Shown here: piece after piece, positions 1 to 61,535 of the stretch
How the letters are laid out: each line of letters begins with the position of its first letter
Numbering within the stretch: the stretch's first letter is position 1
DNA from: a virus
Length of the DNA: 61,535 nucleotides
Strand: one strand, 5' to 3'
Virus record (IMG/VR): IMGVR_UViG_3300021475_000014
Location: 1-61,535 of that record
Position numbers and translations under genes: made by a program
Notes under the pieces: generated by a model
What the model was told of the DNA's origin: nothing
Database searches by the model: none
Seen by the model: only the letters and a program-made list of their open reading frames with translations

Positions 1-24
1 CGCGACGGAAGGCCTTCCGTCGCG
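1..24. repeat. Perfect 24-base palindrome at the contig end
   Basis: Bases 1-12 are the exact reverse complement of bases 13-24. The other copy of the terminal repeat (61410 onward) is preceded by different sequence (ATCTGGAAT), so bases 1-12 do not belong to the circular molecule implied by the repeat. Most likely a snap-back artefact of library or assembly; a real hairpin end is the alternative. Confidence 0.8.
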
Positions 25-138
25 CGAGGGGTTGGGGTGTGGCGGGCCAGGTAGCTTCACTGTCCCTCCACCCGGCGGGGATATCGGAGTCACCCGCCGG
101 GTGGGGTTCAACGTGGCAGTAAGGCCACCTGGCACCGC
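13..138. repeat. 126-bp terminal direct repeat, left copy
   Basis: Identical to 61410-61535. It lies between the stop of the 142-825 gene and the start of the prim-pol gene at the other end, so joining the copies gives one continuous minus-strand intergenic region. The usual meaning is a circular assembly overlap; a true terminal redundancy cannot be excluded. Confidence 0.95.
68..104. terminator. Hairpin inside the terminal repeat
   Basis: CCACCCGGCGGG (68-79) pairs perfectly with CCCGCCGGGTGG (93-104). It follows the minus-strand gene ending at 142 and precedes nothing but the contig junction, so a terminator of the primase-to-Cas4 arm is plausible, although no T run follows. The second copy is at 61465-61501. 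Confidence 0.5.
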
Positions 139-141
139 CAC

Positions 142-825
142 TCAGAACGGCACTGTCGAGGCTGGCGTGCCCGACAGTGTCGCCTGCTGGGCGGGGCTGA
201 GCCGCGCCCAGACATCGGGGTCCATCCCGGCTGGTGCCGGGGTGGTGGGGGTCGGCAGGAACGGTGGGGGTGCCGCCGCCGGTGCGCCCAGCAGCGGCGT
301 GTTCGGGGGTGGCGGGGGCGGCGTCGCTGTGCCCGCAGGCGCCGCCCCCGCGTTCGGTGCTGCCGCAGGCTGCGGGGAAGTCAGCCCCAGCAGGGCATTG
401 GCAGAATTGACCGGCGGCTGGTACTGCGCCCGGTACAGCTTGGGTGCGTTGAAGCCACGCTTTTTGGGCTCCCCATCACCGGAGTACTGCACGGCGAGCT
501 GTCCGCCTGTTTGTAGTCCACGGTCGGCGGCGCCGGCCTCGGCGATGGCGTCCTTGACGGCTTTCTGCATGTTGGCCTTGACGTACAGGCTGCGGATGCC
601 GTCGTCATCTGCGCCGTCGCGTTCGGCGGTCTGCAACACCACCACGATCTGCCACATCGGGTCGCCGTTGGCGAACGTCTTCGCCTCGCCCGTGTCCAGG
701 TCGGTCTGCTGCTGCACCTTCGGCTCGGCAACGATCTCGCCACGCACGATGGTGCCGACCGTCGGGAACGCTGCGGCGCGGGCGCCGGATCCCATCAAAA
801 GTTCGTTGGCAGTTGGGATAGTCAC
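142..825 (-). CDS. OB-like, proline-rich-tail protein (possible ssDNA-binding)
   Basis: 227 residues from a GTG start at 825 preceded by AAAGG; a longer frame upstream overlaps the Cas4-like gene and is not used. The N-terminal 120 residues look like a compact beta-rich domain (repeated short hydrophobic strands, e.g. MWQIVVVLQTAERD), followed by a low-complexity Pro/Ala tail and a short acidic/hydrophobic end (ASTVPF). This build resembles phage ssDNA-binding proteins, and the neighbours are a Cas4-like nuclease and, across the junction, the primase/helicase. The role is inferred from build and context only. Confidence 0.65.
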   Translation of the reverse strand: MTIPTANELLMGSGARAAAFPTVGTIVRGEIVAEPKVQQQTDLDTGEAKTFANGDPMWQIVVVLQTAERDGADDDGIRSLYVKANMQKAVKDAIAEAGAADRGLQTGGQLAVQYSGDGEPKKRGFNAPKLYRAQYQPPVNSANALLGLTSPQPAAAPNAGAAPAGTATPPPPPPNTPLLGAPAAAPPPFLPTPTTPAPAGMDPDVWARLSPAQQATLSGTPASTVPF

Positions 826-844
826 GTTCGTTGTGCCTTTCGTG

Positions 845-2008
845 TCAGGAGACGAGGCCGGCGCTGAAGCGTTCCCGCGCAGCCGCGTGGGCATGGACGT
901 CGCCGGGGCAGCCGAGCGCGTCGTTGGCGCCTCCCGGCCGGTAGAACGGGCACCAGGCGCACTCACCCGGTGCGATCGGAAGGGCGTTGATACGACTCGG
1001 ATAGGTCGCGATGTCCAGCGCGTCGACCATCCCGGCGGTTTCGCGGTAGCGCTCCAGCGCCCACTGCGCGATCTGCGGGTTGTACGCCTCGGTCCACTCG
1101 GCGGAGTCGTCGTAATCCCACGAGCGGGCCAGCAGTACCAGCCGAACCCACTGCACGTGGCGGCCTTTCGCCGCATGACCCAGGCCGTAGAGGTGGGCCT
1201 GGACCCGGTACTCCTGGCTGACCTGCTCGGCCGGTGGTTTACCGGCACGCTGCGCGGAGTGCAGTTTCTTCAACGCGGTCGTGCCGACGTGTTTCCAGTC
1301 GACCACCATCGCGTTGTCGACATCGAAGGCGTCACCGTGGCCCACGATCTCCGGCGACACCTGGAGTTCATCTTCGGCGATCCACCGTTCCCGACCGATC
1401 ACCGCGTTCCAGTGCGCGACAACCTTTTCCATCTCGGCGTGCACCGCAACGCCTTGCAGCGGTGCCCAATTCGGGGAGGTCAGTTCCCGCTGCGGCAGGC
1501 CGGCAATCTTGCGGGCCATCTGCGCCAGACAGTGGGTACCCAGCTCGGACGGGCCGAGCGCCACCTGCATGGTGCGGGGCCGGGCCAGCTCATAGTCGAT
1601 GAGTACCGCCCGCAGCTCATCCACCGTGGACACCGGCTCGACCGGCGCCACGTAGGCGCAGCACGTTTCGGGAAGGTTGGCGGTGTCGGTGCGCCCCTGG
1701 CAGGCACAGCGGTTGTGCTGGTGCTGCCAGTCGTCGTAGTCGGCGCACCGACACGGATACGGCGCTGCGGTCGACGTGCCCGCGTCCAGCCATACCCCGG
1801 CCGGTGCGGTGGCTGATTGCCGCCCGGCCGCGCAGGCGGCGCGCTGGCGAGCGATGATCGCCTGTGCGCCGTCCGGTGTGTTGGTCAAATCAAGATCAGT
1901 CAGATCCGCCACGTGGACACCCCGACCGGCGTCCAGAGACGCCGCGTCGAGCTGCTCGCCGCACACGCGGCAGCGGGTGGACACCGACGTGAGCGTCACT
2001 GCCGCCAC
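845..2008 (-). CDS. Cas4-like PD-(D/E)XK exonuclease
   Basis: 387 residues, GTG start at 2008 after GGGAG. The N-terminal third has two cysteine-rich clusters (CRVCGE; CRCADYDDW...CACQG). The central part carries GHGDAFDV followed by VVDWKH, matching the D...(D/E)xK core of RecB/Cas4 nucleases, and the C-terminus has CAWCPFYRPG, the expected Fe-S cysteine cluster. Such enzymes process DNA ends in phage recombination or replication. The start overlaps the previous gene by 13 bases, so it belongs to the same minus-strand operon. Confidence 0.8.
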   Translation of the reverse strand: MAAVTLTSVSTRCRVCGEQLDAASLDAGRGVHVADLTDLDLTNTPDGAQAIIARQRAACAAGRQSATAPAGVWLDAGTSTAAPYPCRCADYDDWQHQHNRCACQGRTDTANLPETCCAYVAPVEPVSTVDELRAVLIDYELARPRTMQVALGPSELGTHCLAQMARKIAGLPQRELTSPNWAPLQGVAVHAEMEKVVAHWNAVIGRERWIAEDELQVSPEIVGHGDAFDVDNAMVVDWKHVGTTALKKLHSAQRAGKPPAEQVSQEYRVQAHLYGLGHAAKGRHVQWVRLVLLARSWDYDDSAEWTEAYNPQIAQWALERYRETAGMVDALDIATYPSRINALPIAPGECAWCPFYRPGGANDALGCPGDVHAHAAARERFSAGLVS

Positions 2009-2172
2009 CAGCTCCCGATGCAGGGACGCATCTTGAACACGGTCGGATAGGTGGTGGGCCGGTGCGGGATCGGCCGGCCGTTGCCTGCCACCGCGACGGG
2101 ACGCTCACACCACGGGCACATCACCAGGGCGGCATCGAAGGCGAAGTGCGGCAGGGTCGGGTCGAGTTTCAT
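1996..2172 (-). CDS. Small zinc-finger-like protein
   Basis: 58 residues beginning MKLDPTLPHF. A single CPWC pair sits in the middle and another cysteine near the end; the protein is basic towards its C-terminus. The ATG at 2172 overlaps the stop of the preceding gene (ATGA), which fixes the start. Function unknown. Confidence 0.7.
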   Translation of the reverse strand: MKLDPTLPHFAFDAALVMCPWCERPVAVAGNGRPIPHRPTTYPTVFKMRPCIGSWWRQ

Positions 2173-2585
2173 GGCGACACCAGCAGCCGGATCGGGCGGC
2201 GGCGCGGCACCGGCGACGTCAACGCCACGTTGGACTCCACCGATTCGACGTCGTTCAAGGTGAAGTGCGGCGCGAGCGAGCCGACCGGCCACCACACCGG
2301 CTCCCCGCTGGTCCAGTGGATCGGGGCGAAAAAGCGCATCCGGTAGGTCTCGAAGTCACCGGCCACGATCAGGCCGGCGTCCACCGGCAGGCAGGGCAAC
2401 CCGGCCTCCAGCGTCACCAGCTTCATCGGCGGCAACGGCTTGCCGACGGCTACCCCGAGCAGCCGGTTGATGCCGCCCACCAGGTCCCCGCCGGCCTCGG
2501 CGAACGCGACCGCCGCCGTGGCGACGGAGGCGTGCGTGCGGGCGAAGTTGCCTTTCAAGCCGGTGAAACCCACATAGGAAATCAC
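2169..2585 (-). CDS. Hypothetical protein, 138 aa
   Basis: GTG at 2585 overlaps the stop of the HTH gene as GTGA, so the upstream part of the open frame is not used. Sequence is mixed alpha/beta with no motif I recognise; it contains HWTSGEPVWWPVGS, a tryptophan-rich patch. It is translated with the HTH gene upstream and the zinc-finger-like gene downstream. Confidence 0.65.
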   Translation of the reverse strand: MISYVGFTGLKGNFARTHASVATAAVAFAEAGGDLVGGINRLLGVAVGKPLPPMKLVTLEAGLPCLPVDAGLIVAGDFETYRMRFFAPIHWTSGEPVWWPVGSLAPHFTLNDVESVESNVALTSPVPRRRPIRLLVSP

Positions 2586-3115
2586 GGGCCACACTCGACA
2601 CAATCGCGGCCAGCATGTACCTCGCATGGCAAATCCGCGGTGAAGATGATCGGCGCATCGTCGTTGGGCGGCAACGACTTCGCCTCCGCCACGAGGCGGT
2701 ACGCGGTGCTGGTCGACACGCCCGCCATCTCGGCGATGGCCGCCACCCCGCCGGCCGCGTACAGCTCCATCACGTCGATGCCGGGGTGCAGCCGTAGCCG
2801 TCCCGGCGGCCGGCCCGGGGTACGCAGCACACCCGCCCGCAGGATCACCAACGTGGCGGTGCCGACCGCAACCCGGTAGGTGCGGGCCACGTCCGGGATG
2901 GACAGTCCGGTGGCGTAGGAGTTGAGGATTCCCTGCCGGACGCTTTCGTCCAGGTAGGACGGCACCAGATCGATGCCAGCCTCGGCGAGGACCCGGTCAA
3001 CCCGGGTACGGCTCACCCGAGCCAGCCGGGCCAGCCGGGTACGGCTGTAGTCACCGCGCCGGTACAGCGCCAGGATCTCGTCGTTGGACAGTGCCGCCAC
3101 TCGGGGACCAGCCAT
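2582..3115 (-). CDS. Helix-turn-helix DNA-binding protein
   Basis: 177 residues from ATG at 3115, preceded by the strong site GGGAGGTG. Three HTH-like units can be read: near residues 10-45 (LYRRGDYSRTRLARLARVSR), 60-95 (ATGLSIPDVARTYRVAVGTA) and 115-150 (LYAAGGVAAIAEMAGVSTST), each resembling resolvase or RNA-polymerase sigma-type HTH. The C-terminus ends with a CEVHAGRDCVEC pair. It heads the minus operon to 142, and copy A of the phage 15-mer (3133-3147) lies just upstream, so it is a candidate regulator, perhaps of itself. Confidence 0.75.
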   Translation of the reverse strand: MAGPRVAALSNDEILALYRRGDYSRTRLARLARVSRTRVDRVLAEAGIDLVPSYLDESVRQGILNSYATGLSIPDVARTYRVAVGTATLVILRAGVLRTPGRPPGRLRLHPGIDVMELYAAGGVAAIAEMAGVSTSTAYRLVAEAKSLPPNDDAPIIFTADLPCEVHAGRDCVECGP

Positions 3116-3132
3116 GACTACACCTCCCGGAT

Positions 3133-3147
3133 AGGTGCGGGGAAAGT
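3133..3147 (+). promoter_or_regulatory. Phage 15-mer operator-like site A
   Basis: Exact AGGTGCGGGGAAAGT on the plus strand, in the divergent interval between the HTH gene and the gene at 3318. A possible -10 (TAACTT) for the HTH gene overlaps it on the minus strand. One of nine copies in the window. Confidence 0.75.
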
Positions 3148-3317
3148 TAGCGATGACGGACACTCTTACACGCGGTGGCGACAGAATCCGAGCCAATCAG
3201 CGAAGTTGACACGATGAGGAAATGGGCCGTCACCTCACGGCACCCACGATCGGTTAGGCCCGGTGCGCAGTACTCTCGGGCGAAGTCGGCACAGTTCACA
3301 GGCGGAGGTGGGGTGCG

Positions 3318-3953
3318 GTGTCCAATCTGGATGACCTGACCACCCGCAACTCGGCGGCCAACGAGACGATTGAGGGGGAGATAGTCTTCCCCCACACACC
3401 GTGGGACCGCATGCCGGGCGAGTCGGAGAGCGCCTACGCGCACTTTCTGTCCTACCGGGACCTCGGCCAGGACCGCACCATCGCCCGCGCCGCTGACCGC
3501 GCCCACAAATCCCGGGATCACTTCCACCGGCTGGCCACGCAATGGCAGTGGATCAACCGGGCCAGCGCCTACGACACCGAAATGCACCGGCTGTTCACCG
3601 CGAAGGCCGCCGACGAGCGGCGGGAAATGATCCTGCGGCACGCCAAGCTGGCCCGCAACATCATGTCCATCGTGGAAGCCCGGCTACTGACCATCCCCAT
3701 TGACGAGCTGACCCCCACCGAACTGTCCAGGCTGCTGGAAGTCGCGGCGAAAATGGAACGGGCGTCCTGGAACGAAGAGACAGCCATCCGCGCCCGGGGC
3801 GCGTCCACCATCGACGGTGTGGACCTGGCCCACCTGGACGAGGGTCAGCGGGTCGCCCGGCTCGAAGCGCTGCGCGCTGAGCTGGACCGGCGCATCACCG
3901 CCCGGCGCTCGCTGGCCGCACCCCGCGAGGTGCCGGTGGACGAGCCAGCCTGA
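3318..3953 (+). CDS. Putative terminase small subunit / HTH packaging protein
   Basis: 211 residues, GTG start after GGAGGT. PGESESAYAHFLSYRD and the following RTIARAADRAHKS resemble the N-terminal HTH of proteins annotated as small terminase or phage DNA-binding proteins; the rest is helical and charged. It is a lone plus-strand gene in a minus-strand arm, 43 kb from the large terminase gene on the map, so the assignment is tentative. Its last 59 bases overlap the convergent gene ending at 3895. Confidence 0.5.
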   Translation: MSNLDDLTTRNSAANETIEGEIVFPHTPWDRMPGESESAYAHFLSYRDLGQDRTIARAADRAHKSRDHFHRLATQWQWINRASAYDTEMHRLFTAKAADERREMILRHAKLARNIMSIVEARLLTIPIDELTPTELSRLLEVAAKMERASWNEETAIRARGASTIDGVDLAHLDEGQRVARLEALRAELDRRITARRSLAAPREVPVDEPA

Positions 3954-4119
3954 CCTGGACGCATTGGTCGCACACGTCGGCCATCCCGTCGGCGCTGACC
4001 CGCCACCCTTCGGCCGCCAGGATGCGGCGTGCCCGGTCCACCGAGGCGCCGGCCTGCGGCAGCAGCTCGTCGGTCAGGCACGTTTCGCAGCGGATCCTGA
4101 CCAACACCCGCGCGCTCAC
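3895..4119 (-). CDS. Small two-CxxC protein
   Basis: 74 residues. CETC near residue 11 and CDQC near residue 50 form a likely zinc site around a short helix (AEGWRVSADGMADV). GTG at 4119 has GGAGA 8-12 bases upstream. The C-terminal tail is Arg/Pro-rich and overlaps the end of the plus-strand gene. Function unknown. Confidence 0.65.
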   Translation of the reverse strand: MSARVLVRIRCETCLTDELLPQAGASVDRARRILAAEGWRVSADGMADVCDQCVQVRLARPPAPRGVRPASAGR

Positions 4120-4242
4120 CGCGCACCGTCTCCAACATTGCGTGTCTGAGCCATTGACGCAGCGTAATCCCGCGCCGGCGTGCCAACGGCTAATTTGGTG
4201 CCAATTGGTGGCTAGTCTGGTAGCAAGCTCGTTGTGCAGGAT

Positions 4243-4641
4243 ATGAACGAACTGCTGGCCTCCACGATGGACACCGTGCCCCCCGGGTGGACCATCATCA
4301 ATGTGTTCGGCATCGTTGCTGGCACGGAGGCCCGACCCATCAACCCGTTCCTCGACGGTGTCAAGCGCCTGCTGCCCGAGCACGAACGCGACTACCCGGT
4401 GAAGTTGGCCAACGCCCGGCTGGCCGCCGTGGATCGGATGATGGCCAACGCCCGGATGGTCGGCGCCAACGCCGTACTGGGCGTGCGCTTCGACCACCGG
4501 CCACTGTCCAGCACGTGGGTGGAGCTGTGCGCCTACGGCACCGCCGTACGGTTGGCCCGGCTGCCCGATGCGGATCCGCCGGCACCCCGTCCGCGTCGGG
4601 CTGCCGAAGATGACCGTGCACACAACAGCGGCGCCGGGTAG
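4243..4641 (+). CDS. YbjQ/DUF74-like domain protein
   Basis: 132 residues from ATG at 4243 (a GTG at 4234 is possible). The sequence IINVFGIVAG, then AVDRMMANARMVGANAVLGV and a final WVELCAYGTAV strand match the YbjQ (PF01906-like) fold, a small pentameric domain common in bacteria with no settled function. It is an isolated plus-strand gene between two minus operons, preceded by a possible -10 TAGTCT (4213-4218) and followed at once by a strong hairpin: a monocistronic moron-like unit. Confidence 0.75.
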   Translation: MNELLASTMDTVPPGWTIINVFGIVAGTEARPINPFLDGVKRLLPEHERDYPVKLANARLAAVDRMMANARMVGANAVLGVRFDHRPLSSTWVELCAYGTAVRLARLPDADPPAPRPRRAAEDDRAHNSGAG

Positions 4642-4659
4642 GCAACCCGGCGCCGCTGT
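4625..4659 (+). terminator. Perfect 15-bp hairpin terminator
   Basis: ACAGCGGCGCCGGGT (4625-4639), loop AGGCA, ACCCGGCGCCGCTGT (4645-4659). The stop codon of the YbjQ-like gene lies in it. No T run follows, as often in actinobacteria; it also closes the minus operon coming from the right. Confidence 0.8.
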
Positions 4660-4741
4660 CTGGATGAGCCCCGACCGTCTCGCAACCAGAGCGTGTCCAC
4701 TGTAGCGCAAAACATCGACCAATGTTGTCGGCCGCAACATT

Positions 4742-4939
4742 TCAGTCGTCCGTGTCCCAGGTGTGGTAACCCCGGCACGGGAACACGTCCGGGTCAGCCC
4801 GGCGGAAGATCCCCGAGTCCGTCAACGCCCCGCACATGCAGCACCGATCCGGCTTCGCGTCGATCACCCGGTGCGCCACCCGGTGCGGCTCCAGACTGCG
4901 CCAACAATCCCAGCACAGCAGATGGCTCCACTTACTCAC
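4742..4939 (-). CDS. Small cysteine/tryptophan-rich protein
   Basis: 65 residues with CWDC near residue 9 and CCMC near residue 33, typical of a zinc ribbon. The GTG at 4939 overlaps the previous stop as GTGA. Last gene of the 4.7-10 kb minus operon. Function unknown. Confidence 0.65.
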   Translation of the reverse strand: MSKWSHLLCWDCWRSLEPHRVAHRVIDAKPDRCCMCGALTDSGIFRRADPDVFPCRGYHTWDTDD

Positions 4940-5247
4940 AGGGCATCGCCGCTCGTCTCCACAGTGGTCACCTCCCGCGCCATGCGCTGCGGCGGCAAAT
5001 CCGCGGTGGGCTCTTTCGGCTTGGGGCGCAACGAATGCAGGTGCGTCCACCGGGCCGTCAGGACACCTTCCATTGGCTCGCTGTGGATCTGGAACCAGTA
5101 GCCGTCCAACTGCACCCACCACCGTTCCCGCCACAACATGAAGCCGGTGTGCTGCTCAAAGAACAACACCTGCGGTCCGGCATGCGGGTCGGTGATGAAC
5201 TGGTGGGCCGGGATCAGCTCGGGGATGTCATCGTTCGGTTGGTCCAT
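4936..5247 (-). CDS. Hypothetical protein, 103 aa
   Basis: ATG at 5247 has GAGGAC upstream and is preferred over an in-frame start at 5271, which would overlap the preceding gene more. The acidic N-terminus is followed by an aromatic region (FMLWRERWWVQLDGYWFQIH) that may be a small beta domain. No family recognised. Confidence 0.6.
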   Translation of the reverse strand: MDQPNDDIPELIPAHQFITDPHAGPQVLFFEQHTGFMLWRERWWVQLDGYWFQIHSEPMEGVLTARWTHLHSLRPKPKEPTADLPPQRMAREVTTVETSGDAL

Positions 5248-5512
5248 TGCGGTGTCCTCGTTTCGCGCCACGCCGATACACGAGGAACCGGCGGTCCGGA
5301 AGCTGCTCTACACCCTCGGTCATCTCCAGGTTCATCGTCTCCCCCGGCTGGATGTCCACCAGGTGCGCCATGATGATCAGCGCCCGGTTGATCGCGTCGG
5401 TCCTCGTGTGTCCCGTGTGGCCAGTCACCCAATGCAGCGCAGCGAACGCTGAGTTGGAGAGGTTGACGGTGACCTTGTGCAGCTCCGGATCCTCAGCGTT
5501 CGCGGCGCTCAT
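5228..5512 (-). CDS. Ribbon-helix-helix-like DNA-binding protein
   Basis: 94 residues. KVTVNLSNSAFAALHWV, then TGHTRTDAINRALIIMA, follows the ribbon-helix-helix pattern of phage and actinobacterial CopG-like proteins: a strand, helix A, turn with Arg-Thr-Asp and helix B. ATG at 5512 overlaps the upstream stop (ATGA). Probably a small repressor or nucleoid-type protein. Confidence 0.7.
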   Translation of the reverse strand: MSAANAEDPELHKVTVNLSNSAFAALHWVTGHTGHTRTDAINRALIIMAHLVDIQPGETMNLEMTEGVEQLPDRRFLVYRRGAKRGHRNGPTER

Positions 5513-5748
5513 TCGGGATCAACCACGTCGGCGTAGTCCAGGTGCTCCAGGCCGGCCATCACCATCGCCCCGCAGTACGGGCAGTGGTACTGACCCATTG
5601 GGGCGCCGACAAGCTGCTGCGGATCCCACGGCCACGGGCACCGCTCGCCTTCCTCATTGAGCGGCGCAGTGATGTCCAGGTCGACAGCCAGGTTCAGCCG
5701 GCGCTCTGCGGCCTCCCGTGGGGTGATGTCCTGCCAGCGCTTCACCAC
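5509..5748 (-). CDS. Zinc-ribbon-like protein, 79 aa
   Basis: A C-terminal HCPYCGAM motif gives one CxxC; an earlier cysteine (ERCPWPW) could complete a site. The N-terminus (RWQDITPREAAERRLNLAVD) is helical. GTG at 5748 (or 5745) overlaps the preceding stop, with GGAGCC upstream. Confidence 0.65.
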   Translation of the reverse strand: MVKRWQDITPREAAERRLNLAVDLDITAPLNEEGERCPWPWDPQQLVGAPMGQYHCPYCGAMVMAGLEHLDYADVVDPE

Positions 5749-5930
5749 GGCTCCGGTGGTGCCGTGAGGCCCTTGGCGCCCCGCTCGAAGACGTCCAGCA
5801 GTGTCTCCACCGACTCGTCGTCCACGTCATCGCAGAAGTGGTGGCAGTTGCCGCAGTAGCGTTCCCGGGCGTCGCTCGGATTGAGGCTGGCCATGCCGCA
5901 ATGCCAGCAGCGGAACGGCTCAATCGTCAT
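5742..5930 (-). CDS. Zinc-ribbon protein, 62 aa
   Basis: CWHC near residue 8 and CGNC near residue 26 form a classic four-cysteine zinc ribbon; an acidic helix follows. ATG at 5930 or the in-frame ATG at 5939 could start it. It overlaps both neighbours in the operon. Confidence 0.6.
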   Translation of the reverse strand: MTIEPFRCWHCGMASLNPSDARERYCGNCHHFCDDVDDESVETLLDVFERGAKGLTAPPEPW

Positions 5931-6285
5931 CGCAACCATCACCGTCCACGTGACGGGGCAGATGGTGGTGCGGATGGTAGGCGGTTTCCCGCCAGCCGAT
6001 CGCCAGCCAGTCCTCACTGACCTTGTCGTCCACCCACCAGGCGTAGTGCAGATCGAAGTCGTCTTCGATGATGGGGCGCACCACGTCATCCAGCACGCCC
6101 CGTTCCCACAACAGGCTCAGCCCAGCGCAGGCGGCGCAGCATTGGACGCAGCAACCGAACTCGCGGGCCACGCCGTCATCGTCGGCGTTGGGCCAGCCGT
6201 CCAGGTGGCTGAGCGAATGGCCGACGATCTGAGCCACGGCCAGGCCCAGCTTGCCGCCGTCACCGATCGTGATGCTGGTCGCCAC
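5920..6285 (-). CDS. Hypothetical protein, 121 aa, cysteine cluster
   Basis: The GTG at 6285 has a near-perfect site AGGAGGTG six bases upstream, so an ATG at 6306 is rejected. A CCVQCCAAC cluster lies near residue 45; the C-terminus is His/Asp-rich (HPHHHLPRHVDGDG), another possible metal site. No family recognised. Confidence 0.65.
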   Translation of the reverse strand: MATSITIGDGGKLGLAVAQIVGHSLSHLDGWPNADDDGVAREFGCCVQCCAACAGLSLLWERGVLDDVVRPIIEDDFDLHYAWWVDDKVSEDWLAIGWRETAYHPHHHLPRHVDGDGCDDD

Positions 6286-6439
6286 GGCGCACCTCCTGGT
6301 TGGCATCGTGCCGGTCGCGGCGACGCATCCGCCGCTTGATCCGGTCCGTCTTCCCGGCGTGGTTGAAACAGGTCAGGCGCTGGCGCCAATACTTGTTCAC
6401 CACATCCCACTCGTCCCACTTGCCGATGCGGCGCTTCAT
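6260..6439 (-). CDS. Small basic protein, 59 aa
   Basis: Reads MKRRIGKWDEWDVVNKYWRQ and continues with an Arg-rich stretch to HHDR. ATG at 6439 overlaps the previous stop (ATGA). It overlaps the next gene by 26 bases, and contains that gene's ribosome-binding site. The strong basic charge suggests nucleic-acid binding. Confidence 0.55.
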   Translation of the reverse strand: MKRRIGKWDEWDVVNKYWRQRLTCFNHAGKTDRIKRRMRRRDRHDANQEVRRGDQHHDR

Positions 6440-6603
6440 GACCGGCCAGCGATCACGTCACCCGAAGGCAACCTCTTGATCCGCCAGTCGGGGTAACCCG
6501 GCAGAGGCATCCACACGTCCACGGGCAGGGATTCGGCCAGCTCGCCGATGGTCAGTTCAGGCTCCGGCTCCGGTGGTGTCGGGGTGGCGCTCGTCGCGTC
6601 CAC
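6436..6603 (-). CDS. Small acidic protein, 55 aa
   Basis: GTG at 6603 with GAGGAG upstream; the frame ends in ATGA overlap with the next gene. An N-terminal Pro/Glu repeat is followed by LPVDVWMPLPGYPDWRIKRL, a compact Trp/Pro segment. It overlaps the preceding gene by 47 bases in another frame. Confidence 0.5.
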   Translation of the reverse strand: MDATSATPTPPEPEPELTIGELAESLPVDVWMPLPGYPDWRIKRLPSGDVIAGRS

Positions 6604-6772
6604 TGGTGCTCTCCTCGGTCAGGTAGTGCATGGGGCACAGTTCGCTGATCCACCAGTCGTTCGGTTCGTACGGGGGGTAGCGACCGTGGTTGTTGTCCAT
6701 GACAGGGCAGCGGCAGCCGGCGCTCAGGGCGGCGTCACTGCCCGGGGTGTACTGCCACGGTGGGCAGCTCAT
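6557..6772 (-). CDS. Hypothetical protein, 71 aa
   Basis: Starts MSCPPWQYTPGSDAALSAGC and has a CRCPVMDNNHG motif and a further CPMH; cysteines and histidines could bind metal. AT overlap with the upstream stop (ATGA at 6769-6772). Function unknown. Confidence 0.6.
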   Translation of the reverse strand: MSCPPWQYTPGSDAALSAGCRCPVMDNNHGRYPPYEPNDWWISELCPMHYLTEESTSGRDERHPDTTGAGA

Positions 6773-7008
6773 CGCAGCGTCACCGCCGCCAGCAGTGCCC
6801 CCTGGACGCGGCGCAGGTTGCGTTCCTGCGCCTTGACGTCCATGCCGGGATTCTGGTCGGCGAAGGCGTGCGACAGCTCAGCGGTGAAGTTCAGCATGCG
6901 AACCAACGTCAACGCCTCATCCTCGGCCATCACCAGGATGACCGCCGGGCAACCGTCGGAGCTGAACGCCATCGCCGATGGGATCTTGATGCGCTGCTCA
7001 CACATCAT
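6769..7008 (-). CDS. Hypothetical protein, 79 aa
   Basis: Start chosen at the first of two ATGs (7008, 7005), which overlaps the upstream gene by 11 bases and has AAGGGATGG upstream. Alpha/beta composition with LVMAEDEALTLVRMLNFTAE; no motif recognised. Confidence 0.6.
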   Translation of the reverse strand: MMCEQRIKIPSAMAFSSDGCPAVILVMAEDEALTLVRMLNFTAELSHAFADQNPGMDVKAQERNLRRVQGALLAAVTLR

Positions 7009-7423
7009 GCTGCCATCCCTTATCCACCAAGTGTTTGCGGTTGATCGGCCAGCAGCCGTGCAGCGTCGGATCGTGGAAGCCGTGCCGCTCGTGGCAGAAC
7101 GGGCAGCAGCCTTCCGGCGCGGCGGCAATCCAGGCAGCCCGGAATTCGGGGCTGGACAGTCGCTCGATCAGGTGGGCGTCCAAGTCGTCGTCGTGACGTC
7201 CGAACCGACGCATCGCCATGACCAGACTCACCTCGTCTTCGTACTCGTCCGTCGCCAGCCCAGAGCAGTATCCGCCGCTGAACTTCGCAACCCAGCGAGC
7301 GCCACAGACGCAGGTGGCGGACCCACGCTGCGCGTAGTGGCCGGGCTGCGCATACAGGTCGGGGAACATCTCGCTGAGCGCATCGGCCGCCGCCGCGCCC
7401 ACCCCGTCCTCGAATGCGTTCAC
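6998..7423 (-). CDS. Zinc-ribbon protein, 141 aa
   Basis: Two cysteine pairs (CVCG near residue 38, CCPFCHERHG near residue 108) separated by an acidic helical part. GTG at 7423 overlaps the preceding stop as GTGA. Probably a metal-binding accessory protein; no enzyme motif seen. Confidence 0.65.
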   Translation of the reverse strand: MNAFEDGVGAAAADALSEMFPDLYAQPGHYAQRGSATCVCGARWVAKFSGGYCSGLATDEYEDEVSLVMAMRRFGRHDDDLDAHLIERLSSPEFRAAWIAAAPEGCCPFCHERHGFHDPTLHGCWPINRKHLVDKGWQHDV

Positions 7424-7581
7424 CGGCTGTCCTCGTTGGCGCAGGCCAGCGCATGGGCGAGCTGGTCCACCAGGGTCTGGTTGGCGCCCAGGATGCGTCG
7501 GTAGTTGCAGATCAGGTTGACGGCGATGTCGGCGACGGCCAGGCCGGCGAGCACACCGACGATCACGACGAAGATGTTCAT
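7420..7581 (-). CDS. Single-span membrane protein, 53 aa
   Basis: Starts MNIFVVIVGVLAGLAVADIA, one transmembrane helix, then a short polar tail (LVDQLAHALAC). GAGGAG precedes the ATG at 7581. Neighbour of another one-span protein with a similar ending (IDELIRALH), suggesting they act together in the membrane. Confidence 0.7.
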   Translation of the reverse strand: MNIFVVIVGVLAGLAVADIAVNLICNYRRILGANQTLVDQLAHALACANEDSR

Positions 7582-7886
7582 GGTGACTCCTCGGGCAACG
7601 ACGCCATCGACACGGTGACGTTGGGAAAAATCGTGACCGCCACGCCGCAGCTCCCGCACACCGCGCGGCCGGTCTTCACGTCGGTGATGGGCTCCCCGCA
7701 GGCTGGGCAGTGCGTACTGCGCCCAATGTGGAGTGCGCGGATCAGCTCGTCAATCAGATGATCCTGGCCGGTGATGATGCGCTCGTAGCGCCGCGCCATC
7801 CGGCGCCGCAGGATCAGGCTGAGGGTGAGACTGGCCAGGCCGGCGAGCAGGCCGGCAATGGCCATGGCGAGCAGCGTCGCCCTCAT
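7578..7886 (-). CDS. Membrane-anchored zinc-ribbon protein, 102 aa
   Basis: An N-terminal transmembrane helix (residues about 3-24), an Arg-rich stop-transfer part, a helix (LIDELIRALHIG) and a four-cysteine ribbon (CPACGEP...CGSCGV). ATGA overlaps link it to the DHFR gene upstream and the small membrane gene downstream. Confidence 0.7.
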   Translation of the reverse strand: MRATLLAMAIAGLLAGLASLTLSLILRRRMARRYERIITGQDHLIDELIRALHIGRSTHCPACGEPITDVKTGRAVCGSCGVAVTIFPNVTVSMASLPEESP

Positions 7887-8389
7887 GCCAGCTCCAGCCG
7901 TTCGAAGCGGATGATCATGATGGATGGGACGTCGCCCGACGCGGCGGTTTGGATGACGAGCGGGTTGGCGGCGAAGCCGGCCAGCAGCTCTCGGTAGTCC
8001 ATCCGGGTGTCACCCTCGAACTCGCCGGCCACCAAGGTCAAGTAGATGATGCCCACCATCGGCAGGAACTGACGGTAAACCTCCGCGCCGCCCACCACGA
8101 AAGCGTCGCTGTAGTTGGTGGCCGCCAAAGCTTCGCCGGTGCTGTGCACGACGGTCACGTTCTTGTGGGCCACCGGCGGCTCACCGTGGCTGAGCACGAT
8201 GTTGTGCCGGCCCCGCAGCGGCCGGCCGCCCGGCAGCGACTGGAACGTGCGGCGCCCCATGATGACGTGGGCGCCTTCGGTGACCGCCTTGAAGTGCGCC
8301 ATGTCGGCCGGGATGTGGGGCCACGGCAGAGCGCCGTCCCGGCCGATCGTGCCGGCCCGGTCAGCGGCAAGCACCATTGTCAGCGCCAC
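7883..8389 (-). CDS. folA: Dihydrofolate reductase
   Basis: 168 residues, the usual DHFR length. N-terminal LAADRAGTIGRDGALPW carries the conserved Gly-x-x-Gly and Leu-Pro-Trp; then the GRRTFQSL nucleotide-binding segment and VVGGAEVYRQF are classic. The enzyme reduces dihydrofolate with NADPH and would support dTMP synthesis during phage DNA replication. GTG at 8389 is used. No thymidylate synthase is visible in the window. A copy of the TGACCAAGATCAACT motif lies 18 bases upstream. Confidence 0.92.
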   Translation of the reverse strand: MALTMVLAADRAGTIGRDGALPWPHIPADMAHFKAVTEGAHVIMGRRTFQSLPGGRPLRGRHNIVLSHGEPPVAHKNVTVVHSTGEALAATNYSDAFVVGGAEVYRQFLPMVGIIYLTLVAGEFEGDTRMDYRELLAGFAANPLVIQTAASGDVPSIMIIRFERLELA

Positions 8390-8407
8390 GCTGTCACCAC
8401 CCCGGGG

Positions 8408-8422
8408 AGTTGATCTTGGTCA
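8408..8422 (-). promoter_or_regulatory. TGACCAAGATCAACT motif upstream of DHFR
   Basis: The motif begins with the stop codon of the upstream gene and ends 18 bases before the DHFR start. The same or one-base-different 15-mer is found at 11529-11543 and 12361-12375, with a variant at 12320-12334. Confidence 0.5.
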
Positions 8423-8563
8423 TTCATCGGTGAGACGTTTGAACAATGCTTCGTCGCATACCGACTGGTCAACGCAGATGCCCCACCTATGGCAACGGGC
8501 GCACCGGATAGCCCAGCGCGCCCATACCAATTGATGAGTGTTGATCTTGATTTGCCGGGTCAC
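8420..8563 (-). CDS. Small cysteine-rich protein, 47 aa
   Basis: Reads VTRQIKINTHQLVWARWAIR, then CARCHRWGIC and CDEALFKRL: CxxC plus two more cysteines, a likely zinc site. GTG at 8563 overlaps the preceding frame's stop as GTGA, supporting both small frames. Confidence 0.55.
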   Translation of the reverse strand: MTRQIKINTHQLVWARWAIRCARCHRWGICVDQSVCDEALFKRLTDE

Positions 8564-8634
8564 AGCCTCACGGTAGAGTGCAACTCGACTTCACGGGCGA
8601 GATCATCCATTGGCATACGCACATCTGTGGCCAC
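8560..8634 (-). CDS. Very small frame, start uncertain
   Basis: From GTG at 8634 (GGAAG eight bases upstream) the product is 24 residues, ending ELHSTVRL. The coding-like frame continues upstream (GTDADEHWKYI) without an ATG or GTG, so the true start may be a rare codon or the frame may be damaged. The GTGA overlap with the next gene is the main support. Confidence 0.35.
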   Translation of the reverse strand: MATDVRMPMDDLAREVELHSTVRL

Positions 8635-8684
8635 AATGTACTTCCAATGTTCGTCCGCGTCTGTACCCGACAGCGAATAGGCGG

Positions 8685-8963
8685 CTACGGATGCGTGGCG
8701 CGGTAGCTGGCAACCATCGTCGCGCGGTAGGTCTCGATCATGCCTGCCGCCAGGTCGTGATAGTTGATCATGACTTCGGCGTCCACCTCATCCCACGGCG
8801 GGGAGTCGTCGTTGGAGCGGCCCGCCTCATACAAGTGCTGCGCCGCCGCCCACGTGGCCCGCTGCCGAGCCAGCTCGTCGGAGTGGTCCTCCGTACTGAC
8901 CCGGGGCATCATGCCGAACGCGCGGACCAGGGCGGCCCGCTCCGGCCCGATGCCGCCGCTCAT
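8685..8963 (-). CDS. Hypothetical protein, 92 aa
   Basis: ATG at 8963 overlaps the preceding stop (ATGA). Helical and acidic (ARQRATWAAAQHLYEAGRSN), with the C-terminal TYRATMVASYRATHP containing a short internal repeat. Function unknown. Confidence 0.6.
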   Translation of the reverse strand: MSGGIGPERAALVRAFGMMPRVSTEDHSDELARQRATWAAAQHLYEAGRSNDDSPPWDEVDAEVMINYHDLAAGMIETYRATMVASYRATHP

Positions 8964-9160
8964 GCCGCACCGGCCCGCTGACGCTCGTAGCGCGCCAGCG
9001 CCAGGCGGAGCTGGCGTACGCCCCGGTCGGTGAGCAGCAGCGACGCCGCTCGGTCGCCCTCGTCCACCATCACGGACAGTCCGCCCGCCTCCTGGTCGTG
9101 TTCCAGGCGGACAAGCCGGTGCGCGTTGTCGTCCCACACGCGCGCCTCAAAGTGGTTCAT
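8960..9160 (-). CDS. Hypothetical protein, 66 aa
   Basis: MNHFEARVWDDNAHRLVRLE, then an acidic strand and a basic helix (LRLALARYERQRAGAA). ATGA overlaps on both sides place it in the operon. No family recognised. Confidence 0.65.
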   Translation of the reverse strand: MNHFEARVWDDNAHRLVRLEHDQEAGGLSVMVDEGDRAASLLLTDRGVRQLRLALARYERQRAGAA

Positions 9161-9705
9161 CGCGGCAACGCCAGGAAGTACTGCGGGTCCTCGTCCAGCA
9201 GGGTTTCCAGCGGGTGATTGGCACGCACGGACACGTAGTAGCCGGCGTCGCCCAACCGGAAGATCGCCACCGTTTCCCGTAGCGGGTCCACGATCCAGTA
9301 ATGGCGGATCCCGGCCGCCGCGTAGTCGGCCACCTTGCCCGCCCAGTCCACCGCCCGGGTCGACTCGGACTCCACCTCGATCACCAGCGCGATCATCGAC
9401 GGGTCGTGGTAGCGCACGTCATCGGGCACAGTGCCGTAGAACAGCGCCAGGTCCGCCTGCCGGTAGGGCTGCCCGCCGGTGCGCCCGGCCGTGTCGATGC
9501 CCACCTCGGAGGCGGCCCGGCCGCGCCCGTAGCAGCTCACCAGCCACACGCTCAGGTCGATGACCCACCGTCCGTGTCGGCCCAACGTCGGGGTCACCGT
9601 TACCTCCATGACGCCCTCGGGCGTGATCTCAATGCGCGTGCCAGGAAACAGGTCAGACATGCGGGCGGCCTGCTCGCGGCTGGCCCCGAAAACTTCCGTC
9701 GTCAT
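9157..9705 (-). CDS. Uma2-family (DUF820) PD-(D/E)XK protein
   Basis: 182 residues from ATG at 9705. QADLALF, then MIALVIEVESESTRAVDWAG and KVADYAAAGIRHYWIVDP match the Uma2 family: an Asp strand, an Glu-Val-Glu (ExE/K-type) core and the K...Y...G...YWIVDP ending. Uma2 proteins have a restriction-endonuclease-like fold and are widespread in actinobacteria and cyanobacteria; the role in a phage is not known. It overlaps the next gene by ATGA and is 4 bases after a ribbon-helix-helix gene. Confidence 0.85.
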   Translation of the reverse strand: MTTEVFGASREQAARMSDLFPGTRIEITPEGVMEVTVTPTLGRHGRWVIDLSVWLVSCYGRGRAASEVGIDTAGRTGGQPYRQADLALFYGTVPDDVRYHDPSMIALVIEVESESTRAVDWAGKVADYAAAGIRHYWIVDPLRETVAIFRLGDAGYYVSVRANHPLETLLDEDPQYFLALPR

Positions 9706-9709
9706 CGCT

Positions 9710-10084
9710 TCACTCCCCATCGGTGGTCTGCGCGTCGGCGTACAGGATGGCCGCAGCGATGACACCCTCGCGGCTGGTGCGGTCGCGCAGCGCCCGCGAA
9801 CCGACCCGGTCCCACAGCGCGTCAGAGGTGCGCAGCGGGCGCAGCGTCTCGCGCGGCTTGCCGCCGGGCGTCTCCGCCACCGTGACCCGCTTGGGCTGAT
9901 CCAGGTACATGGTGATGACCTTGCGGATGTAAGACGAGACGGTGAACCCTTCCGCCTCGGCGTGCCGCAGGGCGATGCCCCACACGTCGTCATTGATGCG
10001 CGGCGACCGGCGGGTCAGCGTCGTCTGCCCTTCCGGGCGCCACATCCGCCGTGCGGGCGGGGTATCCGTTGTGGTGTCGCTCAT
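9710..10084 (-). CDS. Ribbon-helix-helix-like protein next to Uma2
   Basis: 124 residues. RSPRINDDVWGIALRHAEAE, then GFTVSSYIRKVITMYL fits a ribbon-helix-helix unit; a second similar unit (DALWDRVGSRAL...SREGVIAAAILYAD) follows. First gene of the operon, AAGGGAG before its ATG. With the nuclease-like gene 4 bases downstream it forms a pair that looks like antitoxin-toxin architecture, but this is inference. Confidence 0.65.
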   Translation of the reverse strand: MSDTTTDTPPARRMWRPEGQTTLTRRSPRINDDVWGIALRHAEAEGFTVSSYIRKVITMYLDQPKRVTVAETPGGKPRETLRPLRTSDALWDRVGSRALRDRTSREGVIAAAILYADAQTTDGE

Positions 10085-10198
10085 GATCTGTGCTCCCTTA
10101 CGGCCGCCTAATTCCGGTAGCCAGTCTACGTCGTGTGATGTCTGAAATTCGATGCCGGGTTACAGTGGCCGGGCTAGGTCCCTTTTGCCGGGGAGTCC

Positions 10199-10237
10199 AA
10201 TGACGGGGCAGCGGTTCGCAGACGCTGCCCCGTCGTT
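10199..10237 (-). terminator. Hairpin terminator
   Basis: ACGGGGCAGCG (10203-10213), 9-base loop, CGCTGCCCCGT (10223-10233), with a further partial pairing outside. It lies between the minus gene ending at 10307 and the operon starting at 10084; the remaining 10085-10306 holds a weak copy of the palindromic promoter (GGTAGCC near 10117) and nothing else I can see. Confidence 0.7.
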
Positions 10238-10306
10238 GTCCCTAGGCGCCGCAGTCGGCGCAGCCGCGCGAGCATTCCCACGGCGACCCGGCCCACGGGC
10301 ACGGGC

Positions 10307-10984
10307 TCACGGGGCCACCGACCGGGCGCCCTTACGGGCGGCGAACAGCGCGGCCAGCAGCGCCGTGGTGTCGCCCCGCAGCGTCAGCTCACCCCGGTTG
10401 CCGTCGCCGGTCAGCTCCAGGCTCACCGTGAGGTTGGGGTGGGTACGCCAGTCGGAGGCGGTCGAGCGGCCACGGTCGCGGTCGGTGCCGAAAGACAGGC
10501 CGTACTCCTCGCCGATCCGCTTCACCAGCGCGGCACGGTTGGCCTCCGCGTCGTTGTCCCGGTTGATCGCAGCCTGCGCCTTGGCCAGGATCGGGGTGTA
10601 CACGGGCAGCACCCGGCGGGTGATCTCCCGGGCGATCACTGCCGCGCCCCGGTCGGTGGCCACGCTGATATCGACGTTGCCGGCCTTGTAGTCGTCGCTG
10701 GCCATCACCTTGTACGAACCGCTCGGCAGGTCCGACGTGACGTTGGTGCGCTCCGGCTTGCGCCAGTCGACCAGCAGCACGATGCGCGCCGAGTCCGGCC
10801 CGACAATGGCGACGGCGCGGCTGTTCGTCTCGTGGCTGGTGTCCACACTCCACCCGTCGCCCAGCTCGGCCGCCACCTGCGCCGCGAGGATCGGCAGGTT
10901 CGTCACCGCGTCCTGCTCGGCTACCTCACGGGCGGTACGCGCGGCGCGCTCCCGGCTGATCCTCTGGTCGTATGTCTCAGTCAT
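10307..10984 (-). CDS. Hypothetical protein, 225 aa
   Basis: Begins MTETYDQRISRERAARTARE. A charged helical start precedes an alpha/beta region (SARIVLLVDWRKPE) and a Gly/Leu-rich end. The start has an AGGGAG...AGGAA ribosome site. A full palindromic promoter (11041-11075) precedes it and a hairpin follows it, so it is transcribed alone. No known domain. Confidence 0.65.
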   Translation of the reverse strand: MTETYDQRISRERAARTAREVAEQDAVTNLPILAAQVAAELGDGWSVDTSHETNSRAVAIVGPDSARIVLLVDWRKPERTNVTSDLPSGSYKVMASDDYKAGNVDISVATDRGAAVIAREITRRVLPVYTPILAKAQAAINRDNDAEANRAALVKRIGEEYGLSFGTDRDRGRSTASDWRTHPNLTVSLELTGDGNRGELTLRGDTTALLAALFAARKGARSVAP

Positions 10985-11040
10985 TTCCTGTTGCTCCCTG
11001 CGGTTGCCGGTGCGGCGGGGTGGCCGCGATGTCTGTAACC

Positions 11041-11075
11041 AGCTTAGCCCGGCTACACGAGAATGTGTAGCCGGG
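11041..11075 (-). promoter_or_regulatory. Palindromic promoter, copy 1
   Basis: On the minus strand, CCCGGCTACAC-N6-GTGTAGCCGGG is followed by TAAGCT (plus-strand 11041-11046), a good TANNNT -10. The palindrome covers the expected -35 zone. Five more copies keep the same spacing. Confidence 0.7.
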
Positions 11076-11096
11076 CGGTGTGACTTGTGGCACTGA

Positions 11097-11510
11097 TCAG
11101 CGCTTGCCGCGCTTGCGGCCAGTCCACCAGTCCAGCGAGTCACGGCTGTTGTGGGCCGATGTCGCGCGTGCGGTTTCCTTCGCCGCCAGCAGCGTCTGCG
11201 CGGCGGTGTAGTCGGCAACGCTCATCCCGGCCGCCCTCGCCGCGTCCGCGATGTCAGCCGGCGTCTGCGGGTTGGCCAACCGCCGGGCGACCTTGCGCGC
11301 CTCACGCCTGCTCAACTTGGACGTGTCGCCAGCGGCCCACGCCTGCGCGTGCTCACGTACGCGCTGCGCCCGCGCGGCGGCGACATCGGGATCCACCTCG
11401 ACCTTGCTGGCGCGTTTCGCGGCGAGCGCTTCACGTATCGCGGCGGCGCGCGCCCGCCTGCTGATCTTGGCCTGCTTACGGCCGGCGAATGTCAAACCCA
11501 AGAACGGCAT
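11097..11510 (-). CDS. Basic Ala/Arg-rich protein, 137 aa
   Basis: Very rich in Ala, Arg and Lys with long helices (ISRRARAAAIREALAAKRAS; LSRREARKVARRLANP) and a WWTGRKRGKR tail. Looks like a nucleic-acid-binding or nucleoid protein. GTG/ATG start at 11510, following the motif copy at 11529-11543. Confidence 0.6.
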   Translation of the reverse strand: MPFLGLTFAGRKQAKISRRARAAAIREALAAKRASKVEVDPDVAAARAQRVREHAQAWAAGDTSKLSRREARKVARRLANPQTPADIADAARAAGMSVADYTAAQTLLAAKETARATSAHNSRDSLDWWTGRKRGKR

Positions 11511-11528
11511 TGCTGTACTCCTGGTGCT

Positions 11529-11543
11529 AGTTGATCTTGATCA
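11529..11543 (-). promoter_or_regulatory. TGATCAAGATCAACT motif
   Basis: Second copy of the TGAYCAAGATCAACT motif. As at DHFR, it starts with the upstream stop codon and lies about 20 bases before the next start. Confidence 0.5.
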
Positions 11544-11786
11544 GTCGTCAGTGCTCGACGTGAGGGAATCCCATTGCGCCGCAACGTGTTCCGCCTGGTC
11601 GCGTAGTTCTTTCATGCGGTTGTTGATCTTGTCCATCGCTTTGATGTGCCGCTCGGTTGTCGCCGCGTGCGCTTCCATCACGGTGGTACGCCGCTGCGTC
11701 AACTCGGACAGCTCGCCGAGGATTGCGGCCTTGCGGCGGGCTAACTGCTCACGCATGTCGGCGACCGCTGGTGACTCCGTAGACAT
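11541..11786 (-). CDS. Coiled-coil protein, 81 aa
   Basis: Nearly all helix with heptad-like spacing (MREQLARRKAAILGELSELT, then MKELRDQAEHVAAQWDSL). ATG at 11786 with GGGAG upstream. Could be a small scaffold or an inhibitor of a host protein; no family recognised. Confidence 0.6.
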   Translation of the reverse strand: MSTESPAVADMREQLARRKAAILGELSELTQRRTTVMEAHAATTERHIKAMDKINNRMKELRDQAEHVAAQWDSLTSSTDD

Positions 11787-11794
11787 CGAACTCC

Positions 11795-11977
11795 CTAGAT
11801 GATCTTGACGGTGGTCGTGTCGACCTGGGCGCGCAGGATCCCCGTGGATTCCTGCGCACTCGGCTCGCCACGCAACCGGGCAGCGAACGCGCCCGCGTCC
11901 TCCGCGCTGGCAAACTCGGCCAGCCGGCGGGAGCACGGATCATCGCCGTGTTCCCGCCAACGGACGGTGTGGGTCAT
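11795..11977 (-). CDS. Hypothetical protein, 60 aa
   Basis: MTHTVRWREHGDDPCSRRLA, then a helix (SAEDAGAFAARLRGE) and a final strand. The ATG overlaps the preceding stop (ATGA). No motif. Confidence 0.6.
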   Translation of the reverse strand: MTHTVRWREHGDDPCSRRLAEFASAEDAGAFAARLRGEPSAQESTGILRAQVDTTTVKII

Positions 11978-12300
11978 GCGCTCAGCCGGGCGTACAGGTC
12001 CGCGCACGACTGGCAGACCGGCAGGGCCGGGTTGACCGGCGCCATGTCGATGATCATGGTGGCCTCGTTGGGGCACGCAGCCGAGTAGCCACACGGGGTG
12101 CCCGGCTCCGGCTCAACCTCGACCAGGTCGTAACTCATCACGCGGGTACCCGGCCGGTGCGAGCCGGTCACGTAGTCGCCCGGGGTGATGGCCGGGACGT
12201 CGGGCGTGCCGTCGCCGTGGATGGTCCGGCCGTCGCGGGTGTCGACGGCGGGCAGCCCGCAGTAGCCGCAGGCGTAGGTGATGATCTTGGTGTTGCTCAT
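11974..12300 (-). CDS. Double zinc-ribbon protein, 108 aa
   Basis: CGYCG near residue 10 and CGYSAAC/CQSC near the end suggest metal binding. ATG at 12300 has AAGGGACC upstream; an in-frame ATG at 12336 (MIKIIFEQG) overlaps a motif variant and could give a longer form. Function unknown. Confidence 0.6.
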   Translation of the reverse strand: MSNTKIITYACGYCGLPAVDTRDGRTIHGDGTPDVPAITPGDYVTGSHRPGTRVMSYDLVEVEPEPGTPCGYSAACPNEATMIIDMAPVNPALPVCQSCADLYARLSA

Positions 12301-12360
12301 GTGTGCGGTCCCTTGCTCGAAGATGATCTTGATCATGGTGCTCTGGCGGCACCCTGGAGA

Positions 12361-12375
12361 AGTTGATCTTGGTCA
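12361..12375 (-). promoter_or_regulatory. TGACCAAGATCAACT motif
   Basis: Third copy, identical to that before DHFR. Here it lies in the gap between two genes, 25 bases before the longer possible start at 12336, and a variant (TGATCAAGATCATCT) spans that start at 12320-12334. Confidence 0.5.
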
Positions 12376-12382
12376 GTGATGT

Positions 12383-12862
12383 TTACAGCCGGCCCGGGGC
12401 CAGCTCGTCGGCCAGCGCGACAATCGCCGTCAGTTGGTCGGCCGGGATTTCTTCCGTGAGCCACGCCGAACCCCAGCGATAGCCCGTCTGCGGGCACGGC
12501 GGAGTGTTGGCCAGTTGGGATGACGTGTCATCGCCGACCGGAGTCTGGTGGGCGCAACCGGCGCGCATGTCGTTGAGGTGCCAGCGATCCCACAGCCGGG
12601 CCAATCGGAGCGCGGCCGGGGTTTTCAACTGCCGGGCGCGGCCGATGATCTGGCCACCCTCGAAACAGTCGTCCGAGTCAACGCGCTTCCACATCGTGCC
12701 GGAGGCGCTGAACTGCCAGTGCCCGTCAACCTGCCAGTGCTCGATCGTCATGGCTGGCCGATCAACCCAGCGCAGTTGCATGTCGACCTTCAAAATGCCT
12801 ACGCCGGTGATGCGGCCTAGGGTGACGTTGCGCAGCTCAAACGCGCTAGCCGTGGTAATCAT
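12383..12862 (-). CDS. Hypothetical protein, 159 aa
   Basis: ATG at 12862 with GAGGGACC upstream; upstream in-frame codons run into the promoter and are not used. Trp-rich strands (MTIEHWQVDGHWQFSASG), then helices. Preceded by a palindromic promoter of the variant type. No family recognised. Confidence 0.65.
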   Translation of the reverse strand: MITTASAFELRNVTLGRITGVGILKVDMQLRWVDRPAMTIEHWQVDGHWQFSASGTMWKRVDSDDCFEGGQIIGRARQLKTPAALRLARLWDRWHLNDMRAGCAHQTPVGDDTSSQLANTPPCPQTGYRWGSAWLTEEIPADQLTAIVALADELAPGRL

Positions 12863-12896
12863 GTTCGGTCCCTCGCTCGGTTTGTTGTGCTGGTCA

Positions 12897-12928
12897 AGCG
12901 TACCCGGCGCTACCCGGAAACGGTAGCC
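12897..12928 (-). promoter_or_regulatory. Palindromic promoter, variant copy
   Basis: Minus strand: GGCTACCGTTTCCGGGTAGCG then TACGCT (12897-12902) as -10. Palindrome is GGTAGC/GCTACC rather than the full 8-mer, similar to the copy at 16251. Confidence 0.6.
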
Positions 12929-13032
12929 AGACGGGTCACACATTGGGCGGTACGTGGGGCGGCGGCCGGGACTGGGGCAGGCGGTAGGCGGTAGGCGACT
13001 CGCTAGCTTCGCCCGTCACTGCGATCACGGCA

Positions 13033-13055
13033 GGCGCCCCCGGGCTGGGGGCGCC
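13033..13055 (-). terminator. Hairpin terminator
   Basis: GGCGCCCCC (13033-13041), loop GGGCT, GGGGGCGCC (13047-13055), just after the minus-strand stop at 13064. Confidence 0.75.
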
Positions 13056-13063
13056 CATCCGGC

Positions 13064-13261
13064 TCACTCTGTGGGAGTCGCCGCGAGCGCGGCGGCGATG
13101 ATCGCCTTGCCGACCGCGCCGCTTCCGGCGTGGGCGAACCGGATCGGGCCGAACGGCTCGCCGTTGCGCGTGCCCCGGTAGTACACCATCGGGCCGTTGG
13201 CACCCTCGCGGACCTCGCCCCACGTGCGGTATTCCTTGCCGTTCACCGTGACTGCCAACAT
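13064..13261 (-). CDS. Hypothetical protein, 65 aa
   Basis: MLAVTVNGKEYRTWGEVREG then a Gly/Ala-rich helix; looks like a small beta-hairpin protein. Own promoter (13296-13327) and own terminator: a monocistronic early-type gene. Confidence 0.6.
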   Translation of the reverse strand: MLAVTVNGKEYRTWGEVREGANGPMVYYRGTRNGEPFGPIRFAHAGSGAVGKAIIAAALAATPTE

Positions 13262-13295
13262 GACCCACTCCGTTCGTTCGTGTGCTTGTGCCACA

Positions 13296-13327
13296 AGCTT
13301 AGCCCGGCTACACGCGATTGTGTAGCC
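13296..13327 (-). promoter_or_regulatory. Palindromic promoter, copy 2
   Basis: GGCTACAC (13306-13313), N6, GTGTAGCC (13320-13327); -10 TAAGCT on the minus strand at 13296-13301, ten bases from the palindrome as in copy 1. Confidence 0.75.
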
Positions 13328-13358
13328 AGGCGGGTGTGAGCCCGGTCACACCAAACGA

Positions 13359-13394
13359 GGCTCGCGTGTCGTTTTCCGAAACGACACGCGAGCC
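13359..13394 (-). terminator. Perfect 16-bp hairpin terminator
   Basis: GGCTCGCGTGTCGTTT (13359-13374), loop TCCG, exact complement 13379-13394. It follows the minus gene ending at 13413 and insulates it from the next promoter. Confidence 0.85.
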
Positions 13395-13412
13395 AAAGCG
13401 CGACCCGGTCGC

Positions 13413-13724
13413 CTACGCGGCAGCCATGATCCAATGGATGGCCATCCGTACCGCGCTCTGGTGATTCGTCGTGGTCACGGAGTACCGCACGCCCGGTACC
13501 GTCCACGCGCCCCGGTCAAGCCATGCGATCGGCGTTGCGTAGCTATAGACGACGTAGGCGAGGGTGCCACGGTCGCGCGCGTCGCACAGCTCCGTCCGGA
13601 ACGGTTCCGGCAACTGCCCGAACGAATCCAGGCTGACACTGCCGGCAGTGTTGCCGTGCCGGAACGGCGCGCGCTCCCGCATGCCTTGCTCGATCGCCGA
13701 TTTGCCTGCCTGGTGGAGTGCCAC
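13413..13724 (-). CDS. Hypothetical protein, 103 aa
   Basis: GTG at 13724 with AAAGG upstream. Mixed sequence (RTELCDARDRGTLAYVVYSY) ending in a hydrophobic helix (RMAIHWIMAAA). Own palindromic promoter and strong terminator. Function unknown. Confidence 0.6.
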   Translation of the reverse strand: MALHQAGKSAIEQGMRERAPFRHGNTAGSVSLDSFGQLPEPFRTELCDARDRGTLAYVVYSYATPIAWLDRGAWTVPGVRYSVTTTNHQSAVRMAIHWIMAAA

Positions 13725-13760
13725 GGGACTGCCTTTCGCTGTGCTGTGCGGTGAGGCTCA

Positions 13761-13792
13761 ACCGTAGCTCGGATACACGCAATTGTGTAGCC
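13761..13792 (-). promoter_or_regulatory. Palindromic promoter, copy 3
   Basis: GGATACAC (13771-13778), N6, GTGTAGCC (13785-13792), one mismatch; -10 TACGGT at 13761-13766. Confidence 0.7.
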
Positions 13793-13868
13793 AGCGCAGG
13801 GTGTGCCCGGTCACACTACGGACGGCAATCCCTAGTCGTGCGGTAGGGATACCAGGTGCGCACATGGC

Positions 13869-14183
13869 TCATGCCCCGGTCACCGTGCCAGTCGCCAGGA
13901 ATTCAACCCATGCGCGTTTGGGGTTGCTGCACATGTGCCATGACTCGTTGACGTAGCACAGCGCGTGCCATGCGTAGGCCAGCGCGAAACGGCTAGCTTG
14001 CTCCGTGTCCGTCACTCCGGCCTCATCCTGGCGACCCCATGCGTACCCGTTGGCGCACCCGTACGCGCTTTCGACCCGCGCCCGGTCCGCTTCCGTTGGT
14101 AGGGCAGCGATACCGTCCCGGAGCGCGGTATACGGCGCGTCCGGCAGGGCAGGGTGTACGCGCTCCGCTAGTGGCTGGCTCAT
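13869..14183 (-). CDS. Hypothetical protein, 104 aa
   Basis: Helical protein with two cysteines and several Trp/Tyr (YAWHALCYVNESWHMCSNPK). ATG at 14183 follows GGAAGGGACCAACC, a leader shared with the genes starting at 14854 and, nearly, 15218. No family recognised. Confidence 0.6.
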   Translation of the reverse strand: MSQPLAERVHPALPDAPYTALRDGIAALPTEADRARVESAYGCANGYAWGRQDEAGVTDTEQASRFALAYAWHALCYVNESWHMCSNPKRAWVEFLATGTVTGA

Positions 14184-14272
14184 GGTTGGTCCCTTCCGTG
14201 TTGGTTCCTGCCGTCCGGGCAGACTGGACAGCGCGCGGCGTACCGCGCACCATCCGGCCGGCCCGGTCAGAC
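14180..14272. repeat. Duplicated intergenic unit, copy 1
   Basis: Start codon, ribosome site (GGGACCAACC), a spacer and a GC-rich hairpin (GCGCGGCGTACCGCGC) ending at the next gene's stop. About 80 percent identical by eye to 14851-14948. Confidence 0.7.
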
Positions 14273-14854
14273 GTAGGCCCGGAAGTCTCCCAGCGCGTTA
14301 CGCCCGTCCGTGGTGATCGCCACCGCCCCCGCGCGGTTCCGGCTCAGCAGGCCAGCGCTCACCAGCGCGTCAATCACGTCCGGCCCGATGTTGGCGCGCG
14401 AGAGCGCGTCACGCCGGTACGCGCCACCCTTCAGCGCCTTGTGGCAGTAAAGCGCGGTCAACTGCACATCGGAGAGCGCGACCGTGGGACCGGGCAGCAT
14501 GCGGTCAACCATGCTGGCAGGGATGTGCAGTTGTGCCCATACCGGCTGGCCTCCCCCGCGCACGCCCGTGATCGCCACACCATCGCCCGGCAACGGGTAA
14601 GCGTTGCGGTCAGAGTCGACAGCGTTGTCCCGGACGAACATGTTTTCCCCACCCCACGAACCGCGCGACACGGTGTGCTCGCCCGTGGTCAAGTTGACCA
14701 GCACAGCGAAAGACTGCCGACCGTTGCCCGCTCCGCTGTCGCCAAGGACAACGGTCGCGCTCGCCTTGACTTCGATGTCTTTGCGCCCGTAGCTGACAGC
14801 GGTGAGCGCGCGGCGAACCGCTTCCGGCAGATCCGTGACAAGTGCGTAGCTCAT
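14267..14854 (-). CDS. Hypothetical protein, 195 aa
   Basis: Begins MSYALVTDLPEAVRRALTAV. The middle holds beta-like repeats (VLVNLTTGEHTVSRGSWGGE), the C-terminal 70 residues look like a winged helix (QLTALYCHKALKGGAYRRDA...LVSAGLLSRN...AITTDGRNAL), so DNA binding is possible. Same leader as 14183. Confidence 0.65.
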   Translation of the reverse strand: MSYALVTDLPEAVRRALTAVSYGRKDIEVKASATVVLGDSGAGNGRQSFAVLVNLTTGEHTVSRGSWGGENMFVRDNAVDSDRNAYPLPGDGVAITGVRGGGQPVWAQLHIPASMVDRMLPGPTVALSDVQLTALYCHKALKGGAYRRDALSRANIGPDVIDALVSAGLLSRNRAGAVAITTDGRNALGDFRAYV

Positions 14855-14948
14855 GGTTGGTCCCTTTCCGTTGTGCTGCCTGCCATCCGTCCGGGCAGAC
14901 AGGGCAACGCGCGGCGTACCGCGCGCCACCCTGCCGGCCCGGTCAGAC
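14851..14948. repeat. Duplicated intergenic unit, copy 2
   Basis: Counterpart of 14180-14272, with the same order of ribosome site, spacer, GC hairpin and upstream gene stop. Suggests gene-cassette duplication or insertion through shared borders. Confidence 0.7.
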
Positions 14949-15218
14949 CGTGGGACGTCCGGCCGCGTCCCACTCATCCCACAGCGCGTAAATCGCTGGC
15001 AGGCTTGACGTCTGGCCTGTGTGGCAGTCATACGCGGCTTGCGCGTAGATCCTTGCGAAGTGGTAGGCATCCTCCGAGGGGGCAGGGTGGCCACCGTTGG
15101 CCGCGTCCAACCGCCCACGGGCGTAACCGAGCGCTTCGGACGTCATTTCGTTCAGGTTGAGGTAAGCGTTGTGCCCAAGCGTGGCTTTCGCCAGTGCGCG
15201 GATTTCGCTGATCATCAT
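14943..15218 (-). CDS. Hypothetical protein, 91 aa
   Basis: MMISEIRALAKATLGHNAYL, all helical, ending LWDEWDAAGRPTV. GGAAGGAACCAACC before the ATG. Preceded by the most perfect palindromic promoter (15264-15305). Confidence 0.6.
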   Translation of the reverse strand: MMISEIRALAKATLGHNAYLNLNEMTSEALGYARGRLDAANGGHPAPSEDAYHFARIYAQAAYDCHTGQTSSLPAIYALWDEWDAAGRPTV

Positions 15219-15263
15219 GGTTGGTTCCTTCCGTTGTGCGGCAACGCTTGCTGCCTACGCACA

Positions 15264-15305
15264 ACAATAGCGCGGCTACACAATCTCGTGTAGCCGCGCT
15301 ATTGT
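15264..15305 (-). promoter_or_regulatory. Palindromic promoter with 18-bp arms
   Basis: ACAATAGCGCGGCTACAC (15264-15281), N6, exact complement 15288-15305. Contains the family core GGCTACAC-N6-GTGTAGCC and -10 TATTGT on the minus strand. The long arms also make a hairpin able to terminate the gene upstream on the minus strand or act as operator. Confidence 0.75.
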
Positions 15306-15320
15306 TGGGTACGTCACAGG

Positions 15321-15518
15321 TCAGCCGGACACCACAAACGGGTGCCAGTCCGCCACGCCGATCGCCAGGAACGCCCCACCATCCGTGTCCGCCAGAAGCT
15401 GCACAGCGGCACCCTGGCGCTGCACGGTCACCGTGGTACCCATCGCGTACGCGGGCAGCGCCACAGCGGACACAGCGGCTAGGACAGCGGTAGCGGCGAG
15501 CATGCGAGCGCGGGTCAT
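15321..15518 (-). CDS. Small secreted protein, 65 aa
   Basis: Arg-containing start, hydrophobic core and AYA-like cleavage site (MLAATAVLAAVSAVALPAYA) form a clear signal peptide; the mature part is about 40 residues with no motif. ATG at 15518 overlaps the upstream stop (ATGA). Could act on the cell envelope. Confidence 0.7.
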   Translation of the reverse strand: MTRARMLAATAVLAAVSAVALPAYAMGTTVTVQRQGAAVQLLADTDGGAFLAIGVADWHPFVVSG

Positions 15519-16204
15519 GCGGCACGCTCCGGCAGGGAAGGGAAGCCAGCCACGGCCAACGCCCGGTCGAGCGCTTCCGTGACGTCGTCGGTGTACAGGT
15601 AAGACCAGTCCCATTCGGCCCCGACCGTGTTGGAGTGGACAACCACGAACCGGTCGCGCGTACCCTCGCCACGGTCCACCACGCACACGTACGACGCGGG
15701 CACGGGTGAGCCGTTGAATTGCGGCAGGGCAGCGATGATGCCACCCGCGTTGAACCGTGCGACGTAGTTGGCCACCACGGCAGTGATCGGCTCCGCTTCG
15801 CCGCGCGCTACCGCCCCGGACACGTGATGCCGGAGAGCGGCCAGCCCGGGACTGTCGAAGCGCGACACGGCAGGCTCGGGCGCGTCCGGCTCGGTACCCG
15901 CGTCGATGACGTCCCACCCGCGCGGTGCACGCTCCGCCAGGACGTCAGCCGCGCGGGTGCGATCGAACGGGTGCACCGTGGTTAGCCGCTCGCCATTCAT
16001 CACGGGACCGCGCTGTCCGTCCGGGCGGACAGTCTCAAACCATCCGTCCCACCATCCGGAGTCAACGCGCGACTCGGACACCTTGACGATCACAAGATCC
16101 AAATTGTTGTCCCAGCACGCGAGCCCCTCCGTGATGGTGCGCCCATCCGCCGTGCGGAAACGTGCGTCCGGAGACCCCGGGGGGGTATTTGAAACGGTGC
16201 TCAT
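15515..16204 (-). CDS. Hypothetical protein, 229 aa
   Basis: Soluble alpha/beta protein; notable aromatic patches (VDSGWWDGWFETVRPD; EWDWSYLYTDDVTEAL). Start at 16204 with GAGAGG upstream. Co-transcribed with the small secreted protein, driven by the variant palindromic promoter at 16251. No family recognised. Confidence 0.65.
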   Translation of the reverse strand: MSTVSNTPPGSPDARFRTADGRTITEGLACWDNNLDLVIVKVSESRVDSGWWDGWFETVRPDGQRGPVMNGERLTTVHPFDRTRAADVLAERAPRGWDVIDAGTEPDAPEPAVSRFDSPGLAALRHHVSGAVARGEAEPITAVVANYVARFNAGGIIAALPQFNGSPVPASYVCVVDRGEGTRDRFVVVHSNTVGAEWDWSYLYTDDVTEALDRALAVAGFPSLPERAA

Positions 16205-16250
16205 GGGTGGCCCTACCTCTCGCGGTGCGCCCGTTCGGCGCTGTCCGGCA

Positions 16251-16282
16251 ACCGTAGCGCGCGCTACCGAAAGCGTGTAGCC
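16251..16282 (-). promoter_or_regulatory. Palindromic promoter, variant copy
   Basis: Minus strand: GGCTACACGCTTTCGGTAGCGCG then TACGGT (16251-16256). Left arm is full, right arm matches GGTAGC as in the 12897 copy. Confidence 0.6.
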
Positions 16283-16380
16283 ACGGGCAGGTCGGGAAAC
16301 TCACAAGCCAGCCGCTTGACAACGGCCAACCCCGACACCATGCCGCGTCGGACCGGGCGGCGCGCCGACCACGAAGTAGC

Positions 16381-16770
16381 GCGCTCGCAAGTGGACGGAC
16401 GCCGTCCACATGCGAGCGCGATGCACGTGCACATGCACGTGCATGGGAGCGGAGCGGGACGCTCGCAAGTAGCCGGCTTGCGGGCGTGTCCACAATGGAG
16501 TGGCTACACGGAACGTGTTGCCAATGTGGAGTGTCGACGCCCGTCGATGCGCAGCCGGGCAAAGCGGGGCAAGCCGGGCGCCAGTGTTGCCGCAAAGTGT
16601 TGCTGCGCAACGCTTTCGCGCCGATCCGAGCGCTCCGTCACTGACACGCTGCCAGTGACTCCGATGTGGATGCTCCACATCGGACCGGCCATCGGCCTGC
16701 GCCGATGCGCGTGCATCGGCTCGCGCCGATGCGCCGCGCGCGGCGCGTGTGAGCAAGCTCACACGCGCCG
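16381..16770. other. Array of at least six hairpins, no convincing gene
   Basis: Perfect or near-perfect stems: 16381-16419 (9+8 bp, one A/A mismatch), 16421-16444 (11 bp, 2-base loop), 16489-16530 (containing GGCTACAC-N5-GTGTTGCC), 16637-16659, 16661-16683 (10 bp, loop TGC), 16701-16720 (8 bp) and 16741-16770 (14 bp, loop AA). Open frames on both strands here are compositional. This density is unlike the rest of the window. Candidate structured RNA, origin or packaging element. Confidence 0.8.
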
Positions 16771-16797
16771 CCGGCCGTGACGAGGTTCACCTAGCCC

Positions 16798-16882
16798 GTC
16801 CGGTTCGTGCCCGGTGTCCGTTTTCGAAACGGACACCGTAGGGGTCATCGTTTCGAAACGGACACCGAGGCACGAACCGGAC
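16798..16882. repeat. 26-bp interrupted inverted repeat with alternative pairing
   Basis: Outer arms GTCCGGTTCGTGCC (16798-16811) and GGCACGAACCGGAC (16869-16882); inner arm CGGTGTCCGTTT (16812-16823) can pair either with 16827-16838 or with 16856-16867, two copies of AAACGGACACCG. One A bulge. Two mutually exclusive folds are possible. Confidence 0.85.
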
Positions 16883-17716
16883 GTGCTACCTCCCTCATTT
16901 ATGTTGACCGGCTAGTAGTTTGGGGGTCAAGTCCTCACACTCGTTTTCACGGCGCGTGTTATCCGTTTCAAACTGCCACTGGCGGTATTCATCCGCCGCT
17001 CCGACGTCGTGTCAGGATTCCAACACCAATGCTGAGGCGTCGTGACGTTCACAGCACGTGAACGAAATCGATATCACCTCCTAATTCTCTTTATCTTTCT
17101 TCCTTTTATGTAAAGAGTGTAAGGAAAAGATAGTAAGTAGGTATAGGAGGAAATGGAGAAAGTATATGAGAATACGGGAGAAGGTATATGGGAGAAAGTA
17201 GAGGAGGGAGAATAAGGGAAAACTCAACACCGACACACTTCCTGACACCGGGCGGTTTCCGGGGGGGGCCGGGGGGCGCCGGCTCCGCCGACCAGTCCCT
17301 GCCCAGCTCGTCTCCACGCAGAGCCAGCCCCCCCGAGGTGACCGGGACCATCGATCCCACCCGAAAATCGCTCCACGGCGCTCTCAGTGCCGTTTCCGGC
17401 CGCGTTCGGCGGCGGTCCCCATCGGCCGCCGCGCCGATTCGCACATTTCTGCCGATGGTTTCCGCGACCAGCTCCTGGCGCTCATCGTCGCTCGCGCGTA
17501 CGCGCGCGGGCATGCGCCGCCGACGACTTCCCGGGTACTGCCCATGAATTTCTAGCACTTCTCAGCATTCCGCAGGTCGGGCGCAATACAAACTGACATC
17601 GCCGAAGCTTTGCTGGCAGGCCAGCATTCCTGGCACCACTCAGCACTTCCGCAGGTCGGCCCTTACGGCCGAGGTTTGCAGACTCAACACGCCAATCCAT
17701 CGAGGCTCATCGCTGG
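16883..17716. other. Gene-poor region with AT-rich purine island
   Basis: 17085-17230 drops sharply in GC; from 17110 the plus strand is almost all A and G with degenerate repeats of GGGAGAARGTATAT. ATCACCTCCT (17073-17082), the complement of a full Shine-Dalgarno, borders it without a start codon on the minus strand. Beyond, 17555-17660 has direct repeats of CAGCAYTTCCGCAGGTCGG. I see no convincing gene except a 20-codon frame. Candidate origin with unwinding element. Confidence 0.6.
17153..17215 (+). CDS. Possible 20-residue micro-protein
   Basis: TAGGAGGAA directly precedes ATG; the product begins MEKVYENTGEGIWEK and is acidic. Base composition is wholly unlike phage genes. The purine bias alone could create both the site and the frame, so this is speculative. 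Confidence 0.2.
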   Translation: MEKVYENTGEGIWEKVEEGE

Positions 17717-18139
17717 ATGAGATCGTTGGAGTTGTCAAGCTTTTCCGACCGGCAGCTTGCCCAGCGCCTCTGGGAGCGCTTCTATCGGCGGGACGACGAC
17801 GGCCCGAACCTGTCGTGGGAACCCCCGAACACGGGGCCAATCCCCGCTTCCGGCAGTACAGCCCCGGGCCGTCGTCTGCTTAGGGCAACCACCTCGCACA
17901 CCTCGCCCGGGGGCGGGGTGGCTACCACTATCGACAAAGAACGACGGGCCGTCAGCGGTGTGACGGCCCGTCGATGTATTTGGCACTCTGACCTGCGGCT
18001 GTGCCCGTATTGCGCCGAATTGAAGGCAGATCCTGTGCGTCGTTGTGCGACTACCGCAGGATGGCGGTCGGCGCCGCGTGCCACTCCACGGCACTCGCCC
18101 GGCTCGCTTTCAGGCTCTCGTAGCGTGCGTCCAGGTTGA
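17717..18139 (+). CDS. Doubtful plus-strand frame
   Basis: Opens with MRSLELSSFSDRQLAQRLWE and an acidic/basic stretch that looks protein-like for about 45 residues, then turns Pro/Gly/Ser-rich and runs through the hairpin at 17942-17973, which is opposed to it. No good ribosome site. Either a short damaged gene or chance. Confidence 0.25.
   Translation: MRSLELSSFSDRQLAQRLWERFYRRDDDGPNLSWEPPNTGPIPASGSTAPGRRLLRATTSHTSPGGGVATTIDKERRAVSGVTARRCIWHSDLRLCPYCAELKADPVRRCATTAGWRSAPRATPRHSPGSLSGSRSVRPG
17942..17973 (-). terminator. Perfect 13-bp hairpin terminator
   Basis: CGACGGGCCGTCA (17942-17954), loop GCGGTG, exact complement 17961-17973. On the minus strand it is followed by TTCTTTG, a proper intrinsic terminator for the long operon ending at 18051. 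Confidence 0.85.
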
Positions 18140-18734
18140 ACAGCACCGCATCCCGGGATGGGCCGGTGGCGAAGATGTCAAGGACGTCGATGCCGACGGT
18201 GGCGACACTGCCCGGTTGGTCGCCGCCGGTGGCTACCGTTTCCACCTCCACGCCGGGGGCGAGCCAGGTGTCCATCTGCCGCACGATCCCCGGCGGGTAG
18301 TCGCCCTCGTCGTCCCGGCCGATACGCGCCCAGCCGGTGTAGATGCACAGCACCTGCGGCGGCACGCCGGGGCCGAGGATGACGGCGGAGAGGATCCGTT
18401 CGCCGCAGCCGCGTGCGTAGGCGTCCCGGGCGTCGTCGGCGTCGGTGAAGCACCAGACGTAGGGCTCCCCGTTTTCGGTGCCGAGCACGACGTGGACGGG
18501 GCGCACGGAGGCGGGCCGGGTTTCGTCCGGCCGGTACAGCGGCATCGCGGCGGCAACGGCGGTTTCGCCGTGACGTGTCACCAGCTCCGCCCAGGTGGAC
18601 GCCGAACAGGCCGCCATCCCCCACCAGTGGCGGAATTCGTCGGCGGCGTGGGTGTCGTCGCGGTAGTACAGGCTGACACCCGGATCGCCGGGCACTTCGA
18701 TGCGGGTGCCGTCAGGCCATTCGGTCAGGCTCAT
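18051..18734 (-). CDS. Hypothetical protein, 227 aa
   Basis: MSLTEWPDGTRIEVPGDPGV start overlapping the kinase-like gene (ATGA). Soluble alpha/beta protein, acidic; no catalytic motif recognised. Last gene of the operon before the terminator. Confidence 0.65.
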   Translation of the reverse strand: MSLTEWPDGTRIEVPGDPGVSLYYRDDTHAADEFRHWWGMAACSASTWAELVTRHGETAVAAAMPLYRPDETRPASVRPVHVVLGTENGEPYVWCFTDADDARDAYARGCGERILSAVILGPGVPPQVLCIYTGWARIGRDDEGDYPPGIVRQMDTWLAPGVEVETVATGGDQPGSVATVGIDVLDIFATGPSRDAVLFNLDARYESLKASRASAVEWHAAPTAILR

Positions 18735-19126
18735 CACTGCTCCAGGTGGCTTGGTGGCTGCGGATGCTGCGGGTGGGGCACGTAGCGGCTGTACCAGAGC
18801 TGTGCCGCGTCGTGTTCGTGTGCTGCGGCCGGCCGTCCCCGCGCCTCGATGCGTTCGTGCACGATGTCTTCGCCGGGGTCCAGCACGTAGACGTGGGTGG
18901 CTTCGCATTTGAGCGCAAGCAGTACCCGCTGTTCGATCAGCGGCGCCTGCCGTTCCACCGCAACGAGCGCGTCCGGGTTGGCGGCGATGACGGCCAGGCC
19001 CTCGTCGTAGCGTGCCGGGTTGCGCCCGGCGGCGTCCCAGTCCCACACGGCCAGCCCCTGGTGCAGTGCCCAGTGGGTTTTGCCGGCGCCGGTGGGGCCG
19101 GCGAGTACGACGACGAGCCGACTCAC
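18734..19126 (-). CDS. P-loop ATPase/kinase-like protein
   Basis: 130 residues starting VSRLVVVLAGPTGAGKTHWA: a Walker A (GPTGAGKT) in the first 16 residues. A later hydrophobic strand (THVYVLDPGEDIV) ends in acidic residues as a possible Walker B. This resembles small phage AAA/zeta-like or polynucleotide-kinase-like proteins. GTG at 19126 overlaps the preceding stop as GTGA, ruling out the longer frame. Confidence 0.7.
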   Translation of the reverse strand: MSRLVVVLAGPTGAGKTHWALHQGLAVWDWDAAGRNPARYDEGLAVIAANPDALVAVERQAPLIEQRVLLALKCEATHVYVLDPGEDIVHERIEARGRPAAAHEHDAAQLWYSRYVPHPQHPQPPSHLEQ

Positions 19127-19488
19127 AGGCGGGTGTGTTCCTGCCGGGCTACTGCGCCGATGCCGAGTCGTTCGGCCATCTCTTCCGGGCTGAGCAGGTC
19201 GGACAGGGTGCGCCGCCGCCGTGGCCGGGGAACGGCCGGTGGCAGCTCGTCGTCGTTGGGGTCGACCAGGCGCCGGCCGGCGACGTAGGCGCAGGTCCCG
19301 GCCAGACAGTCGATGGAGCAGGACACGATGTAGGGGGCGCCGAGCGCGTCGGCGGCGTAGGTGACCCGGGGCCGGATCACCACCAGCGCGGTCTGCCACG
19401 GGATGACCAGTCCACAGTGCATGCAGTGCACGTTGCCGTGGTCGGTGACCACCAGGCGCAGCAGCGGATCCTCGTCGTCTTCGTTCAT
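19123..19488 (-). CDS. Zinc-binding protein, 121 aa
   Basis: HCMHCG near residue 22 and CSIDCLAGTC near residue 57 make a plausible zinc site; a basic PRPRRRR linker and an acidic helix follow. The cysteine layout resembles that of the next upstream gene (CDYCG...CSIFC), so the two may be paralogues. Confidence 0.65.
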   Translation of the reverse strand: MNEDDEDPLLRLVVTDHGNVHCMHCGLVIPWQTALVVIRPRVTYAADALGAPYIVSCSIDCLAGTCAYVAGRRLVDPNDDELPPAVPRPRRRRTLSDLLSPEEMAERLGIGAVARQEHTRL

Positions 19489-19898
19489 GGGGCGCCACCT
19501 TCGGGGATGTTGTCGGGCGGCAGCACGATGCGTCGCGGTCGGGCGCGACCCACGGCCCGCTCCGGATGATTGAGGACTTCATCGATGCCGCGGCTGACCT
19601 TCGGGTCAACCTTGGACCAGTTGACGATGGTCGGTTCGGTGGCGCTCAGCTCCATCTGCACCAGTCGGGTGACGAGCCGGTTCATGCAGAAAATGGAGCA
19701 GGCGATGTACCGACCGATGCCGGCGATGCGCACGGGTGCGTCCCGCTTGCTCCATGCCTCGTCCCGGAAAGCCTCGTCGAGGGCGTCGGCGTCGATCGGC
19801 GTCACCAGGGCCATGCAGCCAATCGGTGAGCCGAGGGTGCCGCAGTAGTCACATTGGACGTCCGGCCCACTGGTTTGGCTGTTTTCGTTGTGGGACAT
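19485..19898 (-). CDS. Zinc-binding protein, 137 aa
   Basis: CDYCG near residue 16 and CSIFC near residue 68. ATG at 19898 has GGGAAGG upstream; an in-frame ATG at 19952 would overlap the repressor gene. Basic C-terminus (RPRRIVLPP). Likely paralogue of the downstream gene. Confidence 0.65.
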   Translation of the reverse strand: MSHNENSQTSGPDVQCDYCGTLGSPIGCMALVTPIDADALDEAFRDEAWSKRDAPVRIAGIGRYIACSIFCMNRLVTRLVQMELSATEPTIVNWSKVDPKVSRGIDEVLNHPERAVGRARPRRIVLPPDNIPEGGAP

Positions 19899-19923
19899 AC
19901 CTTCCCAACGATTCGCGTGTAGT

Positions 19924-20178
19924 TCAGACAATGGCTGCGGGCAGTTGGTCATCGCCGATCAATTCAGCCAGGCTGATGTGTACGGCGCTGCCGTAGGCCA
20001 CCAGATCGTTGATGCCCATGCCGCGTTGGCCTTTCTCCCACATGCACACCGCCGAGGTGGTCCGCCCGATCTGTCGGGCCACCACCGCCTGCGTCATCCC
20101 GGCTGCCTGCCGGGCGGCACGTAGCCGCCGGCCCAGGTCCGGGTCGCAGGCGGTGCGGGTGTTCCACAATGCGTTCAC
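19924..20178 (-). CDS. XRE-family HTH regulator
   Basis: 84 residues. DLGRRLRAARQAAGMTQAVV followed by ARQIGRTTSAVCMWEKGQRG is a textbook Cro/C1-type HTH, with a C-terminal LAELIGDD. GTG at 20178 overlaps the preceding stop. Short like Cro-type regulators. It sits inside the structural/cytoplasmic operon, not in the integrase region, so it may control the lytic genes; the phage 15-mer is a candidate target. Confidence 0.85.
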   Translation of the reverse strand: MNALWNTRTACDPDLGRRLRAARQAAGMTQAVVARQIGRTTSAVCMWEKGQRGMGINDLVAYGSAVHISLAELIGDDQLPAAIV

Positions 20179-20462
20179 GTCCGGGCATCCTTCTTGTCGG
20201 CCAACATCCACGCCTGCACATGCGGGTGGCACAGCCGCAGTTTCCCGGCCGGGGAGGTTCGCATCCACCGTGCCGGCAGCGGCGCCGGCCCCACCCAACC
20301 GTGTTCGTGCAGGATCAACACACAGTCGTCGCACGGTGTGCGGCACTCCCCGCGCGAGCGCAGCCGCCGGTAGGTGGGCCGACCCCGGGCATGCTCGCCA
20401 CGCCCGGTCGGTAACGCCAGGCGCAACGCTGGTACATCCTCGACCAGAAACGGCTGCGTCAT
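20175..20462 (-). CDS. Hypothetical protein, 95 aa (WhiB-like spacing unlikely)
   Basis: Contains CRTPCDDCVLILHEHGW, a CxxxCxxC cluster, and a final CHPHVQAW. It could hold zinc. The ribosome site of its ATG (20462) is provided by 15-mer copy B (AGGTGCGGGGAAAATG). Confidence 0.65.
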   Translation of the reverse strand: MTQPFLVEDVPALRLALPTGRGEHARGRPTYRRLRSRGECRTPCDDCVLILHEHGWVGPAPLPARWMRTSPAGKLRLCHPHVQAWMLADKKDART

Positions 20463-20475
20463 TTTCCCCGCACCT
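20461..20475 (-). promoter_or_regulatory. Phage 15-mer site B
   Basis: AGGTGCGGGGAAAAT on the minus strand, one mismatch, overlapping both the stop of the preceding gene and the start codon of the next. Here the motif must also act as the ribosome-binding site. Confidence 0.65.
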
Positions 20476-20641
20476 ATTTCTTGGCCGCGACAACCCGGGC
20501 GGTGCGGATCACGCCGGCTCCGCCCAGTTCCGCGTCGTTGACGGTGCGCGCCTCGTCCAGGCTCGGGAAGTCGGTGTGTGTGCCGTCCGGCCGGTGCAGC
20601 CGGAACACGGTGATGGCGGTCTGTCCACAGTTGCAACCCAT
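20474..20641 (-). CDS. Hypothetical protein, 55 aa
   Basis: MGCNCGQTAITVFRLHRPDG, a short beta-rich protein with an N-terminal CxC, ending ARVVAAKK. Typical small gene near the head genes of actinophages; function unknown. Confidence 0.65.
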   Translation of the reverse strand: MGCNCGQTAITVFRLHRPDGTHTDFPSLDEARTVNDAELGGAGVIRTARVVAAKK

Positions 20642-20642
20642 G

Positions 20643-20909
20643 TCAGTCGTCCTCTTCTTTCCGGGCGGTGTAGTGCTCCAGGCCGGTGTGCAGCAGACCG
20701 ATGATGTGGTGGTAGGGCAGTTCACCACTGGACAGCAGGTGGAAGTAGGAGGACACCCGGTCGCCGTCGCCGTCGTAGCCGACCTGCGCGCCGACAACGA
20801 TGTACTCCGTCAACAGCCGGTTGTCTGCCCAGCCGGATGCGACCAGCACATCCTGGATGGCCACTTCCAACGCCTGGTCCGCTTTCACCTCGTCCGGTGT
20901 CCGCGACAT
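20643..20909 (-). CDS. Hypothetical protein, 88 aa
   Basis: Helical and acidic; VGAQVGYDGDGDRVSSYFHL then a helix (LLHTGLEHYTARKEED). GGAGAGGAG before the ATG. Resembles small conserved actinophage proteins found near the capsid genes; no role known. Confidence 0.65.
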   Translation of the reverse strand: MSRTPDEVKADQALEVAIQDVLVASGWADNRLLTEYIVVGAQVGYDGDGDRVSSYFHLLSSGELPYHHIIGLLHTGLEHYTARKEEDD

Positions 20910-20925
20910 GTTGCCCGCTCCTCTC

Positions 20926-22980
20926 CTAGCGGTGCACCAGCGCTGCCAGGGCTGTCAGCTCGTCCGTACGGGTACGACCGATGCTGGCTGCCAGCACCTG
21001 GACCGCCTCGTCGGCCAGCGCCGTTGCCGCAGCCAGAATATCCGTCAGTTCACTTTCCGTGGACGTTTCTGCACTATCCACATAGGCGCGCTGGTTCGGG
21101 ATGATCAGCGACTCGACCGCGCCGGACGCGGTCAGCCCCGCCTGCACCGGGTATCCGGGTACCGGGACGGCGGTGACCGCGATCATTTCCAGGCCGGTGC
21201 CGGGCCGTTCCTCCCGCCAGTCACCGGAGGGTGGGAAGGCGAGCATGTTGTAGATCTGCGTGTCGGTGGCGCTCGGGGTGAGCGCGCCGTGGAAGTAGAT
21301 GCCGTGCGCGTCTTCGCCGGTGATGCCGACCGCCGGCACGGAGGCAACATCGTCGTAGTGCCGGGTGGCCGCCGCCATCCCGACGCCCGCGTCGGTGGAG
21401 GCGTGCCCGCCACCGACCGAGTAGGCGCCCGTCTTGATGGCGTTGCCTTCGGCGGTGATGGTGGTGCCCAGCTTGAAATGGCAGTAGTCGCAGCGGCTGT
21501 GCGGCGGCGGCACGCAGATGCCGGCGGCGACGAACGAGCGGTGGCAGGTTTCCCAGTCGGCGACGTGCCCGTACACCTCACCGTCAGCGGTGACGGTGAT
21601 CGGTGTCGGCCCCGGCAGGGCGATCGGGTCGAAGTAGGCGCCGGGCGGGCGCAGATGCCGGCGGTAGCTGGTCGCTGCGGTGACGGTCGCGGTGCTTGTG
21701 GCGGCGGCCGTCACCGAGCCACCAGAGGTCGAACCGGAAGATGCAGGTCCCTTTCTAGCACCCCGCACGCGGCCCATGAGTCGGTCCACAGTGTTGCGTG
21801 CCGTCTTTTTCGCCGCCGGGGTCAACCCTTTCAGCGCAGTCCGCGCACCGCCCAGTGAAGCGGCGGCAGCACGCACCGCGGCCGGCACGATCATCAATGT
21901 CCCACCGATGACGTCGGCGACCGGCAGCTTGTAGCCGGCAAGCGTGGTCGGGTCGCCTTTCGGGTCCCGCCACAGGAACGCGGTGCCCAACTTCGTCGCG
22001 TTGACACTGCCGTCGTCGTTGGTGGCCCACTTCAACACCCGCGATTGCGCCGCCGAACCATCCCAGGTGGTCGCGTCGGCGGCGATCGGCAGATCCACAG
22101 TGGCGGCAGCGGTCAGTCCCCCGCCGCACGATTCGCAGCCACCGGCCGCCTCAACCCCGGCCTGCGAGCCGGCAGCCTCCGCCGAGTCGGTGGCGGACAT
22201 GCCTGCCTGCGCGCTGGCGGCGACGTTGCTGTACAGCTCGTCCAGCACATCGGCGAGCGCCTGCATGTCGTTGTCGTCAATGTGCGCGGTGGGGGGACCG
22301 CCCGCGTCGATGACGGCCGCCGCGTCCAGCAGCGCATTCGGGATGATGGTCAACGCTCCGCCGAGGACGTCGGCGACCGGGAACTGGTAGTCGTCCACGC
22401 TGTTGCCGTCGGAGCCGGGATCCTGGTACAGGAACCCGGAGCCCAACATGTCGGTGTCCACCAGGCCGTCGTTGCCGGTGGCATTGGCCAACATCCGGGC
22501 GGTGGCGGTGTGCGGATCCCATTCGGTGTCCAGAGGTGCGACCGGCAGGTCCGCATCGACGGTGATGTTCTCGTCGTTGGGTTCGCCGTCGTCCCCGGTC
22601 GGGTTGGTGGAGGCGTCCCCATCCGGGTTGAACGTGTTGATGCCCGGCACCGTCGAGTCGGGGGTGAACGCGGCAGCACTGAGACTGTCCAGGACGGCGG
22701 CGGTGATCATCCGGCCGGTGCCCCGGATCGCCAGGTCCACTTCGGCGTAGGTCGGCCGCAGGATGGTGGGCGCCTGCGCGGTGAAGTACTGGACCTGAGC
22801 GTGCACCTCGTCCCCGGTGACGCCCAGGCCCAGCACCCGCCCGATGGGGTTGCCGTCGGCGCCATACACGGGCAGCGGGTACGCGGCTGCGGTGATGGCG
22901 GCGACGTCGGAGAGCACACCCCGGGGCAGGCTCGGGTTGAGCGCGTTGGCCCGCGCCACGAGGACATCGATGTAGGCCAT
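20926..22980 (-). CDS. Capsid maturation protease-like protein with duplicated domain
   Basis: 684 residues. After an N-terminal region come two copies of a roughly 75-residue unit (W-D-x3-A-x2-R-x-L..., FLYQDP/FLWRDP, PVADVLGG/PVADVIGG, IIPNALLDAA/IVPAAVRAAA) at about 165-245 and 300-375. The C-terminal half carries GEVYGHVADWETCHRSF, the CDYCHF pair, then AAATRHYDDVASVPAV and EDAHGIYFHGAL, matching actinophage capsid-maturation (HK97 prohead) proteases. Place next to portal supports this. GAGGAG precedes ATG 22980. Confidence 0.7.
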   Translation of the reverse strand: MAYIDVLVARANALNPSLPRGVLSDVAAITAAAYPLPVYGADGNPIGRVLGLGVTGDEVHAQVQYFTAQAPTILRPTYAEVDLAIRGTGRMITAAVLDSLSAAAFTPDSTVPGINTFNPDGDASTNPTGDDGEPNDENITVDADLPVAPLDTEWDPHTATARMLANATGNDGLVDTDMLGSGFLYQDPGSDGNSVDDYQFPVADVLGGALTIIPNALLDAAAVIDAGGPPTAHIDDNDMQALADVLDELYSNVAASAQAGMSATDSAEAAGSQAGVEAAGGCESCGGGLTAAATVDLPIAADATTWDGSAAQSRVLKWATNDDGSVNATKLGTAFLWRDPKGDPTTLAGYKLPVADVIGGTLMIVPAAVRAAAASLGGARTALKGLTPAAKKTARNTVDRLMGRVRGARKGPASSGSTSGGSVTAAATSTATVTAATSYRRHLRPPGAYFDPIALPGPTPITVTADGEVYGHVADWETCHRSFVAAGICVPPPHSRCDYCHFKLGTTITAEGNAIKTGAYSVGGGHASTDAGVGMAAATRHYDDVASVPAVGITGEDAHGIYFHGALTPSATDTQIYNMLAFPPSGDWREERPGTGLEMIAVTAVPVPGYPVQAGLTASGAVESLIIPNQRAYVDSAETSTESELTDILAAATALADEAVQVLAASIGRTRTDELTALAALVHR

Positions 22981-22990
22981 GTCGTACTCC

Positions 22991-24826
22991 TCAGATCAGC
23001 GACCAGTCGGCCAGTAGGTGATACAGCGCCGTCGGGGTGTGCGGCGTGCCGGCGCACAACAGGTCGCAGGCGTAGGTGTGCAGCACTTTGGTGAGCGCGT
23101 CCCCGTCCACCCCGGCAGCGGCGGCCACACTCGGGCAGGTGGCGAACGCGCCATCCAGTAGGCGCTCCGCCGAGGTGGGTGTGCAGCACATGCCGGGCGC
23201 GGTGTGGTACTCCCACGGTTGCAGGTGGCCGAGCTTGTGCCGGTTGCGGCCGACGAGACGTTTCCCGGCCGTCTCCAACGCCCGCAACGTCAACGCCTCC
23301 GCCGCCGCGATAATTGAGGCGTCTATCGAGGCGGTGATGGCCGGCGCCGCCGGCAGCGGCCGGGACTCGGCCGGCGCACTCACCCCGGTTCCGCGACCTT
23401 GGGAACCTGGCCCGGCCGGGGTGGCGATGGCCGGTGGTGCCGGCGCGGCCGGTGTGGAGGGGACAAGCTGCTGCACCTGCACCCCCATCTCGTGCAGCAG
23501 CTCCGCCACGACTGCCGGTGCGGCCACCGGCACTTTCCCGGCCACCTCCAGCAGCGTGTGGTAGCGGCGCTCCTCCGGTGTCGGGGCGTCGTTTTCGGTG
23601 AACCCGTTTTCCCGCCGCAGGCTGTTGCCGGACAGCTCGTTGCGGTCGTAGACCTGCTGGGCGTCGGCGGCCCGGTCGGGACGCTGCACCAGCTCCGACA
23701 GCGAATACCAGACGACGTAGCGGCGGTAGTCGCCCGGGAACTCCACCCGCAGCGCCGGCCACAGATACTGCTCGGTGAGCGCGGCGCAGATCAGCTCCAC
23801 CGGCGAGGCCAGGTGCACTTTCGCGTTGGATTCTTCGATCTGCCAGCCGGACAGGTGGTTGGTGTCGCCCATACCCAGCAGCACCTCGGCCGCCACGTCC
23901 AGGCCGCGCGCCAACCGGCCCACCGCCGAGTCGCGCATGCCCATCACCGCCTCGGAGACGGGCGTGGACAGCGACAGCAGCCGCGCTTTGTCGAGCTGTT
24001 CGCCGGGTCCCCGGATGATGATCGGCACAACGGCCTCGACTGAGTTGGGATCCCCGATGGCGGTCATCATCGACTCGGTCAATGCGGTCATGAACGTGTC
24101 GGCGCCGCCGTCGTCGCCCGGCCCGTCGTCCTGGTTGGCCCCGGCGATGGTGAACGTCAACTCTTTGGGCAGCAGCAGGATGCCGTTGCCGGTCAATCGG
24201 GAGTCGATCTGCGCGGCAATGCTTTGGTCGGCACGAATGATTTCCCGCAGTGGTGCCCGCGCGGCCCGCGCCGGGGCGTTGGCTTCGCAGTGCCGACGTG
24301 GATGTGGCCGCCAAATTTTGATAATGACCGATGTGGTGGGGTCCAACACGCACGGCACGTCGACACCGTCGTCAATGCTGATTGTGCCGTCGCCGTTGTC
24401 CTGCAAATCGTCCAGCGAATACACATCCCAGCGTTCCCCACCGGCGTCCAGCACCCGGCCGATGAGGAAACACATGCCGACAATCTCCAGATGCAGCACC
24501 ATCGCCGCCAGGATCTGGCCCTGGATGGCCGGACCGCCGAGGAATGTGGTGGCGAACGGGATGGGGCCGGCCGCATCCGCGTCGGGCTCGCCGGAGTCGT
24601 CCACTGTGGTGATGAACAACTTCACCCGGGACGCGGCTTGGGACTTCCAGTCACACACGTACCGGAATTCGGGCACCGAATCGTAGAACTCCCACGCCTC
24701 ACGCTGCCATTGCGTGTCCGAACCGGAACGGTTGAATCGCAAACCGGGTCCGGTGATCCGGGTCGCGGACGCGACGAGGGCTTCCGCACCCACCAGATCG
24801 CCTGCACTGCGCCAAAAAACCGGCAT
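22991..24826 (-). CDS. Portal protein
   Basis: 611 residues, a usual size for actinophage portals. Recognisable portal-like stretches: FYDSVPEFRYVCDWKSQAAS near residue 50, LTGNGILLLPKEL, then RGLDVAAEVLLGMGDTNHLS and the long helix with WQIEESNAKVHLASP. It forms the dodecameric ring through which DNA passes. Its C-terminal 150 residues are Pro/Ala-rich with a cysteine set (MCCTPTSAERLL...TYACDLLCAG). Adjacent to the protease gene, as in HK97-type phages, but on the strand opposite to the capsid. Confidence 0.8.
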   Translation of the reverse strand: MPVFWRSAGDLVGAEALVASATRITGPGLRFNRSGSDTQWQREAWEFYDSVPEFRYVCDWKSQAASRVKLFITTVDDSGEPDADAAGPIPFATTFLGGPAIQGQILAAMVLHLEIVGMCFLIGRVLDAGGERWDVYSLDDLQDNGDGTISIDDGVDVPCVLDPTTSVIIKIWRPHPRRHCEANAPARAARAPLREIIRADQSIAAQIDSRLTGNGILLLPKELTFTIAGANQDDGPGDDGGADTFMTALTESMMTAIGDPNSVEAVVPIIIRGPGEQLDKARLLSLSTPVSEAVMGMRDSAVGRLARGLDVAAEVLLGMGDTNHLSGWQIEESNAKVHLASPVELICAALTEQYLWPALRVEFPGDYRRYVVWYSLSELVQRPDRAADAQQVYDRNELSGNSLRRENGFTENDAPTPEERRYHTLLEVAGKVPVAAPAVVAELLHEMGVQVQQLVPSTPAAPAPPAIATPAGPGSQGRGTGVSAPAESRPLPAAPAITASIDASIIAAAEALTLRALETAGKRLVGRNRHKLGHLQPWEYHTAPGMCCTPTSAERLLDGAFATCPSVAAAAGVDGDALTKVLHTYACDLLCAGTPHTPTALYHLLADWSLI

Positions 24827-24829
24827 CGG

Positions 24830-25150
24830 CTAGTCCTCCCGCTCCGGCAGGTCACTGTCGGGCTCAAATGGCGCATGGCCGAGCGCACCAACCACATAGG
24901 ACAGCGCGAAAATGGTGATGACGACCCGATACCACGGGTGCATCCACCAGAAATACGCGGTGATCGCGACCAACGCCGACAGCCACATGCCGATACACCA
25001 CGAACAGTCCAGGAGGTACCAGACGTAGCCGTCTTTGCGCACCCGATGGGCCACGAAGTACCGCCACGCCCGCGAAATGCGGTCAGCGCGAACCAACACC
25101 GTCAGTCGGGCGACGGCCAAAGCCAACAGCAGCAGCTCCAACCAGGACAC
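24830..25150 (-). CDS. DUF1360-like membrane protein
   Basis: 106 residues: an amphipathic/hydrophobic N-terminus (LLLLALAVARLTVL), CSWCIGMW followed by a transmembrane helix (LSALVAITAYFWW) and a second one (VITIFALSYVVGAL). The AxARLT, D and C-x-W-C pattern matches DUF1360 proteins of sporulating bacteria and phages. GTG at 25150. Copy C of the 15-mer lies upstream. Confidence 0.7.
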   Translation of the reverse strand: MSWLELLLLALAVARLTVLVRADRISRAWRYFVAHRVRKDGYVWYLLDCSWCIGMWLSALVAITAYFWWMHPWYRVVITIFALSYVVGALGHAPFEPDSDLPERED

Positions 25151-25174
25151 ACGAGCAGCATACGGTCGCGTGAT

Positions 25175-25189
25175 ACTTTCCCCGCACCT
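25175..25189 (-). promoter_or_regulatory. Phage 15-mer site C
   Basis: Exact AGGTGCGGGGAAAGT on the minus strand in the 48-base gap before the DUF1360-like gene and portal. A TATGCT hexamer lies 12 bases downstream. Confidence 0.75.
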
Positions 25190-25198
25190 ATGAACGGT

Positions 25199-25444
25199 CT
25201 ACTTGCGACCGCCGTGCAGCAGTTTCGCGTGCGTCGCCGGCCACATGCCGGTAGCTCGACGGTGCAGCAGGTTGCAGTAGCCTTTTTCCCGTCCCGGCAT
25301 GTACTTGGCCAACTGGCGGGTGCATCGGTTGAAGTCGCCGCCGGAACCCCACCGGATTTTTGCGGCGCCTTTGCCTTCGGCCCAGTAGCGGCGCAGCGTC
25401 TCGGCGTTGCCCCGGCCCCGGGTGCCTTTCGGGCGAGCCATCAT
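25199..25444 (-). CDS. Conserved actinophage basic protein, 81 aa
   Basis: AETLRRYWAEGKGAAKIRWG, then DFNRCTRQLAKYM and KGYCNLLHRRATGMWP, a pattern I know from small proteins beside actinophage portal and head genes, whose role is unknown. Strongly basic. Confidence 0.7.
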   Translation of the reverse strand: MMARPKGTRGRGNAETLRRYWAEGKGAAKIRWGSGGDFNRCTRQLAKYMPGREKGYCNLLHRRATGMWPATHAKLLHGGRK

Positions 25445-25454
25445 TTACCCCCCA

Positions 25455-25997
25455 TCAATCCACGCAAGGGCACAGGTCCACTGTGTAGCCGACGGTCAGT
25501 TCACTGCCGACGCATCCGCCGGCGGGACCTTGCGGAGTGAGCAACGCGGGCTCCGCGGAATAGACGCCGAGCGATCCCAGGTCGGCCACGCAGCACGAGG
25601 CGGTGCGATACAGCGCGTCGATGTCGGACAACATCACCAGCGCCTCGTTCTCCAACACCTCACAACTCGGCGGGGTGCCCCGCTCATCCGAGCTGGCCGC
25701 GCAGCGCATCGCCCCGATACCCAACACGATCTGCACCTGCCGGTCCCCGCACGGCTTGTCACCCCACCCGACCGGCGGCTGCGCCAGTAGGGAGCCGGTG
25801 ATGGTGGTTTCGCCGATGCGGTCCAGGCGCACCCACCCGGTGCCCTGGCAGCAGTCGTCCAGGATCACCGACCCGCCGGGCAGTGCGCAGCAGCGCCCCG
25901 GCGGACCACCGACCGTCTGGGCCAGGTTCGCGCACAGGCAGTGGGCCACCGAGGCGATCAGCGGCCACCAGGTGGGCGGCGGCGTTGGTGTCGTCAC
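25455..25997 (-). CDS. Cysteine-rich head-tail connector protein
   Basis: 180 residues with about 15 cysteines (CLCANLAQ, RCCALP, DDCCQG, ASCCVADL, LCPCVD). Overlaps the adaptor gene by GTGA/ATGA. Position between adaptor and portal suggests a head completion or stopper protein. The cysteine content is unusual for this class. Confidence 0.6.
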   Translation of the reverse strand: MTTPTPPPTWWPLIASVAHCLCANLAQTVGGPPGRCCALPGGSVILDDCCQGTGWVRLDRIGETTITGSLLAQPPVGWGDKPCGDRQVQIVLGIGAMRCAASSDERGTPPSCEVLENEALVMLSDIDALYRTASCCVADLGSLGVYSAEPALLTPQGPAGGCVGSELTVGYTVDLCPCVD

Positions 25998-26857
25998 GGG
26001 GCCGGCCGCACGATAGCGCTCGGGTTGCAGCTACCCACAGCCCACGGCCGTGGCGCCGTGGTGGTGCGCACCTTCGCGCACGTGTCCGGCGACCACACCT
26101 GCGACGGCGAGGTCAACCCGGCAGGGTTCACCAGGCCCACCCACATGTCCACCTCGGGGATGCCCGTCAGCCCGGCGAACTTCCCGGAGCCGGCAGAGAA
26201 GCTCACCTGCACCCCGGCCCGGTTGATCTGCGTGATGTTGCGCGGCAGCCGGCACGACTTGTCACCGATGCATTGCTTGATCACTTCGCACAGATACTGG
26301 CCGGCCGCATAGGCGCCGCCCTCCGGCACCGGCACGCCACGCCGGTAACGCACCGCGAACGAACCCGACTCGTTGATGCCGGCGTCCAAGTGTTGGCAGC
26401 GCGGCCAACACTCCTCGCCGCCGGTACGCAGCAGGTAGCGGTGATCGTCCACCCGGTAGGTGGCCGGATCGATGACTTCACCGTCGATGAGGATCTCGCA
26501 GACGTCATACACCGGGCCGGGCAGACACAACTCACACACCGGCCCACACGAGCACGAGTTGCGGTTGTTGCAGCCACACGAGTTGAACCAGGTGCCCTGA
26601 ATCAACGTCGGCGACGGCTCCGGCATCGTCGTGCAACCACGGTTACACGGACGCACCAGCTTCTCGCACAACCCGAACCGTCGACCTGTCGCCGCCCACA
26701 GAATCTCCGCCACCCACGTCTTGGACAGTGTCACTATCGCGTCCGGCACCGTCTCCAGATCCAAATCCTGGCAACAGCCCATATCGAACGGCCAGTCGCA
26801 GGGACCACCGGAACGCTGCGCCGGCAACGGATCGGTGATCAGGTCAGGTGAGGCCAT
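25994..26857 (-). CDS. Cysteine-rich head-to-tail adaptor-like protein
   Basis: 287 residues with about 20 cysteines, including CGCNNRNSCSCGPVCELCLP. VTLSKTWVAEILWAATGRRF at the N-terminus and the repeated YDVCEILIDGEVIDPATYRV, then DDHRYLLRTGGE, resemble actinophage head-to-tail adaptors. ATG at 26857 with GGAGGGGG upstream. Disulfide or metal cross-linking of the neck is a reasonable inference. Confidence 0.65.
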   Translation of the reverse strand: MASPDLITDPLPAQRSGGPCDWPFDMGCCQDLDLETVPDAIVTLSKTWVAEILWAATGRRFGLCEKLVRPCNRGCTTMPEPSPTLIQGTWFNSCGCNNRNSCSCGPVCELCLPGPVYDVCEILIDGEVIDPATYRVDDHRYLLRTGGEECWPRCQHLDAGINESGSFAVRYRRGVPVPEGGAYAAGQYLCEVIKQCIGDKSCRLPRNITQINRAGVQVSFSAGSGKFAGLTGIPEVDMWVGLVNPAGLTSPSQVWSPDTCAKVRTTTAPRPWAVGSCNPSAIVRPAP

Positions 26858-26940
26858 CACCAATCACCCCCTCCGGGTCAGTGTGACAGGTCGGCGGGTG
26901 CCTCTCGGAGAGGTGAGAGACACCCGCCGACACACATGCG

Positions 26941-27903
26941 CTACGGCGTGATGGTGAACGTCAGCGTCGTTACCGCGTCGGTGTTGTTGGCGTCGGCCAC
27001 CGTGATGCTCTGCGCGCCGGTGGTTCCCGCCGCGTACACGTGGCTCGCCGTACCCTGCTCGGTCGGCGTGGTGACCACCGCCGAACCGTCGCCCCAATCG
27101 ATGGTGACCGGGCCGTTCGGCTGGTTGTTGTAAGTCACGATCGCCGTGTGGCCCGTGGAATCCGCCGGGTCAGCAGCGACACTGGCCACCGGCGGGGTCG
27201 GGGTGACCACGCAATTGGCGCCACAGAACGCGGTCGGAGGCGGCAGCGTCGTGGTGTCGATGTGCTCCAGGTCGCCTTCACCGAACGGGGTCTGCAACGG
27301 TGCTGTCGAGCCGGCCGTCTCACCCTCGTACACGTCGTACGGGCCAACACCCCAACCGCCGCCGTCGATGCCCTTCGCCGTCACCTGGAACGTGACCGCG
27401 CCGTTTTCGATGGTGTACGAACCGAGCACGCCGTTGACCACCCACGGAATGACGATGTAGCCGTACTTCGCCTTCCCGCCGCCGGTGGTGCAACGGTTCG
27501 CCGCCGCCGAACCGGTCCAGATTTCCAGCGCCACACCTTCCTCACAGGACACGCTTTTGCGTACCCGGAAGCCGGTGGCGTTGCCGGCCGGATCCCGAAC
27601 CACCGGGACACCCGTCCACATGGAAAACAGATCCGGGTCCATCCGACAGAACGTTGCCGTCAGGTTGATCCAGCGGATCTTCGGGCAGGCCGGAACGTCG
27701 ATACACGAATCGCCGTTCCAGTTGTCCTGCGTGATGTCGGTACCGGCATCGATCTCCGGCTCGATCTGCATCGAGATCACACCGTCGGAAACAACGTACT
27801 GGGGCGTGACCCCGTCGTCGCACATCACGGGATTGCCGCAACCGTCCACTCGCGTGATTCGGGCGACCTTGCCCCGCATGAGCGCTGAACACTCGGTGGG
27901 CAT
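26941..27903 (-). CDS. Major tail tube-like protein with C-terminal PKD/Ig-like domain
   Basis: 320 residues. The N-terminal 230 residues have the look of an actinophage tube protein (KVARITRVDGCGNPV; RWINLTATFCRMDPDLFSMW; GYIVIPWVVNGVLGSYTIEN). The last 80 residues form an Ig-like PKD domain (VTYNNQPNGPVTIDWGDGSA...TLTFTITP), a common tube decoration. It is the first gene leftward of the divergent region at 27.9-28.1 kb; a TAATCT hexamer lies in that region on the minus strand. GCGAGGAA before the ATG. Confidence 0.7.
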   Translation of the reverse strand: MPTECSALMRGKVARITRVDGCGNPVMCDDGVTPQYVVSDGVISMQIEPEIDAGTDITQDNWNGDSCIDVPACPKIRWINLTATFCRMDPDLFSMWTGVPVVRDPAGNATGFRVRKSVSCEEGVALEIWTGSAAANRCTTGGGKAKYGYIVIPWVVNGVLGSYTIENGAVTFQVTAKGIDGGGWGVGPYDVYEGETAGSTAPLQTPFGEGDLEHIDTTTLPPPTAFCGANCVVTPTPPVASVAADPADSTGHTAIVTYNNQPNGPVTIDWGDGSAVVTTPTEQGTASHVYAAGTTGAQSITVADANNTDAVTTLTFTITP

Positions 27904-27990
27904 TGGATTCCTCGCAAAAAGGAGAGTCCTGAGCCCGGCCCGCAGCCAGCAGCAGTTGCACGGCCAGATTACCGCAGCAAGTACCTGAAT

Positions 27991-28005
27991 AGGTGAGGGG
28001 AAAGT
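27991..28005 (+). promoter_or_regulatory. Phage 15-mer site D
   Basis: AGGTGAGGGGAAAGT, one mismatch, between the divergent tail-tube-like and capsid genes. TATGCT (28010-28015) follows on the plus strand. Confidence 0.7.
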
Positions 28006-28095
28006 CCGTTATGCTGGCGAGCGAACTCGACGCTGGCTGCGGGCCGGTCGAAACGAGCACCGAATCGTTTCTTCCCGCGCTTCTCGGAGCATCCA

Positions 28096-30153
28096 GTGGC
28101 TAAGTTCAAGATTCCGCAGACTCTCGACGGGCTGACCCGCGAGCAGTTGGTCGAGCTGGAAACGCAGGCAGTTGCCGCGTTCGATGAGCAGCGCGACGAC
28201 CCGAAGCTCAACGCCGACGGCATGGCGAACCTGCGTGCCCTCGCCACCTTCATCACCACCAACCGGGACGCCCAGGCGGCCCTGGACGCGGCCGAGTCCG
28301 CCGCCGCCGCCGAACTGGAGGCGATGGTCAACTCGGTGCACGTGCCGGAGGCCAACGACGACCCGGCGGATGAAGTCGACCACCCGGAAGACGGTGACGA
28401 CGAGCAGGGCGACGAGGGCCAGGGCGACGAGGACGACGACGAGCAGGACAACCCGCAGGTCCCGGACCCGAATGAGGCTCCGGCCGCGCCGGCAGCTCCA
28501 GCAGCTCCGGCCGCTCCCGCCGCGCCCGCAGCTCCGCCGGCACCAGCCCGCACCGCGCGTGTCGCACAGCCGGTCGCCGCATCCGGATCCACCAGCAACG
28601 CGGTCGCGACACGCCCCAACGTGTCCCTGACCCGGGCAGCAGCCGGCCGCACCAAGACGCCCGACCTGACCGGGGCCGGCAACCGGGCGGTCATCACCGC
28701 CGCAGCGGACCTGCCCAACTACGCCAACGGGCACCGTTTCAAGGATCTGAAAGAGGTAGGGGAGGCGCTGCGTACGCGGCTGACCGGCTTCCCCAACCAG
28801 GAGAAGATCCCGATGTCTTCGCGCACCAAGATGTTCCTGCGCCAAGGCGTCGCGTCCATCACGCTGCCGCAGCCCAACGGCCTGGTCGCCGACGGACGCA
28901 ACGACACCGAGATCATCGAAGCGGCCTGCGACCAGACCCGTCTGGCCGGCAAGTCACTGACGGCCGCCGGTGGCTGGTGTCCGCCGCCGGTACAGCTCTG
29001 GGACCTGTGTCCGTCGCTGATCAGCGTGGAAGGCACCCTGGACCTGCCCTCGTTCGGGTTCACCCGGACCGGCGTCACCTACCCGCTGATCCCGGACCTG
29101 ATCCCGGACATCGACGACATCGGCTTCCACTACACAGAGCAGGACTCGATCGACGGCACGCCGAAGACGTGCTACCGGATGCCGTGTACCACGTGGGAAA
29201 CCGCGCAGATGACGTGTGACGGCATCTGCATCAAGGGCGACATCATCAACGACTCGTCGTGGCCGGAGTACTACGACCGGCTGCTCGGCGACGTGCTGAA
29301 GCTGCACCAGTTGAAGCTGGCCCGGCAGAAGATGGCCGGTGTCATCGCCGCATCCATCCCGGTCAACGTGGGCGCCGGCTCCGACATCGCCGCCGACAAC
29401 ACCATGTCCGGCCTGTACTCGATGATCAGCCTCGCCGCATCGGACTACCGGCGCCGCACCCTCGCCTCGTCCAACCAGACGCTGGAAGTGCTACTGCCGT
29501 CCTGGCTGCCCGACGTGGCCAACGCCGACGCCCTGCGGCGCGGCGCTTGCTGCGTCCCGGTCGCCAACACCCGCGCCGGCATCGCCTCCCAGCTTGCCGC
29601 GCAGAACGTGCGGGTGCAGTGGATTACCGGCTGGCAAGACTACTTCGGCTCCGGCAACGGCATGGGCGGACCGGACCCGGCACTCCAGTGGCCCAACCAG
29701 GTGCAGTTCATCCTCTACGCACCGGGCGCGTTCGCCTTCGGCACCCGCAACATCATCCGGCTCGACGCGGTCTACGACTCGACGCTGTTGGAGCAGAACG
29801 AGTACATCCGGCTGTTCAGCGAGGAATGCTCGCTGTTCCTGCACCGCTGCTACCCGTCCTACATCTACACGATGGGTCTGTGCCCGTCCGGCGCCACCTC
29901 GGCCCCGGTCGAATACGCCTGCTCCACCACGGGTGGTGGCGGCGGGGGCAGCAACCCGGCCACCGGCGGCTCTGCCGGCACCCCGGGCAGCTTCACGCCG
30001 GGCGGTTCCACCGCGCCAGCCAACCTCGCCGCGATGAGCACCGTCACGGCGTCGCCGACCACCGCGTGGACCACCGGGCAGTACGTGGTGCTGGGCGACA
30101 ACTCCCACGCCCACTGGACCGGCACCGCATGGGCGACCGGGAACGCGCCGTAA
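28096..30153 (+). CDS. Major capsid protein with scaffold-like N-terminus and C-terminal extension
   Basis: 685 residues, GTG start after GGAGC. Residues 1-110 are helical and acidic (DEVDHPEDGDDEQGDEGQGD), like an HK97 delta/scaffold domain, followed by an Ala-Ala-Pro repeat near 140-165. Residues about 215-610 look like an HK97 fold (GHRFKDLKEVGEALRTRLTG; WPEYYDRLLGDVLKLHQLKL; EVLLPSWLPDVANADALRRG; VQFILYAPGAFAFGTRNI). The C-terminus has a Gly-rich linker and a small domain (TTAWTTGQYVVLGDNSHAHW) seen on other actinophage capsids. Several Cys pairs (CTTWETAQMTCDGICIKGD). Confidence 0.85.
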   Translation: MAKFKIPQTLDGLTREQLVELETQAVAAFDEQRDDPKLNADGMANLRALATFITTNRDAQAALDAAESAAAAELEAMVNSVHVPEANDDPADEVDHPEDGDDEQGDEGQGDEDDDEQDNPQVPDPNEAPAAPAAPAAPAAPAAPAAPPAPARTARVAQPVAASGSTSNAVATRPNVSLTRAAAGRTKTPDLTGAGNRAVITAAADLPNYANGHRFKDLKEVGEALRTRLTGFPNQEKIPMSSRTKMFLRQGVASITLPQPNGLVADGRNDTEIIEAACDQTRLAGKSLTAAGGWCPPPVQLWDLCPSLISVEGTLDLPSFGFTRTGVTYPLIPDLIPDIDDIGFHYTEQDSIDGTPKTCYRMPCTTWETAQMTCDGICIKGDIINDSSWPEYYDRLLGDVLKLHQLKLARQKMAGVIAASIPVNVGAGSDIAADNTMSGLYSMISLAASDYRRRTLASSNQTLEVLLPSWLPDVANADALRRGACCVPVANTRAGIASQLAAQNVRVQWITGWQDYFGSGNGMGGPDPALQWPNQVQFILYAPGAFAFGTRNIIRLDAVYDSTLLEQNEYIRLFSEECSLFLHRCYPSYIYTMGLCPSGATSAPVEYACSTTGGGGGGSNPATGGSAGTPGSFTPGGSTAPANLAAMSTVTASPTTAWTTGQYVVLGDNSHAHWTGTAWATGNAP

Positions 30154-30197
30154 GCCAACCCCTAGTCGGCGCAGCACCCACCGTCTAAGGACACCGA

Positions 30198-31112
30198 ATG
30201 CCACTGCCCGTACTCACCACACCAGCGATTGAGGTTGCCGCCCCGACACGGCAACCCCTTCGCGGTGGCCTGCGAGACGCCATCGGTCCCGAGGCGGTCC
30301 ACGACGTGGGCCGCCTCGGCGGCCAGGGTGCCGGCGTCATGTACCTGTCGGACACCTGCAACAGCGCTGTCGGTGCGTTCCCAGCCCCCTGCACCCAAAT
30401 CACGCCGCCGGTCATCGCGGCCGTCGACTGCGCCAACACCGACGACTTGCAGAACGCGGTTGCCATCGATCCGTTCCTGGACGGCAGCATCTTCGATGAA
30501 CAGATCACCTGCACCTGCGCCCAGCGCATCTCCTACGGCGCCCCGTTCACGCTGTGGGCAGCCGCCTGCGTGAACCCCCTCGAAGAACTCGATACCATCA
30601 CCGCCCGCGCCCGCAACACCCTCAACGCGGGCGCCTGGCGCGGCGTGGAACGCATCTTCGCCGCCATCCTCCCGGCCGCCGCCACCGACATCACCCCGGC
30701 CGCCTGTCAGTGCGGCATCGTCGCCGCAGTGTCCGCACTGGAAGGCCAGATGGCCTCCTGCTACGACGGGCAGGGCATCATCCACGCACCGGCATGGGCG
30801 GCACCGTACCTCGCCCAGTACATGCAGTTCTCCAACGACGCCGGGTTCCCACTGCACACCCGGCTCGGGACCCGGTTCGCCCTCGGCGGCGGCTACACCG
30901 GCAACGGCCCCAACGAGGTCGCCACCGACTGCACGTTCTGGATGTACATCACCCCACAGGTGGACGTGTACCGGGGCAACATCACCGTGCCGTCCATCCA
31001 GAAGACGGAACACAACACCACCAAGGCTGTCGCCCAGCAGCCCTACGCCATCACCGTCGACTGCGGCGGCATCTATGGCGCCCGGGTCAACATTGACCCG
31101 GCCTGCGTGTAG
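30198..31112 (+). CDS. Structural protein next to capsid, 304 aa
   Basis: MPLPVLTTPAIEVAAPTRQP start with AAGGACA upstream. Contains TARARNTLNAGAWRGVERIF and APAWAAPYLAQYMQFSNDAG, and LGTRFALGGGYTGNGPN, plus about ten cysteines. It resembles proteins that follow the capsid gene in some actinophages, possibly a second capsid or head-associated protein. Role uncertain. Confidence 0.6.
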   Translation: MPLPVLTTPAIEVAAPTRQPLRGGLRDAIGPEAVHDVGRLGGQGAGVMYLSDTCNSAVGAFPAPCTQITPPVIAAVDCANTDDLQNAVAIDPFLDGSIFDEQITCTCAQRISYGAPFTLWAAACVNPLEELDTITARARNTLNAGAWRGVERIFAAILPAAATDITPAACQCGIVAAVSALEGQMASCYDGQGIIHAPAWAAPYLAQYMQFSNDAGFPLHTRLGTRFALGGGYTGNGPNEVATDCTFWMYITPQVDVYRGNITVPSIQKTEHNTTKAVAQQPYAITVDCGGIYGARVNIDPACV

Positions 31113-31123
31113 GGAGCACAGCC

Positions 31124-32149
31124 GTGGCATCGGTAGCAACGCTCACCTACTCCTCCAACCATCCCGTCACCATCAACTGGGGCGACGGGACGACAGAGAC
31201 GTACCCGGCGTCGCCACCGCCAGCCACCCAGACCGTGCACCACACCTTCAGTTCATCCGGCCCGTGGACAGTGGTCCTCACCGACACCGTCAACGGCATG
31301 GCCACCACCACACAGCTCACCTGCTCCACCTGCGACGTCACCGGCGCCGAACTGTCCACTACGGACGCCACCGCCGGCACCTGGACGATCGGACCAATCG
31401 TCAACGGCACCGGCGGCGACGTCTCCGTCGACTGGGGTGACGGCACCGCCGCCAGCACCGTCACCTCCGGCGCAACCGGCACCCACACCTACGCGCCCGG
31501 AGTGGGTTCCGGCCCGTTCACCGTCACCGTCACCGACCCGGCCGTACCGGGCTGCACCGCCAGCGTCAGCGGCGGCAACGACCCGCACACCCCCGACGGT
31601 CCAGGCGTCATCGTCACCCCGACCTTGACGCTGACCTGCGTCGGCGGCGACGCCCAGCTTTCCGACGTGGTCACCCTCACCATCGCCGGGCCGGGCACTG
31701 CCTACACCGTCGACTGGGGCGACGGCACCGCCACCGAGACACACCCGTCCGGCAGCTTCACCCACACCTACGCCCGCCCGCCCGGCCTGCTGCGCACCGT
31801 TACCGTCACCGAGGCCACCACCACATGGGTGGGCACGGTCACCAGCCAGTGCGAGATCGCGCCGATCGTCACCAGCCTGGTCTGCAACTTCGTCGCCAAC
31901 TGCGACAAGCTGCCCGCCGACAACTTCACCACCGCCGTGGCCAACCCGATGGACCTGCACTGGGTAGGCACCGCCACCACCGCCACCTACACCGTCGACT
32001 GGGGCGACGGCACCGCACCGGCCACCGTCACAGCGGGCAACGCCACCACCCACACCTACGCCGCGCCGGGCACCTACAACGTCATCTGGACGGTGGTCGG
32101 AAACGCGAGCTGCATTGACAACCGTCAGTTCACCTTCCCGGTGGCGTGA
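31124..32149 (+). CDS. Tandem PKD/Ig-like repeat protein
   Basis: 341 residues from GTG (GGAG upstream). Four WGDGT signatures (INWGDGTTE, VDWGDGTAA, VDWGDGTATE, VDWGDGTAPA), each followed by HTY and a closing strand, so four PKD-type beta sandwiches in a row. Likely head or tail decoration that binds host surface sugars. Overlaps the next gene by one base (TGATG). Confidence 0.8.
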   Translation: MASVATLTYSSNHPVTINWGDGTTETYPASPPPATQTVHHTFSSSGPWTVVLTDTVNGMATTTQLTCSTCDVTGAELSTTDATAGTWTIGPIVNGTGGDVSVDWGDGTAASTVTSGATGTHTYAPGVGSGPFTVTVTDPAVPGCTASVSGGNDPHTPDGPGVIVTPTLTLTCVGGDAQLSDVVTLTIAGPGTAYTVDWGDGTATETHPSGSFTHTYARPPGLLRTVTVTEATTTWVGTVTSQCEIAPIVTSLVCNFVANCDKLPADNFTTAVANPMDLHWVGTATTATYTVDWGDGTAPATVTAGNATTHTYAAPGTYNVIWTVVGNASCIDNRQFTFPVA

Positions 32150-32652
32150 TGGCGAACTTGGCAACGCTCTCGTTCCAGGCATCACACCCGGTCCGTATCG
32201 ACTGGGGCGACGGCACGATCGTTGTCGCCACCAGCTCGCCCGCCACACACCTCTACGCCGGCCCCGGCGCGAAGGCGATCACCCTCACCGACACGGTCAA
32301 CGGCCTGTCCGGCGAAGGCGCGGTCTCCTGCGACGGGATCAACGACACCACATGTGATTTCGCCCCGCTGTGCGTGAAGATCACCACCGTCTCACCATGG
32401 CAGCGCACCACCGGCGGAGACGGCAACCGGAACACAATCACCTTCGGCCCGGTACAGCCGGTCCAAGACTTCACCCTCGACTGGGGCGACGGCAGCGCAG
32501 TCGTCACGCTGCCGGCCGGCGGCACTCTCACCCATGCTTACACCGGCGGCACCATCGGCGCCTTCGCGCCGTTCTGGAACATCCTGACCTACGTTCCCGG
32601 CCACCCCGAATGCGCTGAAATCTGGTCCGTGCAGCGGGTGACCTCACCATGA
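32149..32652 (+). CDS. Two-domain PKD protein
   Basis: 167 residues with RIDWGDGTIVV and LDWGDGSAVV, two PKD-like units. The ATG (32149) overlaps the previous stop; a GTG three bases upstream is also possible. Probably arose by domain duplication from the neighbour. Confidence 0.75.
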   Translation: MANLATLSFQASHPVRIDWGDGTIVVATSSPATHLYAGPGAKAITLTDTVNGLSGEGAVSCDGINDTTCDFAPLCVKITTVSPWQRTTGGDGNRNTITFGPVQPVQDFTLDWGDGSAVVTLPAGGTLTHAYTGGTIGAFAPFWNILTYVPGHPECAEIWSVQRVTSP

Positions 32653-32936
32653 GCGCGTTCAAAGTTGTCGTCCACTACACCTGCACCGACCAGGTGATCA
32701 TCGCGTGGGGCGCACCCGATTTCAGCACCAGCCAACACGTGTCTTCCCCGGCGACCCACCTGTACGCCACCGGCGGCACACACAACATCACCGTTGGGAA
32801 CCAGCGCACCGGCGAACTGTTCAGCGGCACCGTAACCTGCCCCGTCGCCATGAGCTGGGACGAGGTTGCGGCCCTCTACGCGAGCTGGGATGCCCTCTCC
32901 GCAGCGAACCCGAGCTGGGATGAGGTGCCCTACTAA
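32649..32936 (+). CDS. Single degenerate PKD-like protein
   Basis: 95 residues. VIIAWGAPDFSTSQHVSSPA replaces the WGDG signature, followed by THLYATGGTHNITV, so a diverged single PKD domain, then a tail with repeated SWDEV/SWDAL. ATGA overlap upstream, TAATG overlap downstream. Confidence 0.7.
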   Translation: MSAFKVVVHYTCTDQVIIAWGAPDFSTSQHVSSPATHLYATGGTHNITVGNQRTGELFSGTVTCPVAMSWDEVAALYASWDALSAANPSWDEVPY

Positions 32937-32988
32937 TGGCCAACCCACCCGCCGGGTCCACCCCCACCTACCACCTGCGCTGGCCCGG
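32932..32988 (+). repeat. 57-bp exact direct repeat, copy 1
   Basis: Identical to 33501-33557; covers the stop/start overlap and the first codons of two tandem paralogues. A diverged third copy begins at 34067. Confidence 0.9.
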
Positions 32989-33505
32989 CGGATCCGATCC
33001 TGCCGAAGGCCCCACCGGCTTCCAGAACCTGGCCAACGACACCGAGACAGCACTGGAAGCCACCCGGAATTTGCCCACCTACCCGTGGGTCACCCTGGCT
33101 CACATCCCCGGCACAGTGGGTGCCGGCGCCACCGTCAGGGCCGCCTGGACGCTCTCCGGCCAGTCCGCCGACAACATCCACAGTCTCGGCACCGGCGGAA
33201 CCAGTCTCGTCACCACCCGCCCCGGCGCCTACCTGCTCATGTTCAAATTCCGCACCGTCAATACCGGCACCATCGTCAACGGCGTCTACCTTCAGGCGTT
33301 CTGGGGGCAGAGCGTCGGCGGCCAGCTCGACTTTCTGGTGCCCATCTACGGCAGCAGCAACATCGACCTGTTCGGCCAGGGCGTGGTGCGGATCCTCGCG
33401 CCCGTCAGCGGCGTCGGCTTCACCTGCGACATCTTCAACCAGAGCAGCCAGGGACAGACGTTCGGCAACACCAGCTACGCCCACTTCTACCGGGTGGGTG
33501 ACTAA
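32936..33505 (+). CDS. Tandem fibre-like paralogue 1
   Basis: 189 residues. N-terminal MANPPAGSTPTYHLRWPGGS then a helix (NLANDTETALEA), followed by a beta-rich jelly-roll-like domain (VNGVYLQAFWGQSVGGQLDF; YAHFYRVGD). Similar in design to trimeric fibre-tip or head-fibre proteins. First of three tandem copies. Confidence 0.7.
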   Translation: MANPPAGSTPTYHLRWPGGSDPAEGPTGFQNLANDTETALEATRNLPTYPWVTLAHIPGTVGAGATVRAAWTLSGQSADNIHSLGTGGTSLVTTRPGAYLLMFKFRTVNTGTIVNGVYLQAFWGQSVGGQLDFLVPIYGSSNIDLFGQGVVRILAPVSGVGFTCDIFNQSSQGQTFGNTSYAHFYRVGD

Positions 33506-33557
33506 TGGCCAACCCACCCGCCGGGTCCACCCCCACCTACCACCTGCGCTGGCCCGG
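33501..33557 (+). repeat. 57-bp exact direct repeat, copy 2
   Basis: Identical to 32932-32988, at the start of paralogue 2; a substrate for recombination between paralogues. Confidence 0.9.
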
Positions 33558-34071
33558 TGGCCCCAATCCGGCCGAAGGCCCGACCGGCTACCAGAACCTG
33601 GCCACCGACACCGAGACAGCCATGCTCGGCGCACTACCCCTGTCCAGCAGCGCGCCGTGGGTCATGATGACCGTCGCCGCCGGAACCCTCGCGGCGAGCG
33701 CGAACACGGCGGTTGCCTTCACCATCCGGGCACAGCACGCGGCCAACTGGTTCAGCATGGGCGGCACACAGAACCTGCTCACCACCCGACCCGGCGTCTA
33801 CAGCCTGGACAGCAACATCCGCACACTCGCCACAGGCACACCAGCCTCCGGCACGTGGCTTCAGGCGTACTGGTCCAGTACCGGCGCCGCAGTGCTGGAT
33901 ACCGTTGCTCCCCTGTGGGGCGCGGGCTGGCTCGACATCATCGGCAGCTTCTCATTCCACTACGCCGCACCCGTCTCCGGCAGTGGCCTGACGTGTGTCA
34001 TTCAAAACAGCTCGACCCAGAACCAGACCCTCAACGGCGGTTGGTTCTCCCTCACCTGGTTGGGGGACTGA
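33505..34071 (+). CDS. Tandem fibre-like paralogue 2
   Basis: 188 residues, the same N-terminal 17 residues as paralogue 1, then a diverged beta domain ending LTWLGD. TAATG overlap with paralogue 1 and TGATG with paralogue 3. Conserved head and variable tip suggest receptor-binding or decoration variants. Confidence 0.7.
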   Translation: MANPPAGSTPTYHLRWPGGPNPAEGPTGYQNLATDTETAMLGALPLSSSAPWVMMTVAAGTLAASANTAVAFTIRAQHAANWFSMGGTQNLLTTRPGVYSLDSNIRTLATGTPASGTWLQAYWSSTGAAVLDTVAPLWGAGWLDIIGSFSFHYAAPVSGSGLTCVIQNSSTQNQTLNGGWFSLTWLGD

Positions 34072-34646
34072 TGGCCAACCCACCGGCAGGATCCACGCCG
34101 ATCTATCACTTGCCGTGGCCCGGCGGTCCCAACCCGGCCGAAGGTCCGACCGGCTTCAGAAACCTGGCCCAGGCCATCGAGCCGGCGATCGGTCAGGTTC
34201 GCGGCGACCCGAACACGCCCTGGTGTTTCTGCCCCGTCACCTCGGCCGTCACCGTGGCCAACGGCGCGAACAGCGGTCCGATCCCCATCTCCATCGGCCA
34301 GCAGAGCACGCACGGCGTCTTCTTCGCCGGCACCGCAGGCAGCAATTCCGTCGCCACCAACCGCCCCGGCATGTACCGCTTCCAGATGGGCGTCCGGACC
34401 CGGCTTCTCACCGGCACCGCCAACGCGGGCGGCTGGAACACGCTGTCCCTCGGCATTAACGCTGCGCTGCTTCAGAATTGGGTGATGCGCGCCTCGGGCC
34501 TGCTGTGGTGCGACTTTTGGTTCTCCGGCCTGTTCCGCGTTAACGCCACTACCGACCGGATCACCATCACCTTCACCAATTCTTCCGGTGCCACCGGCTG
34601 GCAGGTTACCGGCGGCCAATTCTGGTGGAACTGGATCAACGCCTGA
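34071..34646 (+). CDS. Tandem fibre-like paralogue 3
   Basis: 191 residues: MANPPAGSTPIYHLPWPGGP start and NLAQAIEPAIGQVRG helix, then a beta domain ending FWWNWINA. More diverged than paralogues 1 and 2 at DNA level. Confidence 0.7.
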   Translation: MANPPAGSTPIYHLPWPGGPNPAEGPTGFRNLAQAIEPAIGQVRGDPNTPWCFCPVTSAVTVANGANSGPIPISIGQQSTHGVFFAGTAGSNSVATNRPGMYRFQMGVRTRLLTGTANAGGWNTLSLGINAALLQNWVMRASGLLWCDFWFSGLFRVNATTDRITITFTNSSGATGWQVTGGQFWWNWINA

Positions 34647-34647
34647 T

Positions 34648-35058
34648 ATGGCGACCCGGCTCGTCCTCTACGAGGGCGTCATCCAGACCTATATCACCGA
34701 GCAGGCACGCCAGCTCGTCACCACCACCGGCGAAGAAGTCATGGTGGCCGCGAAAGTCTTGGCGCCCAAGCGTTCCGGGCTGCTCGCCGCGTCCATCCAC
34801 ATGACACCGTTGAGCATCCGTGGGCTGCGGGTCAGTACCGAGGTGGGCTCCGACCAGTACTACGCGCTGATCGTCCACAACGGCAGCCGACCACACGAGA
34901 TTGACGCCGCGCCCGGCGAAGTGCTTTACCTCGGCCCGCTCGGCTTCGCCACCTACGTCCACCACCCCGGCACGCGCGGAACGCCGTATCTCACGGAGCC
35001 CCTACAGCGTGTAGGGCACCGACTCAACTTCATCGTGACGTCCGAACACGTCGGGTAA
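34648..35058 (+). CDS. HK97 gp10-like tail completion protein
   Basis: 136 residues. AKVLAPKRSGLLAASI, then YYALIVHNGSRPHEIDAAPG and YVHHPGTRGTPYL match the HK97-gp10 family: Pro-x-x-[ST]G-L helix, then the VHxGT-like hairpin. It caps the tail or joins it to the head. Located upstream of the chaperone genes as expected. Confidence 0.85.
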   Translation: MATRLVLYEGVIQTYITEQARQLVTTTGEEVMVAAKVLAPKRSGLLAASIHMTPLSIRGLRVSTEVGSDQYYALIVHNGSRPHEIDAAPGEVLYLGPLGFATYVHHPGTRGTPYLTEPLQRVGHRLNFIVTSEHVG

Positions 35059-35059
35059 C

Positions 35060-35074
35060 ACTTTCTCCGCACCT
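35060..35074 (-). promoter_or_regulatory. Phage 15-mer site E
   Basis: Plus strand ACTTTCTCCGCACCT (one mismatch, reversed relative to copy A), between the gp10-like gene and the chaperone. TAGGAT follows at 35082-35087, so the site would cover the -35/spacer of a plus-strand promoter. Confidence 0.7.
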
Positions 35075-35115
35075 TTCCGCCTAGGATCGGCACAGACGTG
35101 TGGAGAGGACATGCC

Positions 35116-35526
35116 GTGAAAGAATTCACCTCGTCAGTACAGGCGCGCACCAACGGGCAACCGCAGCTCCAGAACCTGCCGTTCACATTGGACGGTGTCA
35201 CATACGAGCTGCGGGCGCCCAAGCAAGCGCAGTTGGCGTTCCTGTTCGCCTCCGCTTCGCTGCACCGCAGCTCCTCTGACCGGGTCGCCGCGATGCTCGA
35301 CTTTCTCGAAGCCGCGCTGACACCGCCCGGCGATGAGGCGATCCGACTGCGGCTGTTGGACCCGGAAGACGCCCTGGACCTGGACGCGGTCATGGACATC
35401 ATGAACTGGGCCATGGAGGAATGGACGGGACGCCCCCCTACGTCTGCCAACGGCTCCTCGCGTCGGCCGTCAGTCGTTGGCCGGCGTACGAAGGCCATCT
35501 CCTCCGGCAAGGCGTCGACCCGCTGA
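35116..35526 (+). CDS. Tail assembly chaperone, short form (G)
   Basis: 136 residues from GTG at 35116 after GGAGAGGA. VQARTNGQPQLQNLPFTLDG, then LRAPKQAQLAFLFASAS and the acidic helices LEAALTPPGDEAIRLRLLDP, DLDAVMDIMNWAMEEWTG fit actinophage G proteins, which coat the tape measure during tail assembly. A -1 slip site near the end yields the fusion. Confidence 0.85.
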   Translation: MKEFTSSVQARTNGQPQLQNLPFTLDGVTYELRAPKQAQLAFLFASASLHRSSSDRVAAMLDFLEAALTPPGDEAIRLRLLDPEDALDLDAVMDIMNWAMEEWTGRPPTSANGSSRRPSVVGRRTKAISSGKASTR

Positions 35527-35750
35527 CGCTGATCCTGCCGCAGATGCTCTCCACCATCTATGCCTGGATGACGGAGGGCGCCACGGCGGAGTCTCTCCAG
35601 AAATTCGACCAGGCACTGTACGAGCCCGATGTGGACGCTGAACTCGGCGCCAACGCTCCCGGATGGAGCGACGAAGAGACGTTCGAATCGTTCGAATCCT
35701 TCACCGCCACCATGGGCAGTTCCCGTTCGGTCCTCGGCGCGGTCAACTAG
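35116..35750 (+). CDS. Tail assembly chaperone G-T fusion by -1 frameshift
   Basis: The frame of the G protein contains C CCC CCT at 35433-35439. A -1 slip there gives join(35116-35439, 35439-35750), 211 residues, with T-part YVCQRLLASAVSRWPAYEGH and a final acidic stretch (WSDEETFESFESF). Programmed -1 slippage between G and T just before the tape measure gene is conserved in siphoviruses; the site and the open overlapping frame are seen directly. Confidence 0.8.
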
Positions 35751-35752
35751 TC

Positions 35753-35767
35753 ACTTTCCCCGCACCT
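35753..35767 (-). promoter_or_regulatory. Phage 15-mer site F
   Basis: Plus strand ACTTTCCCCGCACCT, exact, between chaperone and tape measure genes. TACGAT follows at 35777-35782, the same layout as site E. Confidence 0.75.
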
Positions 35768-35789
35768 TTCTTCGCCTACGATCAAAGCC

Positions 35790-38700
35790 GTGACCACGCT
35801 CGGTCGGGCCTACATCGAAATCGTCGCCGATGGCAGCGGTTTCAGCACCAGCCTGCGCGAACAGGTCGAGAAGCAACTCAACACCGAGCTGAACGCCGCA
35901 GCGAAAGACGCCGGGGCCGAAGCCGGCGAAGTGGGCGGCAAGGAATTCACCACCGGCATGTCCAAGGGCATCAAAGACGGTGAATCCAAGGTGTCCACCG
36001 AGGCCGGCAAAGTCGGCGACAAGGCCGGCAAGTCGTTGCGTGCCAACCTCACCAAACAGACTAAGGATCTCGAAGACGACCTGGACAAGATCGGCAAGGG
36101 GTTCACCAAGCTGCTCAACCCGGTGACGTCGTTGGGCAAGGGCTTCGCCAACGTCACCAGACTGGCCTCCCTGCTCGTGGTCGGACTCGGCGCCATCGTC
36201 GGCGCCGCCTCCCTGGCCACCCCCGCGCTGCTGTCACTCGGCGCCGCAGTCGTCAGCCTCTCCGGCCTGGCTCTCGCGCTGCCGGCAGCGCTCGGCGCGC
36301 TGGGCGCCGCGTTCATCGGCGTTAAGTTCGCCGTGTCCGGCTTCTCCGACGCGCTGAAAGCCACCACCTCGGCGCAGTTCGACAAGGCCACACAGGACAT
36401 GGGTACCAACGCCAAGGCACTCGCCGGTGTGCTGCGTGACCTGCGTCCACAGTTCGTCGCCATCAAAGATGCCAGCCAGGAGGCATTCGCCGCCCAGGTC
36501 ATCGGCAACATCCGATCCACAGTGGCCGTCGTGTCCGGGCCGTTGAAGGCTGGTCTCGCCGTTGTCGGTGAAGAATTTGGTCGGCTCACCAATCAGGTGC
36601 TGGCCTTCATTCGTTCCGCGCAGGGCCTCACGCTGCTGCACGACTGGATCAGCAGTGGCGTCACATCCATTGACGCACTCAGTCTGGCTCTGCGCTCGAT
36701 CCTGCCTGGCATCGCCCGGTTGACCGCCGCGATGAAGCCTGCCCTCGACGGACTCATCATTCAGGCTGCTCTACTCGGCCAGAAGTTCGGTAATTGGCTG
36801 ATCGCCATCTCTGATAGCGGCAAGGCTGCGCAGTGGTTTCAGACCGCGCTCGACGTCCTCAAAGCACTCGGCACAGTCGTCGCCAACGTGGCCCGCATCT
36901 TCAAGCAACTCTTCGACGAGTCCGGGCAGAGCGCCACCGGCCTGTTGCAGACCATCGGACTCCTGACTGGCAGCCTCACCGCGTTCTTCTCCACCGCGTC
37001 CGGCCAGAAAGCCCTCGCGGCATTCTTCGATGGCCTGCGGCAGGTGTCTGCCGCGCTGTCCCCGATCATCGACGCGCTCGCCACATCGGTCGGCAAGGTC
37101 ATTCCACTGCTCGCCCAGGCCGTCGTCGCGCTCGCCCCCGGCATCGCCACATTCGTCTCCGCACTCGGTGATGCCCTGGCCAACCTCGGCCCCGCGATCA
37201 CGCCGGTTTTCAAGGCACTCTCCGACACCCTGATCGCCATCGCGCCAGTGCTGCCGGACTTGGCCACAGCGTTCGCCAACATGGTTCTGGCGATCGTGCC
37301 ACTGGTTCCGGCGCTGACACCGCTCGTCGTACTGCTCGCCCAGGACTTCACCGACGCGATTATCAACCTGACCCCGGCCATCCAGACTCTGGTCGGTTGG
37401 CTGTCGACTCTCGCCGGCTGGCTGGCCAATCACAAGGCCGCCTTTGACGCTGTCGTGATCTCCGTTCTCGCCCTCATTGGCGTCTATGAAACGCTGAAAG
37501 CCACCGTCAAGACGGTTCAGTTCGTCGGTGACGTTGCCGGTGCGCTATCCAAGATCGACGCGGTCTCGGCTGCCGTGCTGAAGCTGGCAGGACTCCAGAC
37601 GGCGGAGACTGCGTTCGCCGGAATCAGTGGCGAGATCGCTCTTTTGAGCACGCGCATCGGACTCTTGGGTCTAGCAATGCAGACCTTCATTCTGGAGACA
37701 ATTCCCGAACTGGTGACGTCGCTCGGCGTAGCGACAGCGTCGTTCCTCGAACTCGACCTTGCGATGGACGCCAACCCGATCGGCCTCATCGTCTTGGGCA
37801 TTGCTGCCCTCATCGCCATCATCGCCGCGCTGGTTGTCGGCATCATCGAGCTGGTCAAGCACTGGGACCAGGTGGTCGCATTCTTCAAGCGGCTGCCCGG
37901 CTACTTCGTGGACGCCTACAACGCGGTGAAGAACTTCGTCCTCGCGATCCCCGCGCTGTTCACCAACGCCTTCGATGCGGTGGTCGACTGGCTGAAAGAC
38001 ATCCCCGGTGCCGTCGCCGACTTCTTTGTCAGCATCGGCAAGTCGGTCGCCGATTTTGCGGAGTCGATCCCCGGCGCTGTCGTGTCGCTGCTGTCGGCCG
38101 CGTGGGACGGCATCAAGGGGTTCCTCGAATCGCTGCCGGGGCTTGCGGTTCAAGCGCTGAAGGATTTGTTTGACGCCATGCTGTTCTCCATCGGGGCCGG
38201 AATCGCTTTGGTGGTCGGCGTTTTCATCCTGCTGCCCATCAAGCTGGTTTCGCTTCTCATCGATGTGACACCGCAGGTACTGGCTTGGATCGGTGACCTG
38301 TTCGTCAAGCTCGGCGCTGCCATCGTCGCGGGCGCAGTGTTCGTCGCCAAACTGTGGTGGGACATGTTCACCACCATGATTGACCTTGCGGCACAAGGAC
38401 TTCAGGCCATTGCCGACTTCTTTGCCGCACTGCCAGGCCGAATCTGGGCCGCGATCGTGTCACTGTCCAAGACGCTGACCGACTTCTTCACCGGATTGTG
38501 GACGGATACGACCGGGATCGTATCGGCATGGCTCGATGCCATCGCCGACTTCTTTATCAAGCTCCCCGGCCGGATCTGGGCCGCCATCACGTCGCTGCCA
38601 GGCACACTGCACGGATTCTTCGTGGACATGTGGCACGACACCGTCTCGCTGGTGACAGCCTGGATCGACGCTATAGTCGACTTTTTCGTCAAACTCCCGG

Positions 38701-40100
38701 GCCGCATCTGGAACGCGGTGGTCAGTCTCTCGACCACACTGCACAACTTCTTCGTTGGATTGTGGAACGACACGAAGACCACTGTATCGAATTTCGTCAA
38801 TGATATCGTCGGATTCTTCCGAGGTCTGCCCGACTCCATCATGAACGCCCTGTCCGAACTGGGCGGCAAACTCGCACACCCCTTCAAAGAAGCCGTCAAC
38901 GCCGTCCTCGTCGTCCTCGACAAGCTGTACGGCGGCTTCTCCACGATCATCCACAAGTTCCCCGGCGGCGACGTCTTCCCCGACTCGCTCAACCTGCGGG
39001 CCAACTACGGATTCAACGCCGGTGGCGTCGTTCCCGGCACCGGCACCACCGACATCGTTCCAGCGATGCTCACCCCCGGCGAAGTGGTCCTCAACCGCGC
39101 CGCCGTGGCCCGGCTCGGCGGCGCATACGCGGCGAACACGCTCAACATCAAGGCACCGCAGCACTACGGCATCGGCGGCATCGTCGGCGGGATCGCTGAC
39201 GCCGCCTCGGATGCGTGGCAGAAAGCATTGGGGCTCGGCAAGGATGTGCTCCGATTCCTGTCCGACCCGTCCGGCTGGCTCACCGACGTCATCAACAACT
39301 CCGAACTGGGCAAGCTGTCCGGCAACTTCGGCGCCGCGCTGCGCAGCATCCCGGTCGGCGTCATGAACAAGGCCGTCGACAAGGCCAAGTCGATCGTCGG
39401 CGACGCCAAGGCTGCCGCGAAGACAGTCGGCGGCATCCTCGGATCGGCATTCTCCGGAGTCCGCAGCCTGTTCGGTGGCGGCGACGGCAGTGGCGCGGCC
39501 ACCGTCGGCGGCAGCCTCGGCGCCTGGATTAACCAGGCCATCGCGTTGACCGGGGTACCCGCGAGTTGGGCCGGACCGTTGAGCGTCCTGATCGGACGCG
39601 AGTCCGGCGGCAACCCCCGGGCCATCAACCTGACCGACTCCAACGCCGCCATGGGTGACCCGTCGCGCGGCCTCATGCAGACCATCGGCTCCACGTTCGA
39701 GGCGTACCGGCTGCGGACGCTGGTGGACGACATCTACGACCCGGTAGCCAACATCGTCGCCGGCATCCGCTACATCCTGTCCCGCTACGGCTCCATCTTC
39801 AACGTGCAGCAGGCCAACGCGAACCTGCCGCCGATGGGCTACTCGCAGGGCGGCTACATCCCCACCGCCCAGTTGGCGATGCTGCACGCCAACGAGCTGG
39901 TGCTGCCCCTGTCCCAGCCGGCCCGGGTCATGCAGCTCGCCCGCGACCACGGCGTCAGCCAAATGGTCGGCGGGACGGCCACCGCGGGTTCCACCGTCAT
40001 CAATGCGCCGATCACCGTGAACGCCCCGCAGGTCAACCCGGAAAACGTGGCCTTCCGGGTGAGCGCGCAGATCGCCCGACTCGCCACGGCAGGGGTGTGA
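35790..40100 (+). CDS. Tape measure protein with lytic transglycosylase domain
   Basis: 1436 residues, the longest gene; GTG start. N-terminal coiled region (GFSTSLREQVEKQLNTELNA), long hydrophobic stretches and three 44-residue repeats beginning LPGRIW (about residues 881, 925, 969) with FFVDMW/FFVGLW. Near 1255-1345 an SLT-type domain: VLIGRESGGNPRAINLTDSN then GDPSRGLMQTIGSTF, with the catalytic Glu in RESGG. It sets tail length and could cut peptidoglycan during DNA entry. By length the tail would be roughly 200 nm (about 0.15 nm per residue, general rule). Confidence 0.92.
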   Translation: MTTLGRAYIEIVADGSGFSTSLREQVEKQLNTELNAAAKDAGAEAGEVGGKEFTTGMSKGIKDGESKVSTEAGKVGDKAGKSLRANLTKQTKDLEDDLDKIGKGFTKLLNPVTSLGKGFANVTRLASLLVVGLGAIVGAASLATPALLSLGAAVVSLSGLALALPAALGALGAAFIGVKFAVSGFSDALKATTSAQFDKATQDMGTNAKALAGVLRDLRPQFVAIKDASQEAFAAQVIGNIRSTVAVVSGPLKAGLAVVGEEFGRLTNQVLAFIRSAQGLTLLHDWISSGVTSIDALSLALRSILPGIARLTAAMKPALDGLIIQAALLGQKFGNWLIAISDSGKAAQWFQTALDVLKALGTVVANVARIFKQLFDESGQSATGLLQTIGLLTGSLTAFFSTASGQKALAAFFDGLRQVSAALSPIIDALATSVGKVIPLLAQAVVALAPGIATFVSALGDALANLGPAITPVFKALSDTLIAIAPVLPDLATAFANMVLAIVPLVPALTPLVVLLAQDFTDAIINLTPAIQTLVGWLSTLAGWLANHKAAFDAVVISVLALIGVYETLKATVKTVQFVGDVAGALSKIDAVSAAVLKLAGLQTAETAFAGISGEIALLSTRIGLLGLAMQTFILETIPELVTSLGVATASFLELDLAMDANPIGLIVLGIAALIAIIAALVVGIIELVKHWDQVVAFFKRLPGYFVDAYNAVKNFVLAIPALFTNAFDAVVDWLKDIPGAVADFFVSIGKSVADFAESIPGAVVSLLSAAWDGIKGFLESLPGLAVQALKDLFDAMLFSIGAGIALVVGVFILLPIKLVSLLIDVTPQVLAWIGDLFVKLGAAIVAGAVFVAKLWWDMFTTMIDLAAQGLQAIADFFAALPGRIWAAIVSLSKTLTDFFTGLWTDTTGIVSAWLDAIADFFIKLPGRIWAAITSLPGTLHGFFVDMWHDTVSLVTAWIDAIVDFFVKLPGRIWNAVVSLSTTLHNFFVGLWNDTKTTVSNFVNDIVGFFRGLPDSIMNALSELGGKLAHPFKEAVNAVLVVLDKLYGGFSTIIHKFPGGDVFPDSLNLRANYGFNAGGVVPGTGTTDIVPAMLTPGEVVLNRAAVARLGGAYAANTLNIKAPQHYGIGGIVGGIADAASDAWQKALGLGKDVLRFLSDPSGWLTDVINNSELGKLSGNFGAALRSIPVGVMNKAVDKAKSIVGDAKAAAKTVGGILGSAFSGVRSLFGGGDGSGAATVGGSLGAWINQAIALTGVPASWAGPLSVLIGRESGGNPRAINLTDSNAAMGDPSRGLMQTIGSTFEAYRLRTLVDDIYDPVANIVAGIRYILSRYGSIFNVQQANANLPPMGYSQGGYIPTAQLAMLHANELVLPLSQPARVMQLARDHGVSQMVGGTATAGSTVINAPITVNAPQVNPENVAFRVSAQIARLATAGV

Positions 40101-41527
40101 TCGGCGTGTACGAGGGCTACCTGAGCATGGCCGGCGTCGAGTTGGTCAACAACGAGCGGACCGCCACCTACGCCCGCACGCTGGGCATCACCGCCATCAA
40201 CTGCCCGCCGTGCACGATCGCACCGGCCCTAGACGAACCGCCCTACACCACGCCCACCGCCGACGCGGCACCCTGGTTCGATCCGTACGCCCCCGAGTCG
40301 GGCGGCTTCGCCGGTTTCTTCGGCTTGCAGGTGCGGGGCTTCAACTCTTCACCCATCACCCGCACCCCGATTGAGCGCCTCGGCGACGGCGCAGTCATCA
40401 CCCGCGCCCGCTACAACCACCGTGAGGTGGTCTACACCGGCGTCGCCATGGCGGTGGACCAGTGTTCGCTGTCCTACGGCCTGGCGTGGCTCTCAACGGC
40501 CCTGCGCGGCTCCACCTGCAATCCCTGCGGCGGTGTCGAAGCCTGCGCCTACACCTGCTGCCCCACTCCGGAAAACGAAGAGAGCACCATCCGGACGATG
40601 GCGCAGGTCGGCGTCCTGGAAGGCCCCATCACCAACCGCGTTGCGGCACTCGGCCGCAAATGCGGCGGCACCGACCAGCCGGTCATCGCCGAAGTCGAGT
40701 TCACGCTGATCCTCGGCCGGCCATGGCTGTACCGCAGCCCGATCCCCATCATCACCGGCGTCTCCCCACCCCCCGGACAGAACTGCGGCGCCGTCGGGCA
40801 GAGCTGGGACAGCGTGGCCGCCACCTTCGCCACGTGGGACGACGTCGACTTTGGCGTAGCCAACTGGAACGAGCTGGCCGACGAGCCCGAATGTGTCCAG
40901 TGGAACGGGCAAGGCTGCCCCAACGATCCCGGCGAATACGACCAGTTCGGCTGTTCCCGGCTGGCCGGGCACTCCTGCGCTGAGGACCCGGAACGCCCCG
41001 TCGACTGCCCGGAGCCACCGGCCCCGCCGAGCGTGCCACGCCCTTACGACCCGTGCGCGGTCTGTTTCGACGGCCCCAACACCAAAACCGCGTCGGTCAC
41101 GGTGCCACCGAACGCGACCCCCGCGTGGCTGGACCAGGTGCCCCTGATCGAAGTCACCACCGGCACACAGCCGGCGCGGGCCATCCTGCTGCGCTTCTAC
41201 AGCAACCCCACCGGCGCAACCGGCGTGTGCGACCCCAATCTGCTCGACCCGTGCACCGCCTGCGCCACCATGGCCATCCCGTACGTCCCGCCCGGCGCCA
41301 CCCTCACCGTGGACGGCCGCGACTTCACCGCCTCGCTGGACTGCGACGGCGGACGCGGCACAGCCGTCATCGATGACTCCACCGGCATTTTCGGTCCCAA
41401 CGGTCGCCCGTACACGTGGCCCGTCTTTGACTGCAACGGTTTCTGCGTCACTTTCACGGTGCCGTGCGACTTCCCCGACGACGTGTTGGTCAACGTGTCC
41501 GTTGTGGCCCGGGAGGACGCGGCATGA
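40097..41527 (+). CDS. Minor tail protein, distal tail-like, cysteine-rich
   Basis: 476 residues; GTG overlaps the tape measure stop (GTGA). VELVNNERTATYARTLGITA and PITRTPIERLGDGAVITRAR match the first minor tail protein after the tape measure in actinophages. About 30 cysteines, with pairs such as NPCGGVEACAYTCC and DPCTACATM; the C-terminal half looks like a beta-rich decoration. Probably part of the distal tail ring. Confidence 0.75.
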   Translation: MIGVYEGYLSMAGVELVNNERTATYARTLGITAINCPPCTIAPALDEPPYTTPTADAAPWFDPYAPESGGFAGFFGLQVRGFNSSPITRTPIERLGDGAVITRARYNHREVVYTGVAMAVDQCSLSYGLAWLSTALRGSTCNPCGGVEACAYTCCPTPENEESTIRTMAQVGVLEGPITNRVAALGRKCGGTDQPVIAEVEFTLILGRPWLYRSPIPIITGVSPPPGQNCGAVGQSWDSVAATFATWDDVDFGVANWNELADEPECVQWNGQGCPNDPGEYDQFGCSRLAGHSCAEDPERPVDCPEPPAPPSVPRPYDPCAVCFDGPNTKTASVTVPPNATPAWLDQVPLIEVTTGTQPARAILLRFYSNPTGATGVCDPNLLDPCTACATMAIPYVPPGATLTVDGRDFTASLDCDGGRGTAVIDDSTGIFGPNGRPYTWPVFDCNGFCVTFTVPCDFPDDVLVNVSVVAREDAA

Positions 41528-41910
41528 GCGTCTACACCCTCCACATCCCGGCCCCGGATGATTTCATCAACGCCAACCAGCGCCAACACCGCTACGGTGT
41601 GGCCAGCCGCACCCGTAACTGGCGCCAGGCCGGCGCCCAATACGCCCGCAGCCAGAAACTGCCCAAGCTGCAACGCGCCCGGATCGTCGCCGAACTGCAC
41701 TTCGCCGACGCCCGCCAGCGCGATGACCACAACTATTTCGGCACCATCAAGGCCCTCATCGATGGCGTCGTCGGCGACTACGGCCTGCTGCCCAACGACA
41801 ACGCCGACCACCTCGTGGGTGTGGAGTTGCGACGCGGTGCACCGTTGCCCCGCAAGCGTTACGGCCCGACCGGCGCGGTCACCCTCATCATCGAAGAGGT
41901 GACGTCGTGA
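41524..41910 (+). CDS. rusA: RusA-like Holliday junction resolvase inside the tail operon
   Basis: 128 residues from ATG at 41524 (ATGA overlap). NANQRQHRYGVASRTRNWRQ, RARIVAELHFADARQRDDHN and YFGTIKALIDGVVGDYGLLP, then NDNADHLVGV match RusA: the Asp pair in RDDHN and DG...D, and the lysine in IKALIDG. It would cut Holliday junctions in replicating phage DNA. Its position between two minor tail genes with overlaps on both sides is unusual. Confidence 0.8.
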   Translation: MSVYTLHIPAPDDFINANQRQHRYGVASRTRNWRQAGAQYARSQKLPKLQRARIVAELHFADARQRDDHNYFGTIKALIDGVVGDYGLLPNDNADHLVGVELRRGAPLPRKRYGPTGAVTLIIEEVTS

Positions 41911-42986
41911 CCCACATGGCGCAGCTCGGCTGCCCGTCGGGCTACATGGCTGTCGTCTACCGGCGCGGCGGCGACCACCCCACCTACAACCTGCGCGGCC
42001 TCACCCAAGTCAACTGGTCCCGCAAGCTCGACGCCATCTCCACCGCCCAGGTCACCATCGCGAAAATGTCGGCCGGCGCAGACTGCTGCGCCGGGATCGG
42101 CCAGACCCAACCGTGGTCACACGAGCTGGGCATCTTCCGCGACAACGACCTCATGTGGCAGGGACCCGTCCAGACCATCACCGAGGACAAGGACTACGTC
42201 ACCATCACCGCCGCTGACGTCGTGGCCTGGATGGGTGTGCGCTACAACCGGGACGCCTACGACTTCATCAACAGCGGCATGGACCAGACCGACATCGCCC
42301 TGTACTTCATCAACCAGGCGTTCGCCCCCGACGACCCGCACGTGCGTGAGTTCGTCGTCTCGCGACCCACCGGCGCCACATACCAGGCGCCGCAACACAA
42401 TGCGTACACCACCACGTGGGGCGCGGCACTCGACGACCTCGCCAAACAGGATCTGGACTACACCACCGTGGGGCGACGCATCATCGTCGGCGGGGACCTG
42501 TCCCCGCTCTCACCGCACCTGGCGTTGTCGGACACCGCGTTCCTGGCCAACCTGCAAGTCATCATGGACGGCGGCCAGTTGGCCACCCGGTTCTGCGCAT
42601 CCGGCCAGGAGGGCGCCAACGTCGCCTGCGTCGGCGGGGTCGACAAGTTCTACGGTCTGGTCGAGCGGATGGTGTCGGCCGACTCCATCACCTCCGAATG
42701 GGACGCCCTCTACAACGCCCAGTCCGAATACAACGTGTCCTACCCGCAGCCCGTGGTCATCACCGTCCCGTCCGGCGCCAGCCTTGCCGACACCGCACCC
42801 ATCGGTATCGACCAGCTCGTCTGCGGAGCCCGCATTGACGTGGCACTGGAAAGCTTCTGCCGCGACATCGGCCAACCCATGCGCCTCACCTCTGTGAACG
42901 TGGCGTGGGACGGACAGTTCGAAACCGTCGGGGTCAACCTCGATCCGTTCGTCGGCTCCAGCCGCACCGCAGTGTTGGGGCAATGA
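41907..42986 (+). CDS. Minor tail protein (hub-like)
   Basis: 359 residues; GTGA overlap with RusA-like gene. NLRGLTQVNWSRKLDAISTA, then WSHELGIFRDNDLMWQGPVQ and DVVAWMGVRYN follow the second minor tail protein of actinophages, related to baseplate-hub proteins: a beta-barrel with LGIFRD...W-x-GPV. Cysteines fewer than in its neighbour. Confidence 0.75.
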   Translation: MTHMAQLGCPSGYMAVVYRRGGDHPTYNLRGLTQVNWSRKLDAISTAQVTIAKMSAGADCCAGIGQTQPWSHELGIFRDNDLMWQGPVQTITEDKDYVTITAADVVAWMGVRYNRDAYDFINSGMDQTDIALYFINQAFAPDDPHVREFVVSRPTGATYQAPQHNAYTTTWGAALDDLAKQDLDYTTVGRRIIVGGDLSPLSPHLALSDTAFLANLQVIMDGGQLATRFCASGQEGANVACVGGVDKFYGLVERMVSADSITSEWDALYNAQSEYNVSYPQPVVITVPSGASLADTAPIGIDQLVCGARIDVALESFCRDIGQPMRLTSVNVAWDGQFETVGVNLDPFVGSSRTAVLGQ

Positions 42987-42987
42987 C

Positions 42988-43206
42988 ATGCCAACCCCCG
43001 ATTTTGTGGCGATGGCCGCCGACCACGAGGCGCTCGGGCTGTACCTGTCCCGCCTGGAACTGCGGGTCCAAGAGTTGGAGCGCCGCACCATCGGTTCGGG
43101 CCAACGCATCACGCTGGGCGGCTTCACGCTTTCCGCCGCCGGCAACACCCTCATCGCCACACGTCTCAGTGACGGGGCAACCCGCGTTGTCGCGGATTTC
43201 AGCTAG
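42988..43206 (+). CDS. Short coiled-coil tail protein, 72 aa
   Basis: EALGLYLSRLELRVQELERR is a clear coiled coil, followed by a small beta part (LSAAGNTLIATRLSDGATRV). Such short proteins in minor tail operons often trimerise. One base after the hub gene stop. Confidence 0.7.
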   Translation: MPTPDFVAMAADHEALGLYLSRLELRVQELERRTIGSGQRITLGGFTLSAAGNTLIATRLSDGATRVVADFS

Positions 43207-43218
43207 GGAAGGTTGGAC

Positions 43219-43821
43219 ATGGTAGCCATCTGCACAGGACCGGCCTTCGCCACCGACGACGCGGGCAACCTCATCCTCGCCGGGGAACGGCGGCTGGCCA
43301 ACCCATCCCCCTGCGCCCTGAAGGATGCCAACGGCCTCTACACCGACCCGAGCGGCGGCGTGTGGACCCCGGACCAGTTGGCAGTTCCCGTCTTTCAGGA
43401 ACTGAACGTCAACCCGTCGGCGACCGTTCCCGGCAACTCCACCGTCATCACCGCAGCCTCGGTGCGCTTCACCGTCACCAACCCCAACTGCTGGGCCGTG
43501 GTGATGAACCTGAACGCCACCATCAACATCTGGGCCGACATCCTCGTCGGTGGCGACATGGTGATGGAGACGCAAGTCAGCGTCGGCACCGGCACCCCCT
43601 GGTGGTGGACGGTCGCCTCCGCCAACTACTACCCGCAGGCTGGCGCACCCGGCTTGTGGCGCTGGTTCCCGTCGACGTTCCGGCCCATCCAACCGTTCCG
43701 GCTGGAATCACACGGCAGCACATACATCGACATGCAGGTCCGCGTCACCGGCAACGGTGCCGGCGGCACGTTCAACGCCGTCGCGCACCTGCTCACCGGC
43801 TGCGGCTACACCGTCATCTGA
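43219..43821 (+). CDS. Minor tail protein, 200 aa
   Basis: ATG at 43219 with AGGGAAGG upstream; a TTG at 43213 is rejected. Beta-rich (MVAICTGPAFATDDAGNLIL; NATINIWADILVGGDMVMET; WWWTVASANYYPQAG), probably a receptor-binding or fibre component. No enzyme motif. Confidence 0.65.
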   Translation: MVAICTGPAFATDDAGNLILAGERRLANPSPCALKDANGLYTDPSGGVWTPDQLAVPVFQELNVNPSATVPGNSTVITAASVRFTVTNPNCWAVVMNLNATINIWADILVGGDMVMETQVSVGTGTPWWWTVASANYYPQAGAPGLWRWFPSTFRPIQPFRLESHGSTYIDMQVRVTGNGAGGTFNAVAHLLTGCGYTVI

Positions 43822-43834
43822 AGGGAGGCACCCA

Positions 43835-44803
43835 ATGGCACGCTGTGGATGCTCCGGCACCTGCGCATGCGTACTCACCACCGACAACTCGTTGTCGTTG
43901 TCCGGCAACGGTTCCGGCCAGTCGCCGTGGCTGCTGCGGGTGGTGCCCAACTGTGACGCCACCATGGAATGCCTGAACGGGCGCACCGACGAACCGCTGG
44001 ACGTCACCAACGGCCGGCTGGGCGTCAAGGTGTCCGAGGACGACGACCAGGTACTCACCACCGGCTCGGACGGCGGCCTCTACGTTCCCGGCTGCGCGGC
44101 CGGCGCCGTGGCGATCGGCGACACGTCCACCGTGGACCTGTCCGGCGCCGGGCAGGTCGGAAACCCGCTCACCGCAACATGGTTGGGCAACACCGTCACC
44201 AACACCCCCGACACCGGGGTCCGCATCGAAGGCAACGGAACGCCGGCCGCACCGCTGCACGCCAACTGGGGCGGCATCAACATGGCCGTCGTCAACCCGG
44301 AGATCACCGCCAGCGGCAACGGCACCCCCACCTCCCCACTGACACTGGCCTGGTCCGGGCTGCCATGGAGCAAGTTCCAAGCACAGAACCTGGATATCGT
44401 CACCGGCGCCACCAGCATCCCCATCCCCAACTGGACGCTGTACGGCGGCCACGGCGGCAGCCTCATGGTTGTGGGCGGAAGTGTTGCAGGCCAACCAAAC
44501 GCGCTGTTCACCTGCCAGCGCTCCGGCTCCTACATCGTGCTGTTCCGGCTGCGGTTCCTGCTCACCCCCGCCGCCCCCACCGTCGGCGGCTACATGCAGG
44601 TCAACTACAACCGCGTCGATGTCGCCGGCAGCACCTTCGACGCCATCGTCAACTCCTACAACGCCGGCTGGATCGACCTGAACTACGTCGAGCAGGTGTC
44701 GATGGTCGCCGGCCGCACCTACGACTACACCCTGTTCAACAACACCGGCGCGCACGGTACCGGCGGATACGCCTGGACCACATTCTTCCGGATCAGTGAC
44801 TGA
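43835..44803 (+). CDS. Minor tail / fibre protein, 322 aa
   Basis: AAGGGAGG before ATG 43835. N-terminal cysteine cluster (RCGCSGTCACVL), then repeated Gly/Asn/Thr-rich strands with NGTPAAPLHANWGG and NGTPTSPLTLAWSG, a duplicated beta motif typical of fibre shafts, and a C-terminal domain (MQVNYNRVDVAGSTFDAIVN) ending AWTTFFRISD, similar in style to the tandem paralogues at 32.9-34.6 kb. Confidence 0.7.
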   Translation: MARCGCSGTCACVLTTDNSLSLSGNGSGQSPWLLRVVPNCDATMECLNGRTDEPLDVTNGRLGVKVSEDDDQVLTTGSDGGLYVPGCAAGAVAIGDTSTVDLSGAGQVGNPLTATWLGNTVTNTPDTGVRIEGNGTPAAPLHANWGGINMAVVNPEITASGNGTPTSPLTLAWSGLPWSKFQAQNLDIVTGATSIPIPNWTLYGGHGGSLMVVGGSVAGQPNALFTCQRSGSYIVLFRLRFLLTPAAPTVGGYMQVNYNRVDVAGSTFDAIVNSYNAGWIDLNYVEQVSMVAGRTYDYTLFNNTGAHGTGGYAWTTFFRISD

Positions 44804-44806
44804 CAA

Positions 44807-44821
44807 AGGTGCGGGGAAAGT
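44807..44821 (+). promoter_or_regulatory. Phage 15-mer site G
   Basis: Exact AGGTGCGGGGAAAGT, starting four bases after the stop of the fibre gene and 13 bases before the lysin start. Plus orientation, opposite to E and F relative to transcription. Confidence 0.75.
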
Positions 44822-44834
44822 TGAGGGATCCACT

Positions 44835-45809
44835 ATGACGAGCGCACCACCCGACCTGCTCGGACTCCGCTCCCAACTCCAAGGCATCACCGGCCTGAGC
44901 GCAGTCCAGCTCGGCATCGTCGGAGACGTTGCCCACGCCGCCCGGGGCGGCTACCACATGGCCAAGCCACACGTCTCGGCCGGCTCCGACTACTCCACCA
45001 CCCTGACCCGCGACCGCAACGGCCTGAGCGGATACGCCAGCGCCCTGGACATCGGCTACAAGTGGCCCAAGGGCGGCAGCCCCGCCTGGCTGCGGTTCAA
45101 CAACACCCTCGCGGCGCAGCTACGCACCAACAACATCCTGGCTGCCGTCCGGGCCATCAACTACTCGCCGGACGGCAAAGCGAAAATTCGAATCGACCGG
45201 CAGAACGGCTTCGCCAACCAGTCCACCTCGGACACCGTCGATGTCCACACCCACATCGAGTGGTACCGCGACACCGAAGGCAACCGCTCCGCCGGGTTGA
45301 ACTACATCGCTCAGATAGCCCAGAGCGCGGTCAGCAACTCGCCGATTCCCCCGTCCCCGTCGACACCAAAGGAGACAGACGTGCCTTTCCTTGCCCAGGC
45401 CGGATCCACGCCCGGCACCACCACCCAGTACTACCTGTGCGACGGCTTCCGGTCGGCGACCATCACCAAGGACCGGGCCACACTGCTGGCCTACATCGCC
45501 ACCAGCTCCTACGGTTCGGCCCTGACGTTCGGTCGCGCCACCGACGGGAAAGACAACCCGGAGTGGACCTACCTCGGCAACCTGCACGGCATCGTGCGCA
45601 TGGGCTGGAACGCCACCTTCGGCCCGGCCGTCGCCGACAACGCCGGCAACTTCGGCGTCACCATGACCGACGAGCAGATCGACGTCATCGCCACCAAGGT
45701 CGCCGACGCGGTCAGCGAGCAGACCGGCCTGTCCTACGACGACACCGTGAAGGCCGCGCAGCAGGCGCTGCGTGAAGGCGGTGGGATGCCATCGGCCGCT
45801 ACTTCGTAG
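44835..45809 (+). CDS. M15-like peptidase, candidate endolysin
   Basis: 324 residues from ATG with GAGGGAT upstream. GLSGYASALDIGYKWPKGG and DTVDVHTHIEWYRDT resemble the zinc-binding motifs of D,D-carboxypeptidase/endopeptidase M15 (Asp in A-x-D and the HxH), although the first His of the usual SxHxxGxAxD is not obvious. A Pro/Ser linker follows, then a second domain (TTQYYLCDGFRSATITKDRA) and a helix (DEQIDVIATKVADAVSEQTG). Place before membrane proteins suggests lysis. Confidence 0.65.
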   Translation: MTSAPPDLLGLRSQLQGITGLSAVQLGIVGDVAHAARGGYHMAKPHVSAGSDYSTTLTRDRNGLSGYASALDIGYKWPKGGSPAWLRFNNTLAAQLRTNNILAAVRAINYSPDGKAKIRIDRQNGFANQSTSDTVDVHTHIEWYRDTEGNRSAGLNYIAQIAQSAVSNSPIPPSPSTPKETDVPFLAQAGSTPGTTTQYYLCDGFRSATITKDRATLLAYIATSSYGSALTFGRATDGKDNPEWTYLGNLHGIVRMGWNATFGPAVADNAGNFGVTMTDEQIDVIATKVADAVSEQTGLSYDDTVKAAQQALREGGGMPSAATS

Positions 45810-45877
45810 CCGCACTGGTCGGCGTCGCACTGGGACTGATCATCTTCCAGGTCTACTTCGGAGTGCAGCCGCAGTGA
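45785..45877 (+). pseudogene. Holin-like transmembrane frame without a start codon
   Basis: This frame reads DAIGRYFVAALVGVALGLII then FQVYFGVQPQ, a clear membrane helix, and its stop overlaps the next gene's GTG as GTGA. An in-frame TGA at 45773-45775 closes it upstream and no ATG, GTG or TTG lies between. A single-base change (for example a lost G after ATG at 45786) would give a normal start. Either sequencing error, rare start or a real defect. Confidence 0.5.
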
Positions 45878-46056
45878 AAATTCTTATCGCGGTGCTGACC
45901 GTGTTGGCCATTCTGGCGTGGGTGCTGGTCGAAACGCGCCGGCCCACGTACCACTTCCGGTGCCAGGGCACGACTGGGGTGTATGTCGGCACGCACGGCC
46001 CGCCCAATGTGGAGCCCTACGATCCGTCCTGTACCGGCATCCAGCTCGGGGGCTGA
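45874..46056 (+). CDS. Small membrane-anchored protein, 60 aa
   Basis: VKILIAVLTVLAILAWVLVE, one N-terminal membrane helix, then a short external part with two cysteines (CQGTTGVYVGTHGPP...SCTGIQ). GTGA overlap upstream. Part of the putative lysis cassette; might be a spanin-like or regulatory partner. Confidence 0.65.
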   Translation: MKILIAVLTVLAILAWVLVETRRPTYHFRCQGTTGVYVGTHGPPNVEPYDPSCTGIQLGG

Positions 46057-46060
46057 CCTG

Positions 46061-46174
46061 GTGAACAACGGGCGTCCCAGCCGGTACGGTGCGATCATCT
46101 TCGCCGGCATCGTCCTCGTCGTGCTCGCGTTCGTCTGCCTCGTCGCACTCCATTTCGGCGAAGTTCAACGGTAA
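46061..46174 (+). CDS. Small holin-like protein, 37 aa
   Basis: GTG start; RYGAIIFAGIVLVVLAFVCL forms one membrane helix with a short polar tail. Follows the other membrane proteins and precedes a hairpin. Candidate holin or holin partner by size and place. Confidence 0.55.
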   Translation: MNNGRPSRYGAIIFAGIVLVVLAFVCLVALHFGEVQR

Positions 46175-46175
46175 A

Positions 46176-46207
46176 CGGGCATACCGGCGATACACTGGCG
46201 GTGCCCG
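46176..46207 (+). terminator. Hairpin after the late plus operon
   Basis: CGGGCA/TGCCCG with inner ACCG/CGGT, two bases after the last membrane gene. Modest stem with a large loop. Confidence 0.5.
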
Positions 46208-46216
46208 TGAGAAGGC

Positions 46217-46423
46217 ATGGTGGGGCCGATGGGGAGCGCGCGACGTGGGCGAGCGCTCCCCATCCTCACTGTCGAGGAATTGCTTGCCACAGTCCTCGCT
46301 GCGGCGTCGGAGGCGCAAACGCCGACCGGGCCAACACCCCGGGATCCACGATCTGACCCGTACGTGGAGCCGCCGTCGACACCGGACGCGGCATCACCCG
46401 GCGCAGACGCGGCGGATAGCTGA
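46217..46423 (+). CDS. Possible small acidic protein, 68 aa
   Basis: ATG after GAAGGC; LTVEELLATVLAAASEAQTP helix then an acidic Pro-rich tail. Overlaps the convergent terminase gene by about 158 bases, so it may be chance. Confidence 0.3.
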   Translation: MVGPMGSARRGRALPILTVEELLATVLAAASEAQTPTGPTPRDPRSDPYVEPPSTPDAASPGADAADS

Positions 46424-47756
46424 TCGTCGCGCCGTAGCTCATCCGCTGGCGCAGCCGCGTGATCCCATGCACCAAGGCGTCCATGCGGTCCGGCGAGTCC
46501 CGGGTGCTGGGCATCCAGGCGCACAGTTGCTCCTCCAACATCGGGAACTCGCCGACGTGATGGACCCGGCCCTGCTCGTAGCGGGCAGCGATCGGTTCGG
46601 CCCGCAGGTGCTTGGAGCGGTTCATCGTCCCGACCGTCACCACCGGCGCCTGCCCGGCCGGCAGGATGTCCCCGTCGGCGGCCTCGTTGTAGGCGTCCTG
46701 CAACACGTCCAGCATCCACAAGTTGGTGCCCTCGATGACCACCTCATCCGCCTGGTAGGCGATGAACGTGCGCCACACCGCAGCCGCCGCTGCCGCACCC
46801 GCCACCTTCGCCGAGGCGTCCGCGAGCACGTAGTCATGCCCGTCCGTGCCGGCAGCCACCACCAGGATGCCCGTCTCGTCGGACGTCTTCGTGGCCGTAC
46901 CGGCCGGGTCCACCGCCACGACGGTGCGTACCAGGGCCGCCGGGACGTCCACCCGCGCGGCCTCGATCCACACGAAGTTGAACAACGCCCCGTCGATGTC
47001 CAGCAGCAGCTCGCCGTCCAGCTCCTGCCGGCCCAGCCGGGTACCGCCGTAGCGGTCGTTCAGCTCCGCCAGCGCCGCCTGAGACAGGTTGGCCGCATTC
47101 TCCGATGTGGAGCCGCGCGTCACGATCACCGACGGGTCGGTGGTGGAGCGGTTGATCAGGTTGCGCAGGTGCGCCACGTTGCGCGGGGTGGTTGTGACGA
47201 TCATCTTCGGTGTGGTCGCCTCGCGCATCGTGAACCACAACATGTCGTAGCAGGTCTGCGCGGTGGCCGGGTGCCAGGCGGAGAACTCGTCGCACCACAC
47301 GCCGTCGAAAGCGTAGCCGCGCAAGGCATCCGGAGCTTCAGATGAGAAACCGCGGATGATCGATCCATTTGCCAGTCGCAATGTGATCAGTCCGAATCCG
47401 CGTTGGAAACTGCGGATCTCGTTGGCGGGAAAGACGGAAATCAGGCCGGCCCGGGGTGCCTCGAAACAGACGTTGAGCACTTCGCGGTTCGACTTGGCCA
47501 GAACCGCGAAGTGCCCACCGGGAGCCTGTGTCGCCCACTTACGCACCGTCTCGGAGCCGGTGCGCGTCTTGCCGTAGCCACGCCCGGCAAGGATCGTCCA
47601 CACGTGGTAGTTGTCCGGCTCCAGTTGGGAGGCTCGGGCGTGCCTCGTCCACTCGTAGCGTTCGGCGTCCTGGTGGGAGCCGATCGCCTTGATCTCCGCC
47701 TCCAGGGCCGTGTCGGTGAGCAGGGCGGGGGCTCTCAGGATCCGCTCCGGTTCCAC
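46266..47756 (-). CDS. terL: Terminase large subunit
   Basis: 496 residues; GTG at 47756. Walker A GRGYGKTRTG near residue 58, Walker B GVWCDEFSAW near 150, coupling motif TTTPRNVAHLRNLI, and the RNase H-like nuclease with VVAVDPAGTATKTSDETGIL and later DALVHGI. It powers DNA packaging and cuts concatemers. It is the first structural-class gene of a minus operon that starts near 49.3 kb and is far from portal (22.9 kb) and from the small-subunit candidate (3.3 kb). Confidence 0.93.
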   Translation of the reverse strand: MEPERILRAPALLTDTALEAEIKAIGSHQDAERYEWTRHARASQLEPDNYHVWTILAGRGYGKTRTGSETVRKWATQAPGGHFAVLAKSNREVLNVCFEAPRAGLISVFPANEIRSFQRGFGLITLRLANGSIIRGFSSEAPDALRGYAFDGVWCDEFSAWHPATAQTCYDMLWFTMREATTPKMIVTTTPRNVAHLRNLINRSTTDPSVIVTRGSTSENAANLSQAALAELNDRYGGTRLGRQELDGELLLDIDGALFNFVWIEAARVDVPAALVRTVVAVDPAGTATKTSDETGILVVAAGTDGHDYVLADASAKVAGAAAAAAVWRTFIAYQADEVVIEGTNLWMLDVLQDAYNEAADGDILPAGQAPVVTVGTMNRSKHLRAEPIAARYEQGRVHHVGEFPMLEEQLCAWMPSTRDSPDRMDALVHGITRLRQRMSYGATISYPPRLRRVMPRPVSTAAPRTGQIVDPGVLARSAFAPPTPQRGLWQAIPRQ

Positions 47757-47775
47757 CCCACCACCTCCACACTGG

Positions 47776-47790
47776 ACTTTCCCCGCACCT
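47776..47790 (-). promoter_or_regulatory. Phage 15-mer site H
   Basis: Exact AGGTGCGGGGAAAGT on the minus strand, 20 bases before the terminase start. A TAGACT hexamer lies just upstream on the same strand, so the site would fall at the start of the transcript. Confidence 0.75.
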
Positions 47791-47812
47791 TTCCAGTCTA
47801 GGGAGAAACTCC

Positions 47813-48076
47813 CTAGTGGACCGACGACTCGTCCCCGAACTCACCCGACGCCGGCCGTGGCCGGGGAATCTGCGGCCGGGACAGGTCGGTGTGCGGCTGC
47901 TCCACGGGTGTGGGCGTCGTCAGCCATTCGAGGAACTTCTCTGCCGTTTTGAGGACCAGGCTGTGGTCGTAGTGGTCGCGGCTTTTGGCATACTCCACCG
48001 CGAGGCTCAGCGCCGCTTCCCGCCGGTAGCTCCAGTCCTCCGGCAGTGCGGCATCGTTGCGTACGGATTCGCTCAT
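47813..48076 (-). CDS. Conserved hypothetical, 87 aa
   Basis: MSESVRNDAALPEDWSYRRE, AALSLAVEYAKSRD and LKTAEKFLEWL form helices, followed by a Pro-rich tail. Resembles small proteins preceding terminase in actinophages. ATGA overlap with the upstream gene. Confidence 0.65.
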   Translation of the reverse strand: MSESVRNDAALPEDWSYRREAALSLAVEYAKSRDHYDHSLVLKTAEKFLEWLTTPTPVEQPHTDLSRPQIPRPRPASGEFGDESSVH

Positions 48077-48486
48077 GTGATGATGACCGCCTCGTTGAGG
48101 TGCTTGGCCGCCGCCTCGGCGGCGGTGTGCAGGTTGGCAACCATGGTGCGGATCTGGTTGCCGGACAGCGGCACGCCGGCCTCGAACGCCCGCACCACAG
48201 CCAGAACGGCGGTGTGCAGCACGGCGAGCGCCACGTTGGCCTGTTCCCGGCCGATCATCACCTTGGCGCAGGCGATCGACTGGACGGCGGCCAGCTCCGG
48301 CAGATCGTCGCGGGCCGCGAACTGCGGGGTGAGCATCTCCATCATGGTCAGCGTCACGTCGTCGCCGTAGCCGGGCGCCGTCATCAACATGGCGTTGTTG
48401 ACGGCGATCTGCATGGCGCCGGCCATCGCCTGGTCCACCATGGCCAGGGTGCGCAGATCGTCGGGTGTCACGCCGCCCACCGCCAC
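48073..48486 (-). CDS. Helical protein, 137 aa
   Basis: Ala/Met-rich amphipathic helices (VDQAMAGAMQIAVNNAMLMT; REQANVALAVLHTAVLAVVR). GTG at 48486 overlaps the membrane gene upstream by 19 bases. No family recognised. Confidence 0.6.
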   Translation of the reverse strand: MAVGGVTPDDLRTLAMVDQAMAGAMQIAVNNAMLMTAPGYGDDVTLTMMEMLTPQFAARDDLPELAAVQSIACAKVMIGREQANVALAVLHTAVLAVVRAFEAGVPLSGNQIRTMVANLHTAAEAAAKHLNEAVIIT

Positions 48487-48677
48487 ACCCAGTACGACAG
48501 CCCCGCAGCGGTCACCACGGCGAACACGCCGATGAAGAACACGAATACGATGGCCAGGCTGTAGATGCTGTTCACGGTCTCCGCGCGCTTGTCGAAGATG
48601 GCGTACATCCGTTGTGTGTGCGCGTTTTCGATGTCCACAGCGTCCTGACCCATCACGATTCCCCGAAAGTCACTCAT
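48468..48677 (-). CDS. Single-span membrane protein, 69 aa
   Basis: Polar N-terminal helix, then IYSLAIVFVFFIGVFAVVTA as a membrane helix and WVWRWAA at the end. AAAGGGACC before ATG 48677. Co-operonic with terminase; role unknown. Confidence 0.65.
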   Translation of the reverse strand: MSDFRGIVMGQDAVDIENAHTQRMYAIFDKRAETVNSIYSLAIVFVFFIGVFAVVTAAGLSYWVWRWAA

Positions 48678-48916
48678 GTCTGGTCCCTTTTCCCGTACGG
48701 ATAGAGCATGGAAGCGATGGCGGCGGCCACCTCGTCGGTCAGCGGTGGCAGGTTCGGCTTGCCGGTGAGGATGACTTCGATGCGTACCGCCAGCTCGGTG
48801 ACCCGCTCCTCCGCCTCGGAGGACAGTTGCGCGGCCAATTCGGTGGACTCCTCTTCGCCGAGCACAATCCGCGGTGTGAAGAAATCCTTGGCACCAAAGC
48901 GATTGCGGTCCGTCAC
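48674..48916 (-). CDS. Hypothetical protein, 80 aa
   Basis: VTDRNRFGAKDFFTPRIVLG, then acidic helix (STELAAQLSSEAEERVTELA). GTG at 48916 overlaps the HTH gene stop (GTGA), so the longer open frame is not used. Confidence 0.65.
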   Translation of the reverse strand: MTDRNRFGAKDFFTPRIVLGEEESTELAAQLSSEAEERVTELAVRIEVILTGKPNLPPLTDEVAAAIASMLYPYGKRDQT

Positions 48917-49293
48917 TGCACCCTCCGACGTGGACGGTAGGGAACCATGCCGTCGAAGCGCTGCTGCGGGATCTGCGGCGGCGGCTCGGGTGCGCGCCAC
49001 AGCGTCTCGGCAATGGTCTGCAACGCCGCAGCCGTGAACCGGAACGATCCCTTGGGTCGGCCGCCGGTGCGCGACACCAGGTGCGCCGGGATCGTCCCGT
49101 CGCCGATGTAGCGGCGCAGGGTGCGCGGCGTGATGCGCAGCAGCGCTGCCGCCTCTGACACCTTCAGCAAGGCGAACGACGGCATCGAGTTCATGACGGC
49201 GGCGAGGTTGACCAGGTCGGTTGGTGCGGCGCGCGCGGATGCCTGCTCGGCATCCGGCTCGATCTGTGGTACTTCGTGGTCCATGCGGGGCAT
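48913..49293 (-). CDS. MerR/excisionase-type HTH protein
   Basis: 126 residues from ATG 49293. LLKVSEAAALLRITPRTLRR, then YIGDGTIPAHLVSR and GRPKGSFRFTAAAL match the winged HTH of phage excisionase/MerR-like proteins. It heads the minus operon that includes terminase. Could be a transcription activator of packaging genes or a second excisionase. Confidence 0.75.
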   Translation of the reverse strand: MPRMDHEVPQIEPDAEQASARAAPTDLVNLAAVMNSMPSFALLKVSEAAALLRITPRTLRRYIGDGTIPAHLVSRTGGRPKGSFRFTAAALQTIAETLWRAPEPPPQIPQQRFDGMVPYRPRRRVQ

Positions 49294-49597
49294 AACGCCG
49301 ACCGTAGGGGGTCGTGACGCCCTCTGAGCAGGGCAAACTCGGTCGATCAATTCAGACAGTTACATGCGATGTACCTTTCGTCAGCACTAGTTCGGCCAAC
49401 ATGTACCTGCAATGAACCATCCAAATGTCCCTATGTTCACCATGAGCGGAACGTGAACAACCGTCGATCTCCACCCCGGCGCACACTGACCGCAAGGATG
49501 GCAGCCTGGTACTTTCTCCCGGCCCCCCAGCGAGCCCCGCCGTAGCCGCGACGGGGCTCGCGCACGTTTCGCACATATGTTCGACTACTGTGGCGGG
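49294..49597. other. Divergent intergenic region
   Basis: About 300 bases with no gene. It holds GTTCAC...GTGAAC inverted repeat near 49435-49458, repeated GTACATG/GTACAT words, the terminator at 49530-49561 and a TACTGT hexamer (49585-49590) seven bases before the plus-strand ATG. Confidence 0.6.
49530..49561. terminator. Hairpin GCGAGCCCCG/CGGGGCTCGC
   Basis: Perfect 10-bp stem with a 12-base loop, between the divergent genes at 49293 and 49598. No T run. Confidence 0.6.
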
Positions 49598-49870
49598 ATG
49601 GCGATGCGCACGCTGGCGCACTGGTGGAACGGCGCGTGGGGCGGCATGGTCCGCAAGGACGTGTGGGTGGAGCTGCTGGACGACGGCCGCTACGACGTGC
49701 ACTGGCACGGCGGCGACTGGCGCGACCGGGACGGCCATTACCGCACCCGCGACCGCCACGTGGCCTGGTGGGCGGTCCGCGAGCTGATCGGTGACGCTGA
49801 GGGCTGGATCAGGTCGGACCTCGCGCCTCTCAGCCCCCGGGACCTGGCGGCCGGACATGTTCAGCGGTGA
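49598..49870 (+). CDS. Hypothetical protein, 90 aa
   Basis: MAMRTLAHWWNGAWGGMVRK, then VWVELLDDGRYDVHWHGGDW, a short beta protein with many Trp, similar in style to small actinobacterial proteins. TACTGT ends seven bases before the ATG, so the message may be leaderless. Convergent with the ribbon-helix-helix gene (10-base overlap). Confidence 0.65.
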   Translation: MAMRTLAHWWNGAWGGMVRKDVWVELLDDGRYDVHWHGGDWRDRDGHYRTRDRHVAWWAVRELIGDAEGWIRSDLAPLSPRDLAAGHVQR

Positions 49871-50112
49871 TTGTGCTCGTGCTCCAGGTTGGCCAGTGCC
49901 CGCGCAGCCTCGGCCAGGCTGCGGCGCAGCTCGGCCAGGTGCAGCCCGGTCAGCGGCGATTCGCCCAGGCCGTCCGCCGCATCCAGCCCCTGGCGAATCC
50001 AGGCACGGATCAGGGTCGACACCGACGTGCGCCGTGCCGCAGCGACGGCGCGCATCCGGGTCTCCATGCGCTCCGGCAGCCGCATTGAGCGCACCACCAT
50101 CGGTTCATCCAT
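49861..50112 (-). CDS. Ribbon-helix-helix (CopG-like) protein
   Basis: 83 residues from ATG 50112. VVRSMRLPERMETRMRAVAA, then RRTSVSTLIRAWIRQGLDAA is a standard ribbon-helix-helix, followed by a coiled tail (LRRSLAEAARALANLEHEHN). Being in the lysogeny region it is a candidate repressor or antitoxin-like regulator. Confidence 0.75.
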   Translation of the reverse strand: MDEPMVVRSMRLPERMETRMRAVAAARRTSVSTLIRAWIRQGLDAADGLGESPLTGLHLAELRRSLAEAARALANLEHEHNHR

Positions 50113-50136
50113 AGCCCTGCCGCCTTCAGATGTGGC

Positions 50137-50169
50137 GGCCCCCGCCGACATGTCCAGTCGGCGGGGGCC
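50137..50169. terminator. Perfect 13-bp hairpin
   Basis: GGCCCCCGCCGAC (50137-50149), 7-base loop, complement 50157-50169, then TTT on the plus strand. Separates the tRNA-like locus from the ribbon-helix-helix gene. Confidence 0.75.
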
Positions 50170-50280
50170 TTTAGTAGGTGATTCCACGAGGGCGTACAGA
50201 GCCCTTTGCTGGACGGTTTAGTAGACCGTTGCAATCCGTGGTGCCAGCGCACGTTTAAGGTCCAGGTCAGATTCAGAGTG

Positions 50281-50352
50281 CATCGTGCTCTGCCGCTGAG
50301 CTACAGAGCCATGTTTGGAGGCTCCGGCGGGATTTGAACCCGCGTCCCGATG
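50281..50352 (-). tRNA. Circularly permuted tRNA-like gene (3' half before 5' half)
   Basis: Read on the minus strand. First the 3' half: CATCG (anticodon stem), GGAC, T arm GCGGG-TTCAAAT-CCCGC, acceptor CGGAGCC, T and CCA (50352-50316). Then AACAT, then the 5' half: acceptor GGCTCTG, TA, D arm GCTC-AGCGGCA-GAGC, A and CGATG (50310-50281). GGCTCTG pairs with CGGAGCC (one G-U) and CGATG with CATCG, so the halves belong to one cloverleaf. The anticodon loop is interrupted and the anticodon cannot be assigned. Alternatives: junction of two tandem host tRNA genes, or an attachment core. Confidence 0.6.
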
Positions 50353-50535
50353 TACATTGCCTGTTCCGGTCGATCTGGCATTCAGTTGTGACACTGAGCT
50401 TCGAGCGAGAAATTCAGCTTGATCGGCGCGGGCGCAACACTGCGCGTTTGCCGACTGAGTCTCACCTTCAACTTCAGCTTGGCCGCCCTCCCGATTCGGA
50501 GTCAGACGGCCGCCCCGCGCTCGTCGCGGGGAGTC
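50353..50535. other. Noncoding interval flanking the tRNA-like locus
   Basis: No gene. A hairpin CCCCGCG/CGCGGGG (50513-50531) closes the 50536-51267 gene on the minus strand. A hairpin GCGCA-GTGT-TGCGC lies near 50437-50450. A weak likeness to a group I intron core (GGCCAAGC...GAAGGTGAGACT, minus strand, 50453-50484) is discussed under rejected items. Confidence 0.5.
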
Positions 50536-51267
50536 TCAGGCGAACAGGTAGTCCGCGATGACGGCGCCGATATGCACGTCGGTGATCTCGGCTTCGTTGG
50601 CCAACTCGCGGGCCATCTTCACCGCGTCCCGCAGCTTCGTCACCCGCTCCAGCATGGCGCGGCGATCCGACTCCGGCATGGCACCGGAAAAGCGGGTCGT
50701 GTTCCAGGTGCCCACGATGACGTCCTCGTAGTAGACCTGCACCTGCGCGGCGTGCTTCTCCGTTGCCGGGGCCAGCACGTGGTTGCGCGGCACCTTTGTG
50801 GTCCGGGTCGTCTGCACCGTGTCCGAGGCGTAATGCCCGGCCGCGTCGGAATAGCTCCAGTTGATGGCCGGGTCCAGCACCGGCAGCTTGCCGACGAACG
50901 TGTGCAGATCCGCGAGCTGCTTCTCCAGGAACAGCAGCGTCGGCACCGGCAAGGCCGTCAGCACCACTTCGCCGTCCACGACGACGTTGGCGCTCGCGTA
51001 GGTGTTGGCAGCGTCCAGGCTGGCCTGGACGTCCAGCAGCCGCGTCAATGCCTTCGCCACGTAGGTGGTGGCGTCCTGCGCCGTGTACTGCACCTTGGTC
51101 GACTCCGACGGGAGTCGGTCCCCTTCGTCGTCACGCGGCTGGTACTCCCGGGCAAGCCCGTTGAGCAGCGGCGTCTTCTGTACCTGGTGGTAGGCGTCGG
51201 TGATCGCGCGCTGCGCGTCCGCCTTCGCCCCCTTGCTCACTGCGATGAGCTGATTGAGCTTCGTCAT
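50536..51267 (-). CDS. Conserved actinobacterial protein of unknown function
   Basis: 243 residues starting MTKLNQLIAVSKGAKADAQR. LPVPTLLFLEKQLADLHTFV, KLPVLDPAINW, TTKVPRNHVLAPATEKHAAQ and VYYEDVIVGTWNTTRFSGAM belong to a well-conserved family that I know from many actinobacterial genomes and phages (I believe DUF7873), role unknown. Own promoter (TAGGCT at 51306-51311, TTACCT at 51329-51334, 17-base spacer) and 15-mer copy I, so probably a moron expressed by itself. Confidence 0.75.
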   Translation of the reverse strand: MTKLNQLIAVSKGAKADAQRAITDAYHQVQKTPLLNGLAREYQPRDDEGDRLPSESTKVQYTAQDATTYVAKALTRLLDVQASLDAANTYASANVVVDGEVVLTALPVPTLLFLEKQLADLHTFVGKLPVLDPAINWSYSDAAGHYASDTVQTTRTTKVPRNHVLAPATEKHAAQVQVYYEDVIVGTWNTTRFSGAMPESDRRAMLERVTKLRDAVKMARELANEAEITDVHIGAVIADYLFA

Positions 51268-51277
51268 GGTGTCCCTC

Positions 51278-51334
51278 ACTTTTCCCGCACCTTTCGGCGC
51301 CAGCGAGCCTAACGACACTCCAGCCGGCAGGTAA
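51278..51334 (-). promoter_or_regulatory. Promoter plus phage 15-mer site I
   Basis: Minus strand: TTACCT, 17 bases, TAGGCT, then AGGTGCGGGAAAAGT (51278-51292, one mismatch) in the transcribed leader 11 bases before the ATG. A clear case of the 15-mer lying just downstream of a promoter. Confidence 0.7.
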
Positions 51335-51380
51335 CGGGGTTTCCAGTAGCCTGGCGTATGACAGGGCGCCCCGGAACACG

Positions 51381-51419
51381 GAACGGCCCGAGCCTGACAA
51401 CAAAAGGCTCGGGCCGTTC
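51381..51419 (-). terminator. Perfect 15-bp hairpin terminator
   Basis: GAACGGCCCGAGCCT (51381-51395), 9-base loop, exact complement 51405-51419; terminates the integrase message. Confidence 0.85.
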
Positions 51420-51453
51420 CTGTGTCGAGCGGCAAGGGACCAACCAGACGCGC

Positions 51454-52815
51454 TCAGGCGGTGAGTCTACGCGCCTGCCACTCGTAGGTGCGTTGACGGA
51501 TTTCCGGAAGATCCACCAGCATGGGCTCCAGCACGGCCAGGATCTTCAACCATGTTTCTTCGGTGAGGTGGGTATAAATCCGCGTGACCTTTGAACCCTC
51601 ATTTTCGGGTTCCGATGTCTGGCTCGCTTTCCCGATGTGTCCAACAGCCAGGCCGGCGATACTCGCAGCGAACCCATTGGCCTGCAATAGCGTTACGTAG
51701 CTGTGCCGGAGGTTGTGGTGGGTATAGGTTCGGTCAGCAAAAACCGGATCGGTATCGTGGAGCATCTCGACAAGTGTTTTCCATCGCGCATTGTCGACAC
51801 TGGCAATCCATCGGCCGAGAAATCCAAATCGTGGGCCAGTGAAGACTAGGGCACTCTTTGGCTTGTCCTTGCAGAGGATACGCAGCAGATCCATGATCTG
51901 TTGTGGCAGACGGGTGTAGCGGGTAATTGGCGAACCGGGCTTGGAACCCTTCAGGCCCAGCACCGGCTGGTCAGCACTGTAACGGCGATCCAAGAATATC
52001 CGGCCCCGCTTGAAGTCCACTTGGCCAACCGTGAGCGCGGTGATCTCCCCAAAGCGGCAGCCGCTGAATGCTGTCGTCACTACCATGTCGGCCCATTGTG
52101 GGTCGGTCGTATATGCTGCCTTGATGAATTGCTCGTATTCGGCCTGATTGAAGAACACGTCCTTTTCGTCGTCCTCGTTCTTTCTTGGTATCGCGCGTCG
52201 CTTAATTTCGGTCATGGGCGATGCCCAGCGTCGGAGCGGTTCGTTGCCCCCGGTGGGGTCCGATGCCGTAGAAGTGCACCATTTGAACAGGGTCGACATT
52301 ATGGTGATGGCGTGGTTCAAGCTGGCATTAGATACCGTTCCGGGCCGCCGGTCCCGACGCGGTCGATCTGCCTGCGCGCGCAGCCATTCTCGGATCGCGT
52401 TGGGCATGACCGTGGCCACGTCAGCCTCGGCCAGCGCTGTGCCAGCCAGGTAGTTGCGTTCTGTTGATCGATACCCGTCCATCGTTCGAGCTTCGGGGCT
52501 CTGTTCAGACACTGTCTCCAGCCATGTCAGCCACATCTTCATGGCCTGGCCAACGGTCACGACGCTGGGACTTGGTGAGGCCGCACGGGGACCAGCGGCG
52601 GCAGGGTCGAGTAGACCGCGCCGGATGAGTTCTTCATCGGATGGGCACATATTGTTGCCCCGGCCGCCTACCTCTACCAACTTCTTGAACAGCAACGCTT
52701 TGGCCCGATTGTGGAAGGACCGGGCTTGTTGCCCCGGCTTGCCCTTTTCTCGCCACTGGATCTTGTATGTCTTGCTGCCGTCTTTGTTGACGATCTCCGT
52801 GGGATTGCTCGCCAT
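51454..52815 (-). CDS. int: Tyrosine integrase
   Basis: 453 residues. N-terminal arm-binding part (YKIQWREKGKPGQQARSFHN), core-binding helices, then the catalytic domain: Arg in AFSGCRFGEITALT, the His-x-x-Arg box THHNLRHSYVTLL, VGHIGKAS, and the nucleophile Tyr in TRIYTHLTEETW near the C-terminus. It would integrate the phage at a host site, often a tRNA gene. AAAGG precedes ATG 52815. Downstream terminator at 51381. Confidence 0.93.
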   Translation of the reverse strand: MASNPTEIVNKDGSKTYKIQWREKGKPGQQARSFHNRAKALLFKKLVEVGGRGNNMCPSDEELIRRGLLDPAAAGPRAASPSPSVVTVGQAMKMWLTWLETVSEQSPEARTMDGYRSTERNYLAGTALAEADVATVMPNAIREWLRAQADRPRRDRRPGTVSNASLNHAITIMSTLFKWCTSTASDPTGGNEPLRRWASPMTEIKRRAIPRKNEDDEKDVFFNQAEYEQFIKAAYTTDPQWADMVVTTAFSGCRFGEITALTVGQVDFKRGRIFLDRRYSADQPVLGLKGSKPGSPITRYTRLPQQIMDLLRILCKDKPKSALVFTGPRFGFLGRWIASVDNARWKTLVEMLHDTDPVFADRTYTHHNLRHSYVTLLQANGFAASIAGLAVGHIGKASQTSEPENEGSKVTRIYTHLTEETWLKILAVLEPMLVDLPEIRQRTYEWQARRLTA

Positions 52816-53319
52816 CGTGGGTTGATACCTTTCTGTGAAACGTGTAACGCTTGTCGATGCGTGACAGTGACGGGCCGTTGCTATGACTGTTGCTCTGCGT
52901 GCCGTGCGCTGACGTTTCCCCAGGTCAGGGCGATTTGCCTAACTGCTAGGACATGAGCTGCCCGTCGCGTCTCTGACCTGCGGCGATGTGGTTTGTTCCG
53001 CTCTGGTGTGGCTCGCACTGTTGCCACAACCGGCCAAGATGTACTTGAAGTGTCCTTCTGTCGCATTCAGAAGTGTGGCTCCAGCAAGTGTTGCTTCGGC
53101 AGCAACACCCAAGTGTTGCCGCCAAATGCCGTTGATTCACGCCATGTGAACAAGTCTCGCATGCTGTCGTTCATATCTGCAACGTGACAGTGAGGTCGCC
53201 TCCCGCCCCACCCTCCGTAGTCCTCTTGTCACACGCTGTGAACTAGGTTACGGTGTGGTTTCGACAGCGATGGGATCGAACAAGTGGGATGTCCGGTTCT
53301 GCGGCAGAGGGGGTTGATA
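52816..53319. other. Divergent region between integrase and excisionase
   Basis: 500 bases with no gene, less GC-rich than the genome. Direct words GTGACAGTGA (about 52863 and 53185) and CAAGTGTTGC (twice, 53085-53115) with an inverted GCAACAC make candidate arm-type integrase sites. The attachment site could lie here or at the tRNA-like locus. Confidence 0.55.
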
Positions 53320-53499
53320 GTGAAGCTCATGAATACCGACCGGGTTGGTCGCGTCGTGGGGTGGCAGCCTGTCACGGTGGCCCGCAAGCTCAAGACCGGC
53401 GCGATCCCGGGCGGCGTGAAGTGCGGCACGCGGTGGATGCTGCCGGCCGAGAAGCTCGAACTGTTCCTGGCATCCCTGCGGGGCAACGAATGCCCCTGA
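53320..53499 (+). CDS. Excisionase-like small HTH protein
   Basis: 59 residues. RVGRVVGWQPVTVARKLKTG, then AIPGGVKCGTRWMLPAEKL follow the winged-HTH of small Xis/AlpA proteins. GTG at 53320 with GAGGGGG upstream (ATG at 53329 is an alternative). Divergent from the integrase and followed by a strong terminator. Confidence 0.75.
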   Translation: MKLMNTDRVGRVVGWQPVTVARKLKTGAIPGGVKCGTRWMLPAEKLELFLASLRGNECP

Positions 53500-53599
53500 G
53501 ATACGATCTGCCGGGCGGTAGCGCGGGGGTGTGCGTGCCGCTCAACCAGCGCCCGGTTGCCTGTTAACTGCGGTTAGCGGCCTCGCCCGGTGCGACGGC

Positions 53600-53641
53600 G
53601 AAGCCCCCCACATCCTCACCTGCGTGGATGTGGGGGGCTTC
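53600..53641. terminator. Perfect 16-bp bidirectional terminator
   Basis: GAAGCCCCCCACATCC (53600-53615), 10-base loop, complement 53626-53641, then GTTTAT. Ends the excisionase-like gene and faces the minus genes from 53677. Confidence 0.9.
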
Positions 53642-53676
53642 GTTTATCGGCGATCTCGTAAGGAATCCGAGCTTAG

Positions 53677-54009
53677 TCAGAAATCGTGGGTGCAGTACAC
53701 GCACGAGTAGATCCGGCCGGTGGGGACGAACCAGCTCCGCACCCACCCGATGACGCTGTCGACTTTCCCGGTGACCCCGAGCGCCGGCAGCCAGGGAGCG
53801 TGCCGCAGGCCGTACAGCAGGCAGTGCCATTCAGTTGCCCGGTGGGCGCGTCGCAGGGCCGCCTTGGTGTCATAGAGGTGGCCACATTCCCGGCAGGCCA
53901 GGAAACCCCGATGGCGGGGGTATTCGTCTACGTGGTGCCAGAAACAGTGCACGTACGCGCAGTCGTCATGCGCGTCGTGTCGCAGGGTGCGGTTCAGCCT
54001 GTGGGTCAT
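53677..54009 (-). CDS. Cysteine/histidine-rich protein, 110 aa
   Basis: MTHRLNRTLRHDAHDDCAYV, then CRECGHLY and CVYCTHDF; probably two zinc sites around a more hydrophobic middle (LLYGLRHAPWLPALGV). ATGA overlap with the recombinase fragment gene. Such proteins are common beside actinophage lysogeny genes; role unknown. Confidence 0.65.
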   Translation of the reverse strand: MTHRLNRTLRHDAHDDCAYVHCFWHHVDEYPRHRGFLACRECGHLYDTKAALRRAHRATEWHCLLYGLRHAPWLPALGVTGKVDSVIGWVRSWFVPTGRIYSCVYCTHDF

Positions 54010-54905
54010 CGCCAAGAGAATTCGAGCCTGTCTGGATCTATACCGCCGCCAGGGTAGCGCCCCAACTTCGCTGCCGGCTTCACCGTCACGGTGGCGAGTA
54101 GAAAATCGAGGATTCCTCGCCGCTGCTCCACCAGGGCGACATCCCACCAGCGGGCCAAGGCGACCGGGGTCAGGTTCACGATGTCGTTGAAATGGTCGCT
54201 CATATCTGCGGCCCGCGCGAGTTCGGCCTCCACTAAATCGCGCTGGGAGACAAGGTTGCGTATGGTCTCCGGTTCATCGCCATTTTGGTTCGCGGCGGTG
54301 ACTGCCGCAACGAGCGTGCGCAGCCGCGCAGGGCCATTCAGCTTCAGCTCCAGGCCACGGACAATGGCCTTCCGCGTACTCGGCAGCGCGATCCGGGCGA
54401 GTGCCTGTGCGGTCACCTCGAACTCCACACCGTTGGCCGCGATACGTACCCGGCCACAACCCATGGCTGGTGGTCGCTGGTCGCAGGCATAGGTGTGGGA
54501 ATGCTGCGCCGGCACGGTTTTCGGCATCAACGCCGTGCCGCACAGCCCGCAGGTCAGGAATCCGCCACTGAGTAGATGCCGTGGCCGGCCGGTACTGCGG
54601 TGCGCTTGGCGTGCCGGGTCATCCAGAACAGCGCTGACTTTGCGCCAGGTCGCCTCGGCCAGGATCGGTGGATAGCGGGTTTCCCGCACGCCGGTGGGTA
54701 GGCCGGCGATACGCGGGTTACGCAGAATTAGGCGGACCGTTGAGGGCGCCCATTGCCCGCCCTGCGCGGTGGCCACGGCCCGGCGGTGAAGGTCGGCGGT
54801 GATGGTCCAGAGCGTTTCACCGAGCAGTATGCGGTCGGCGAGTTCGCGGATGATGGCCGCTTCCCGTTCCACTACCTGGTTCTTGTCGTAACCGTATGCA
54901 CGCAA
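54006..54905 (-). pseudogene. C-terminal part of a large serine recombinase
   Basis: 299 residues. WTITADLHRRAVATAQGGQW, then PSTVRLILRNPRIAGL is the recombinase domain; GGFLTCGLCGTALMPK...TYACDQ is the zinc ribbon; a coiled region (DLVEAELARAADMSDHFNDI) follows. The N-terminal catalytic resolvase domain with its serine is absent and an in-frame TGA closes the frame just upstream of the TTG start. Either a decayed integrase or a DNA-binding remnant kept for another use. Confidence 0.8.
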
Positions 54906-54960
54906 CCCGGCCCCCTGCTCGGCCCGTAGCGAATATCAGACAGCCACTGTAGCTGTCGGT

Positions 54961-55413
54961 CTAGTTGAGGGTGGCCCGGCGCTGCCGGCGCAGCAGCGAT
55001 GAGCGGATGATCGCCTCGGTGATGAGTTGCAGGATCTGGTCCACCCACATCAACCTCTCCGGGGAGTTCACCTGGCGGAGAAGCGTCACGAACGCCTCTT
55101 CGTCGTAGATGATCCGGGCCATGATGATGGCCGCCACCCACTGGTTGATCGGGTCCGCCGCGTCCAGCCCGCGATCGTTGCCCTCATCGTCGTAGAACTG
55201 GATTTCCAGCCCGACGCCGGGTTCACGCCAGCCGCATTCATTCGCCCCGGTGTCGACCCACGCCATGATGGTGAGCGGGAGAACGTTTCCGGTATCAATG
55301 GCGAATAGCTCGTTGTACAACGCCTGGACACCATCGTCGTCCCTACGGACGTTTGCTGTGATCATTTTGTGCGCGATATCGATGATGCGCTGTTTTTCCT
55401 CTGACCGTGGCAT
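54961..55413 (-). CDS. Hypothetical protein, 150 aa
   Basis: GAGGAG before ATG 55413. Helical start, LPLTIMAWVDTGANECGWRE, acidic middle, and a long C-terminal helix pair. No motif recognised. Separated from the recombinase fragment by 55 bases. Confidence 0.65.
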   Translation of the reverse strand: MPRSEEKQRIIDIAHKMITANVRRDDDGVQALYNELFAIDTGNVLPLTIMAWVDTGANECGWREPGVGLEIQFYDDEGNDRGLDAADPINQWVAAIIMARIIYDEEAFVTLLRQVNSPERLMWVDQILQLITEAIIRSSLLRRQRRATLN

Positions 55414-55463
55414 GGTCGCGACTCCTCGCTATCGATCCCCATCACCAACGACCCGGCGGCCGG

Positions 55464-55778
55464 TCAGGTCGCGTCCTCGTCGTCGTATCCCTGCTGCGGC
55501 ATCCATTTGATCGCCTCGTAGTGCAGCTCCCGGAGAAGCCGGGTGTGCCGCTGAAACACCAGGAACAGTCCGAGCAGGATCATCAACGAGATCGCGAACA
55601 AGATCAGAAATGCGGTCTGCCCGGTCTTTCCGGTGGCGAAGCCGACGGTGACCGCGAGCACGAGGACGGGGCCGATATTGACCATGCTTGCCCACAGCTC
55701 CCACCGTCCCTGCTGATTGCCAATCTCGATCAGCGCTTTCCGGTACTTCTCCGGGTTACCGGGGATCGCGTACCTCAC
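55464..55778 (-). CDS. Two-span membrane protein, 104 aa
   Basis: GTG 55778. MVNIGPVLVLAVTVGFATG and FLILFAISLMILLGLFLVF are two membrane helices, with a polar C-terminus (LLRELHYEAIKWMPQQGYDD). Could serve in superinfection exclusion, by type; no direct evidence. Confidence 0.65.
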   Translation of the reverse strand: MRYAIPGNPEKYRKALIEIGNQQGRWELWASMVNIGPVLVLAVTVGFATGKTGQTAFLILFAISLMILLGLFLVFQRHTRLLRELHYEAIKWMPQQGYDDEDAT

Positions 55779-55780
55779 CG

Positions 55781-56143
55781 CTACACACCCCGCTTCGGTG
55801 CATCGCCGCCGCCGAGACTGATCACCGATAGGTCGGCCCCGCTGACGCCGTTGGCCCGCGCGGTTGCGAAAACGCACCAGTAGCACAGCCGTTGCGCCCG
55901 GTCGCGGTGTGCCGCCCAGGCCGCCTGTTGGCGTGGACCGATCCAACACGGCCGCTCGCAGCACTCGCAGGTGATCCGCATGTGTTCGATGGTGACGATC
56001 TCGGTCAGGTCGTACTGGTCGGAGAGCGGCAGCCCGGAAATGTCGACCGGCCGGCATGCCAACAGCAGGATGTCGATGTCGGGCGGGATTGGGCTCTCCA
56101 GCGGCAATCCGAGCGGACTGGTTGGCGGTTCATGGGGTGTCAT
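55781..56143 (-). CDS. Cysteine-pair protein, 120 aa
   Basis: ATG 56143 with CAGGGACC upstream. Pro-rich N-terminus, then CECCERPCW and CYWCVF, a possible zinc ribbon near residues 65-95. Two bases before the membrane gene. Confidence 0.65.
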   Translation of the reverse strand: MTPHEPPTSPLGLPLESPIPPDIDILLLACRPVDISGLPLSDQYDLTEIVTIEHMRITCECCERPCWIGPRQQAAWAAHRDRAQRLCYWCVFATARANGVSGADLSVISLGGGDAPKRGV

Positions 56144-56229
56144 GGTGGTCCCTGCGTGGGTGATGAACATTCGGGGTGGGTGGGTGGGGGACGGTTGGAG
56201 CCTTGCGCTGGGACCATCCCCCACCCTGC

Positions 56230-56877
56230 CTATTCGTCGTCCTCATCCTCGGCGACGACATCTGACGCATCGACGTGCTTACGGGTGACCGGCTGCCCAT
56301 CGACCAGCTCCCACGTGTTGGCCCTGCGGTTCCACAAGGCATCGAAGTCGACGTTGTAACGCGCCCACCGCATCGTGAGGCGTCCCCGCTGATACCGGGC
56401 CATGAACGTGGTCAACGCCGGGATGTCGTCCGGGTACATCCGCAGACCCATCCGCGTCTCGATGAGTCGGACATCGACTATGCCGCGCTCCAACTGCCCG
56501 CGCAGCGTGTTGTGGTGGGTGCCGAGAAGCCGGGCGACTTCGTCAATGGAGATCGTCCGCATGATCTCCAGCGTGATCGGCGACAGTCGCACCTTGGCGC
56601 CTTGGGCGACGATCGGCCCGTACGGCGGATCCGTCTCGGTGATGTTGCCCTGCCGGCAGGACAGCAACCCCTCCCGGGCGATGGTCCGTTGTCCACTGCG
56701 GACAGCGTCATCCATCGACAGACCCGGCTGGTTTTTGCGAGCGTGTCGCGCGGCAATTCCGGGCGGCACCTTGCGCATGACCAGGTCGTGTATCTCGGTA
56801 GTGAGGTGCCATTCCCCGTCGGCCAACACCTCCCGGATGGCTGCCCGAACCGAAAAGTCGGGTCCGGGTGTGGTCAT
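56230..56877 (-). CDS. Winged-helix-like protein, 215 aa
   Basis: ATG 56877 overlaps the ParB-like stop (ATGA). DFSVRAAIREVLADGEWHLT, TEIHDLVMRKVPPG resembles a winged helix; later ISIDEVARLLGTHHNTLRGQ is a second HTH. Probably a DNA-binding partner of the ParB-like protein. Confidence 0.65.
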   Translation of the reverse strand: MTTPGPDFSVRAAIREVLADGEWHLTTEIHDLVMRKVPPGIAARHARKNQPGLSMDDAVRSGQRTIAREGLLSCRQGNITETDPPYGPIVAQGAKVRLSPITLEIMRTISIDEVARLLGTHHNTLRGQLERGIVDVRLIETRMGLRMYPDDIPALTTFMARYQRGRLTMRWARYNVDFDALWNRRANTWELVDGQPVTRKHVDASDVVAEDEDDE

Positions 56878-57881
56878 CGTGCGCCCTCCAGCTCTGCCAG
56901 AGCCTTTTGCAGTGTGTTCAGCATGTCGTTCAGCTTGCCAGCCAATTCCTCCCGCTCGCTGTCGGAGGTGTGTTCGATGACCGACGCCATCGGTGGCAGC
57001 ACGCCGATCATGCCGAGCGTCGCCTTCCAGGCCGTCTTCGGACTGCGGACCCGGAGCCCTTTCGTGCCGGACATGTCGCCGGCCTTGCGGGCGCCAATGC
57101 GGTCCGCGTACTCCTCCCGGTGTAGCTCCACAATGGTCAGTTGCTTCGCCGAAGACTTGGTGTCGTTCATTTCGGACACCATCTTGAACGCCGCTTCGGC
57201 GCCGAGGCCGGCGTCGACACACAGCTTCGTGGCGGCGATGAAACCCTCGTCGGTGGACACGTTGTACAGCCGGTTGCGGATGGTGGTCGGTAGCGACTCC
57301 CATTCGGCCCGCCGGATGCCGGCCGCGTCCGCACGGCGGGTTGCGTCGATCTCCGCCTTCGCCTTGCGCAGTAGGCCCGGTGACAGGCTCAGCCGCTTCG
57401 CCGCCTCGGCCAACGGCATTCCGTTGTCCGCCAACCACATTGCGTGGTGCAGGCGTTCCGCGTCGGAGACGTTCTTACCGTGCCGGACGTTGGCCTGGAA
57501 GGTCATGCCGGTCACTACGAGGCCGGAGACGTCCTGCACCACGAAGCCGGCGACCGCATCAAAGTGGGCTTCGATGGCCGCGTGCAGGCGGTGATTACCG
57601 TCGATGACGACGTACTGGCCGGTCTGGTTGCGCCAGAACACCAGCGGCGGGAACTCGTCCCCGTCCAGCATGGCGATCCGATAGCGCTCCACCACGTCCT
57701 TGTCGATGACGTCACCGATGCGAGCCTGGTTTTTCATTGAGCGGGCGACGTCAACGCGATCAAGATTCACCTGTTGGATTGCGTAGTCCACATTCCACTC
57801 GCGCAGCCACTTCTCGATCTCCGGCCACGCGCTGCTGTACTCGTTGTTGTGCAGCCGGCGACCGGCCAATTTGGTAGCCAT
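56874..57881 (-). CDS. ParB-like protein with ParB/Srx domain and HTH
   Basis: 335 residues. DEFPPLVFWRNQTGQYVVID followed by GNHRLHAAIEA is the ParB N-terminal (CTPase/nuclease-like) signature with the GxHR box; PLAEAAKRLSLSPGLLRKAK is the ParB-type HTH. The C-terminus is helical. In phages such proteins act as transcription or partition-like factors; there is no ParA in the window. Confidence 0.8.
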   Translation of the reverse strand: MATKLAGRRLHNNEYSSAWPEIEKWLREWNVDYAIQQVNLDRVDVARSMKNQARIGDVIDKDVVERYRIAMLDGDEFPPLVFWRNQTGQYVVIDGNHRLHAAIEAHFDAVAGFVVQDVSGLVVTGMTFQANVRHGKNVSDAERLHHAMWLADNGMPLAEAAKRLSLSPGLLRKAKAEIDATRRADAAGIRRAEWESLPTTIRNRLYNVSTDEGFIAATKLCVDAGLGAEAAFKMVSEMNDTKSSAKQLTIVELHREEYADRIGARKAGDMSGTKGLRVRSPKTAWKATLGMIGVLPPMASVIEHTSDSEREELAGKLNDMLNTLQKALAELEGAR

Positions 57882-58532
57882 TTAGGCGGCAACCTTCCTC
57901 TTGTAAACGCTCGGATCTTCTTCATTGGGACGACAGACGGTAACGATCGTTAGGGTGTTGGTGTCGATGCACACCCGCATGCCGTTGCGATAGTGCCAAC
58001 GCAGGCCATTGCGAGCGGGCTTCGTGAATACCGGATCGTAGGCGGCTTCCATTGCCTGAACGACTGGGATTTCGCGTTCGACCGCACGTTCGATGGCGTG
58101 TGTACTGAGGTGGTAGCCGCTGGACGCAGCCCGGTCGGCCATGGTTTTGGACTCCAACATCCGAGCATCGACCTGCCCCTGCTCTACCCGGACCAGGATC
58201 GGCGCTGCCGCAGCCTCGGCGGCGGCGGCTTGCGCCGCGATCAGGGCACGCCGGGCTTCTCTCATCGACATAACGGGCAGGTCGCTCTTGTCTTCGATGG
58301 CGAGCTGGCGGCGTGGCTGCGGGGCGGCACGCTGCGTCCGCGCTGCTACCGGTTCCGGGGCGTGCACGCCGGGTCCCTGTTGCGCGACCAGCGTCCAGGA
58401 CCGCATGTCCAGTTCGAACAGGTCGGCGTGTGCAACGCAAAGGTCCAGGGTGAAATGCTCATTGCCGAGGCAGAACGTGACTGTCTTGTCGGCAAATGTC
58501 GGGTTGAAACACCGCACACATGTTCGACTCAT
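57882..58532 (-). CDS. Two-domain protein: Cys-rich N-terminus and DUF4258-like C-terminus
   Basis: 216 residues. CVRCFNPTFADKTVTFCLGN at the start resembles the first part of Lsr2-associated actinobacterial proteins; an Ala/Arg linker follows; the last 75 residues (HLSTHAIERAVEREIPVVQA...WHYRNGMRVCIDTNTLTIVT) fit DUF4258, a RelE-like fold found in toxins. ATG 58532 overlaps a small leader frame; an in-frame ATG at 58613 is an alternative. Confidence 0.65.
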   Translation of the reverse strand: MSRTCVRCFNPTFADKTVTFCLGNEHFTLDLCVAHADLFELDMRSWTLVAQQGPGVHAPEPVAARTQRAAPQPRRQLAIEDKSDLPVMSMREARRALIAAQAAAAEAAAAPILVRVEQGQVDARMLESKTMADRAASSGYHLSTHAIERAVEREIPVVQAMEAAYDPVFTKPARNGLRWHYRNGMRVCIDTNTLTIVTVCRPNEEDPSVYKRKVAA

Positions 58533-58644
58533 GTTAGCGCTCGCATCGCGTCCATTTGTTGATCTACGCTCCTTCACATATTGCGAATCTTGCGTCACCG
58601 GGAGTATTGACATGCGTCACGCCCTGCTGCAACCCCCTGGCCCC

Positions 58645-58662
58645 GTAAAAGTCACCTTTTAC
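58645..58662. terminator. Small hairpin GTAAAAG/CTTTTAC
   Basis: Seven-bp stem with loop TCAC in the 90-170 base gap between 58532 and 58704. Weak; could end the primase operon. Confidence 0.35.
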
Positions 58663-58703
58663 CCTGCCAATATTCATTGATCCAGCAGAAGTTGCTGACG
58701 CAA

Positions 58704-58976
58704 CTAGTGTCGATGATCGGCGAGGATTGGCCCGTAGTCACCACCTCCCCGCTGTGTCCAGTCTTCCCGGTAGTGGAGCTGGCCCCGCCACACGTTGTAC
58801 GTCCACAAGCCGGCCGCCAGCGCCGTCTTTTCGTCCACCGGCACCAGGTCCACAGTGGTGGGGATGCCCTCGGACAAGCCGTGCAGCACCCACCGCCGGC
58901 ACACCTTGCAGCGCGCCACGGTCGCCTCGGTCGTCACCAGGAACCGGGAGCTGTACTTCGTGGATGGCGCGCTCAT
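58704..58976 (-). CDS. Hypothetical protein, 90 aa
   Basis: ATG 58976 overlaps the primase/helicase stop (ATGA). CKVCRRWVLHG gives one CxxC; YNVWRGQLHYREDW is aromatic-rich. Translated with the replication protein, so possibly a replication accessory. Confidence 0.65.
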   Translation of the reverse strand: MSAPSTKYSSRFLVTTEATVARCKVCRRWVLHGLSEGIPTTVDLVPVDEKTALAAGLWTYNVWRGQLHYREDWTQRGGGDYGPILADHRH

Positions 58977-61402
58977 TCGATCTCCTCCGCCAACACGGTG
59001 ATGTTGGTGTAGAAGCCGCCCTTGCTGTCGCGGGTTTCGCCGACGCCGAGGTTGCGCAGCGCCTTCGTCAGCATGATGTTGCTCAGCGGTGCACTGATCC
59101 CCTGCGTGGCGCACCACCGCTGGTATTCCTTGTAGACGGCGTTCTTGCGGACCTTGACTGCGTCACCGCCGCCGAGCAGGCAGCGCTCGTCCAGGAACTC
59201 CCCTGACGCACCGGCGGCTTCCCGCTCGTACTCGCCGGTCGCGGCCGACACCTTTGCCGGCGCCGTCAAGCCTTCCCGGTGGTAGGCGATGCAGCCCTCG
59301 ATGAGCCAGTACAGGATGGCGTTGCCGTACTCCGGGGTCTGGAACAGTTCGCCGAGGGTGTTGTCCTTTTTGTCGTCGGGCACCCGGTGCAGGAACGGGA
59401 TGACCCGCACCCGGCGGAAGAATGCGGAGCCTCCGCGCTTGACGATCGGCTTGTCGTTGGCCATCAACCACAGGGTGCACTTCGGAATGAACGAGTGCAT
59501 CTGGTTGGCGTACAGCACGCGGCAGGTGATGGCGTCCCCACCGGAGAGTTCCTTCAATCGCTGCTCATCGAATTGCGCCGCGTCGGCCACTTCCGCCGCG
59601 AGCACGAACCGGGGACCGTCGAGGGCCAACAGTTCGGTGGGGTGCGGGCCGTTGGTGCGCACCATGAACCATTCGCTGTTGGCCTTCAGCGCGTAGCTGC
59701 CGAGGATGTGTCGCACCGTCTCCAGCAGAACCGTCTTGCCGTTCTGTCCGGTGTGGCCATAGCACAGGGCGATGATTTGTTCCTGATTGTGGCCGAGCAG
59801 GCTGTAGCCCAATAGTTTCTGGACGTAGGCCGTCAGTTCGCGGTCAGCCTGGAAGATTTCGTCCAGGAACTGGAACCAGCGTGGCGCGTGCGCGTTCGGG
59901 TCGGGGGTGTAGTTGCTGATTCGGGTGATCAGGAATTCGGGATTGTGCGGGCCGATCAGCCCCGTCCGCACGTCGACAATTCCGCCGGCCGTGTTGAACA
60001 GGTGCGCGTCGGCATCCCAACCATCGGCCGGGATTTGGAGTGTCGGGCTGCGCCGGGCGAGCTGTTCCACGCCGGAGAGAAAGCCGGACGCCGTGCAGCG
60101 GCCGGTGCCTTTCGGGTCGGGCAGGTCGCGGCAGACCTGTTCGATGAGTCGCCAGTGTGTTCCCTGGCGATCGTCCTGCAACACCCAAGCCCCGCCCTCG
60201 TAGACAAACCAGCCCAGCCGGGCGGTTGAGCGCACGATGGGGCGACACCGTTGCGCGAAAGAATCGGCAATCTCCAGTTGCCCAACGAGCTTGGACTTGG
60301 TCGGTTGCGGCACATTTAAATCTATTGTCGTGATGGGTGTCGATACCGCGGGCTTGGATTGTGGCAGCAGCGCCGCGATCAGGTCCGCTTGCGTCTCCTG
60401 CTCGTCGCCGAATCCGAGTGCCTTCAACGCTTTCGCCGCCACCGAGTGGTCGCCGCCGTGGTTGAGCAGGGCGTATGCGCCGAACTTGGTGTAGGGCCGT
60501 TCCGGGTCGAAAACGGTGGACGAGGAAAACACGTACAGCCGGTCCCGGTCGGCGGCGTTGCCGGTGGTGGCCGAGGTGAACAGGCCAGCCTTGCCGGGCC
60601 GGCACCACTTCGTGGTGCGCCCCTCGCGGCCGACAACGCGCCAGCCGTGCGGTTGCAGGATTTCCGCCCAGGTGGTGCGTGCTTCGAAGTCGTCGCCGGG
60701 ACGCAACCCGGTGTGCCCGGCCTGCGGTGGGAGCGGGTCCGGTACCGGGGTGGAGAACAGCATGTCGTCGCACTCGGCGCGCATCACCCGCACCAGGCTC
60801 TCCCGTTGGGAGCCGGTGATGGTGGGGATGGTGGCCGGCTGCCCCGCAACGACCGTCCAGGACCGTCCTGACGGGTGCGTGGTGCCATTGCTGGGCGCAG
60901 TCACCACCCAACCGCCTTCGCCGCGCGTCTCGATCAGCACCTTGATCCGGTCGTCGGGTGCCACCGACAACTCCGCCTCGGTGGCGGGCCGGCGGGCAAT
61001 CTTGGTGTTGCCCGGTACCGGGACGTCGCTGACGTAGAAGTACAGGTGCCGGCCGCCGGTGGGCGACTCCTCGATGTAGCCGGTGGTGATCTGCTGCCAC
61101 AGCTCGCCGAGCCCGAGCGCCTCGCACGCGGCGGCGACCGCCTCGTAGGCGCCCTCGTCCATGGCGCGGGCTTCGAACTCGACCATCTCCAGTCCGCCGG
61201 AAATCTTGCCGCACACCACACCCATGCCGGCGTGCCCGGCGGCGAACCAGGAGGCCAGGTCGTTGAGGTCGGGGCGGCGGGTCTGGAACTGTTTCCAGCC
61301 GGTCAGGCCGGGGCGCTTGGATCCATCGGTGGCAGCCGGCAGCACGCAGGCGCCGACCTGCCACCACGCCAGAGCGGCGTTGAACACCGCGTCGTCGGCC
61401 AT
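58973..61402 (-). CDS. Prim-pol primase / SF3-type helicase fusion
   Basis: 809 residues. N-terminal half: ALAWWQVGACVLPAATDGSK, RPGLTGWKQFQTRRP, SPTGGRHLYFYVSD and VLIETRGEGGWVVTAPS form a bifunctional primase-polymerase (PF09250-like) domain. C-terminal half: D5-like region, Walker A in GHTGQNGKTVLLETVRHILG near residue 545, then LAAEVADAAQFDEQRLKELS and SFIPKCTLWLMANDKPIV, as in phage SF3/D5 helicases, ending in a winged helix (VKVRKNAVYKEYQRWCATQG). It primes and unwinds phage DNA. AAGGATTCC precedes the ATG at the edge of the terminal repeat. Confidence 0.9.
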   Translation of the reverse strand: MADDAVFNAALAWWQVGACVLPAATDGSKRPGLTGWKQFQTRRPDLNDLASWFAAGHAGMGVVCGKISGGLEMVEFEARAMDEGAYEAVAAACEALGLGELWQQITTGYIEESPTGGRHLYFYVSDVPVPGNTKIARRPATEAELSVAPDDRIKVLIETRGEGGWVVTAPSNGTTHPSGRSWTVVAGQPATIPTITGSQRESLVRVMRAECDDMLFSTPVPDPLPPQAGHTGLRPGDDFEARTTWAEILQPHGWRVVGREGRTTKWCRPGKAGLFTSATTGNAADRDRLYVFSSSTVFDPERPYTKFGAYALLNHGGDHSVAAKALKALGFGDEQETQADLIAALLPQSKPAVSTPITTIDLNVPQPTKSKLVGQLEIADSFAQRCRPIVRSTARLGWFVYEGGAWVLQDDRQGTHWRLIEQVCRDLPDPKGTGRCTASGFLSGVEQLARRSPTLQIPADGWDADAHLFNTAGGIVDVRTGLIGPHNPEFLITRISNYTPDPNAHAPRWFQFLDEIFQADRELTAYVQKLLGYSLLGHNQEQIIALCYGHTGQNGKTVLLETVRHILGSYALKANSEWFMVRTNGPHPTELLALDGPRFVLAAEVADAAQFDEQRLKELSGGDAITCRVLYANQMHSFIPKCTLWLMANDKPIVKRGGSAFFRRVRVIPFLHRVPDDKKDNTLGELFQTPEYGNAILYWLIEGCIAYHREGLTAPAKVSAATGEYEREAAGASGEFLDERCLLGGGDAVKVRKNAVYKEYQRWCATQGISAPLSNIMLTKALRNLGVGETRDSKGGFYTNITVLAEEIE

Positions 61403-61409
61403 CTGGAAT

Positions 61410-61535
61410 CCTTCCGTCGCGCGAGGGGTTGGGGTGTGGCGGGCCAGGTAGCTTCACTGTCCCTCCACCCGGCGGGGATATCGGAGTCACCCGCCGGGTG
61501 GGGTTCAACGTGGCAGTAAGGCCACCTGGCACCGC
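61410..61535. repeat. 126-bp terminal direct repeat, right copy
   Basis: Identical to 13-138. It starts 8 bases upstream of the prim-pol start and includes the hairpin at 61465-61501. Confidence 0.95.

What the first reader, a model, noticed from the sequence alone, without database searches (positions are those of the whole stretch)
3133..51292. Nine copies of an asymmetric 15-mer, AGGTGCGGGGAAAGT, in gaps between genes
Sites: 3133 (+), 20461 (-), 25175 (-), 27991 (+), 35060 (-), 35753 (-), 44807 (+), 47776 (-), 51278 (-). Five are exact and four differ by one base. They precede the HTH gene, portal block, capsid/tail divergence, chaperone, tape measure, lysin, terminase and a moron. Orientation relative to transcription is mixed, which argues against a simple ribosome site and for a protein-binding site. 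The closest known parallels are the asymmetric stoperators of cluster A mycobacteriophages and the start-associated sequences of cluster K, but the sequence is different from both as I recall them.
Basis: partly seen in the sequence, partly recalled or inferred. Interest (0 to 1): 0.9.

Follow-up and report, generated by a model that had tools for sequence, protein, structure and literature searches.

The report
Dispersed late-gene control sites, uncultured phage
An uncultured phage, probably of actinobacteria, carries nine copies of a short one-directional DNA word in the gaps before its structural and packaging genes; they look like landing sites for the phage's own regulator protein, and a relative uses a different word at many of the same places.

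Summary
In detail: nine copies of AGGTGCGGGGAAAGT (five exact, four with one change), none in the window with two mismatches, all in gaps between genes (one overlaps a stop codon). Eight occupy 8 of 14 gaps in the structural/packaging block (0 of 26 gaps elsewhere); the ninth lies between a three-HTH regulator gene and the small terminase gene. A 98%-identical sibling keeps 7 of 7. A largely colinear relative lacks the word but has a related one (AGGGGGGAGAAAGT-like) in four orthologous gaps clearly and two weakly. A third relative has imperfect palindromes of about 38 bp at three of these places. So places are kept while words change together, as expected of sites read by a changing regulator. 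Beside four copies lie conserved -10-like hexamers, two of them 6-7 nt before a GTG start. Best reading: operators of a phage repressor, most likely the three-HTH protein at 2582-3115, holding late operons and its own off. It works like the repressor-stoperator systems of Cluster A and R4/phiJoe phages but is not a member: unrelated protein, different word, fewer sites, orientation not strict. Repression rather than activation, and the binder's identity, are inferred.

The parts
3133..3147 (+). site 1, exact; 17 bp upstream of the three-HTH gene (reverse orientation to it), in the divergent gap to terminase small subunit
   Evidence: related word in the same gap of G009 (48298-)
20461..20475 (-). 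site 2, one mismatch; overlaps the stop of 20474-20641, upstream of 20175-20321 and the XRE gene
25175..25189 (-). site 3, exact; upstream of the portal block (24830-25150, portal 22991-24826)
   Evidence: G009 counterpart 21871+ with the same 12-bp distance to TATGCT
25157..25162 (-). TATGCT, -10-like, 12 bp after site 3 and 6 nt before the GTG at 25150; same hexamer and same 6 nt in G009 and G010
27991..28005 (+). site 4, one mismatch; divergent gap between major tail protein and major capsid protein
   Evidence: G009 counterpart 18424+ lies on the other strand relative to the genes
28010..28015 (+). TATGCT, -10-like for the capsid gene (TAAGCT in G009)
27966..27971 (-). TAATCT, -10-like for the major tail protein gene, kept in G009
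35060..35074 (-). site 5, one mismatch; right after the stop of 34648-35058, upstream of 35116-35526
35082..35087 (+). TAGGAT, -10-like, 7 bp after site 5 on the gene strand; kept in G009
35753..35767 (-). site 6, exact; right after the stop of 35544-35750, upstream of the tape measure gene
35777..35782 (+). TACGAT, -10-like, 9 bp after site 6 and 7 nt before the tape measure GTG; kept in G009 and G010
44807..44821 (+). site 7, exact; 13 bp before the ATG of 44835-45809
47776..47790 (-). site 8, exact; 19 bp before the GTG of the terminase large subunit
   Evidence: weak counterpart in G009 (883+)
51278..51292 (-). site 9, one mismatch; 10 bp before the ATG of the DUF7873 gene; no counterpart recognised in G009
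2582..3115 (-). three-HTH protein (177 aa), proposed binder; first gene of a leftward run HTH, unknown, small unknown, Cas4-type exonuclease
3163..3168 (-). TAAGAG inside GTGTAAGAGTG, kept in G009; possible -10 of the HTH gene, upstream of site 1 (read by eye)

Best explanation
The nine 15-17-mers are operators of one phage regulon. A phage-encoded protein, most likely the three-HTH protein made from 2582-3115, binds each asymmetric site, probably as a monomer whose tandem HTH units read successive parts of the site. At 25175, 27991, 35060 and 35753 the bound protein would cover the -35 region and spacer of a late promoter; at 3133 (for its own gene), 47776 and 51278 it would lie at or just downstream of a likely transcription start, and 44807 and 20461 lie directly in front of the next gene. 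From both kinds of place, and in either orientation, it would block initiation or early elongation. It thus keeps structural, packaging and neighbouring genes off and dampens its own operon, in which the Cas4-type exonuclease and probably the replication genes follow. Shown: the sites, their places, their concerted change in a relative, the conserved -10-like hexamers at four of them, the regulator gene beside the small terminase gene in window, G009 and G010. Inferred: binding, identity of the binder, repression, operon extent, transcription starts.
For: Nine sites far above chance. Gap distribution: 8 of 14 gaps of 25 bp or more in 19.9-51.5 kb, 0 of 26 elsewhere apart from the HTH/TerS gap, Fisher P = 4e-5; with that gap counted as elsewhere (1 of 27) P = 2e-4; the block borders were drawn after seeing the sites. 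Sibling G003 keeps 7 of 7 sites with the same single-base variants. Largely colinear relative G009 has no copy within 2 mismatches but AGGGGGGAGAAAGT-like words: three copies within 1 mismatch against 0.01 expected in 100 shuffles, all three in orthologous gaps; leaving each of five sites out in turn, four rank second to fifth in that genome with no non-site above them, the terminase one ranks 18. Conserved hexamers: TATGCT-N6-GTG in 3 of 3 genomes before the portal block; TACGAT before the tape measure gene in 3 of 3. Of 94 called window genes only two have TANNNT 5-8 nt before the start and both are preceded by a site (Fisher P = 0.013). The regulator gene lies divergent from the small terminase gene in window, G009 and G010, and its profile finds the G010 homologue at E 3e-10 over all three HTH units. 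Between window and G009 recognition helix 2 keeps 2 of 10 residues and helix 1 keeps 8 of 10 (helix 3: 6 of 13), while the 3' part of the site (AAAGT) is kept and the 5' part is changed. Top structural neighbours of the model are two-unit HTH proteins that bind asymmetric sites (Tc3 transposase, Pax paired domains), at E 0.09 or worse. Sites both upstream and downstream of the -10-like hexamer favour repression.
Against: No binding or expression data. No early or replication promoter other than the HTH leader carries a site, which is odd for a lysogeny repressor. No TTGACA-like -35 was recognised by eye at the four promoters, as is common for activator-dependent promoters. The HTH protein has a weak PHROG match named late transcriptional activator (6e-5, HTH part only). 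Sites 20461, 44807 and 51278 have no counterpart recognised in G009. The G009 word was found by reading the gaps, so its count is partly post hoc; the G009 matrix also scores 15.5 inside a gene (20258) and 17.7 at window 3371, inside the small terminase gene, both unexplained. The coupling of helix 2 to the 5' part of the site rests on two sequences, and helix 3 changed too. The model of the regulator is of moderate confidence (mean pLDDT 61, pTM 0.39, two sequences).
Confidence: 0.5

Rival explanations
1. Late activator sites: the same or another phage protein binds the sites and recruits RNA polymerase to late promoters that lack a -35 element.
For: Sites lie almost only before late genes; at four promoters they occupy the -35 region and no -35 was recognised by eye; weak match of the HTH protein to a late-activator family.
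Against: Orientation relative to the promoter differs between sites and flips between window and G009 at the capsid gap; 44807, 47776, 51278 and the HTH side of 3133 leave only 10-19 bp between site and start codon, with a Shine-Dalgarno-like word there and no room for a promoter downstream of the site.
Confidence: 0.23
2. The sites belong to a different binder: the XRE protein (19924-20178), the ParB-like protein (56874-57881), another phage protein or a host regulator.
For: XRE and ParB-like proteins exist and have homologues in G009; site 20461 lies upstream of the XRE gene with one small gene between; binding was not tested.
Against: XRE dimers usually bind palindromes (general knowledge); the XRE recognition region is nearly unchanged between window and G009 (12 of 15 letters by my count) although the site changed; the HTH gene has a site directly in front of it and is kept beside TerS in three lineages.
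Confidence: 0.18
3. Non-transcriptional DNA sites: partition (parS-like), packaging, or module-boundary sequences that favour recombination.
For: A gene gain or loss between window and sibling begins at site 25175; a ParB-like gene is present.
Against: One junction only; the sites are spread over 48 kb with a close relation to late-gene starts and, at four of them, conserved -10-like hexamers; boundaries of mosaic modules are expected at gene gaps anyway.
Confidence: 0.05
4. RNA-level element: ribosome binding or start-associated sequence.
For: Several copies lie 10-24 bp before start codons; AGGTG resembles a ribosome site.
Against: Two of seven unambiguous copies are antisense to the genes, the capsid site flips strand in G009, separate Shine-Dalgarno-like words follow at 44807 and 51278, no Rfam match at the gathering score in the window.
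Confidence: 0.03

Closest known systems
Cluster A mycobacteriophage repressor-stoperator system (L5, Bxb1, TipsytheTRex)
   Same: Asymmetric short sites, mostly in short gaps, many per genome, an autoregulatory site before the regulator gene, a regulator gene followed by an unknown gene and a Cas4-type exonuclease gene (here two unknown genes), specificity that differs between related phages with the 3' part kept (TCAAG in L5 and Bxb1) and the 5' part changed (passages of PMC9283540, PMC6550527, PMC3029335).
   Different: No sequence kinship of the regulators found; three HTH units instead of HTH plus stoperator domain; 9 sites instead of 24 (L5) or 34 (Bxb1); word differs; orientation not strict; capsid and portal only about 30% identical to named phages.
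R4/phiJoe (Streptomyces) repressor-stoperator system
   Same: Dispersed intergenic sites (passage of PMC10276819); repressor, unknown and exonuclease genes in a row (gp32, gp33, gp34).
   Different: phiJoe gp32 shares no similarity with the HTH protein; the 15-mer is absent (0 within 3 mismatches); phiJoe's own most repeated 15-mer found here is TGTGACAGTGTGAGC.
Cluster K start-associated sequences
   Same: 13-bp asymmetric dispersed word near gene starts (passages of PMC3203893).
   Different: Those lie typically 3-7 bp before the start codon, nearly all in one orientation, in the non-structural half, with an AGGAG core; here structural half, 10 bp or more before the start or behind a promoter, both orientations.
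Cluster O 17-bp repeats (Corndog)
   Same: Dispersed repeats, some intergenic, likely protein sites; leaderless phage promoters predicted there too (passages of PMC4351075).
   Different: Those are palindromic, over 30 copies, about a third in coding DNA.

Membership tests
Cluster A repressor-stoperator | regulator homologous to L5 gp71 (HTH plus stoperator domain) | tested here: not met
   tblastn of the HTH protein against 50,697 phage records: only Achromobacter phage Mano (2 records), E 0.1; 0 PDB chains at E up to 1; no such entry among the 50 structural neighbours listed of 911
Cluster A repressor-stoperator | 13-bp stoperator consensus | tested here: not met
   L5 word: 8 of 13 letters, reached by 17% of random 17-mers; two matches within 2 mismatches in the window, at other places. 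Words of other subclusters not tested
Cluster A repressor-stoperator | asymmetric sites mainly between genes | tested here: met
Cluster A repressor-stoperator | one orientation relative to transcription | tested here: not met
   5 of 7 sites between same-strand genes
Cluster A repressor-stoperator | site before the repressor gene (autoregulation) | tested here: met
   3133, 17 bp before the HTH start; a related word in the same gap of G009
Cluster A repressor-stoperator | more than twenty sites, including an early lytic promoter | tested here: not met
   9 sites, none in 4-18 kb or 51.5-61.5 kb
Cluster A repressor-stoperator | binding silences transcription | not testable with these tools
   needs protein and reporter
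R4/phiJoe repressor-stoperator | regulator homologous to phiJoe gp32 | tested here: not met
Cluster K start-associated sequence | 3-7 bp before a start codon, one orientation, non-structural genes | tested here: not met
Cluster O 17-bp repeat | dyad symmetry | tested here: not met
   asymmetric 15-mer; compare
temperate phage | integrase gene | tested here: met
   51454-52815 (phrog_1, 3e-35) and 54006-54905 (phrog_95, 9e-32); whether they work is not tested

The most novel reading that the evidence does not exclude
A new family of phage regulators with three tandem HTH units binds long asymmetric sites as a monomer and controls late, partly leaderless promoters; within one phage lineage the operator set has been rewritten at fixed promoters, from one asymmetric word (window) to a related one (G009) and, in G010, to imperfect palindromes of about 38 bp whose halves are of similar length (17-18 bp), as if two such monomers bind head to head there.
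Probability: 0.3. Interest if true: 0.75.

Novelty: new variant of a known kind. Interest (0 to 1): 0.55.

Why it matters
Dispersed asymmetric operators are known from Cluster A mycobacteriophages and R4-type Streptomyces phages, each with its own repressor. This would be another repressor lineage with the same layout in a phage group for which no close named relative was found here, suggesting that silencing by scattered monomer sites has arisen repeatedly. The window, G009 and G010 keep several promoters but not the operator word, so they make a ready test set for how a regulator and many scattered sites change specificity together.

Tried and rejected
Chance repeat: rejected. Ribosome or start-associated signal: rejected on orientation and position. 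Known RNA element: none in Rfam at the gathering score.

Wider family by exact word: the 17-mer AWAGGTGCGGGGAAAGT in viral contigs gave 11 stretches, four of them in sibling G003 and seven contigs with one copy each; those seven encode no relative of a window protein at E 1e-4. In genome contigs it gave 40 stretches with one copy each in scattered taxa. By my own rough estimate, not computed in a call, both fit chance. In G003 one further match with two mismatches (3671) is the counterpart of the in-gene window match 42506.

Relatives of the HTH protein: 0 of 394 genomes of the class of a Nocardioides isolate at E 1e-8 (in the rows shown at most 8 candidates per genome were scored, and there was no positive control), 0 of 3; viral contigs gave only G003 and G009; no match in the phage records for the G009 protein. 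A profile run over the fetched distant loci gave, besides window, G009 and G010, nothing better than E 0.002. A portal query on genome contigs found no relative. Portal-profile relatives (80 kept of 277): of 23 loci compared with the window proteins, one is G010 and the other 22 are distant and, by my reading, differently arranged.

Results against or beside my reading: de novo repeat counts in G009, G010 and G011 did not show the operator words among the eight largest families; the first shared-word search in G009 gaps was not above its random controls, except by one gap (6 against 5) at length 13; the G009 word was seen by reading the gaps and then tested, so the leave-one-out ranks are the fairer figure. 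Distances between orthologous sites are no smaller than between non-orthologous ones (both 4.75 for four sites), which suits concerted change, but G009 sites differ more among themselves (2.7) than window sites (0.5). Of six G009 sites two are weak (883 and 14976-14978, the second a run of ten G). RNA folding of the capsid and tail leaders gave nothing. In checking this report I changed confidence in the best explanation from 0.52 to 0.50, because helix 3 also changed and because the G009 matrix has two unexplained strong matches inside genes.


Full report
What the window is. The window is a whole virus record of 61,535 bases (G000). A 126-bp stretch occurs at both ends (13-138 = 61410-61535), so it closes on itself and is probably a complete genome. 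GC is 61-70% in 2-kb steps. Portal and major capsid are about 30% identical to proteins of named, mostly actinobacterial, phages, and megablast of the whole window in three pieces against 50,697 phage records gave only 92 bases in Streptomyces phage Joe. It carries a tyrosine-type and a serine-type integrase gene, so it is probably temperate. The host is unknown; actinobacterial is an inference.

The observation. All nine sites are there, they are the most repeated 15-mer, all lie in gaps (one overlaps a stop codon), and the window has no copies with two mismatches. Of 14 gaps of at least 25 bp in the structural and packaging block eight hold a site; of 26 gaps in the other regions none does; the remaining site is in the gap between the HTH gene and the small terminase gene. 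The gene calls are my own codon-usage calls, not a published annotation, and the block borders (19.9-51.5 kb) were drawn after seeing the sites.

Relatives. The 17-mer finds one true relative by exact word, G003 (46.5 kb, 97-99% identical over the shared parts), which keeps 7 of 7 sites that fall in its range, with the same one-base variants. At this identity that is weak evidence. One difference is telling in another way: at site 25175 the two genomes stop matching right at the site, where G003 has about 200 bp more with, by my reading, a further small open frame. By portal and terminase proteins two more relatives were found: G009 (63.3 kb, largely colinear, matched proteins mostly 40-75% identical) and G010 (58.9 kb, portal 55%, terminase 65%).

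The word changes in concert. G009 has no copy of the 15-mer within two mismatches. In the orthologous gaps it has a related word: HTH/TerS gap, portal block, capsid/tail gap and tape measure clearly, terminase and the gap before the 35116 gene weakly. The 14-mer AGGGGGGAGAAAGT occurs three times within one mismatch against 0.01 expected. With a matrix built from the other four sites, four of five sites rank second to fifth in their genome with no non-site above them, and the terminase site ranks 18. Scored with the window matrix, one of the G009 sites (18423) reaches the upper noise (sixth) and the others are not in the ten best; scored with the G009 matrix, two window sites reach the noise (fifth and tenth), below an unexplained match at window 3371 inside the small terminase gene. 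The 3' part AAAGT is shared, the 5' part AGGTGC is not. G010 shows no comparable match to the G009 matrix (best 13.1); at its tape measure, portal-block and capsid gaps it has long imperfect palindromes of the form ATGGGNNNATCCCGGTGASTCACCGGGATNNNCCCATA, with variations, and a further one at 50446-50482, which tblastn places near the 3' end of the homologue of 20926-22980. Places are kept, words are not. That is the mark of sites read by a protein that changes.

Promoters beside the sites. Before the portal block, TATGCT stands six nt before a GTG in window, G009 and G010, and in window and G009 the site ends exactly 12 bp before it. Before the tape measure gene, TACGAT stands seven nt before GTG in window and G009; in G010 TACGAT is followed by GCGGAT and GTG (one search counted to an ATG in that row because I gave it a wrong end). 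Only two of 94 called genes of the window have TANNNT 5-8 nt before the start, and they are these two. This layout suits leaderless mRNAs, which have been predicted for Cluster O phages (passage of PMC4351075); the starts are not mapped. TAGGAT (35082-35087) and the capsid and major-tail hexamers are kept in G009 too, the capsid one as TAAGCT. Relative to these hexamers the site lies where a -35 element would be, in sense orientation at 25175 and in antisense orientation at 35060 and 35753; at the capsid gap it is sense in the window and antisense in G009. At 44807, 47776 and 51278, and for the HTH gene at 3133, only 10-19 bp lie between site and start codon; possible -10 hexamers at 47795-47800 and 51306-51311, read by eye, lie upstream of the site, the second one with a similar word in G009. 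A repressor can act from all these places; an activator hardly can.

The likely binder. The HTH gene at 2582-3115 encodes three HTH units (Pfam HTH_7 at 11-45, HTH_23 at 115-143, the middle one by the structure model). It has its own site 17 bp upstream. A homologue lies divergent from the small terminase gene in G009 (44% identical by tblastn, 49% in the alignment) and, much diverged, in G010 (profile E 3e-10 over all three units). The plain BLAST search had missed the G010 gene. Between window and G009 the second recognition helix keeps 2 of 10 residues, the first 8 of 10, the last 6 of 13; the XRE protein keeps most of its recognition region. The model's best structural neighbours are Tc3 transposase and Pax paired domains, two-unit HTH proteins on asymmetric sites, but none is significant (best E 0.09). 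The gene order HTH, unknown, small unknown, Cas4-type exonuclease resembles rep, unknown, Cas4 in Cluster A (passage of PMC6550527) and gp32-gp34 of phiJoe. All this points to the HTH protein as the regulator, without proof.

Comparison. It works like the repressor-stoperator systems: scattered asymmetric sites, an autoregulatory site, a regulator gene in a similar place, and specificity that changes between relatives in the 5' part of the site, as between L5 (GGTGGMTGTCAAG) and Bxb1 (GTTACGWDTCAAG) (passage of PMC3029335). It fails membership on regulator kinship, word, number and strict orientation (see the membership table). The words AGGTGCGGGGAAAGT, its complement, its 13-base core and GGGGGGAGAAAGT are in none of the 5.39 million papers of the library as text; figures and supplements are not in that search.

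Verdict. Real and regulatory with high probability; operators of a phage repressor about even odds in full detail (binder and sign of action together), ahead of any rival. A new variant of a known kind.

Noticed in passing
11051-11072, 13306-13327, 13771-13792, 15274-15295, 16502-16522: A second dispersed element: palindrome GGCTACAC-N5/6-GTGTAGCC, five copies within two mismatches (three exact), all in gaps of the 11-16.5 kb region, which holds none of the 15-mers; four copies in G003, none in G009 or G010. It may be the operator or terminator of another gene block.
   Followed up: partly
27935-27950 and 28032-28047: The divergent gap between major tail and capsid genes is flanked by the same 16-bp word GCTGGCTGCGGGCCGG on both strands, so both leaders would carry it; kept in G009 at the same places. 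Folding of either leader is not better than shuffled sequence.
   Followed up: partly
25190-25211: Window and sibling G003 lose homology at the edge of site 25175, where G003 has about 200 bp more with, by my reading, a further small open frame.
   Followed up: partly
L112-L114 (G010): 2759-2795, 50446-50482, 54386, 57912: G010 carries long imperfect palindromes (about 38 bp) at its tape measure, portal-block and capsid promoters, i.e. at places where the window has the 15-mer, and one more at 50446-50482.
   Followed up: partly
3371-3385: TGAGGGGGAGATAGT, inside the small terminase gene, scores 17.7 with the G009 matrix, more than the weakest G009 site; unexplained.
   Followed up: no
window 13-138 and 61410-61535: Exact 126-bp repeat at the two ends; the record is probably a complete circularly closing genome.
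   Followed up: no
32932-34186: Three 120-bp repeats (the other two 93% and 78% identical to the first) at the starts of three neighbouring genes of similar size in the structural block.
   Followed up: no
51454-52815 and 54006-54905: Both a tyrosine-type and a serine-type integrase gene in one phage; the serine-type one matches only positions 244-565 of a 651-position family and may be a remnant.
   Followed up: no
20171-20178 against G003 26218-26746: G003 has about 530 bp more here than the window, near site 20461 but not at it.
   Followed up: no
L197 (phiJoe) 27209 and seven more places: TGTGACAGTGTGAGC, eight copies within one mismatch, by my reading on the strand of the main neighbouring genes, at least one of them inside a gene; perhaps phiJoe's own stoperator word.
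   Followed up: no

Follow-up and report, generated by a model that had tools for sequence, protein, structure and literature searches.

We find that the largest non-coding gap of a 61,535-bp viral genome record holds a dense array of hairpins, and that this array is a real, conserved and unusual DNA feature. The reading that we favor, with a probability of about 0.42, is that the array and a nearby AT-rich island form one cis-acting DNA element for genome replication, serving as a primary or an auxiliary origin. The choice of start site by PrimPol/SF3 replication proteins is poorly known and for pRN1 rests on one stem-loop. If the array is selected for its hairpins while individual stems turn over, it would allow a direct test of structure-based versus sequence-based origin recognition in phages. 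If it is a true origin, it could supply a portable replicon for actinobacteria, and if it turns out to act as RNA, a new and large RNA would be added to those of phages.

The phage and its relatives

The window, by which we mean the whole stretch of DNA analyzed here, is a linear IMG/VR virus record of 61,535 bp. Judged from its genes it is a tailed phage, with portal, protease, major head, head-tail adaptor, major tail, TerL-like and TerS-like proteins, and it also encodes a tyrosine recombinase, a serine-recombinase-like gene, an exonuclease and a PrimPol-type replication protein (Rep). This soil phage likely has an actinobacterial host, since the protease matches in phage records (846 records) are nearly all to actinophages. 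The two recombinase genes, one of the tyrosine type and one serine-recombinase-like, occur together in this one phage at 51454-52815 and 54006-54905.

Besides the window, only two records carry the array. IMGVR_UViG_3300021403_000020 (G001) is ~99% identical to the window across the array, and IMGVR_UViG_3300036846_000911 (G002) is a diverged relative with a portal 69% and a Rep 52% identical to those of the window; its map runs in the reverse orientation, is circularly permuted and spans the window's ends. As G001 is nearly identical to the window, the comparison comprises two independent sequences. Scans of viral records with two DNA patterns and an MCP profile returned only these two records, a protease scan of viral records returned only G001, and portal, primase and TerL scans added only more distant records. 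Apart from G001 and G002, none of the 43 loci found with the portal profile exceeded 39% identity, and the two loci from a scan of genome contigs were both distant. A DNA search of 23 records gave short matches (at most ~43 bp) in three and homologous ones in none, and BLASTN of the array against plasmids and phages gave nothing useful.

A dense hairpin array in the largest non-coding gap

Between positions 16376 and 16900, symmetric scoring of both strands gives 12 non-overlapping hairpins that cover 303 of the 525 bases (Table 1), and 126 of their 132 pairs are Watson-Crick (WC), the others being three G-T, one A-C and two of other kinds. Ten hairpins have at least 8 WC pairs and together hold 113 such pairs, compared with a mean of 3.8 hairpins (maximum, 8) and 35.5 WC pairs (maximum, 69) in 200 dinucleotide shuffles. 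The sequence-only reading of this region, which had described at least six stems of 8 to 17 bp, is thus borne out by a count above that of every shuffle, and the loops of 2 to 3 bases that it reported are seen in hairpins 2, 8 and 11. The hairpin score per 500 bp is 81 at the array and 34 at the next place in the genome. When 300-nt segments were regressed on GC content, those starting at 16601, 16701, 16501 and 16401 took structure ranks 1, 2, 4 and 5 of 613. The fold z-scores of the array are -13.8 (plus strand) and -15.0 (minus strand) as RNA and -16.3 as DNA. In a dense-hairpin scan of 12 records, the maxima outside G000 to G002 ranged from 24 to 67; the highest (G012, at 1451) and the peaks of G007 and G014 were rejected as homologous arrays, their stems lying by eye within or between other genes in G012 and among other genes in the two others.

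Table 1. Features of the window discussed in the text
Feature	Position	Strand	Description
Largest non-coding gap of the genome	16205-18050		1,846 bp counted from the ATG at 16204, or 1,957 bp from the start given by the gene caller
Hairpin 1	16380-16420		18 WC pairs and one A-A mismatch, loop of 3
Hairpin 2	16421-16444		perfect 11 bp, loop of 2
Hairpin 3	16459-16487		10 WC pairs and one G-T, loop of 7; hairpin at the same place in G002 (by eye)
Hairpin 4	16501-16523		9 WC pairs with a single mismatch; resembles the intergenic GGCTACAC/GTGTAGCC family as a degenerate copy
Hairpin 5	16534-16547		6 bp, loop of 2
Hairpin 6	16594-16616		9 WC pairs and one G-T, loop of 3; conserved in part in G002
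Hairpin 7	16637-16659		9 WC pairs and one A-C; one pair changed on both sides in G002
Hairpin 8	16660-16684		perfect 11 bp, loop of 3; an 18-bp perfect stem instead in G002
Hairpins 9 and 10	16690-16734		7 WC pairs; 9 WC pairs and one G-T; one 17-bp perfect stem instead in G002
Hairpin 11	16740-16771		perfect 15 bp, loop of 2
Hairpin 12	16792-16888		long inverted repeat of 97 nt, 38 of 39 stem pairs WC
AT-rich island	17061-17220		purine-rich on the plus strand; three imperfect direct repeats 21-22 bp apart
Terminator-like hairpin	17942-17973	-	13 bp with a T-rich tail, just after the leftward operon ending at 18051
TGCGTCA cluster, candidate rival origin	58591-58702		three copies near the rep 3' end; iteron motif of G025
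Replication protein Rep	58973-61402	-	Prim-Pol (PF09250), D5_N (PF08706), P4-family helicase (TIGR01613), C-terminal winged helix

The array had been placed at 16381-16770, where it indeed lies, but that right edge is too short and leaves out hairpin 12, which also has an alternative 12-bp hairpin at 16812-16838. Likewise, the AT-rich island said to be next to the array exists but is found beyond hairpin 12 and not directly adjacent. It includes the 120 bp with the lowest GC content in the window (33%, the next being 47%), starting at 17071, ~200 bp from the array. The corresponding minimum of G002 (41%, start 30411) is beside its array as well. The AT minimum of the genome accompanies the array in the window, G001 and G002 alike. 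Repeats resembling TCCTNACAC at 16932-17250 were picked after the fact. On the minus strand of the island, at 17072-17084, the sequence AGGAGGTGAT is by eye a near-perfect Shine-Dalgarno match with no obvious reading frame behind it.

The next largest non-coding gap of the genome measures 542 bp. Genes were called with a simple codon-usage caller trained on seven open reading frames. It chose no gene between the stems, in agreement with the earlier claim, though six-frame open reading frames cross the array, and its leftward genes on both sides fit the proposed switch from solitary small genes to a long operon. The array was also rightly held not to be a series of terminators: its stems are without T tails, and none of the terminator-like sites of 15200-18300 is inside 16380-16890. 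A search of 15200-18300 that covered sigma-70-like promoters alone found none. A tRNA/tmRNA search found none, and DnaA boxes were not enriched at the array (2 near matches of the genome's 29).

Two intergenic repeat families, the GGCTACAC..GTGTAGCC hairpins and TTGATCTTGGTCA, occur among the leftward small genes (starts 11032, 13287, 13752 and 15255; 8408, 11529 and 12361) and are possibly promoter or operator elements. By eye, G002 has a different family, TTGTCCGGTCGGACA, at the same place. One stem of the array had been said to contain the promoter-family palindrome; hairpin 4 does resemble the first family, but as a degenerate copy only, matched by eye. Elsewhere, positions 1-300, which open with a palindrome-like stem at the end of the contig, come second in the genome for structure relative to GC content (z = -3.8); this may be genuine or an artifact of the assembly end.

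Conservation with turnover of stems

The array of G002 is at the homologous place and takes ranks 1 and 2 of 625 in the same 300-nt regression on GC. This stretch has 7 hairpins with at least 8 WC pairs (shuffle maximum, 6) and 89 WC pairs (shuffle maximum, 61), with fold z-scores of -10.2 and -10.3 for the two strands as RNA and -11.2 as DNA. In BLASTN, the only part of the array that aligns between the window and G002 is 16798-16888, at 76% identity. Hairpin 12 is conserved in G002, and the 14 bases at the apex of hairpin 11, GTGAGCAAGCTCAC (16749-16762), are identical there and have no other match in the window at up to two mismatches. Where the window has hairpins 8 to 10, G002 shows two perfect stems, one of 18 bp and one of 17 bp, that differ from them in sequence.

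Two of 32 pairs in the 97-nt inverted repeat are changed on both sides between the window and G002, and 95.8% of cells pair, compared with 29-41% in slid controls. In the stretch of hairpins 6 and 7, one of 19 pairs is double-changed and 86.8% of cells are paired (26-41% when slid). The replaced stems were left out of this count because MAFFT misaligns them. In shuffle controls, 43 of 500 and 248 of 500 reached the observed number of double changes, which therefore does not separate from chance, and it is the slid controls that discriminate. Compensatory changes in relatives, proposed as the check on this structure, were accordingly found, three in all, but in two independent sequences and with shuffle controls that do not discriminate. 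Position and hairpin-forming capacity thus persist while stem sequences turn over, as expected from selection for hairpins. Templated correction of palindromes could be an alternative source of perfect stems.

Replication protein and iterons

The Prim-Pol and D5_N domains of Rep score above the Pfam cut-offs, and its TIGR01613 match reaches 233 bits against a cut-off of 108.7. A 370-residue model of Rep had a mean pLDDT of 37 and was usable at the C-terminus only; the last 84 residues, modelled alone, gave a winged helix with a mean pLDDT of 67.7. This model matched RFX domains (Z = 10.3, with an rmsd of 2.0 over 76 aligned residues, and Z = 8.4) and AsfvPrimPol (Z = 7.2). The predicted fold also resembles the P4 origin-binding domain 1ka8 (Z = 6.9, rmsd 3.1, 77 aligned), with a Z in the tool's common range.

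In G002, the 991 bp beside the array hold 12 copies of ATGACA, compared with 13 in the remaining 62.3 kb; of the 77 copies of its core TGACA in the record, as many as 14 fall within 500 bp at 30201. TGACA forms no cluster at the window's own array. In the Arthrobacter phages RootBeer and Peas, TGACA clusters directly 3' of the homologous rep (8 of 37 and 9 of 55 copies in 500 bp). In MarkPhew (22 kb of the record examined) all eight copies of ATCTGTGC are in the 412-bp gap 3' of rep, and in G025 all four copies of ATGCGTCA are at the rep 3' end. Bridgette (5.5 kb examined) had no 8-mer at threshold, with the same motif visible by eye, and Shambre1 (6 kb examined) had no repeat cluster 3' of rep, so that a clear cluster at this place was found in four of six phages or records with a related Rep. 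The joint pattern of TGACA and AACTT is without support (0 in G002 and 3 in Peas), which leaves the TGACA core as the one part that we claim to be shared. The iteron sites of RootBeer and Peas have fold z-scores of -6.9 and -6.4, and the best structure ranks (21 of 391 in RootBeer, 30 of 439 in Peas, 234 of 344 in G025 and 6 of 219 in MarkPhew) are not extreme in any case; a dense array is therefore no general part of such origins.

The window has 12 copies of TGCGTCA. Three of them (58591, 58613 and 58696) are in a 186-bp gap, two more (59159 and 59204) are inside rep, and no other place in the window genome has three within 186 bp. The motif is absent from 16205-18050. Going by the motif and its location, the cluster at the rep 3' end is likely a Rep-binding site and thus a rival origin, and the gap (58518-58703) contains no hairpin with at least 8 WC pairs. 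On the permuted map, ~17 kb separate the array from rep.

Repeat clusters were noticed in other records as well. One of ATGCGTCA is beside a low-GC spot in G005 (47290-47540), Saccharomonospora phage PIS 136 (L107-L111; 39850, 58127) has nine copies of TGGAACCA and eight of AATTCCGG, and the distant relative G007 (L089, 5950-7150) has extremely dense GGACA/TGTCC over ~1.2 kb.

Discussion

The replication reading is favored because the array occupies the largest non-coding gap, next to AT minima, is the top-structured place in two diverged genomes and keeps its position. It is further favored by the TGACA clusters, beside the array in G002 and 3' of rep in RootBeer and Peas, by the matches of the modelled Rep winged helix, by near-perfect WC stems with balanced G-T and A-C mismatches, as in DNA-level palindromes, and by the pRN1 precedent. 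It is weakened by the rep-type TGCGTCA iterons of the window being beside rep, by TGACA being unclustered at the array, by relatives with this Rep type that are without a comparable array, by the lack of DnaA-box enrichment, by a Z for the P4 fold match that the tool counts as common, and by the distance from rep, whereas the pRN1 stem-loop adjoins its rep. The rep-type repeats beside rep and the unclustered TGACA are what lowered our estimate to its present value. As a mechanism, Rep or a partner would bind near the AT island, the island would melt, and the hairpins would extrude in supercoiled DNA or form in an exposed single strand, where they could provide a platform for assembly or priming, along the lines suggested for the pRN1 stem-loop origin. 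In its most specific form, this would be a platform on which a PrimPol/D5-type phage Rep assembles or primes on many independent near-perfect DNA hairpins, the structure being kept while stems are lost and re-formed; it would multiply the single stem-loop of pRN1, possibly as a second cis site besides the iterons near rep. We consider this form quite unlikely. P4 needs two cis sites, ori and crr; by analogy the array may act as a second such site, or it may be no origin at all. Of the three functions guessed by the sequence-only reading (an origin, a structured RNA that sponges a host factor and a packaging site), the origin is the best supported, through the AT islands, the G002 iterons and Rep, and is at the same time weakened by the iterons at 58.6 kb.

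Whether the hairpins act as DNA or as RNA bears directly on the sponge guess, which stands as a serious rival in the wider form that the array would give rise to a large and structured non-coding RNA belonging to a new family, be it a regulator, a host-factor sponge or a replication primer in an RNA-based origin. When a helix functions as RNA, it is the transcribed strand on which G-U pairs build up. Here the ratios of G-T to A-C are 7:9 in the window, 9:9 in L005 and 8:6 in L007 (3:1 and 6:4 under symmetric scoring), and stems that are nearly all WC, with wobble of no clear asymmetry, are somewhat in favor of DNA-level palindromes and indicate no RNA strand. The strong RNA fold z-scores of the window and G002 would suit an RNA, but both strands fold equally well. 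Taken alone, the stem of hairpin 12 leans toward the plus strand (four G-U-compatible cells against one A-C). No Rfam match reached the gathering threshold in the whole window or in L007 17480-19260, and the sub-threshold matches (mir-39 and others) were taken as chance matches to long stems. RNA-based origins of extrachromosomal prophages, described for mycobacteriophages in PMC7157519, give an actinophage precedent; on the other side, no sigma-70-like promoter was found in 15200-18300. On balance we hold an RNA rather unlikely.

We judge it doubtful that the only working origin is at 58.6 kb next to rep and that the array is unrelated to replication. The five TGCGTCA copies in the gap and in rep are 5 of the genome's 12, the same motif is 3' of rep in G025, and the gap has 51% GC. 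However, the gap has only three full copies, none was seen at the corresponding place of G002, whose iteron cluster is instead beside its array, and the low-GC island of the window is at 17.07 kb. A control element that acts at the DNA level but not as an origin (a transcription insulator separating the leftward operon from the small genes, a centromere-like site or a recombination site) is a live rival, though unlikely. The position of the array just after the terminator-like hairpin of the operon, a ParB-like protein encoded at 56874-57881 (PHROG match) and the two recombinase genes speak for it; the absence of T tails and of terminator-like sites among the stems, conserved motifs of hairpins 11 and 12 that are unique in the window genome, unlike dispersed operators or multi-site centromeres, and the location of the integrase genes at 51-55 kb speak against it. 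A packaging (cos/pac) site, for which structure alone can be cited, is very improbable given that the TerL-like gene (46266-47756) and the TerS-like gene (3318-3953) are ~30 kb and ~13 kb from the array. The confidences in these explanations overlap and need not sum to one, since the array could have several roles and an origin at 58.6 kb is compatible with the array being an RNA or a control element.

Among known systems, the P4-family iteron origins share with the window the TIGR01613 helicase, a P4-like winged helix in the Rep model and an AT island, with iterons in G002, but the iterons of the window are at 58.6 kb. To our knowledge, dense hairpins are no part of the P4-family iteron origins of phages and plasmids. 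Set against the usual marks of an iteron/AT-island origin, the AT island is present, and clustered iterons are found beside the array in G002 and are weak in the window. PMC7145576 describes the origin of a satellite, with iterons, in a non-coding region. The RNA-based prophage origins resemble our case in an actinophage-like genome and a non-coding region, but those phages are without repA and have parABS (PMC7157519), whereas the window has a PrimPol Rep and recombinases. Streptomyces telomeres (PMC4513846) have tightly packed palindromes too, but the array is internal on a circularly permuted map. A linear-replicon telomere was rejected on these grounds, the array being internal on both maps, that of the window and that of G002, which runs across the window's ends. 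Among the titles listed in searches of open-licence PMC papers, none describes densely arrayed hairpins at the origin of an actinophage. One of the closest parallels is pRN1, whose origin is a 100-bp stem-loop of which the integrity is required; its Rep combines an AEP primase with an SF3 helicase and a winged helix, and the authors extend this proposal to phage BIP-1 (PMC4234260). For the window, the pairing kept in G002 bears on such a need for stem integrity only indirectly. The window differs in having about a dozen hairpins rather than one, an AT island, iterons in G002, an array that does not adjoin rep, so that there is no stem-loop directly 3' of rep, and a function that is putative. 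Like pRN1, it combines a Rep of PrimPol, D5/SF3-type helicase and predicted C-terminal winged helix with a stem-loop of ~100 nt, which in the window is the 97-nt inverted repeat of hairpin 12.

What the first reader, a model, noticed from the sequence alone, without database searches (positions are those of the whole stretch)
50281..50352. A tRNA-like gene with its halves in permuted order
On the minus strand the 3' half with T arm and CCA comes first, then a 5-base spacer, then acceptor 5' strand and D arm. Seven acceptor pairs and five anticodon-stem pairs match across the two halves, which is hard to get by chance. Permuted tRNA genes are known in red and green algae and some archaea; I am not aware of an established phage case. 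Such a gene would need splicing or circularisation. Alternatives are capture of a tandem host tRNA junction or an attachment core.
Basis: partly seen in the sequence, partly recalled or inferred. Interest (0 to 1): 0.85.

Follow-up and report, generated by a model that had tools for sequence, protein, structure and literature searches.

The report
Permuted tRNA-mimic noncoding RNA beside DUF7873
The backwards-ordered tRNA in this phage is not a broken or circularising tRNA gene but the tRNA-imitating arm of a larger, apparently undescribed noncoding RNA that sits beside one particular protein gene in many phages and actinobacteria, which points to an unstudied RNA-protein machine.

Summary
In detail: on the minus strand at 50352-50281 a T arm, a 7-nt acceptor strand, a 9-nt loop containing CCA, the matching acceptor strand and a D arm occur in permuted order. 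It is not a permuted tRNA gene, an attachment core or a tandem-tRNA junction. It is one arm of a conserved structured RNA (about 50511-50137, minus strand) next to a DUF7873 (PF25283) gene at 50536-51267. A covariance model built from 36 relatives without the window finds it at 105.6 bits, E=6.6e-24. Of 171 DUF7873 loci collected, 165 have at least one such module within 900 nt downstream and 122 have two about 115-120 nt apart; the reverse-strand control gives 1. In 296 Actinomycetota genomes, DUF7873 (6 genomes) and strong RNA matches (same 6) coincide exactly and are adjacent. Covariation supports the tRNA-like helices and a basal stem. The architecture is that of the YrlA Y RNA, a permuted tRNA mimic, but there is no Ro (TROVE) gene, every Rfam YrlA score is far below threshold, and the conserved core differs. 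Most likely it is a Y-RNA-like scaffold with DUF7873 in Ro's place. Function and protein binding are inferred, not shown. New variant of a known kind.

The parts
50536..51267 (-). DUF7873 (PF25283) gene, 243 aa from the ATG at 51267 (a longer ORF reaches 51435); the constant partner of the RNA
   Evidence: Pfam E=8.4e-97; homologues beside the RNA in 171 collected loci; exact co-occurrence in 296 genomes
50137..50511 (-). Probable extent of the whole structured noncoding RNA; transcript ends are inferred from conserved end hairpins, not mapped
   Evidence: Alignment A3 of 58 loci; fold z=-3.93, 0 of 100 shuffles as stable
50481..50511 (-). 5' hairpin GGCCGTC...GGGCGGCC; relatives have a hairpin at the same place with other sequence
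   Evidence: (left columns)
50423..50454 (-). Site of module A: in most relatives a first permuted tRNA-like module; here reduced to a plain hairpin TCGGC...GCCGA
50394..50417 (-). Conserved stretch CTGAATTTC-TCGCTC-GAAGCTCAG between the two modules; the six-base motif is conserved, the pairing shown is by eye and differs
   Evidence: TCGCTC or TTGCTC present in 93 of 122 two-module loci
50375..50381 (-). Core helix 1, 5' strand (ATGCCAG); pairs with 50241-50247
   Evidence: Covarying pairs, columns 219-225/382-388
50360..50367 (-). Core helix 2, 5' strand; pairs with 50259-50266
   Evidence: Covarying pairs, columns 233-241/361-370
50281..50352 (-). Module B, the reported feature: anticodon-stem-like helix, T arm, acceptor-like hairpin, D arm, in permuted order
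   Evidence: Rfam YrlA 30 bits, E=2.3e-4, below its threshold of 69
50327..50343 (-). T arm GCGGG-TTCAAAT-CCCGC
   Evidence: columns 261-277, covarying
50304..50326 (-). Acceptor-like hairpin CGGAGCC-TCCAAACAT-GGCTCTG; the loop holds T73 and CCA
   Evidence: columns 278-284/316-322 with up to 29 of 58 sequences changed on both sides of a pair
50287..50301 (-). D arm GCTC-AGCGGCA-GAGC
   Evidence: columns 325-328/337-340
50259..50266 (-). Core helix 2, 3' strand
50241..50258 (-). Conserved TTAAACG strand of the internal loop followed by core helix 1, 3' strand (50241-50247)
   Evidence: TTAAAY present in 99 of 122 two-module loci
50137..50169 (-). 3' hairpin GGCCCCCGCCGAC-TGGACAT-GTCGGCGGGGGCC with a TGGAYA-like loop recurring in many relatives and no U-run after it
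   Evidence: (columns about 467-516)
51454..52815 (-). Tyrosine integrase just upstream of DUF7873; context only, not part of the RNA system
   Evidence: PF00589 E=5.9e-6, slightly under Pfam's cut-off

Best explanation
The feature is module B of a conserved structured noncoding RNA of roughly 350-400 nt that forms a two-gene unit with DUF7873. Each module imitates the upper half of a tRNA (acceptor stem, T arm, D arm and elbow) but is built in circularly permuted order and hangs by an anticodon-stem-like helix on a conserved basal stem, as in the bacterial Y RNA YrlA. Shown: the structure, its covariation, and strict linkage to DUF7873. Inferred: DUF7873 binds the conserved core, taking the place that Ro has on Y RNAs, and the tRNA-like arm brings in an enzyme or particle that recognises the tRNA elbow or acceptor end (RNase P, a tRNA-modifying enzyme or an exonuclease), making a tethered ribonucleoprotein. 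The window's phage carries a form in which the first module has shrunk to a hairpin.
For: Covariance model without the window: 105.6 bits, E=6.6e-24. Modules downstream of DUF7873: 85/91 viral and 80/80 bacterial loci, reverse-strand control 1/171; model R1 also finds the RNA at three of the loci that detector missed: 1 kb downstream, on the opposite strand, or just upstream of DUF7873 (L221, L197, L207). Exact co-occurrence 6/6 against 0/290 in a genome sample not chosen for DUF7873. Covariation: 40 of 48 consensus pairs have double changes; acceptor strands pair 7/7 in 97-98% of modules against 4-11% with swapped partners, and the anticodon-stem-like helix is enriched over swaps. YrlA-like architecture: full-length sub-threshold YrlA matches at the window and relatives; reviews describe YrlA as a Ro-binding stem plus tRNA-like domain (PMC8394870) and as a circular permutation of tRNA in 3D (PMC11472068, PDB 6CU1).
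Against: No expression, binding or processing data. Binding of DUF7873 to the RNA rests on linkage alone; its predicted fold (pLDDT 93.9, pTM 0.68) has no confident match and no recognised RNA-binding domain. Conserved C74 with pyrimidine 75 and constant discriminators (A73 in module A, U73 in module B) hint at a processed tRNA-like end, which a pure scaffold does not need. Loci outside actinobacteria and their phages are divergent and mostly match only the module part of R1.
Confidence: 0.65

Rival explanations
1. A true YrlA Y RNA of a Ro (TROVE) system whose Ro gene lies outside this incomplete contig.
For: Same order stem - T arm - acceptor hairpin - D arm; full-length Rfam YrlA match at 30 bits; the RNAs beside Ro genes in other phages and genomes look alike. 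The contig is linear and its end ORFs are open.
Against: Every DUF7873-linked locus scanned scores YrlA at 27-37 bits against a threshold of 69. No TROVE in the window at E<=10. The partner conserved over 171 loci is DUF7873, and the conserved core (GATCGACC / CTTAAACG) differs from the YrlA consensus.
Confidence: 0.12
2. The loop between the acceptor strands is cut (RNase P on the 5' side, RNase Z or trimming on the 3' side), leaving a nicked tRNA-like RNA with a CCA end that may be aminoacylated, like two-piece (permuted) tmRNA.
For: The loop starts with N73-C74 in 220 of 244 modules, with pyrimidine 75 common and CCA in about a third; discriminators are constant per module.
Against: Loops as short as 4 nt occur and CCA is absent in most modules. 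Acceptor stems vary freely and the G3-U70 pair that marks alanine tRNA and tmRNA is rare, 11 of 244. No reading frame or anticodon is present in the module.
Confidence: 0.15
3. A permuted tRNA gene that gives a functional tRNA after circularisation, as in red and green algae, or a natural permuted intron-exon arrangement.
For: Complete tRNA elbow and acceptor, sometimes CCA; the order matches algal permuted genes (PMC3978253).
Against: No anticodon loop: the anticodon-stem-like helix leads into a conserved core rather than a U33-NNN-R37 loop. Joining the halves gives many incompatible anticodons. The core is conserved far outside any tRNA. Known permuted tRNAs depend on the BHB motif and tRNA-splicing endonuclease of archaea and eukaryotes (PMC3978253).
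Confidence: 0.03
4. A phage attachment site or a captured junction of two tandem host tRNA genes.
For: A tyrosine integrase gene lies 1.1 kb upstream. Junctions of identical tandem tRNAs do mimic the module, scoring 38 bits for YrlA and about 45 for R1 (L303, L304).
Against: No flanking tRNA halves. No match to the 3' half with up to 3 mismatches in 296 Actinomycetota genomes. The core helices and DUF7873 linkage recur in phages and chromosomes without regard to integrases.
Confidence: 0.02

Closest known systems
YrlA bacterial Y RNA (Rfam RF02553; PDB 6CU1), partner of the Ro60 orthologue Rsr
   Same: Permuted tRNA-like module (T arm, acceptor-like hairpin, D arm) on a two-part basal stem with an internal loop; often two modules side by side; found in phages and bacteria
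   Different: Partner gene is DUF7873, not Ro; core motifs differ; Rfam scores 27-37 bits against a threshold of 69; in actinobacteria two modules of fixed, distinct type at fixed spacing form one conserved unit with end hairpins
Permuted (two-piece) tmRNA, Rfam RF04321 / RF00023
   Same: T arm and acceptor 3' strand come before the acceptor 5' strand; tRNA-like top half only
   Different: No mRNA-like tag frame found in the module, a complete D arm is present, no conserved G3-U70; only a sub-threshold 13-bit match at the window
Circularly permuted tRNA genes of algae and Thermofilum (PMC3978253)
   Same: 3' half precedes 5' half with a short spacer
   Different: No anticodon; stands on a conserved core; not dependent on a known splicing machinery; bacterial and phage
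GOLLD and ROOL large phage-associated RNAs (PMC12286853)
   Same: Large structured noncoding RNAs; in phage genomes often described near tRNA genes (own knowledge), as DUF7873 is in Phendrix, Mimi and NiceHouse
   Different: No Rfam match to either at the loci scanned; permuted tRNA modules are the hallmark here

Membership tests
YrlA Y RNA (RF02553) | Score at or above Rfam's gathering threshold (69 bits) | tested here: not met
   Window 30 bits; DUF7873-linked relatives 27-37 bits
YrlA Y RNA (RF02553) | tRNA-like module in permuted order on a basal stem | tested here: met
YrlA Y RNA (RF02553) | Encoded near a Ro60 orthologue (TROVE domain) | tested here: not met
   No TROVE in the window at E<=10; the conserved neighbour is DUF7873. 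Positive controls: TROVE found beside L002, L005, L007 and L302. The contig is incomplete
YrlA Y RNA (RF02553) | Binds Ro/Rsr, and PNPase, in vivo | not testable with these tools
   No binding data
Permuted tRNA gene | Halves join to a cloverleaf with an anticodon loop | tested here: not met
   No consistent anticodon at any joint; the place of the loop is taken by conserved core
Permuted tRNA gene | Circular intermediate and mature tRNA | not testable with these tools
   No RNA data
Tandem tRNA junction or attachment core | Matches host tRNA gene ends | tested here: not met
   No match with up to 3 mismatches in 296 sampled Actinomycetota genomes; no tRNA genes around it
DUF7873-linked RNA (this report) | Match to a covariance model built without the window | tested here: met
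   105.6 bits, E=6.6e-24, full length
DUF7873-linked RNA (this report) | Adjacent DUF7873 gene | tested here: met
   50536-51267, E=8.4e-97
DUF7873-linked RNA (this report) | Two permuted tRNA-like modules (common, not universal: 122 of 171 loci) | tested here: not met
   Module B intact, module A reduced to a hairpin in the window; 122 of 171 loci have at least two, so this is a frequent but not a defining feature
Ro60 / TROVE protein (for DUF7873) | TROVE ring and vWA domains | tested here: inconclusive
   Pfam gives only DUF7873; the AlphaFold model is helices plus beta hairpins with no confident structural match

The most novel reading that the evidence does not exclude
A widespread ribonucleoprotein of actinobacteria and phages in which DUF7873 carries an RNA with two different tRNA-mimic arms that are cut at the acceptor loop to expose tRNA-like CCA ends, giving nicked, circularly permuted tRNA-like molecules that are charged or otherwise engage the translation or tRNA-processing machinery.
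Probability: 0.15. Interest if true: 0.92.

Novelty: new variant of a known kind. Interest (0 to 1): 0.76.

Why it matters
Bacterial tRNA mimics are few: tmRNA and the Ro-bound Y RNAs. This RNA appears to be a third, unnamed family with its own protein partner, shared between phages of very different hosts and the chromosomes of many actinobacteria (346 genome stretches encoding DUF7873 relatives). It gives DUF7873, of unknown function, a testable partner. It would also explain some odd phage 'tRNA' calls, and it shows that tRNA mimicry by circular permutation is not tied to Ro.

Tried and rejected
Attachment-site reading: exact 26-nt search of viral contigs (none) and a 31-nt pattern with 3 mismatches in 296 genomes (none). 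Integrase as a guide to related phages: no relatives in viral contigs, only distant ones in phages. Natural permuted group I intron: no Rfam intron match, and the flanks are not recognisable intron halves by eye; dropped. Ro protein in the window: none. DUF7873 fold: PDB by sequence (nothing credible), Foldseek PDB and BFVD (no E<=0.001), VIA-align top Z 8.3 to 3kdq, a protein of unknown function; not interpretable. DUF7873 in PADLOC and NCBIfam: none. Literature: no paper in the held library mentions DUF7873; the founding YrlA papers are not held, so they are cited only through later papers or own knowledge. Fold energy of the module B core alone is not unusual (z=-1.26); the structural claim rests on covariation. 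MAFFT misaligns the anticodon-stem-like helix, so it was tested by swapping partners instead. The weak R1 matches in genomes without DUF7873 that I followed up are tandem identical tRNAs (L303; L304 likewise) or a Ro-YrlA locus (L302).

Full report
What is in the window. The window is an IMG/VR virus contig of 61,535 bases, linear, with terminase, portal, major head protein and primase genes and a tyrosine integrase. The minus strand at 50352-50281 reads, 5' to 3', CATCG-GGAC-[T arm GCGGG TTCAAAT CCCGC]-CGGAGCC-TCCAAACAT-GGCTCTG-TA-[D arm GCTC AGCGGCA GAGC]-A-CGATG. ARAGORN and Rfam at gathering thresholds find no tRNA.

First lead. BLAST of the module against phages and plasmids hit spots, mostly unannotated, next to genes called Ro-like or RNA-binding proteins, and next to RtcB; three of those proteins carry TROVE domains. 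These are YrlA-type Y RNAs. A permissive Rfam search then matched the window itself to YrlA over the full model at 30 bits, E=2.3e-4, below the 69-bit threshold. YrlA is described as a Ro-binding stem plus a tRNA-like domain (PMC8394870), and its crystal structure superposes on tRNA only with a circular permutation (PMC11472068). That explains the permuted order without any circularisation. But the window has no Ro gene.

The real partner. The gene just upstream of the feature encodes DUF7873, PF25283, E=8.4e-97. In the actinophages Phendrix, Mimi, NiceHouse and Guey18, the gap after DUF7873 contains two permuted tRNA-like modules in tandem, with conserved blocks shared with the window. I collected 91 viral (phage or viral contig) and 80 bacterial DUF7873 loci. 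A simple detector (T arm, 7-nt acceptor strand, loop, pairing acceptor strand, D arm) finds at least one module within 900 nt downstream in 85/91 viral and 80/80 bacterial loci, and two or more in 54 and 68. The reverse strand of the same stretches gives 1 hit in 171; a stretch upstream gives 10, all viral, which I attribute to phage tRNA arrays. The spacing between modules is tight, median 114 nt in genomes and 120 in viruses, and each module has its own D-arm type. At three of the six loci the detector missed, the RNA lies 1 kb downstream, on the other strand, or just upstream of DUF7873 (L221, L197, L207), so it is not merely the 3' end of the DUF7873 message.

Independent tests. A covariance model (R1: core plus module B, 142 positions, 31 pairs) was built from 36 relatives without the window. 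It finds 50383-50239 minus at 105.6 bits, E=6.6e-24, full length; the next best place in the window scores 9.5 bits. In 296 Actinomycetota genomes drawn evenly, DUF7873 occurs in 6 and R1 exceeds 60 bits in exactly those 6, each a few hundred bases from DUF7873; no other genome exceeds 54.1 bits. Of the weaker matches, the ones I fetched were a Ro-YrlA locus and tandem identical tRNAs, the latter a useful warning about false positives.

Structure. In a 58-sequence alignment RNAalifold predicts 48 pairs, 40 with compensatory double changes: T stem and acceptor hairpin of module A, all three helices of module B, and two core helices below module B. Acceptor strands pair 7/7 in 97-98% of modules but in only 4-11% after swapping partners between loci; an anticodon-stem-like helix of at least 5 bp exists in 75-81% against 32-42%. 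The whole 375-nt stretch of the window folds better than all 100 shuffles, z=-3.93. In the window module A is reduced to a plain hairpin. The loop joining the acceptor strands is mostly 4-10 nt in genomes and begins N73-C74 in 220 of 244 modules, with A73 in module A and U73 in module B; CCA is present in about a third.

How it probably works. Shown: a conserved, covarying RNA with tRNA-mimic arms, bound by linkage to DUF7873. Inferred: DUF7873 binds the conserved core as Ro binds Y RNAs, and the arm, which keeps the T and D loops that make the tRNA elbow but has no anticodon, recruits an enzyme that reads tRNA elbows or acceptor ends. The N73-C74-Y75 pattern would fit the known pairing of tRNA 3' ends with RNase P RNA (own knowledge), so RNase P is a natural first candidate, either as a partner or as a processing enzyme. 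DUF7873 has a confident AlphaFold model but no informative structural relative, so its biochemistry is open.

Why not the other readings. A permuted tRNA gene needs an anticodon loop; here the corresponding place is a conserved core, and joined halves give no consistent anticodon. An attachment core should match a host tRNA; none does in the genomes sampled. A tandem tRNA junction needs flanking tRNA halves; there are none. A plain YrlA needs Ro and should score as YrlA; neither holds, though the architecture is so alike that common descent with Y RNAs is quite possible: R1 matches the Ro-linked Shinella RNA full length at 53 bits.

Limits. No expression data; RNA ends are guesses from end hairpins; R1's E-values are rough; loci were chosen by DUF7873 similarity (the best 80 of 84 and of 346); non-actinobacterial loci (Vibrio, Klebsiella, Rhizobium, cyanophage) are divergent and mostly match only the module. 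'Undescribed' means absent from Rfam 15 and from the open papers searched, not proof that no one has seen it.

Noticed in passing
L136 3013-3096 (Klebsiella phage Centimanus): The annotated 'tRNA-Stop(tta)' overlaps module B of the DUF7873-linked RNA (R1 match 3051-3169), so it is probably a false tRNA call.
   Followed up: partly
L007 958-1029 (Gordonia phage VanLee gp125, tRNA-Arg) and L005 1291-1369 (prophiGD43A-5, tRNA-Thr): These annotated tRNAs overlap YrlA modules beside Ro genes (Rfam matches 998-1061 and 1313-1412), so they may be pieces of Y RNAs misread as tRNAs.
   Followed up: partly
L302 2453-2777: A Streptomyces-size genome without DUF7873 has a TROVE (Ro) gene with two sub-threshold YrlA modules beside it, suggesting Rfam's YrlA model misses actinobacterial Y RNAs.
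   Followed up: partly
L006 1371-1601 (Arthrobacter plasmid NZ_CP084558.1): Two tandem permuted tRNA-like modules (R1 57.8 bits for the second) with neither Ro nor DUF7873 annotated nearby; tblastn of DUF7873 did not hit this plasmid.
   Followed up: partly
window 51454-52815 and 54006-54905: Two unrelated recombinases close together: a tyrosine integrase and a serine-recombinase fragment in which only the Recombinase and zinc-ribbon domains were found.
   Followed up: no
L126 1087-1615 (Gordonia phage Phendrix): A tmRNA gene (Rfam 89 bits), apparently unannotated, lies in the tRNA array of this phage.
   Followed up: no
L303, L304: Junctions of identical tandem tRNA genes score about 33-38 bits for YrlA and about 45-48 for R1; searches for permuted tRNAs must exclude them.
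   Followed up: yes
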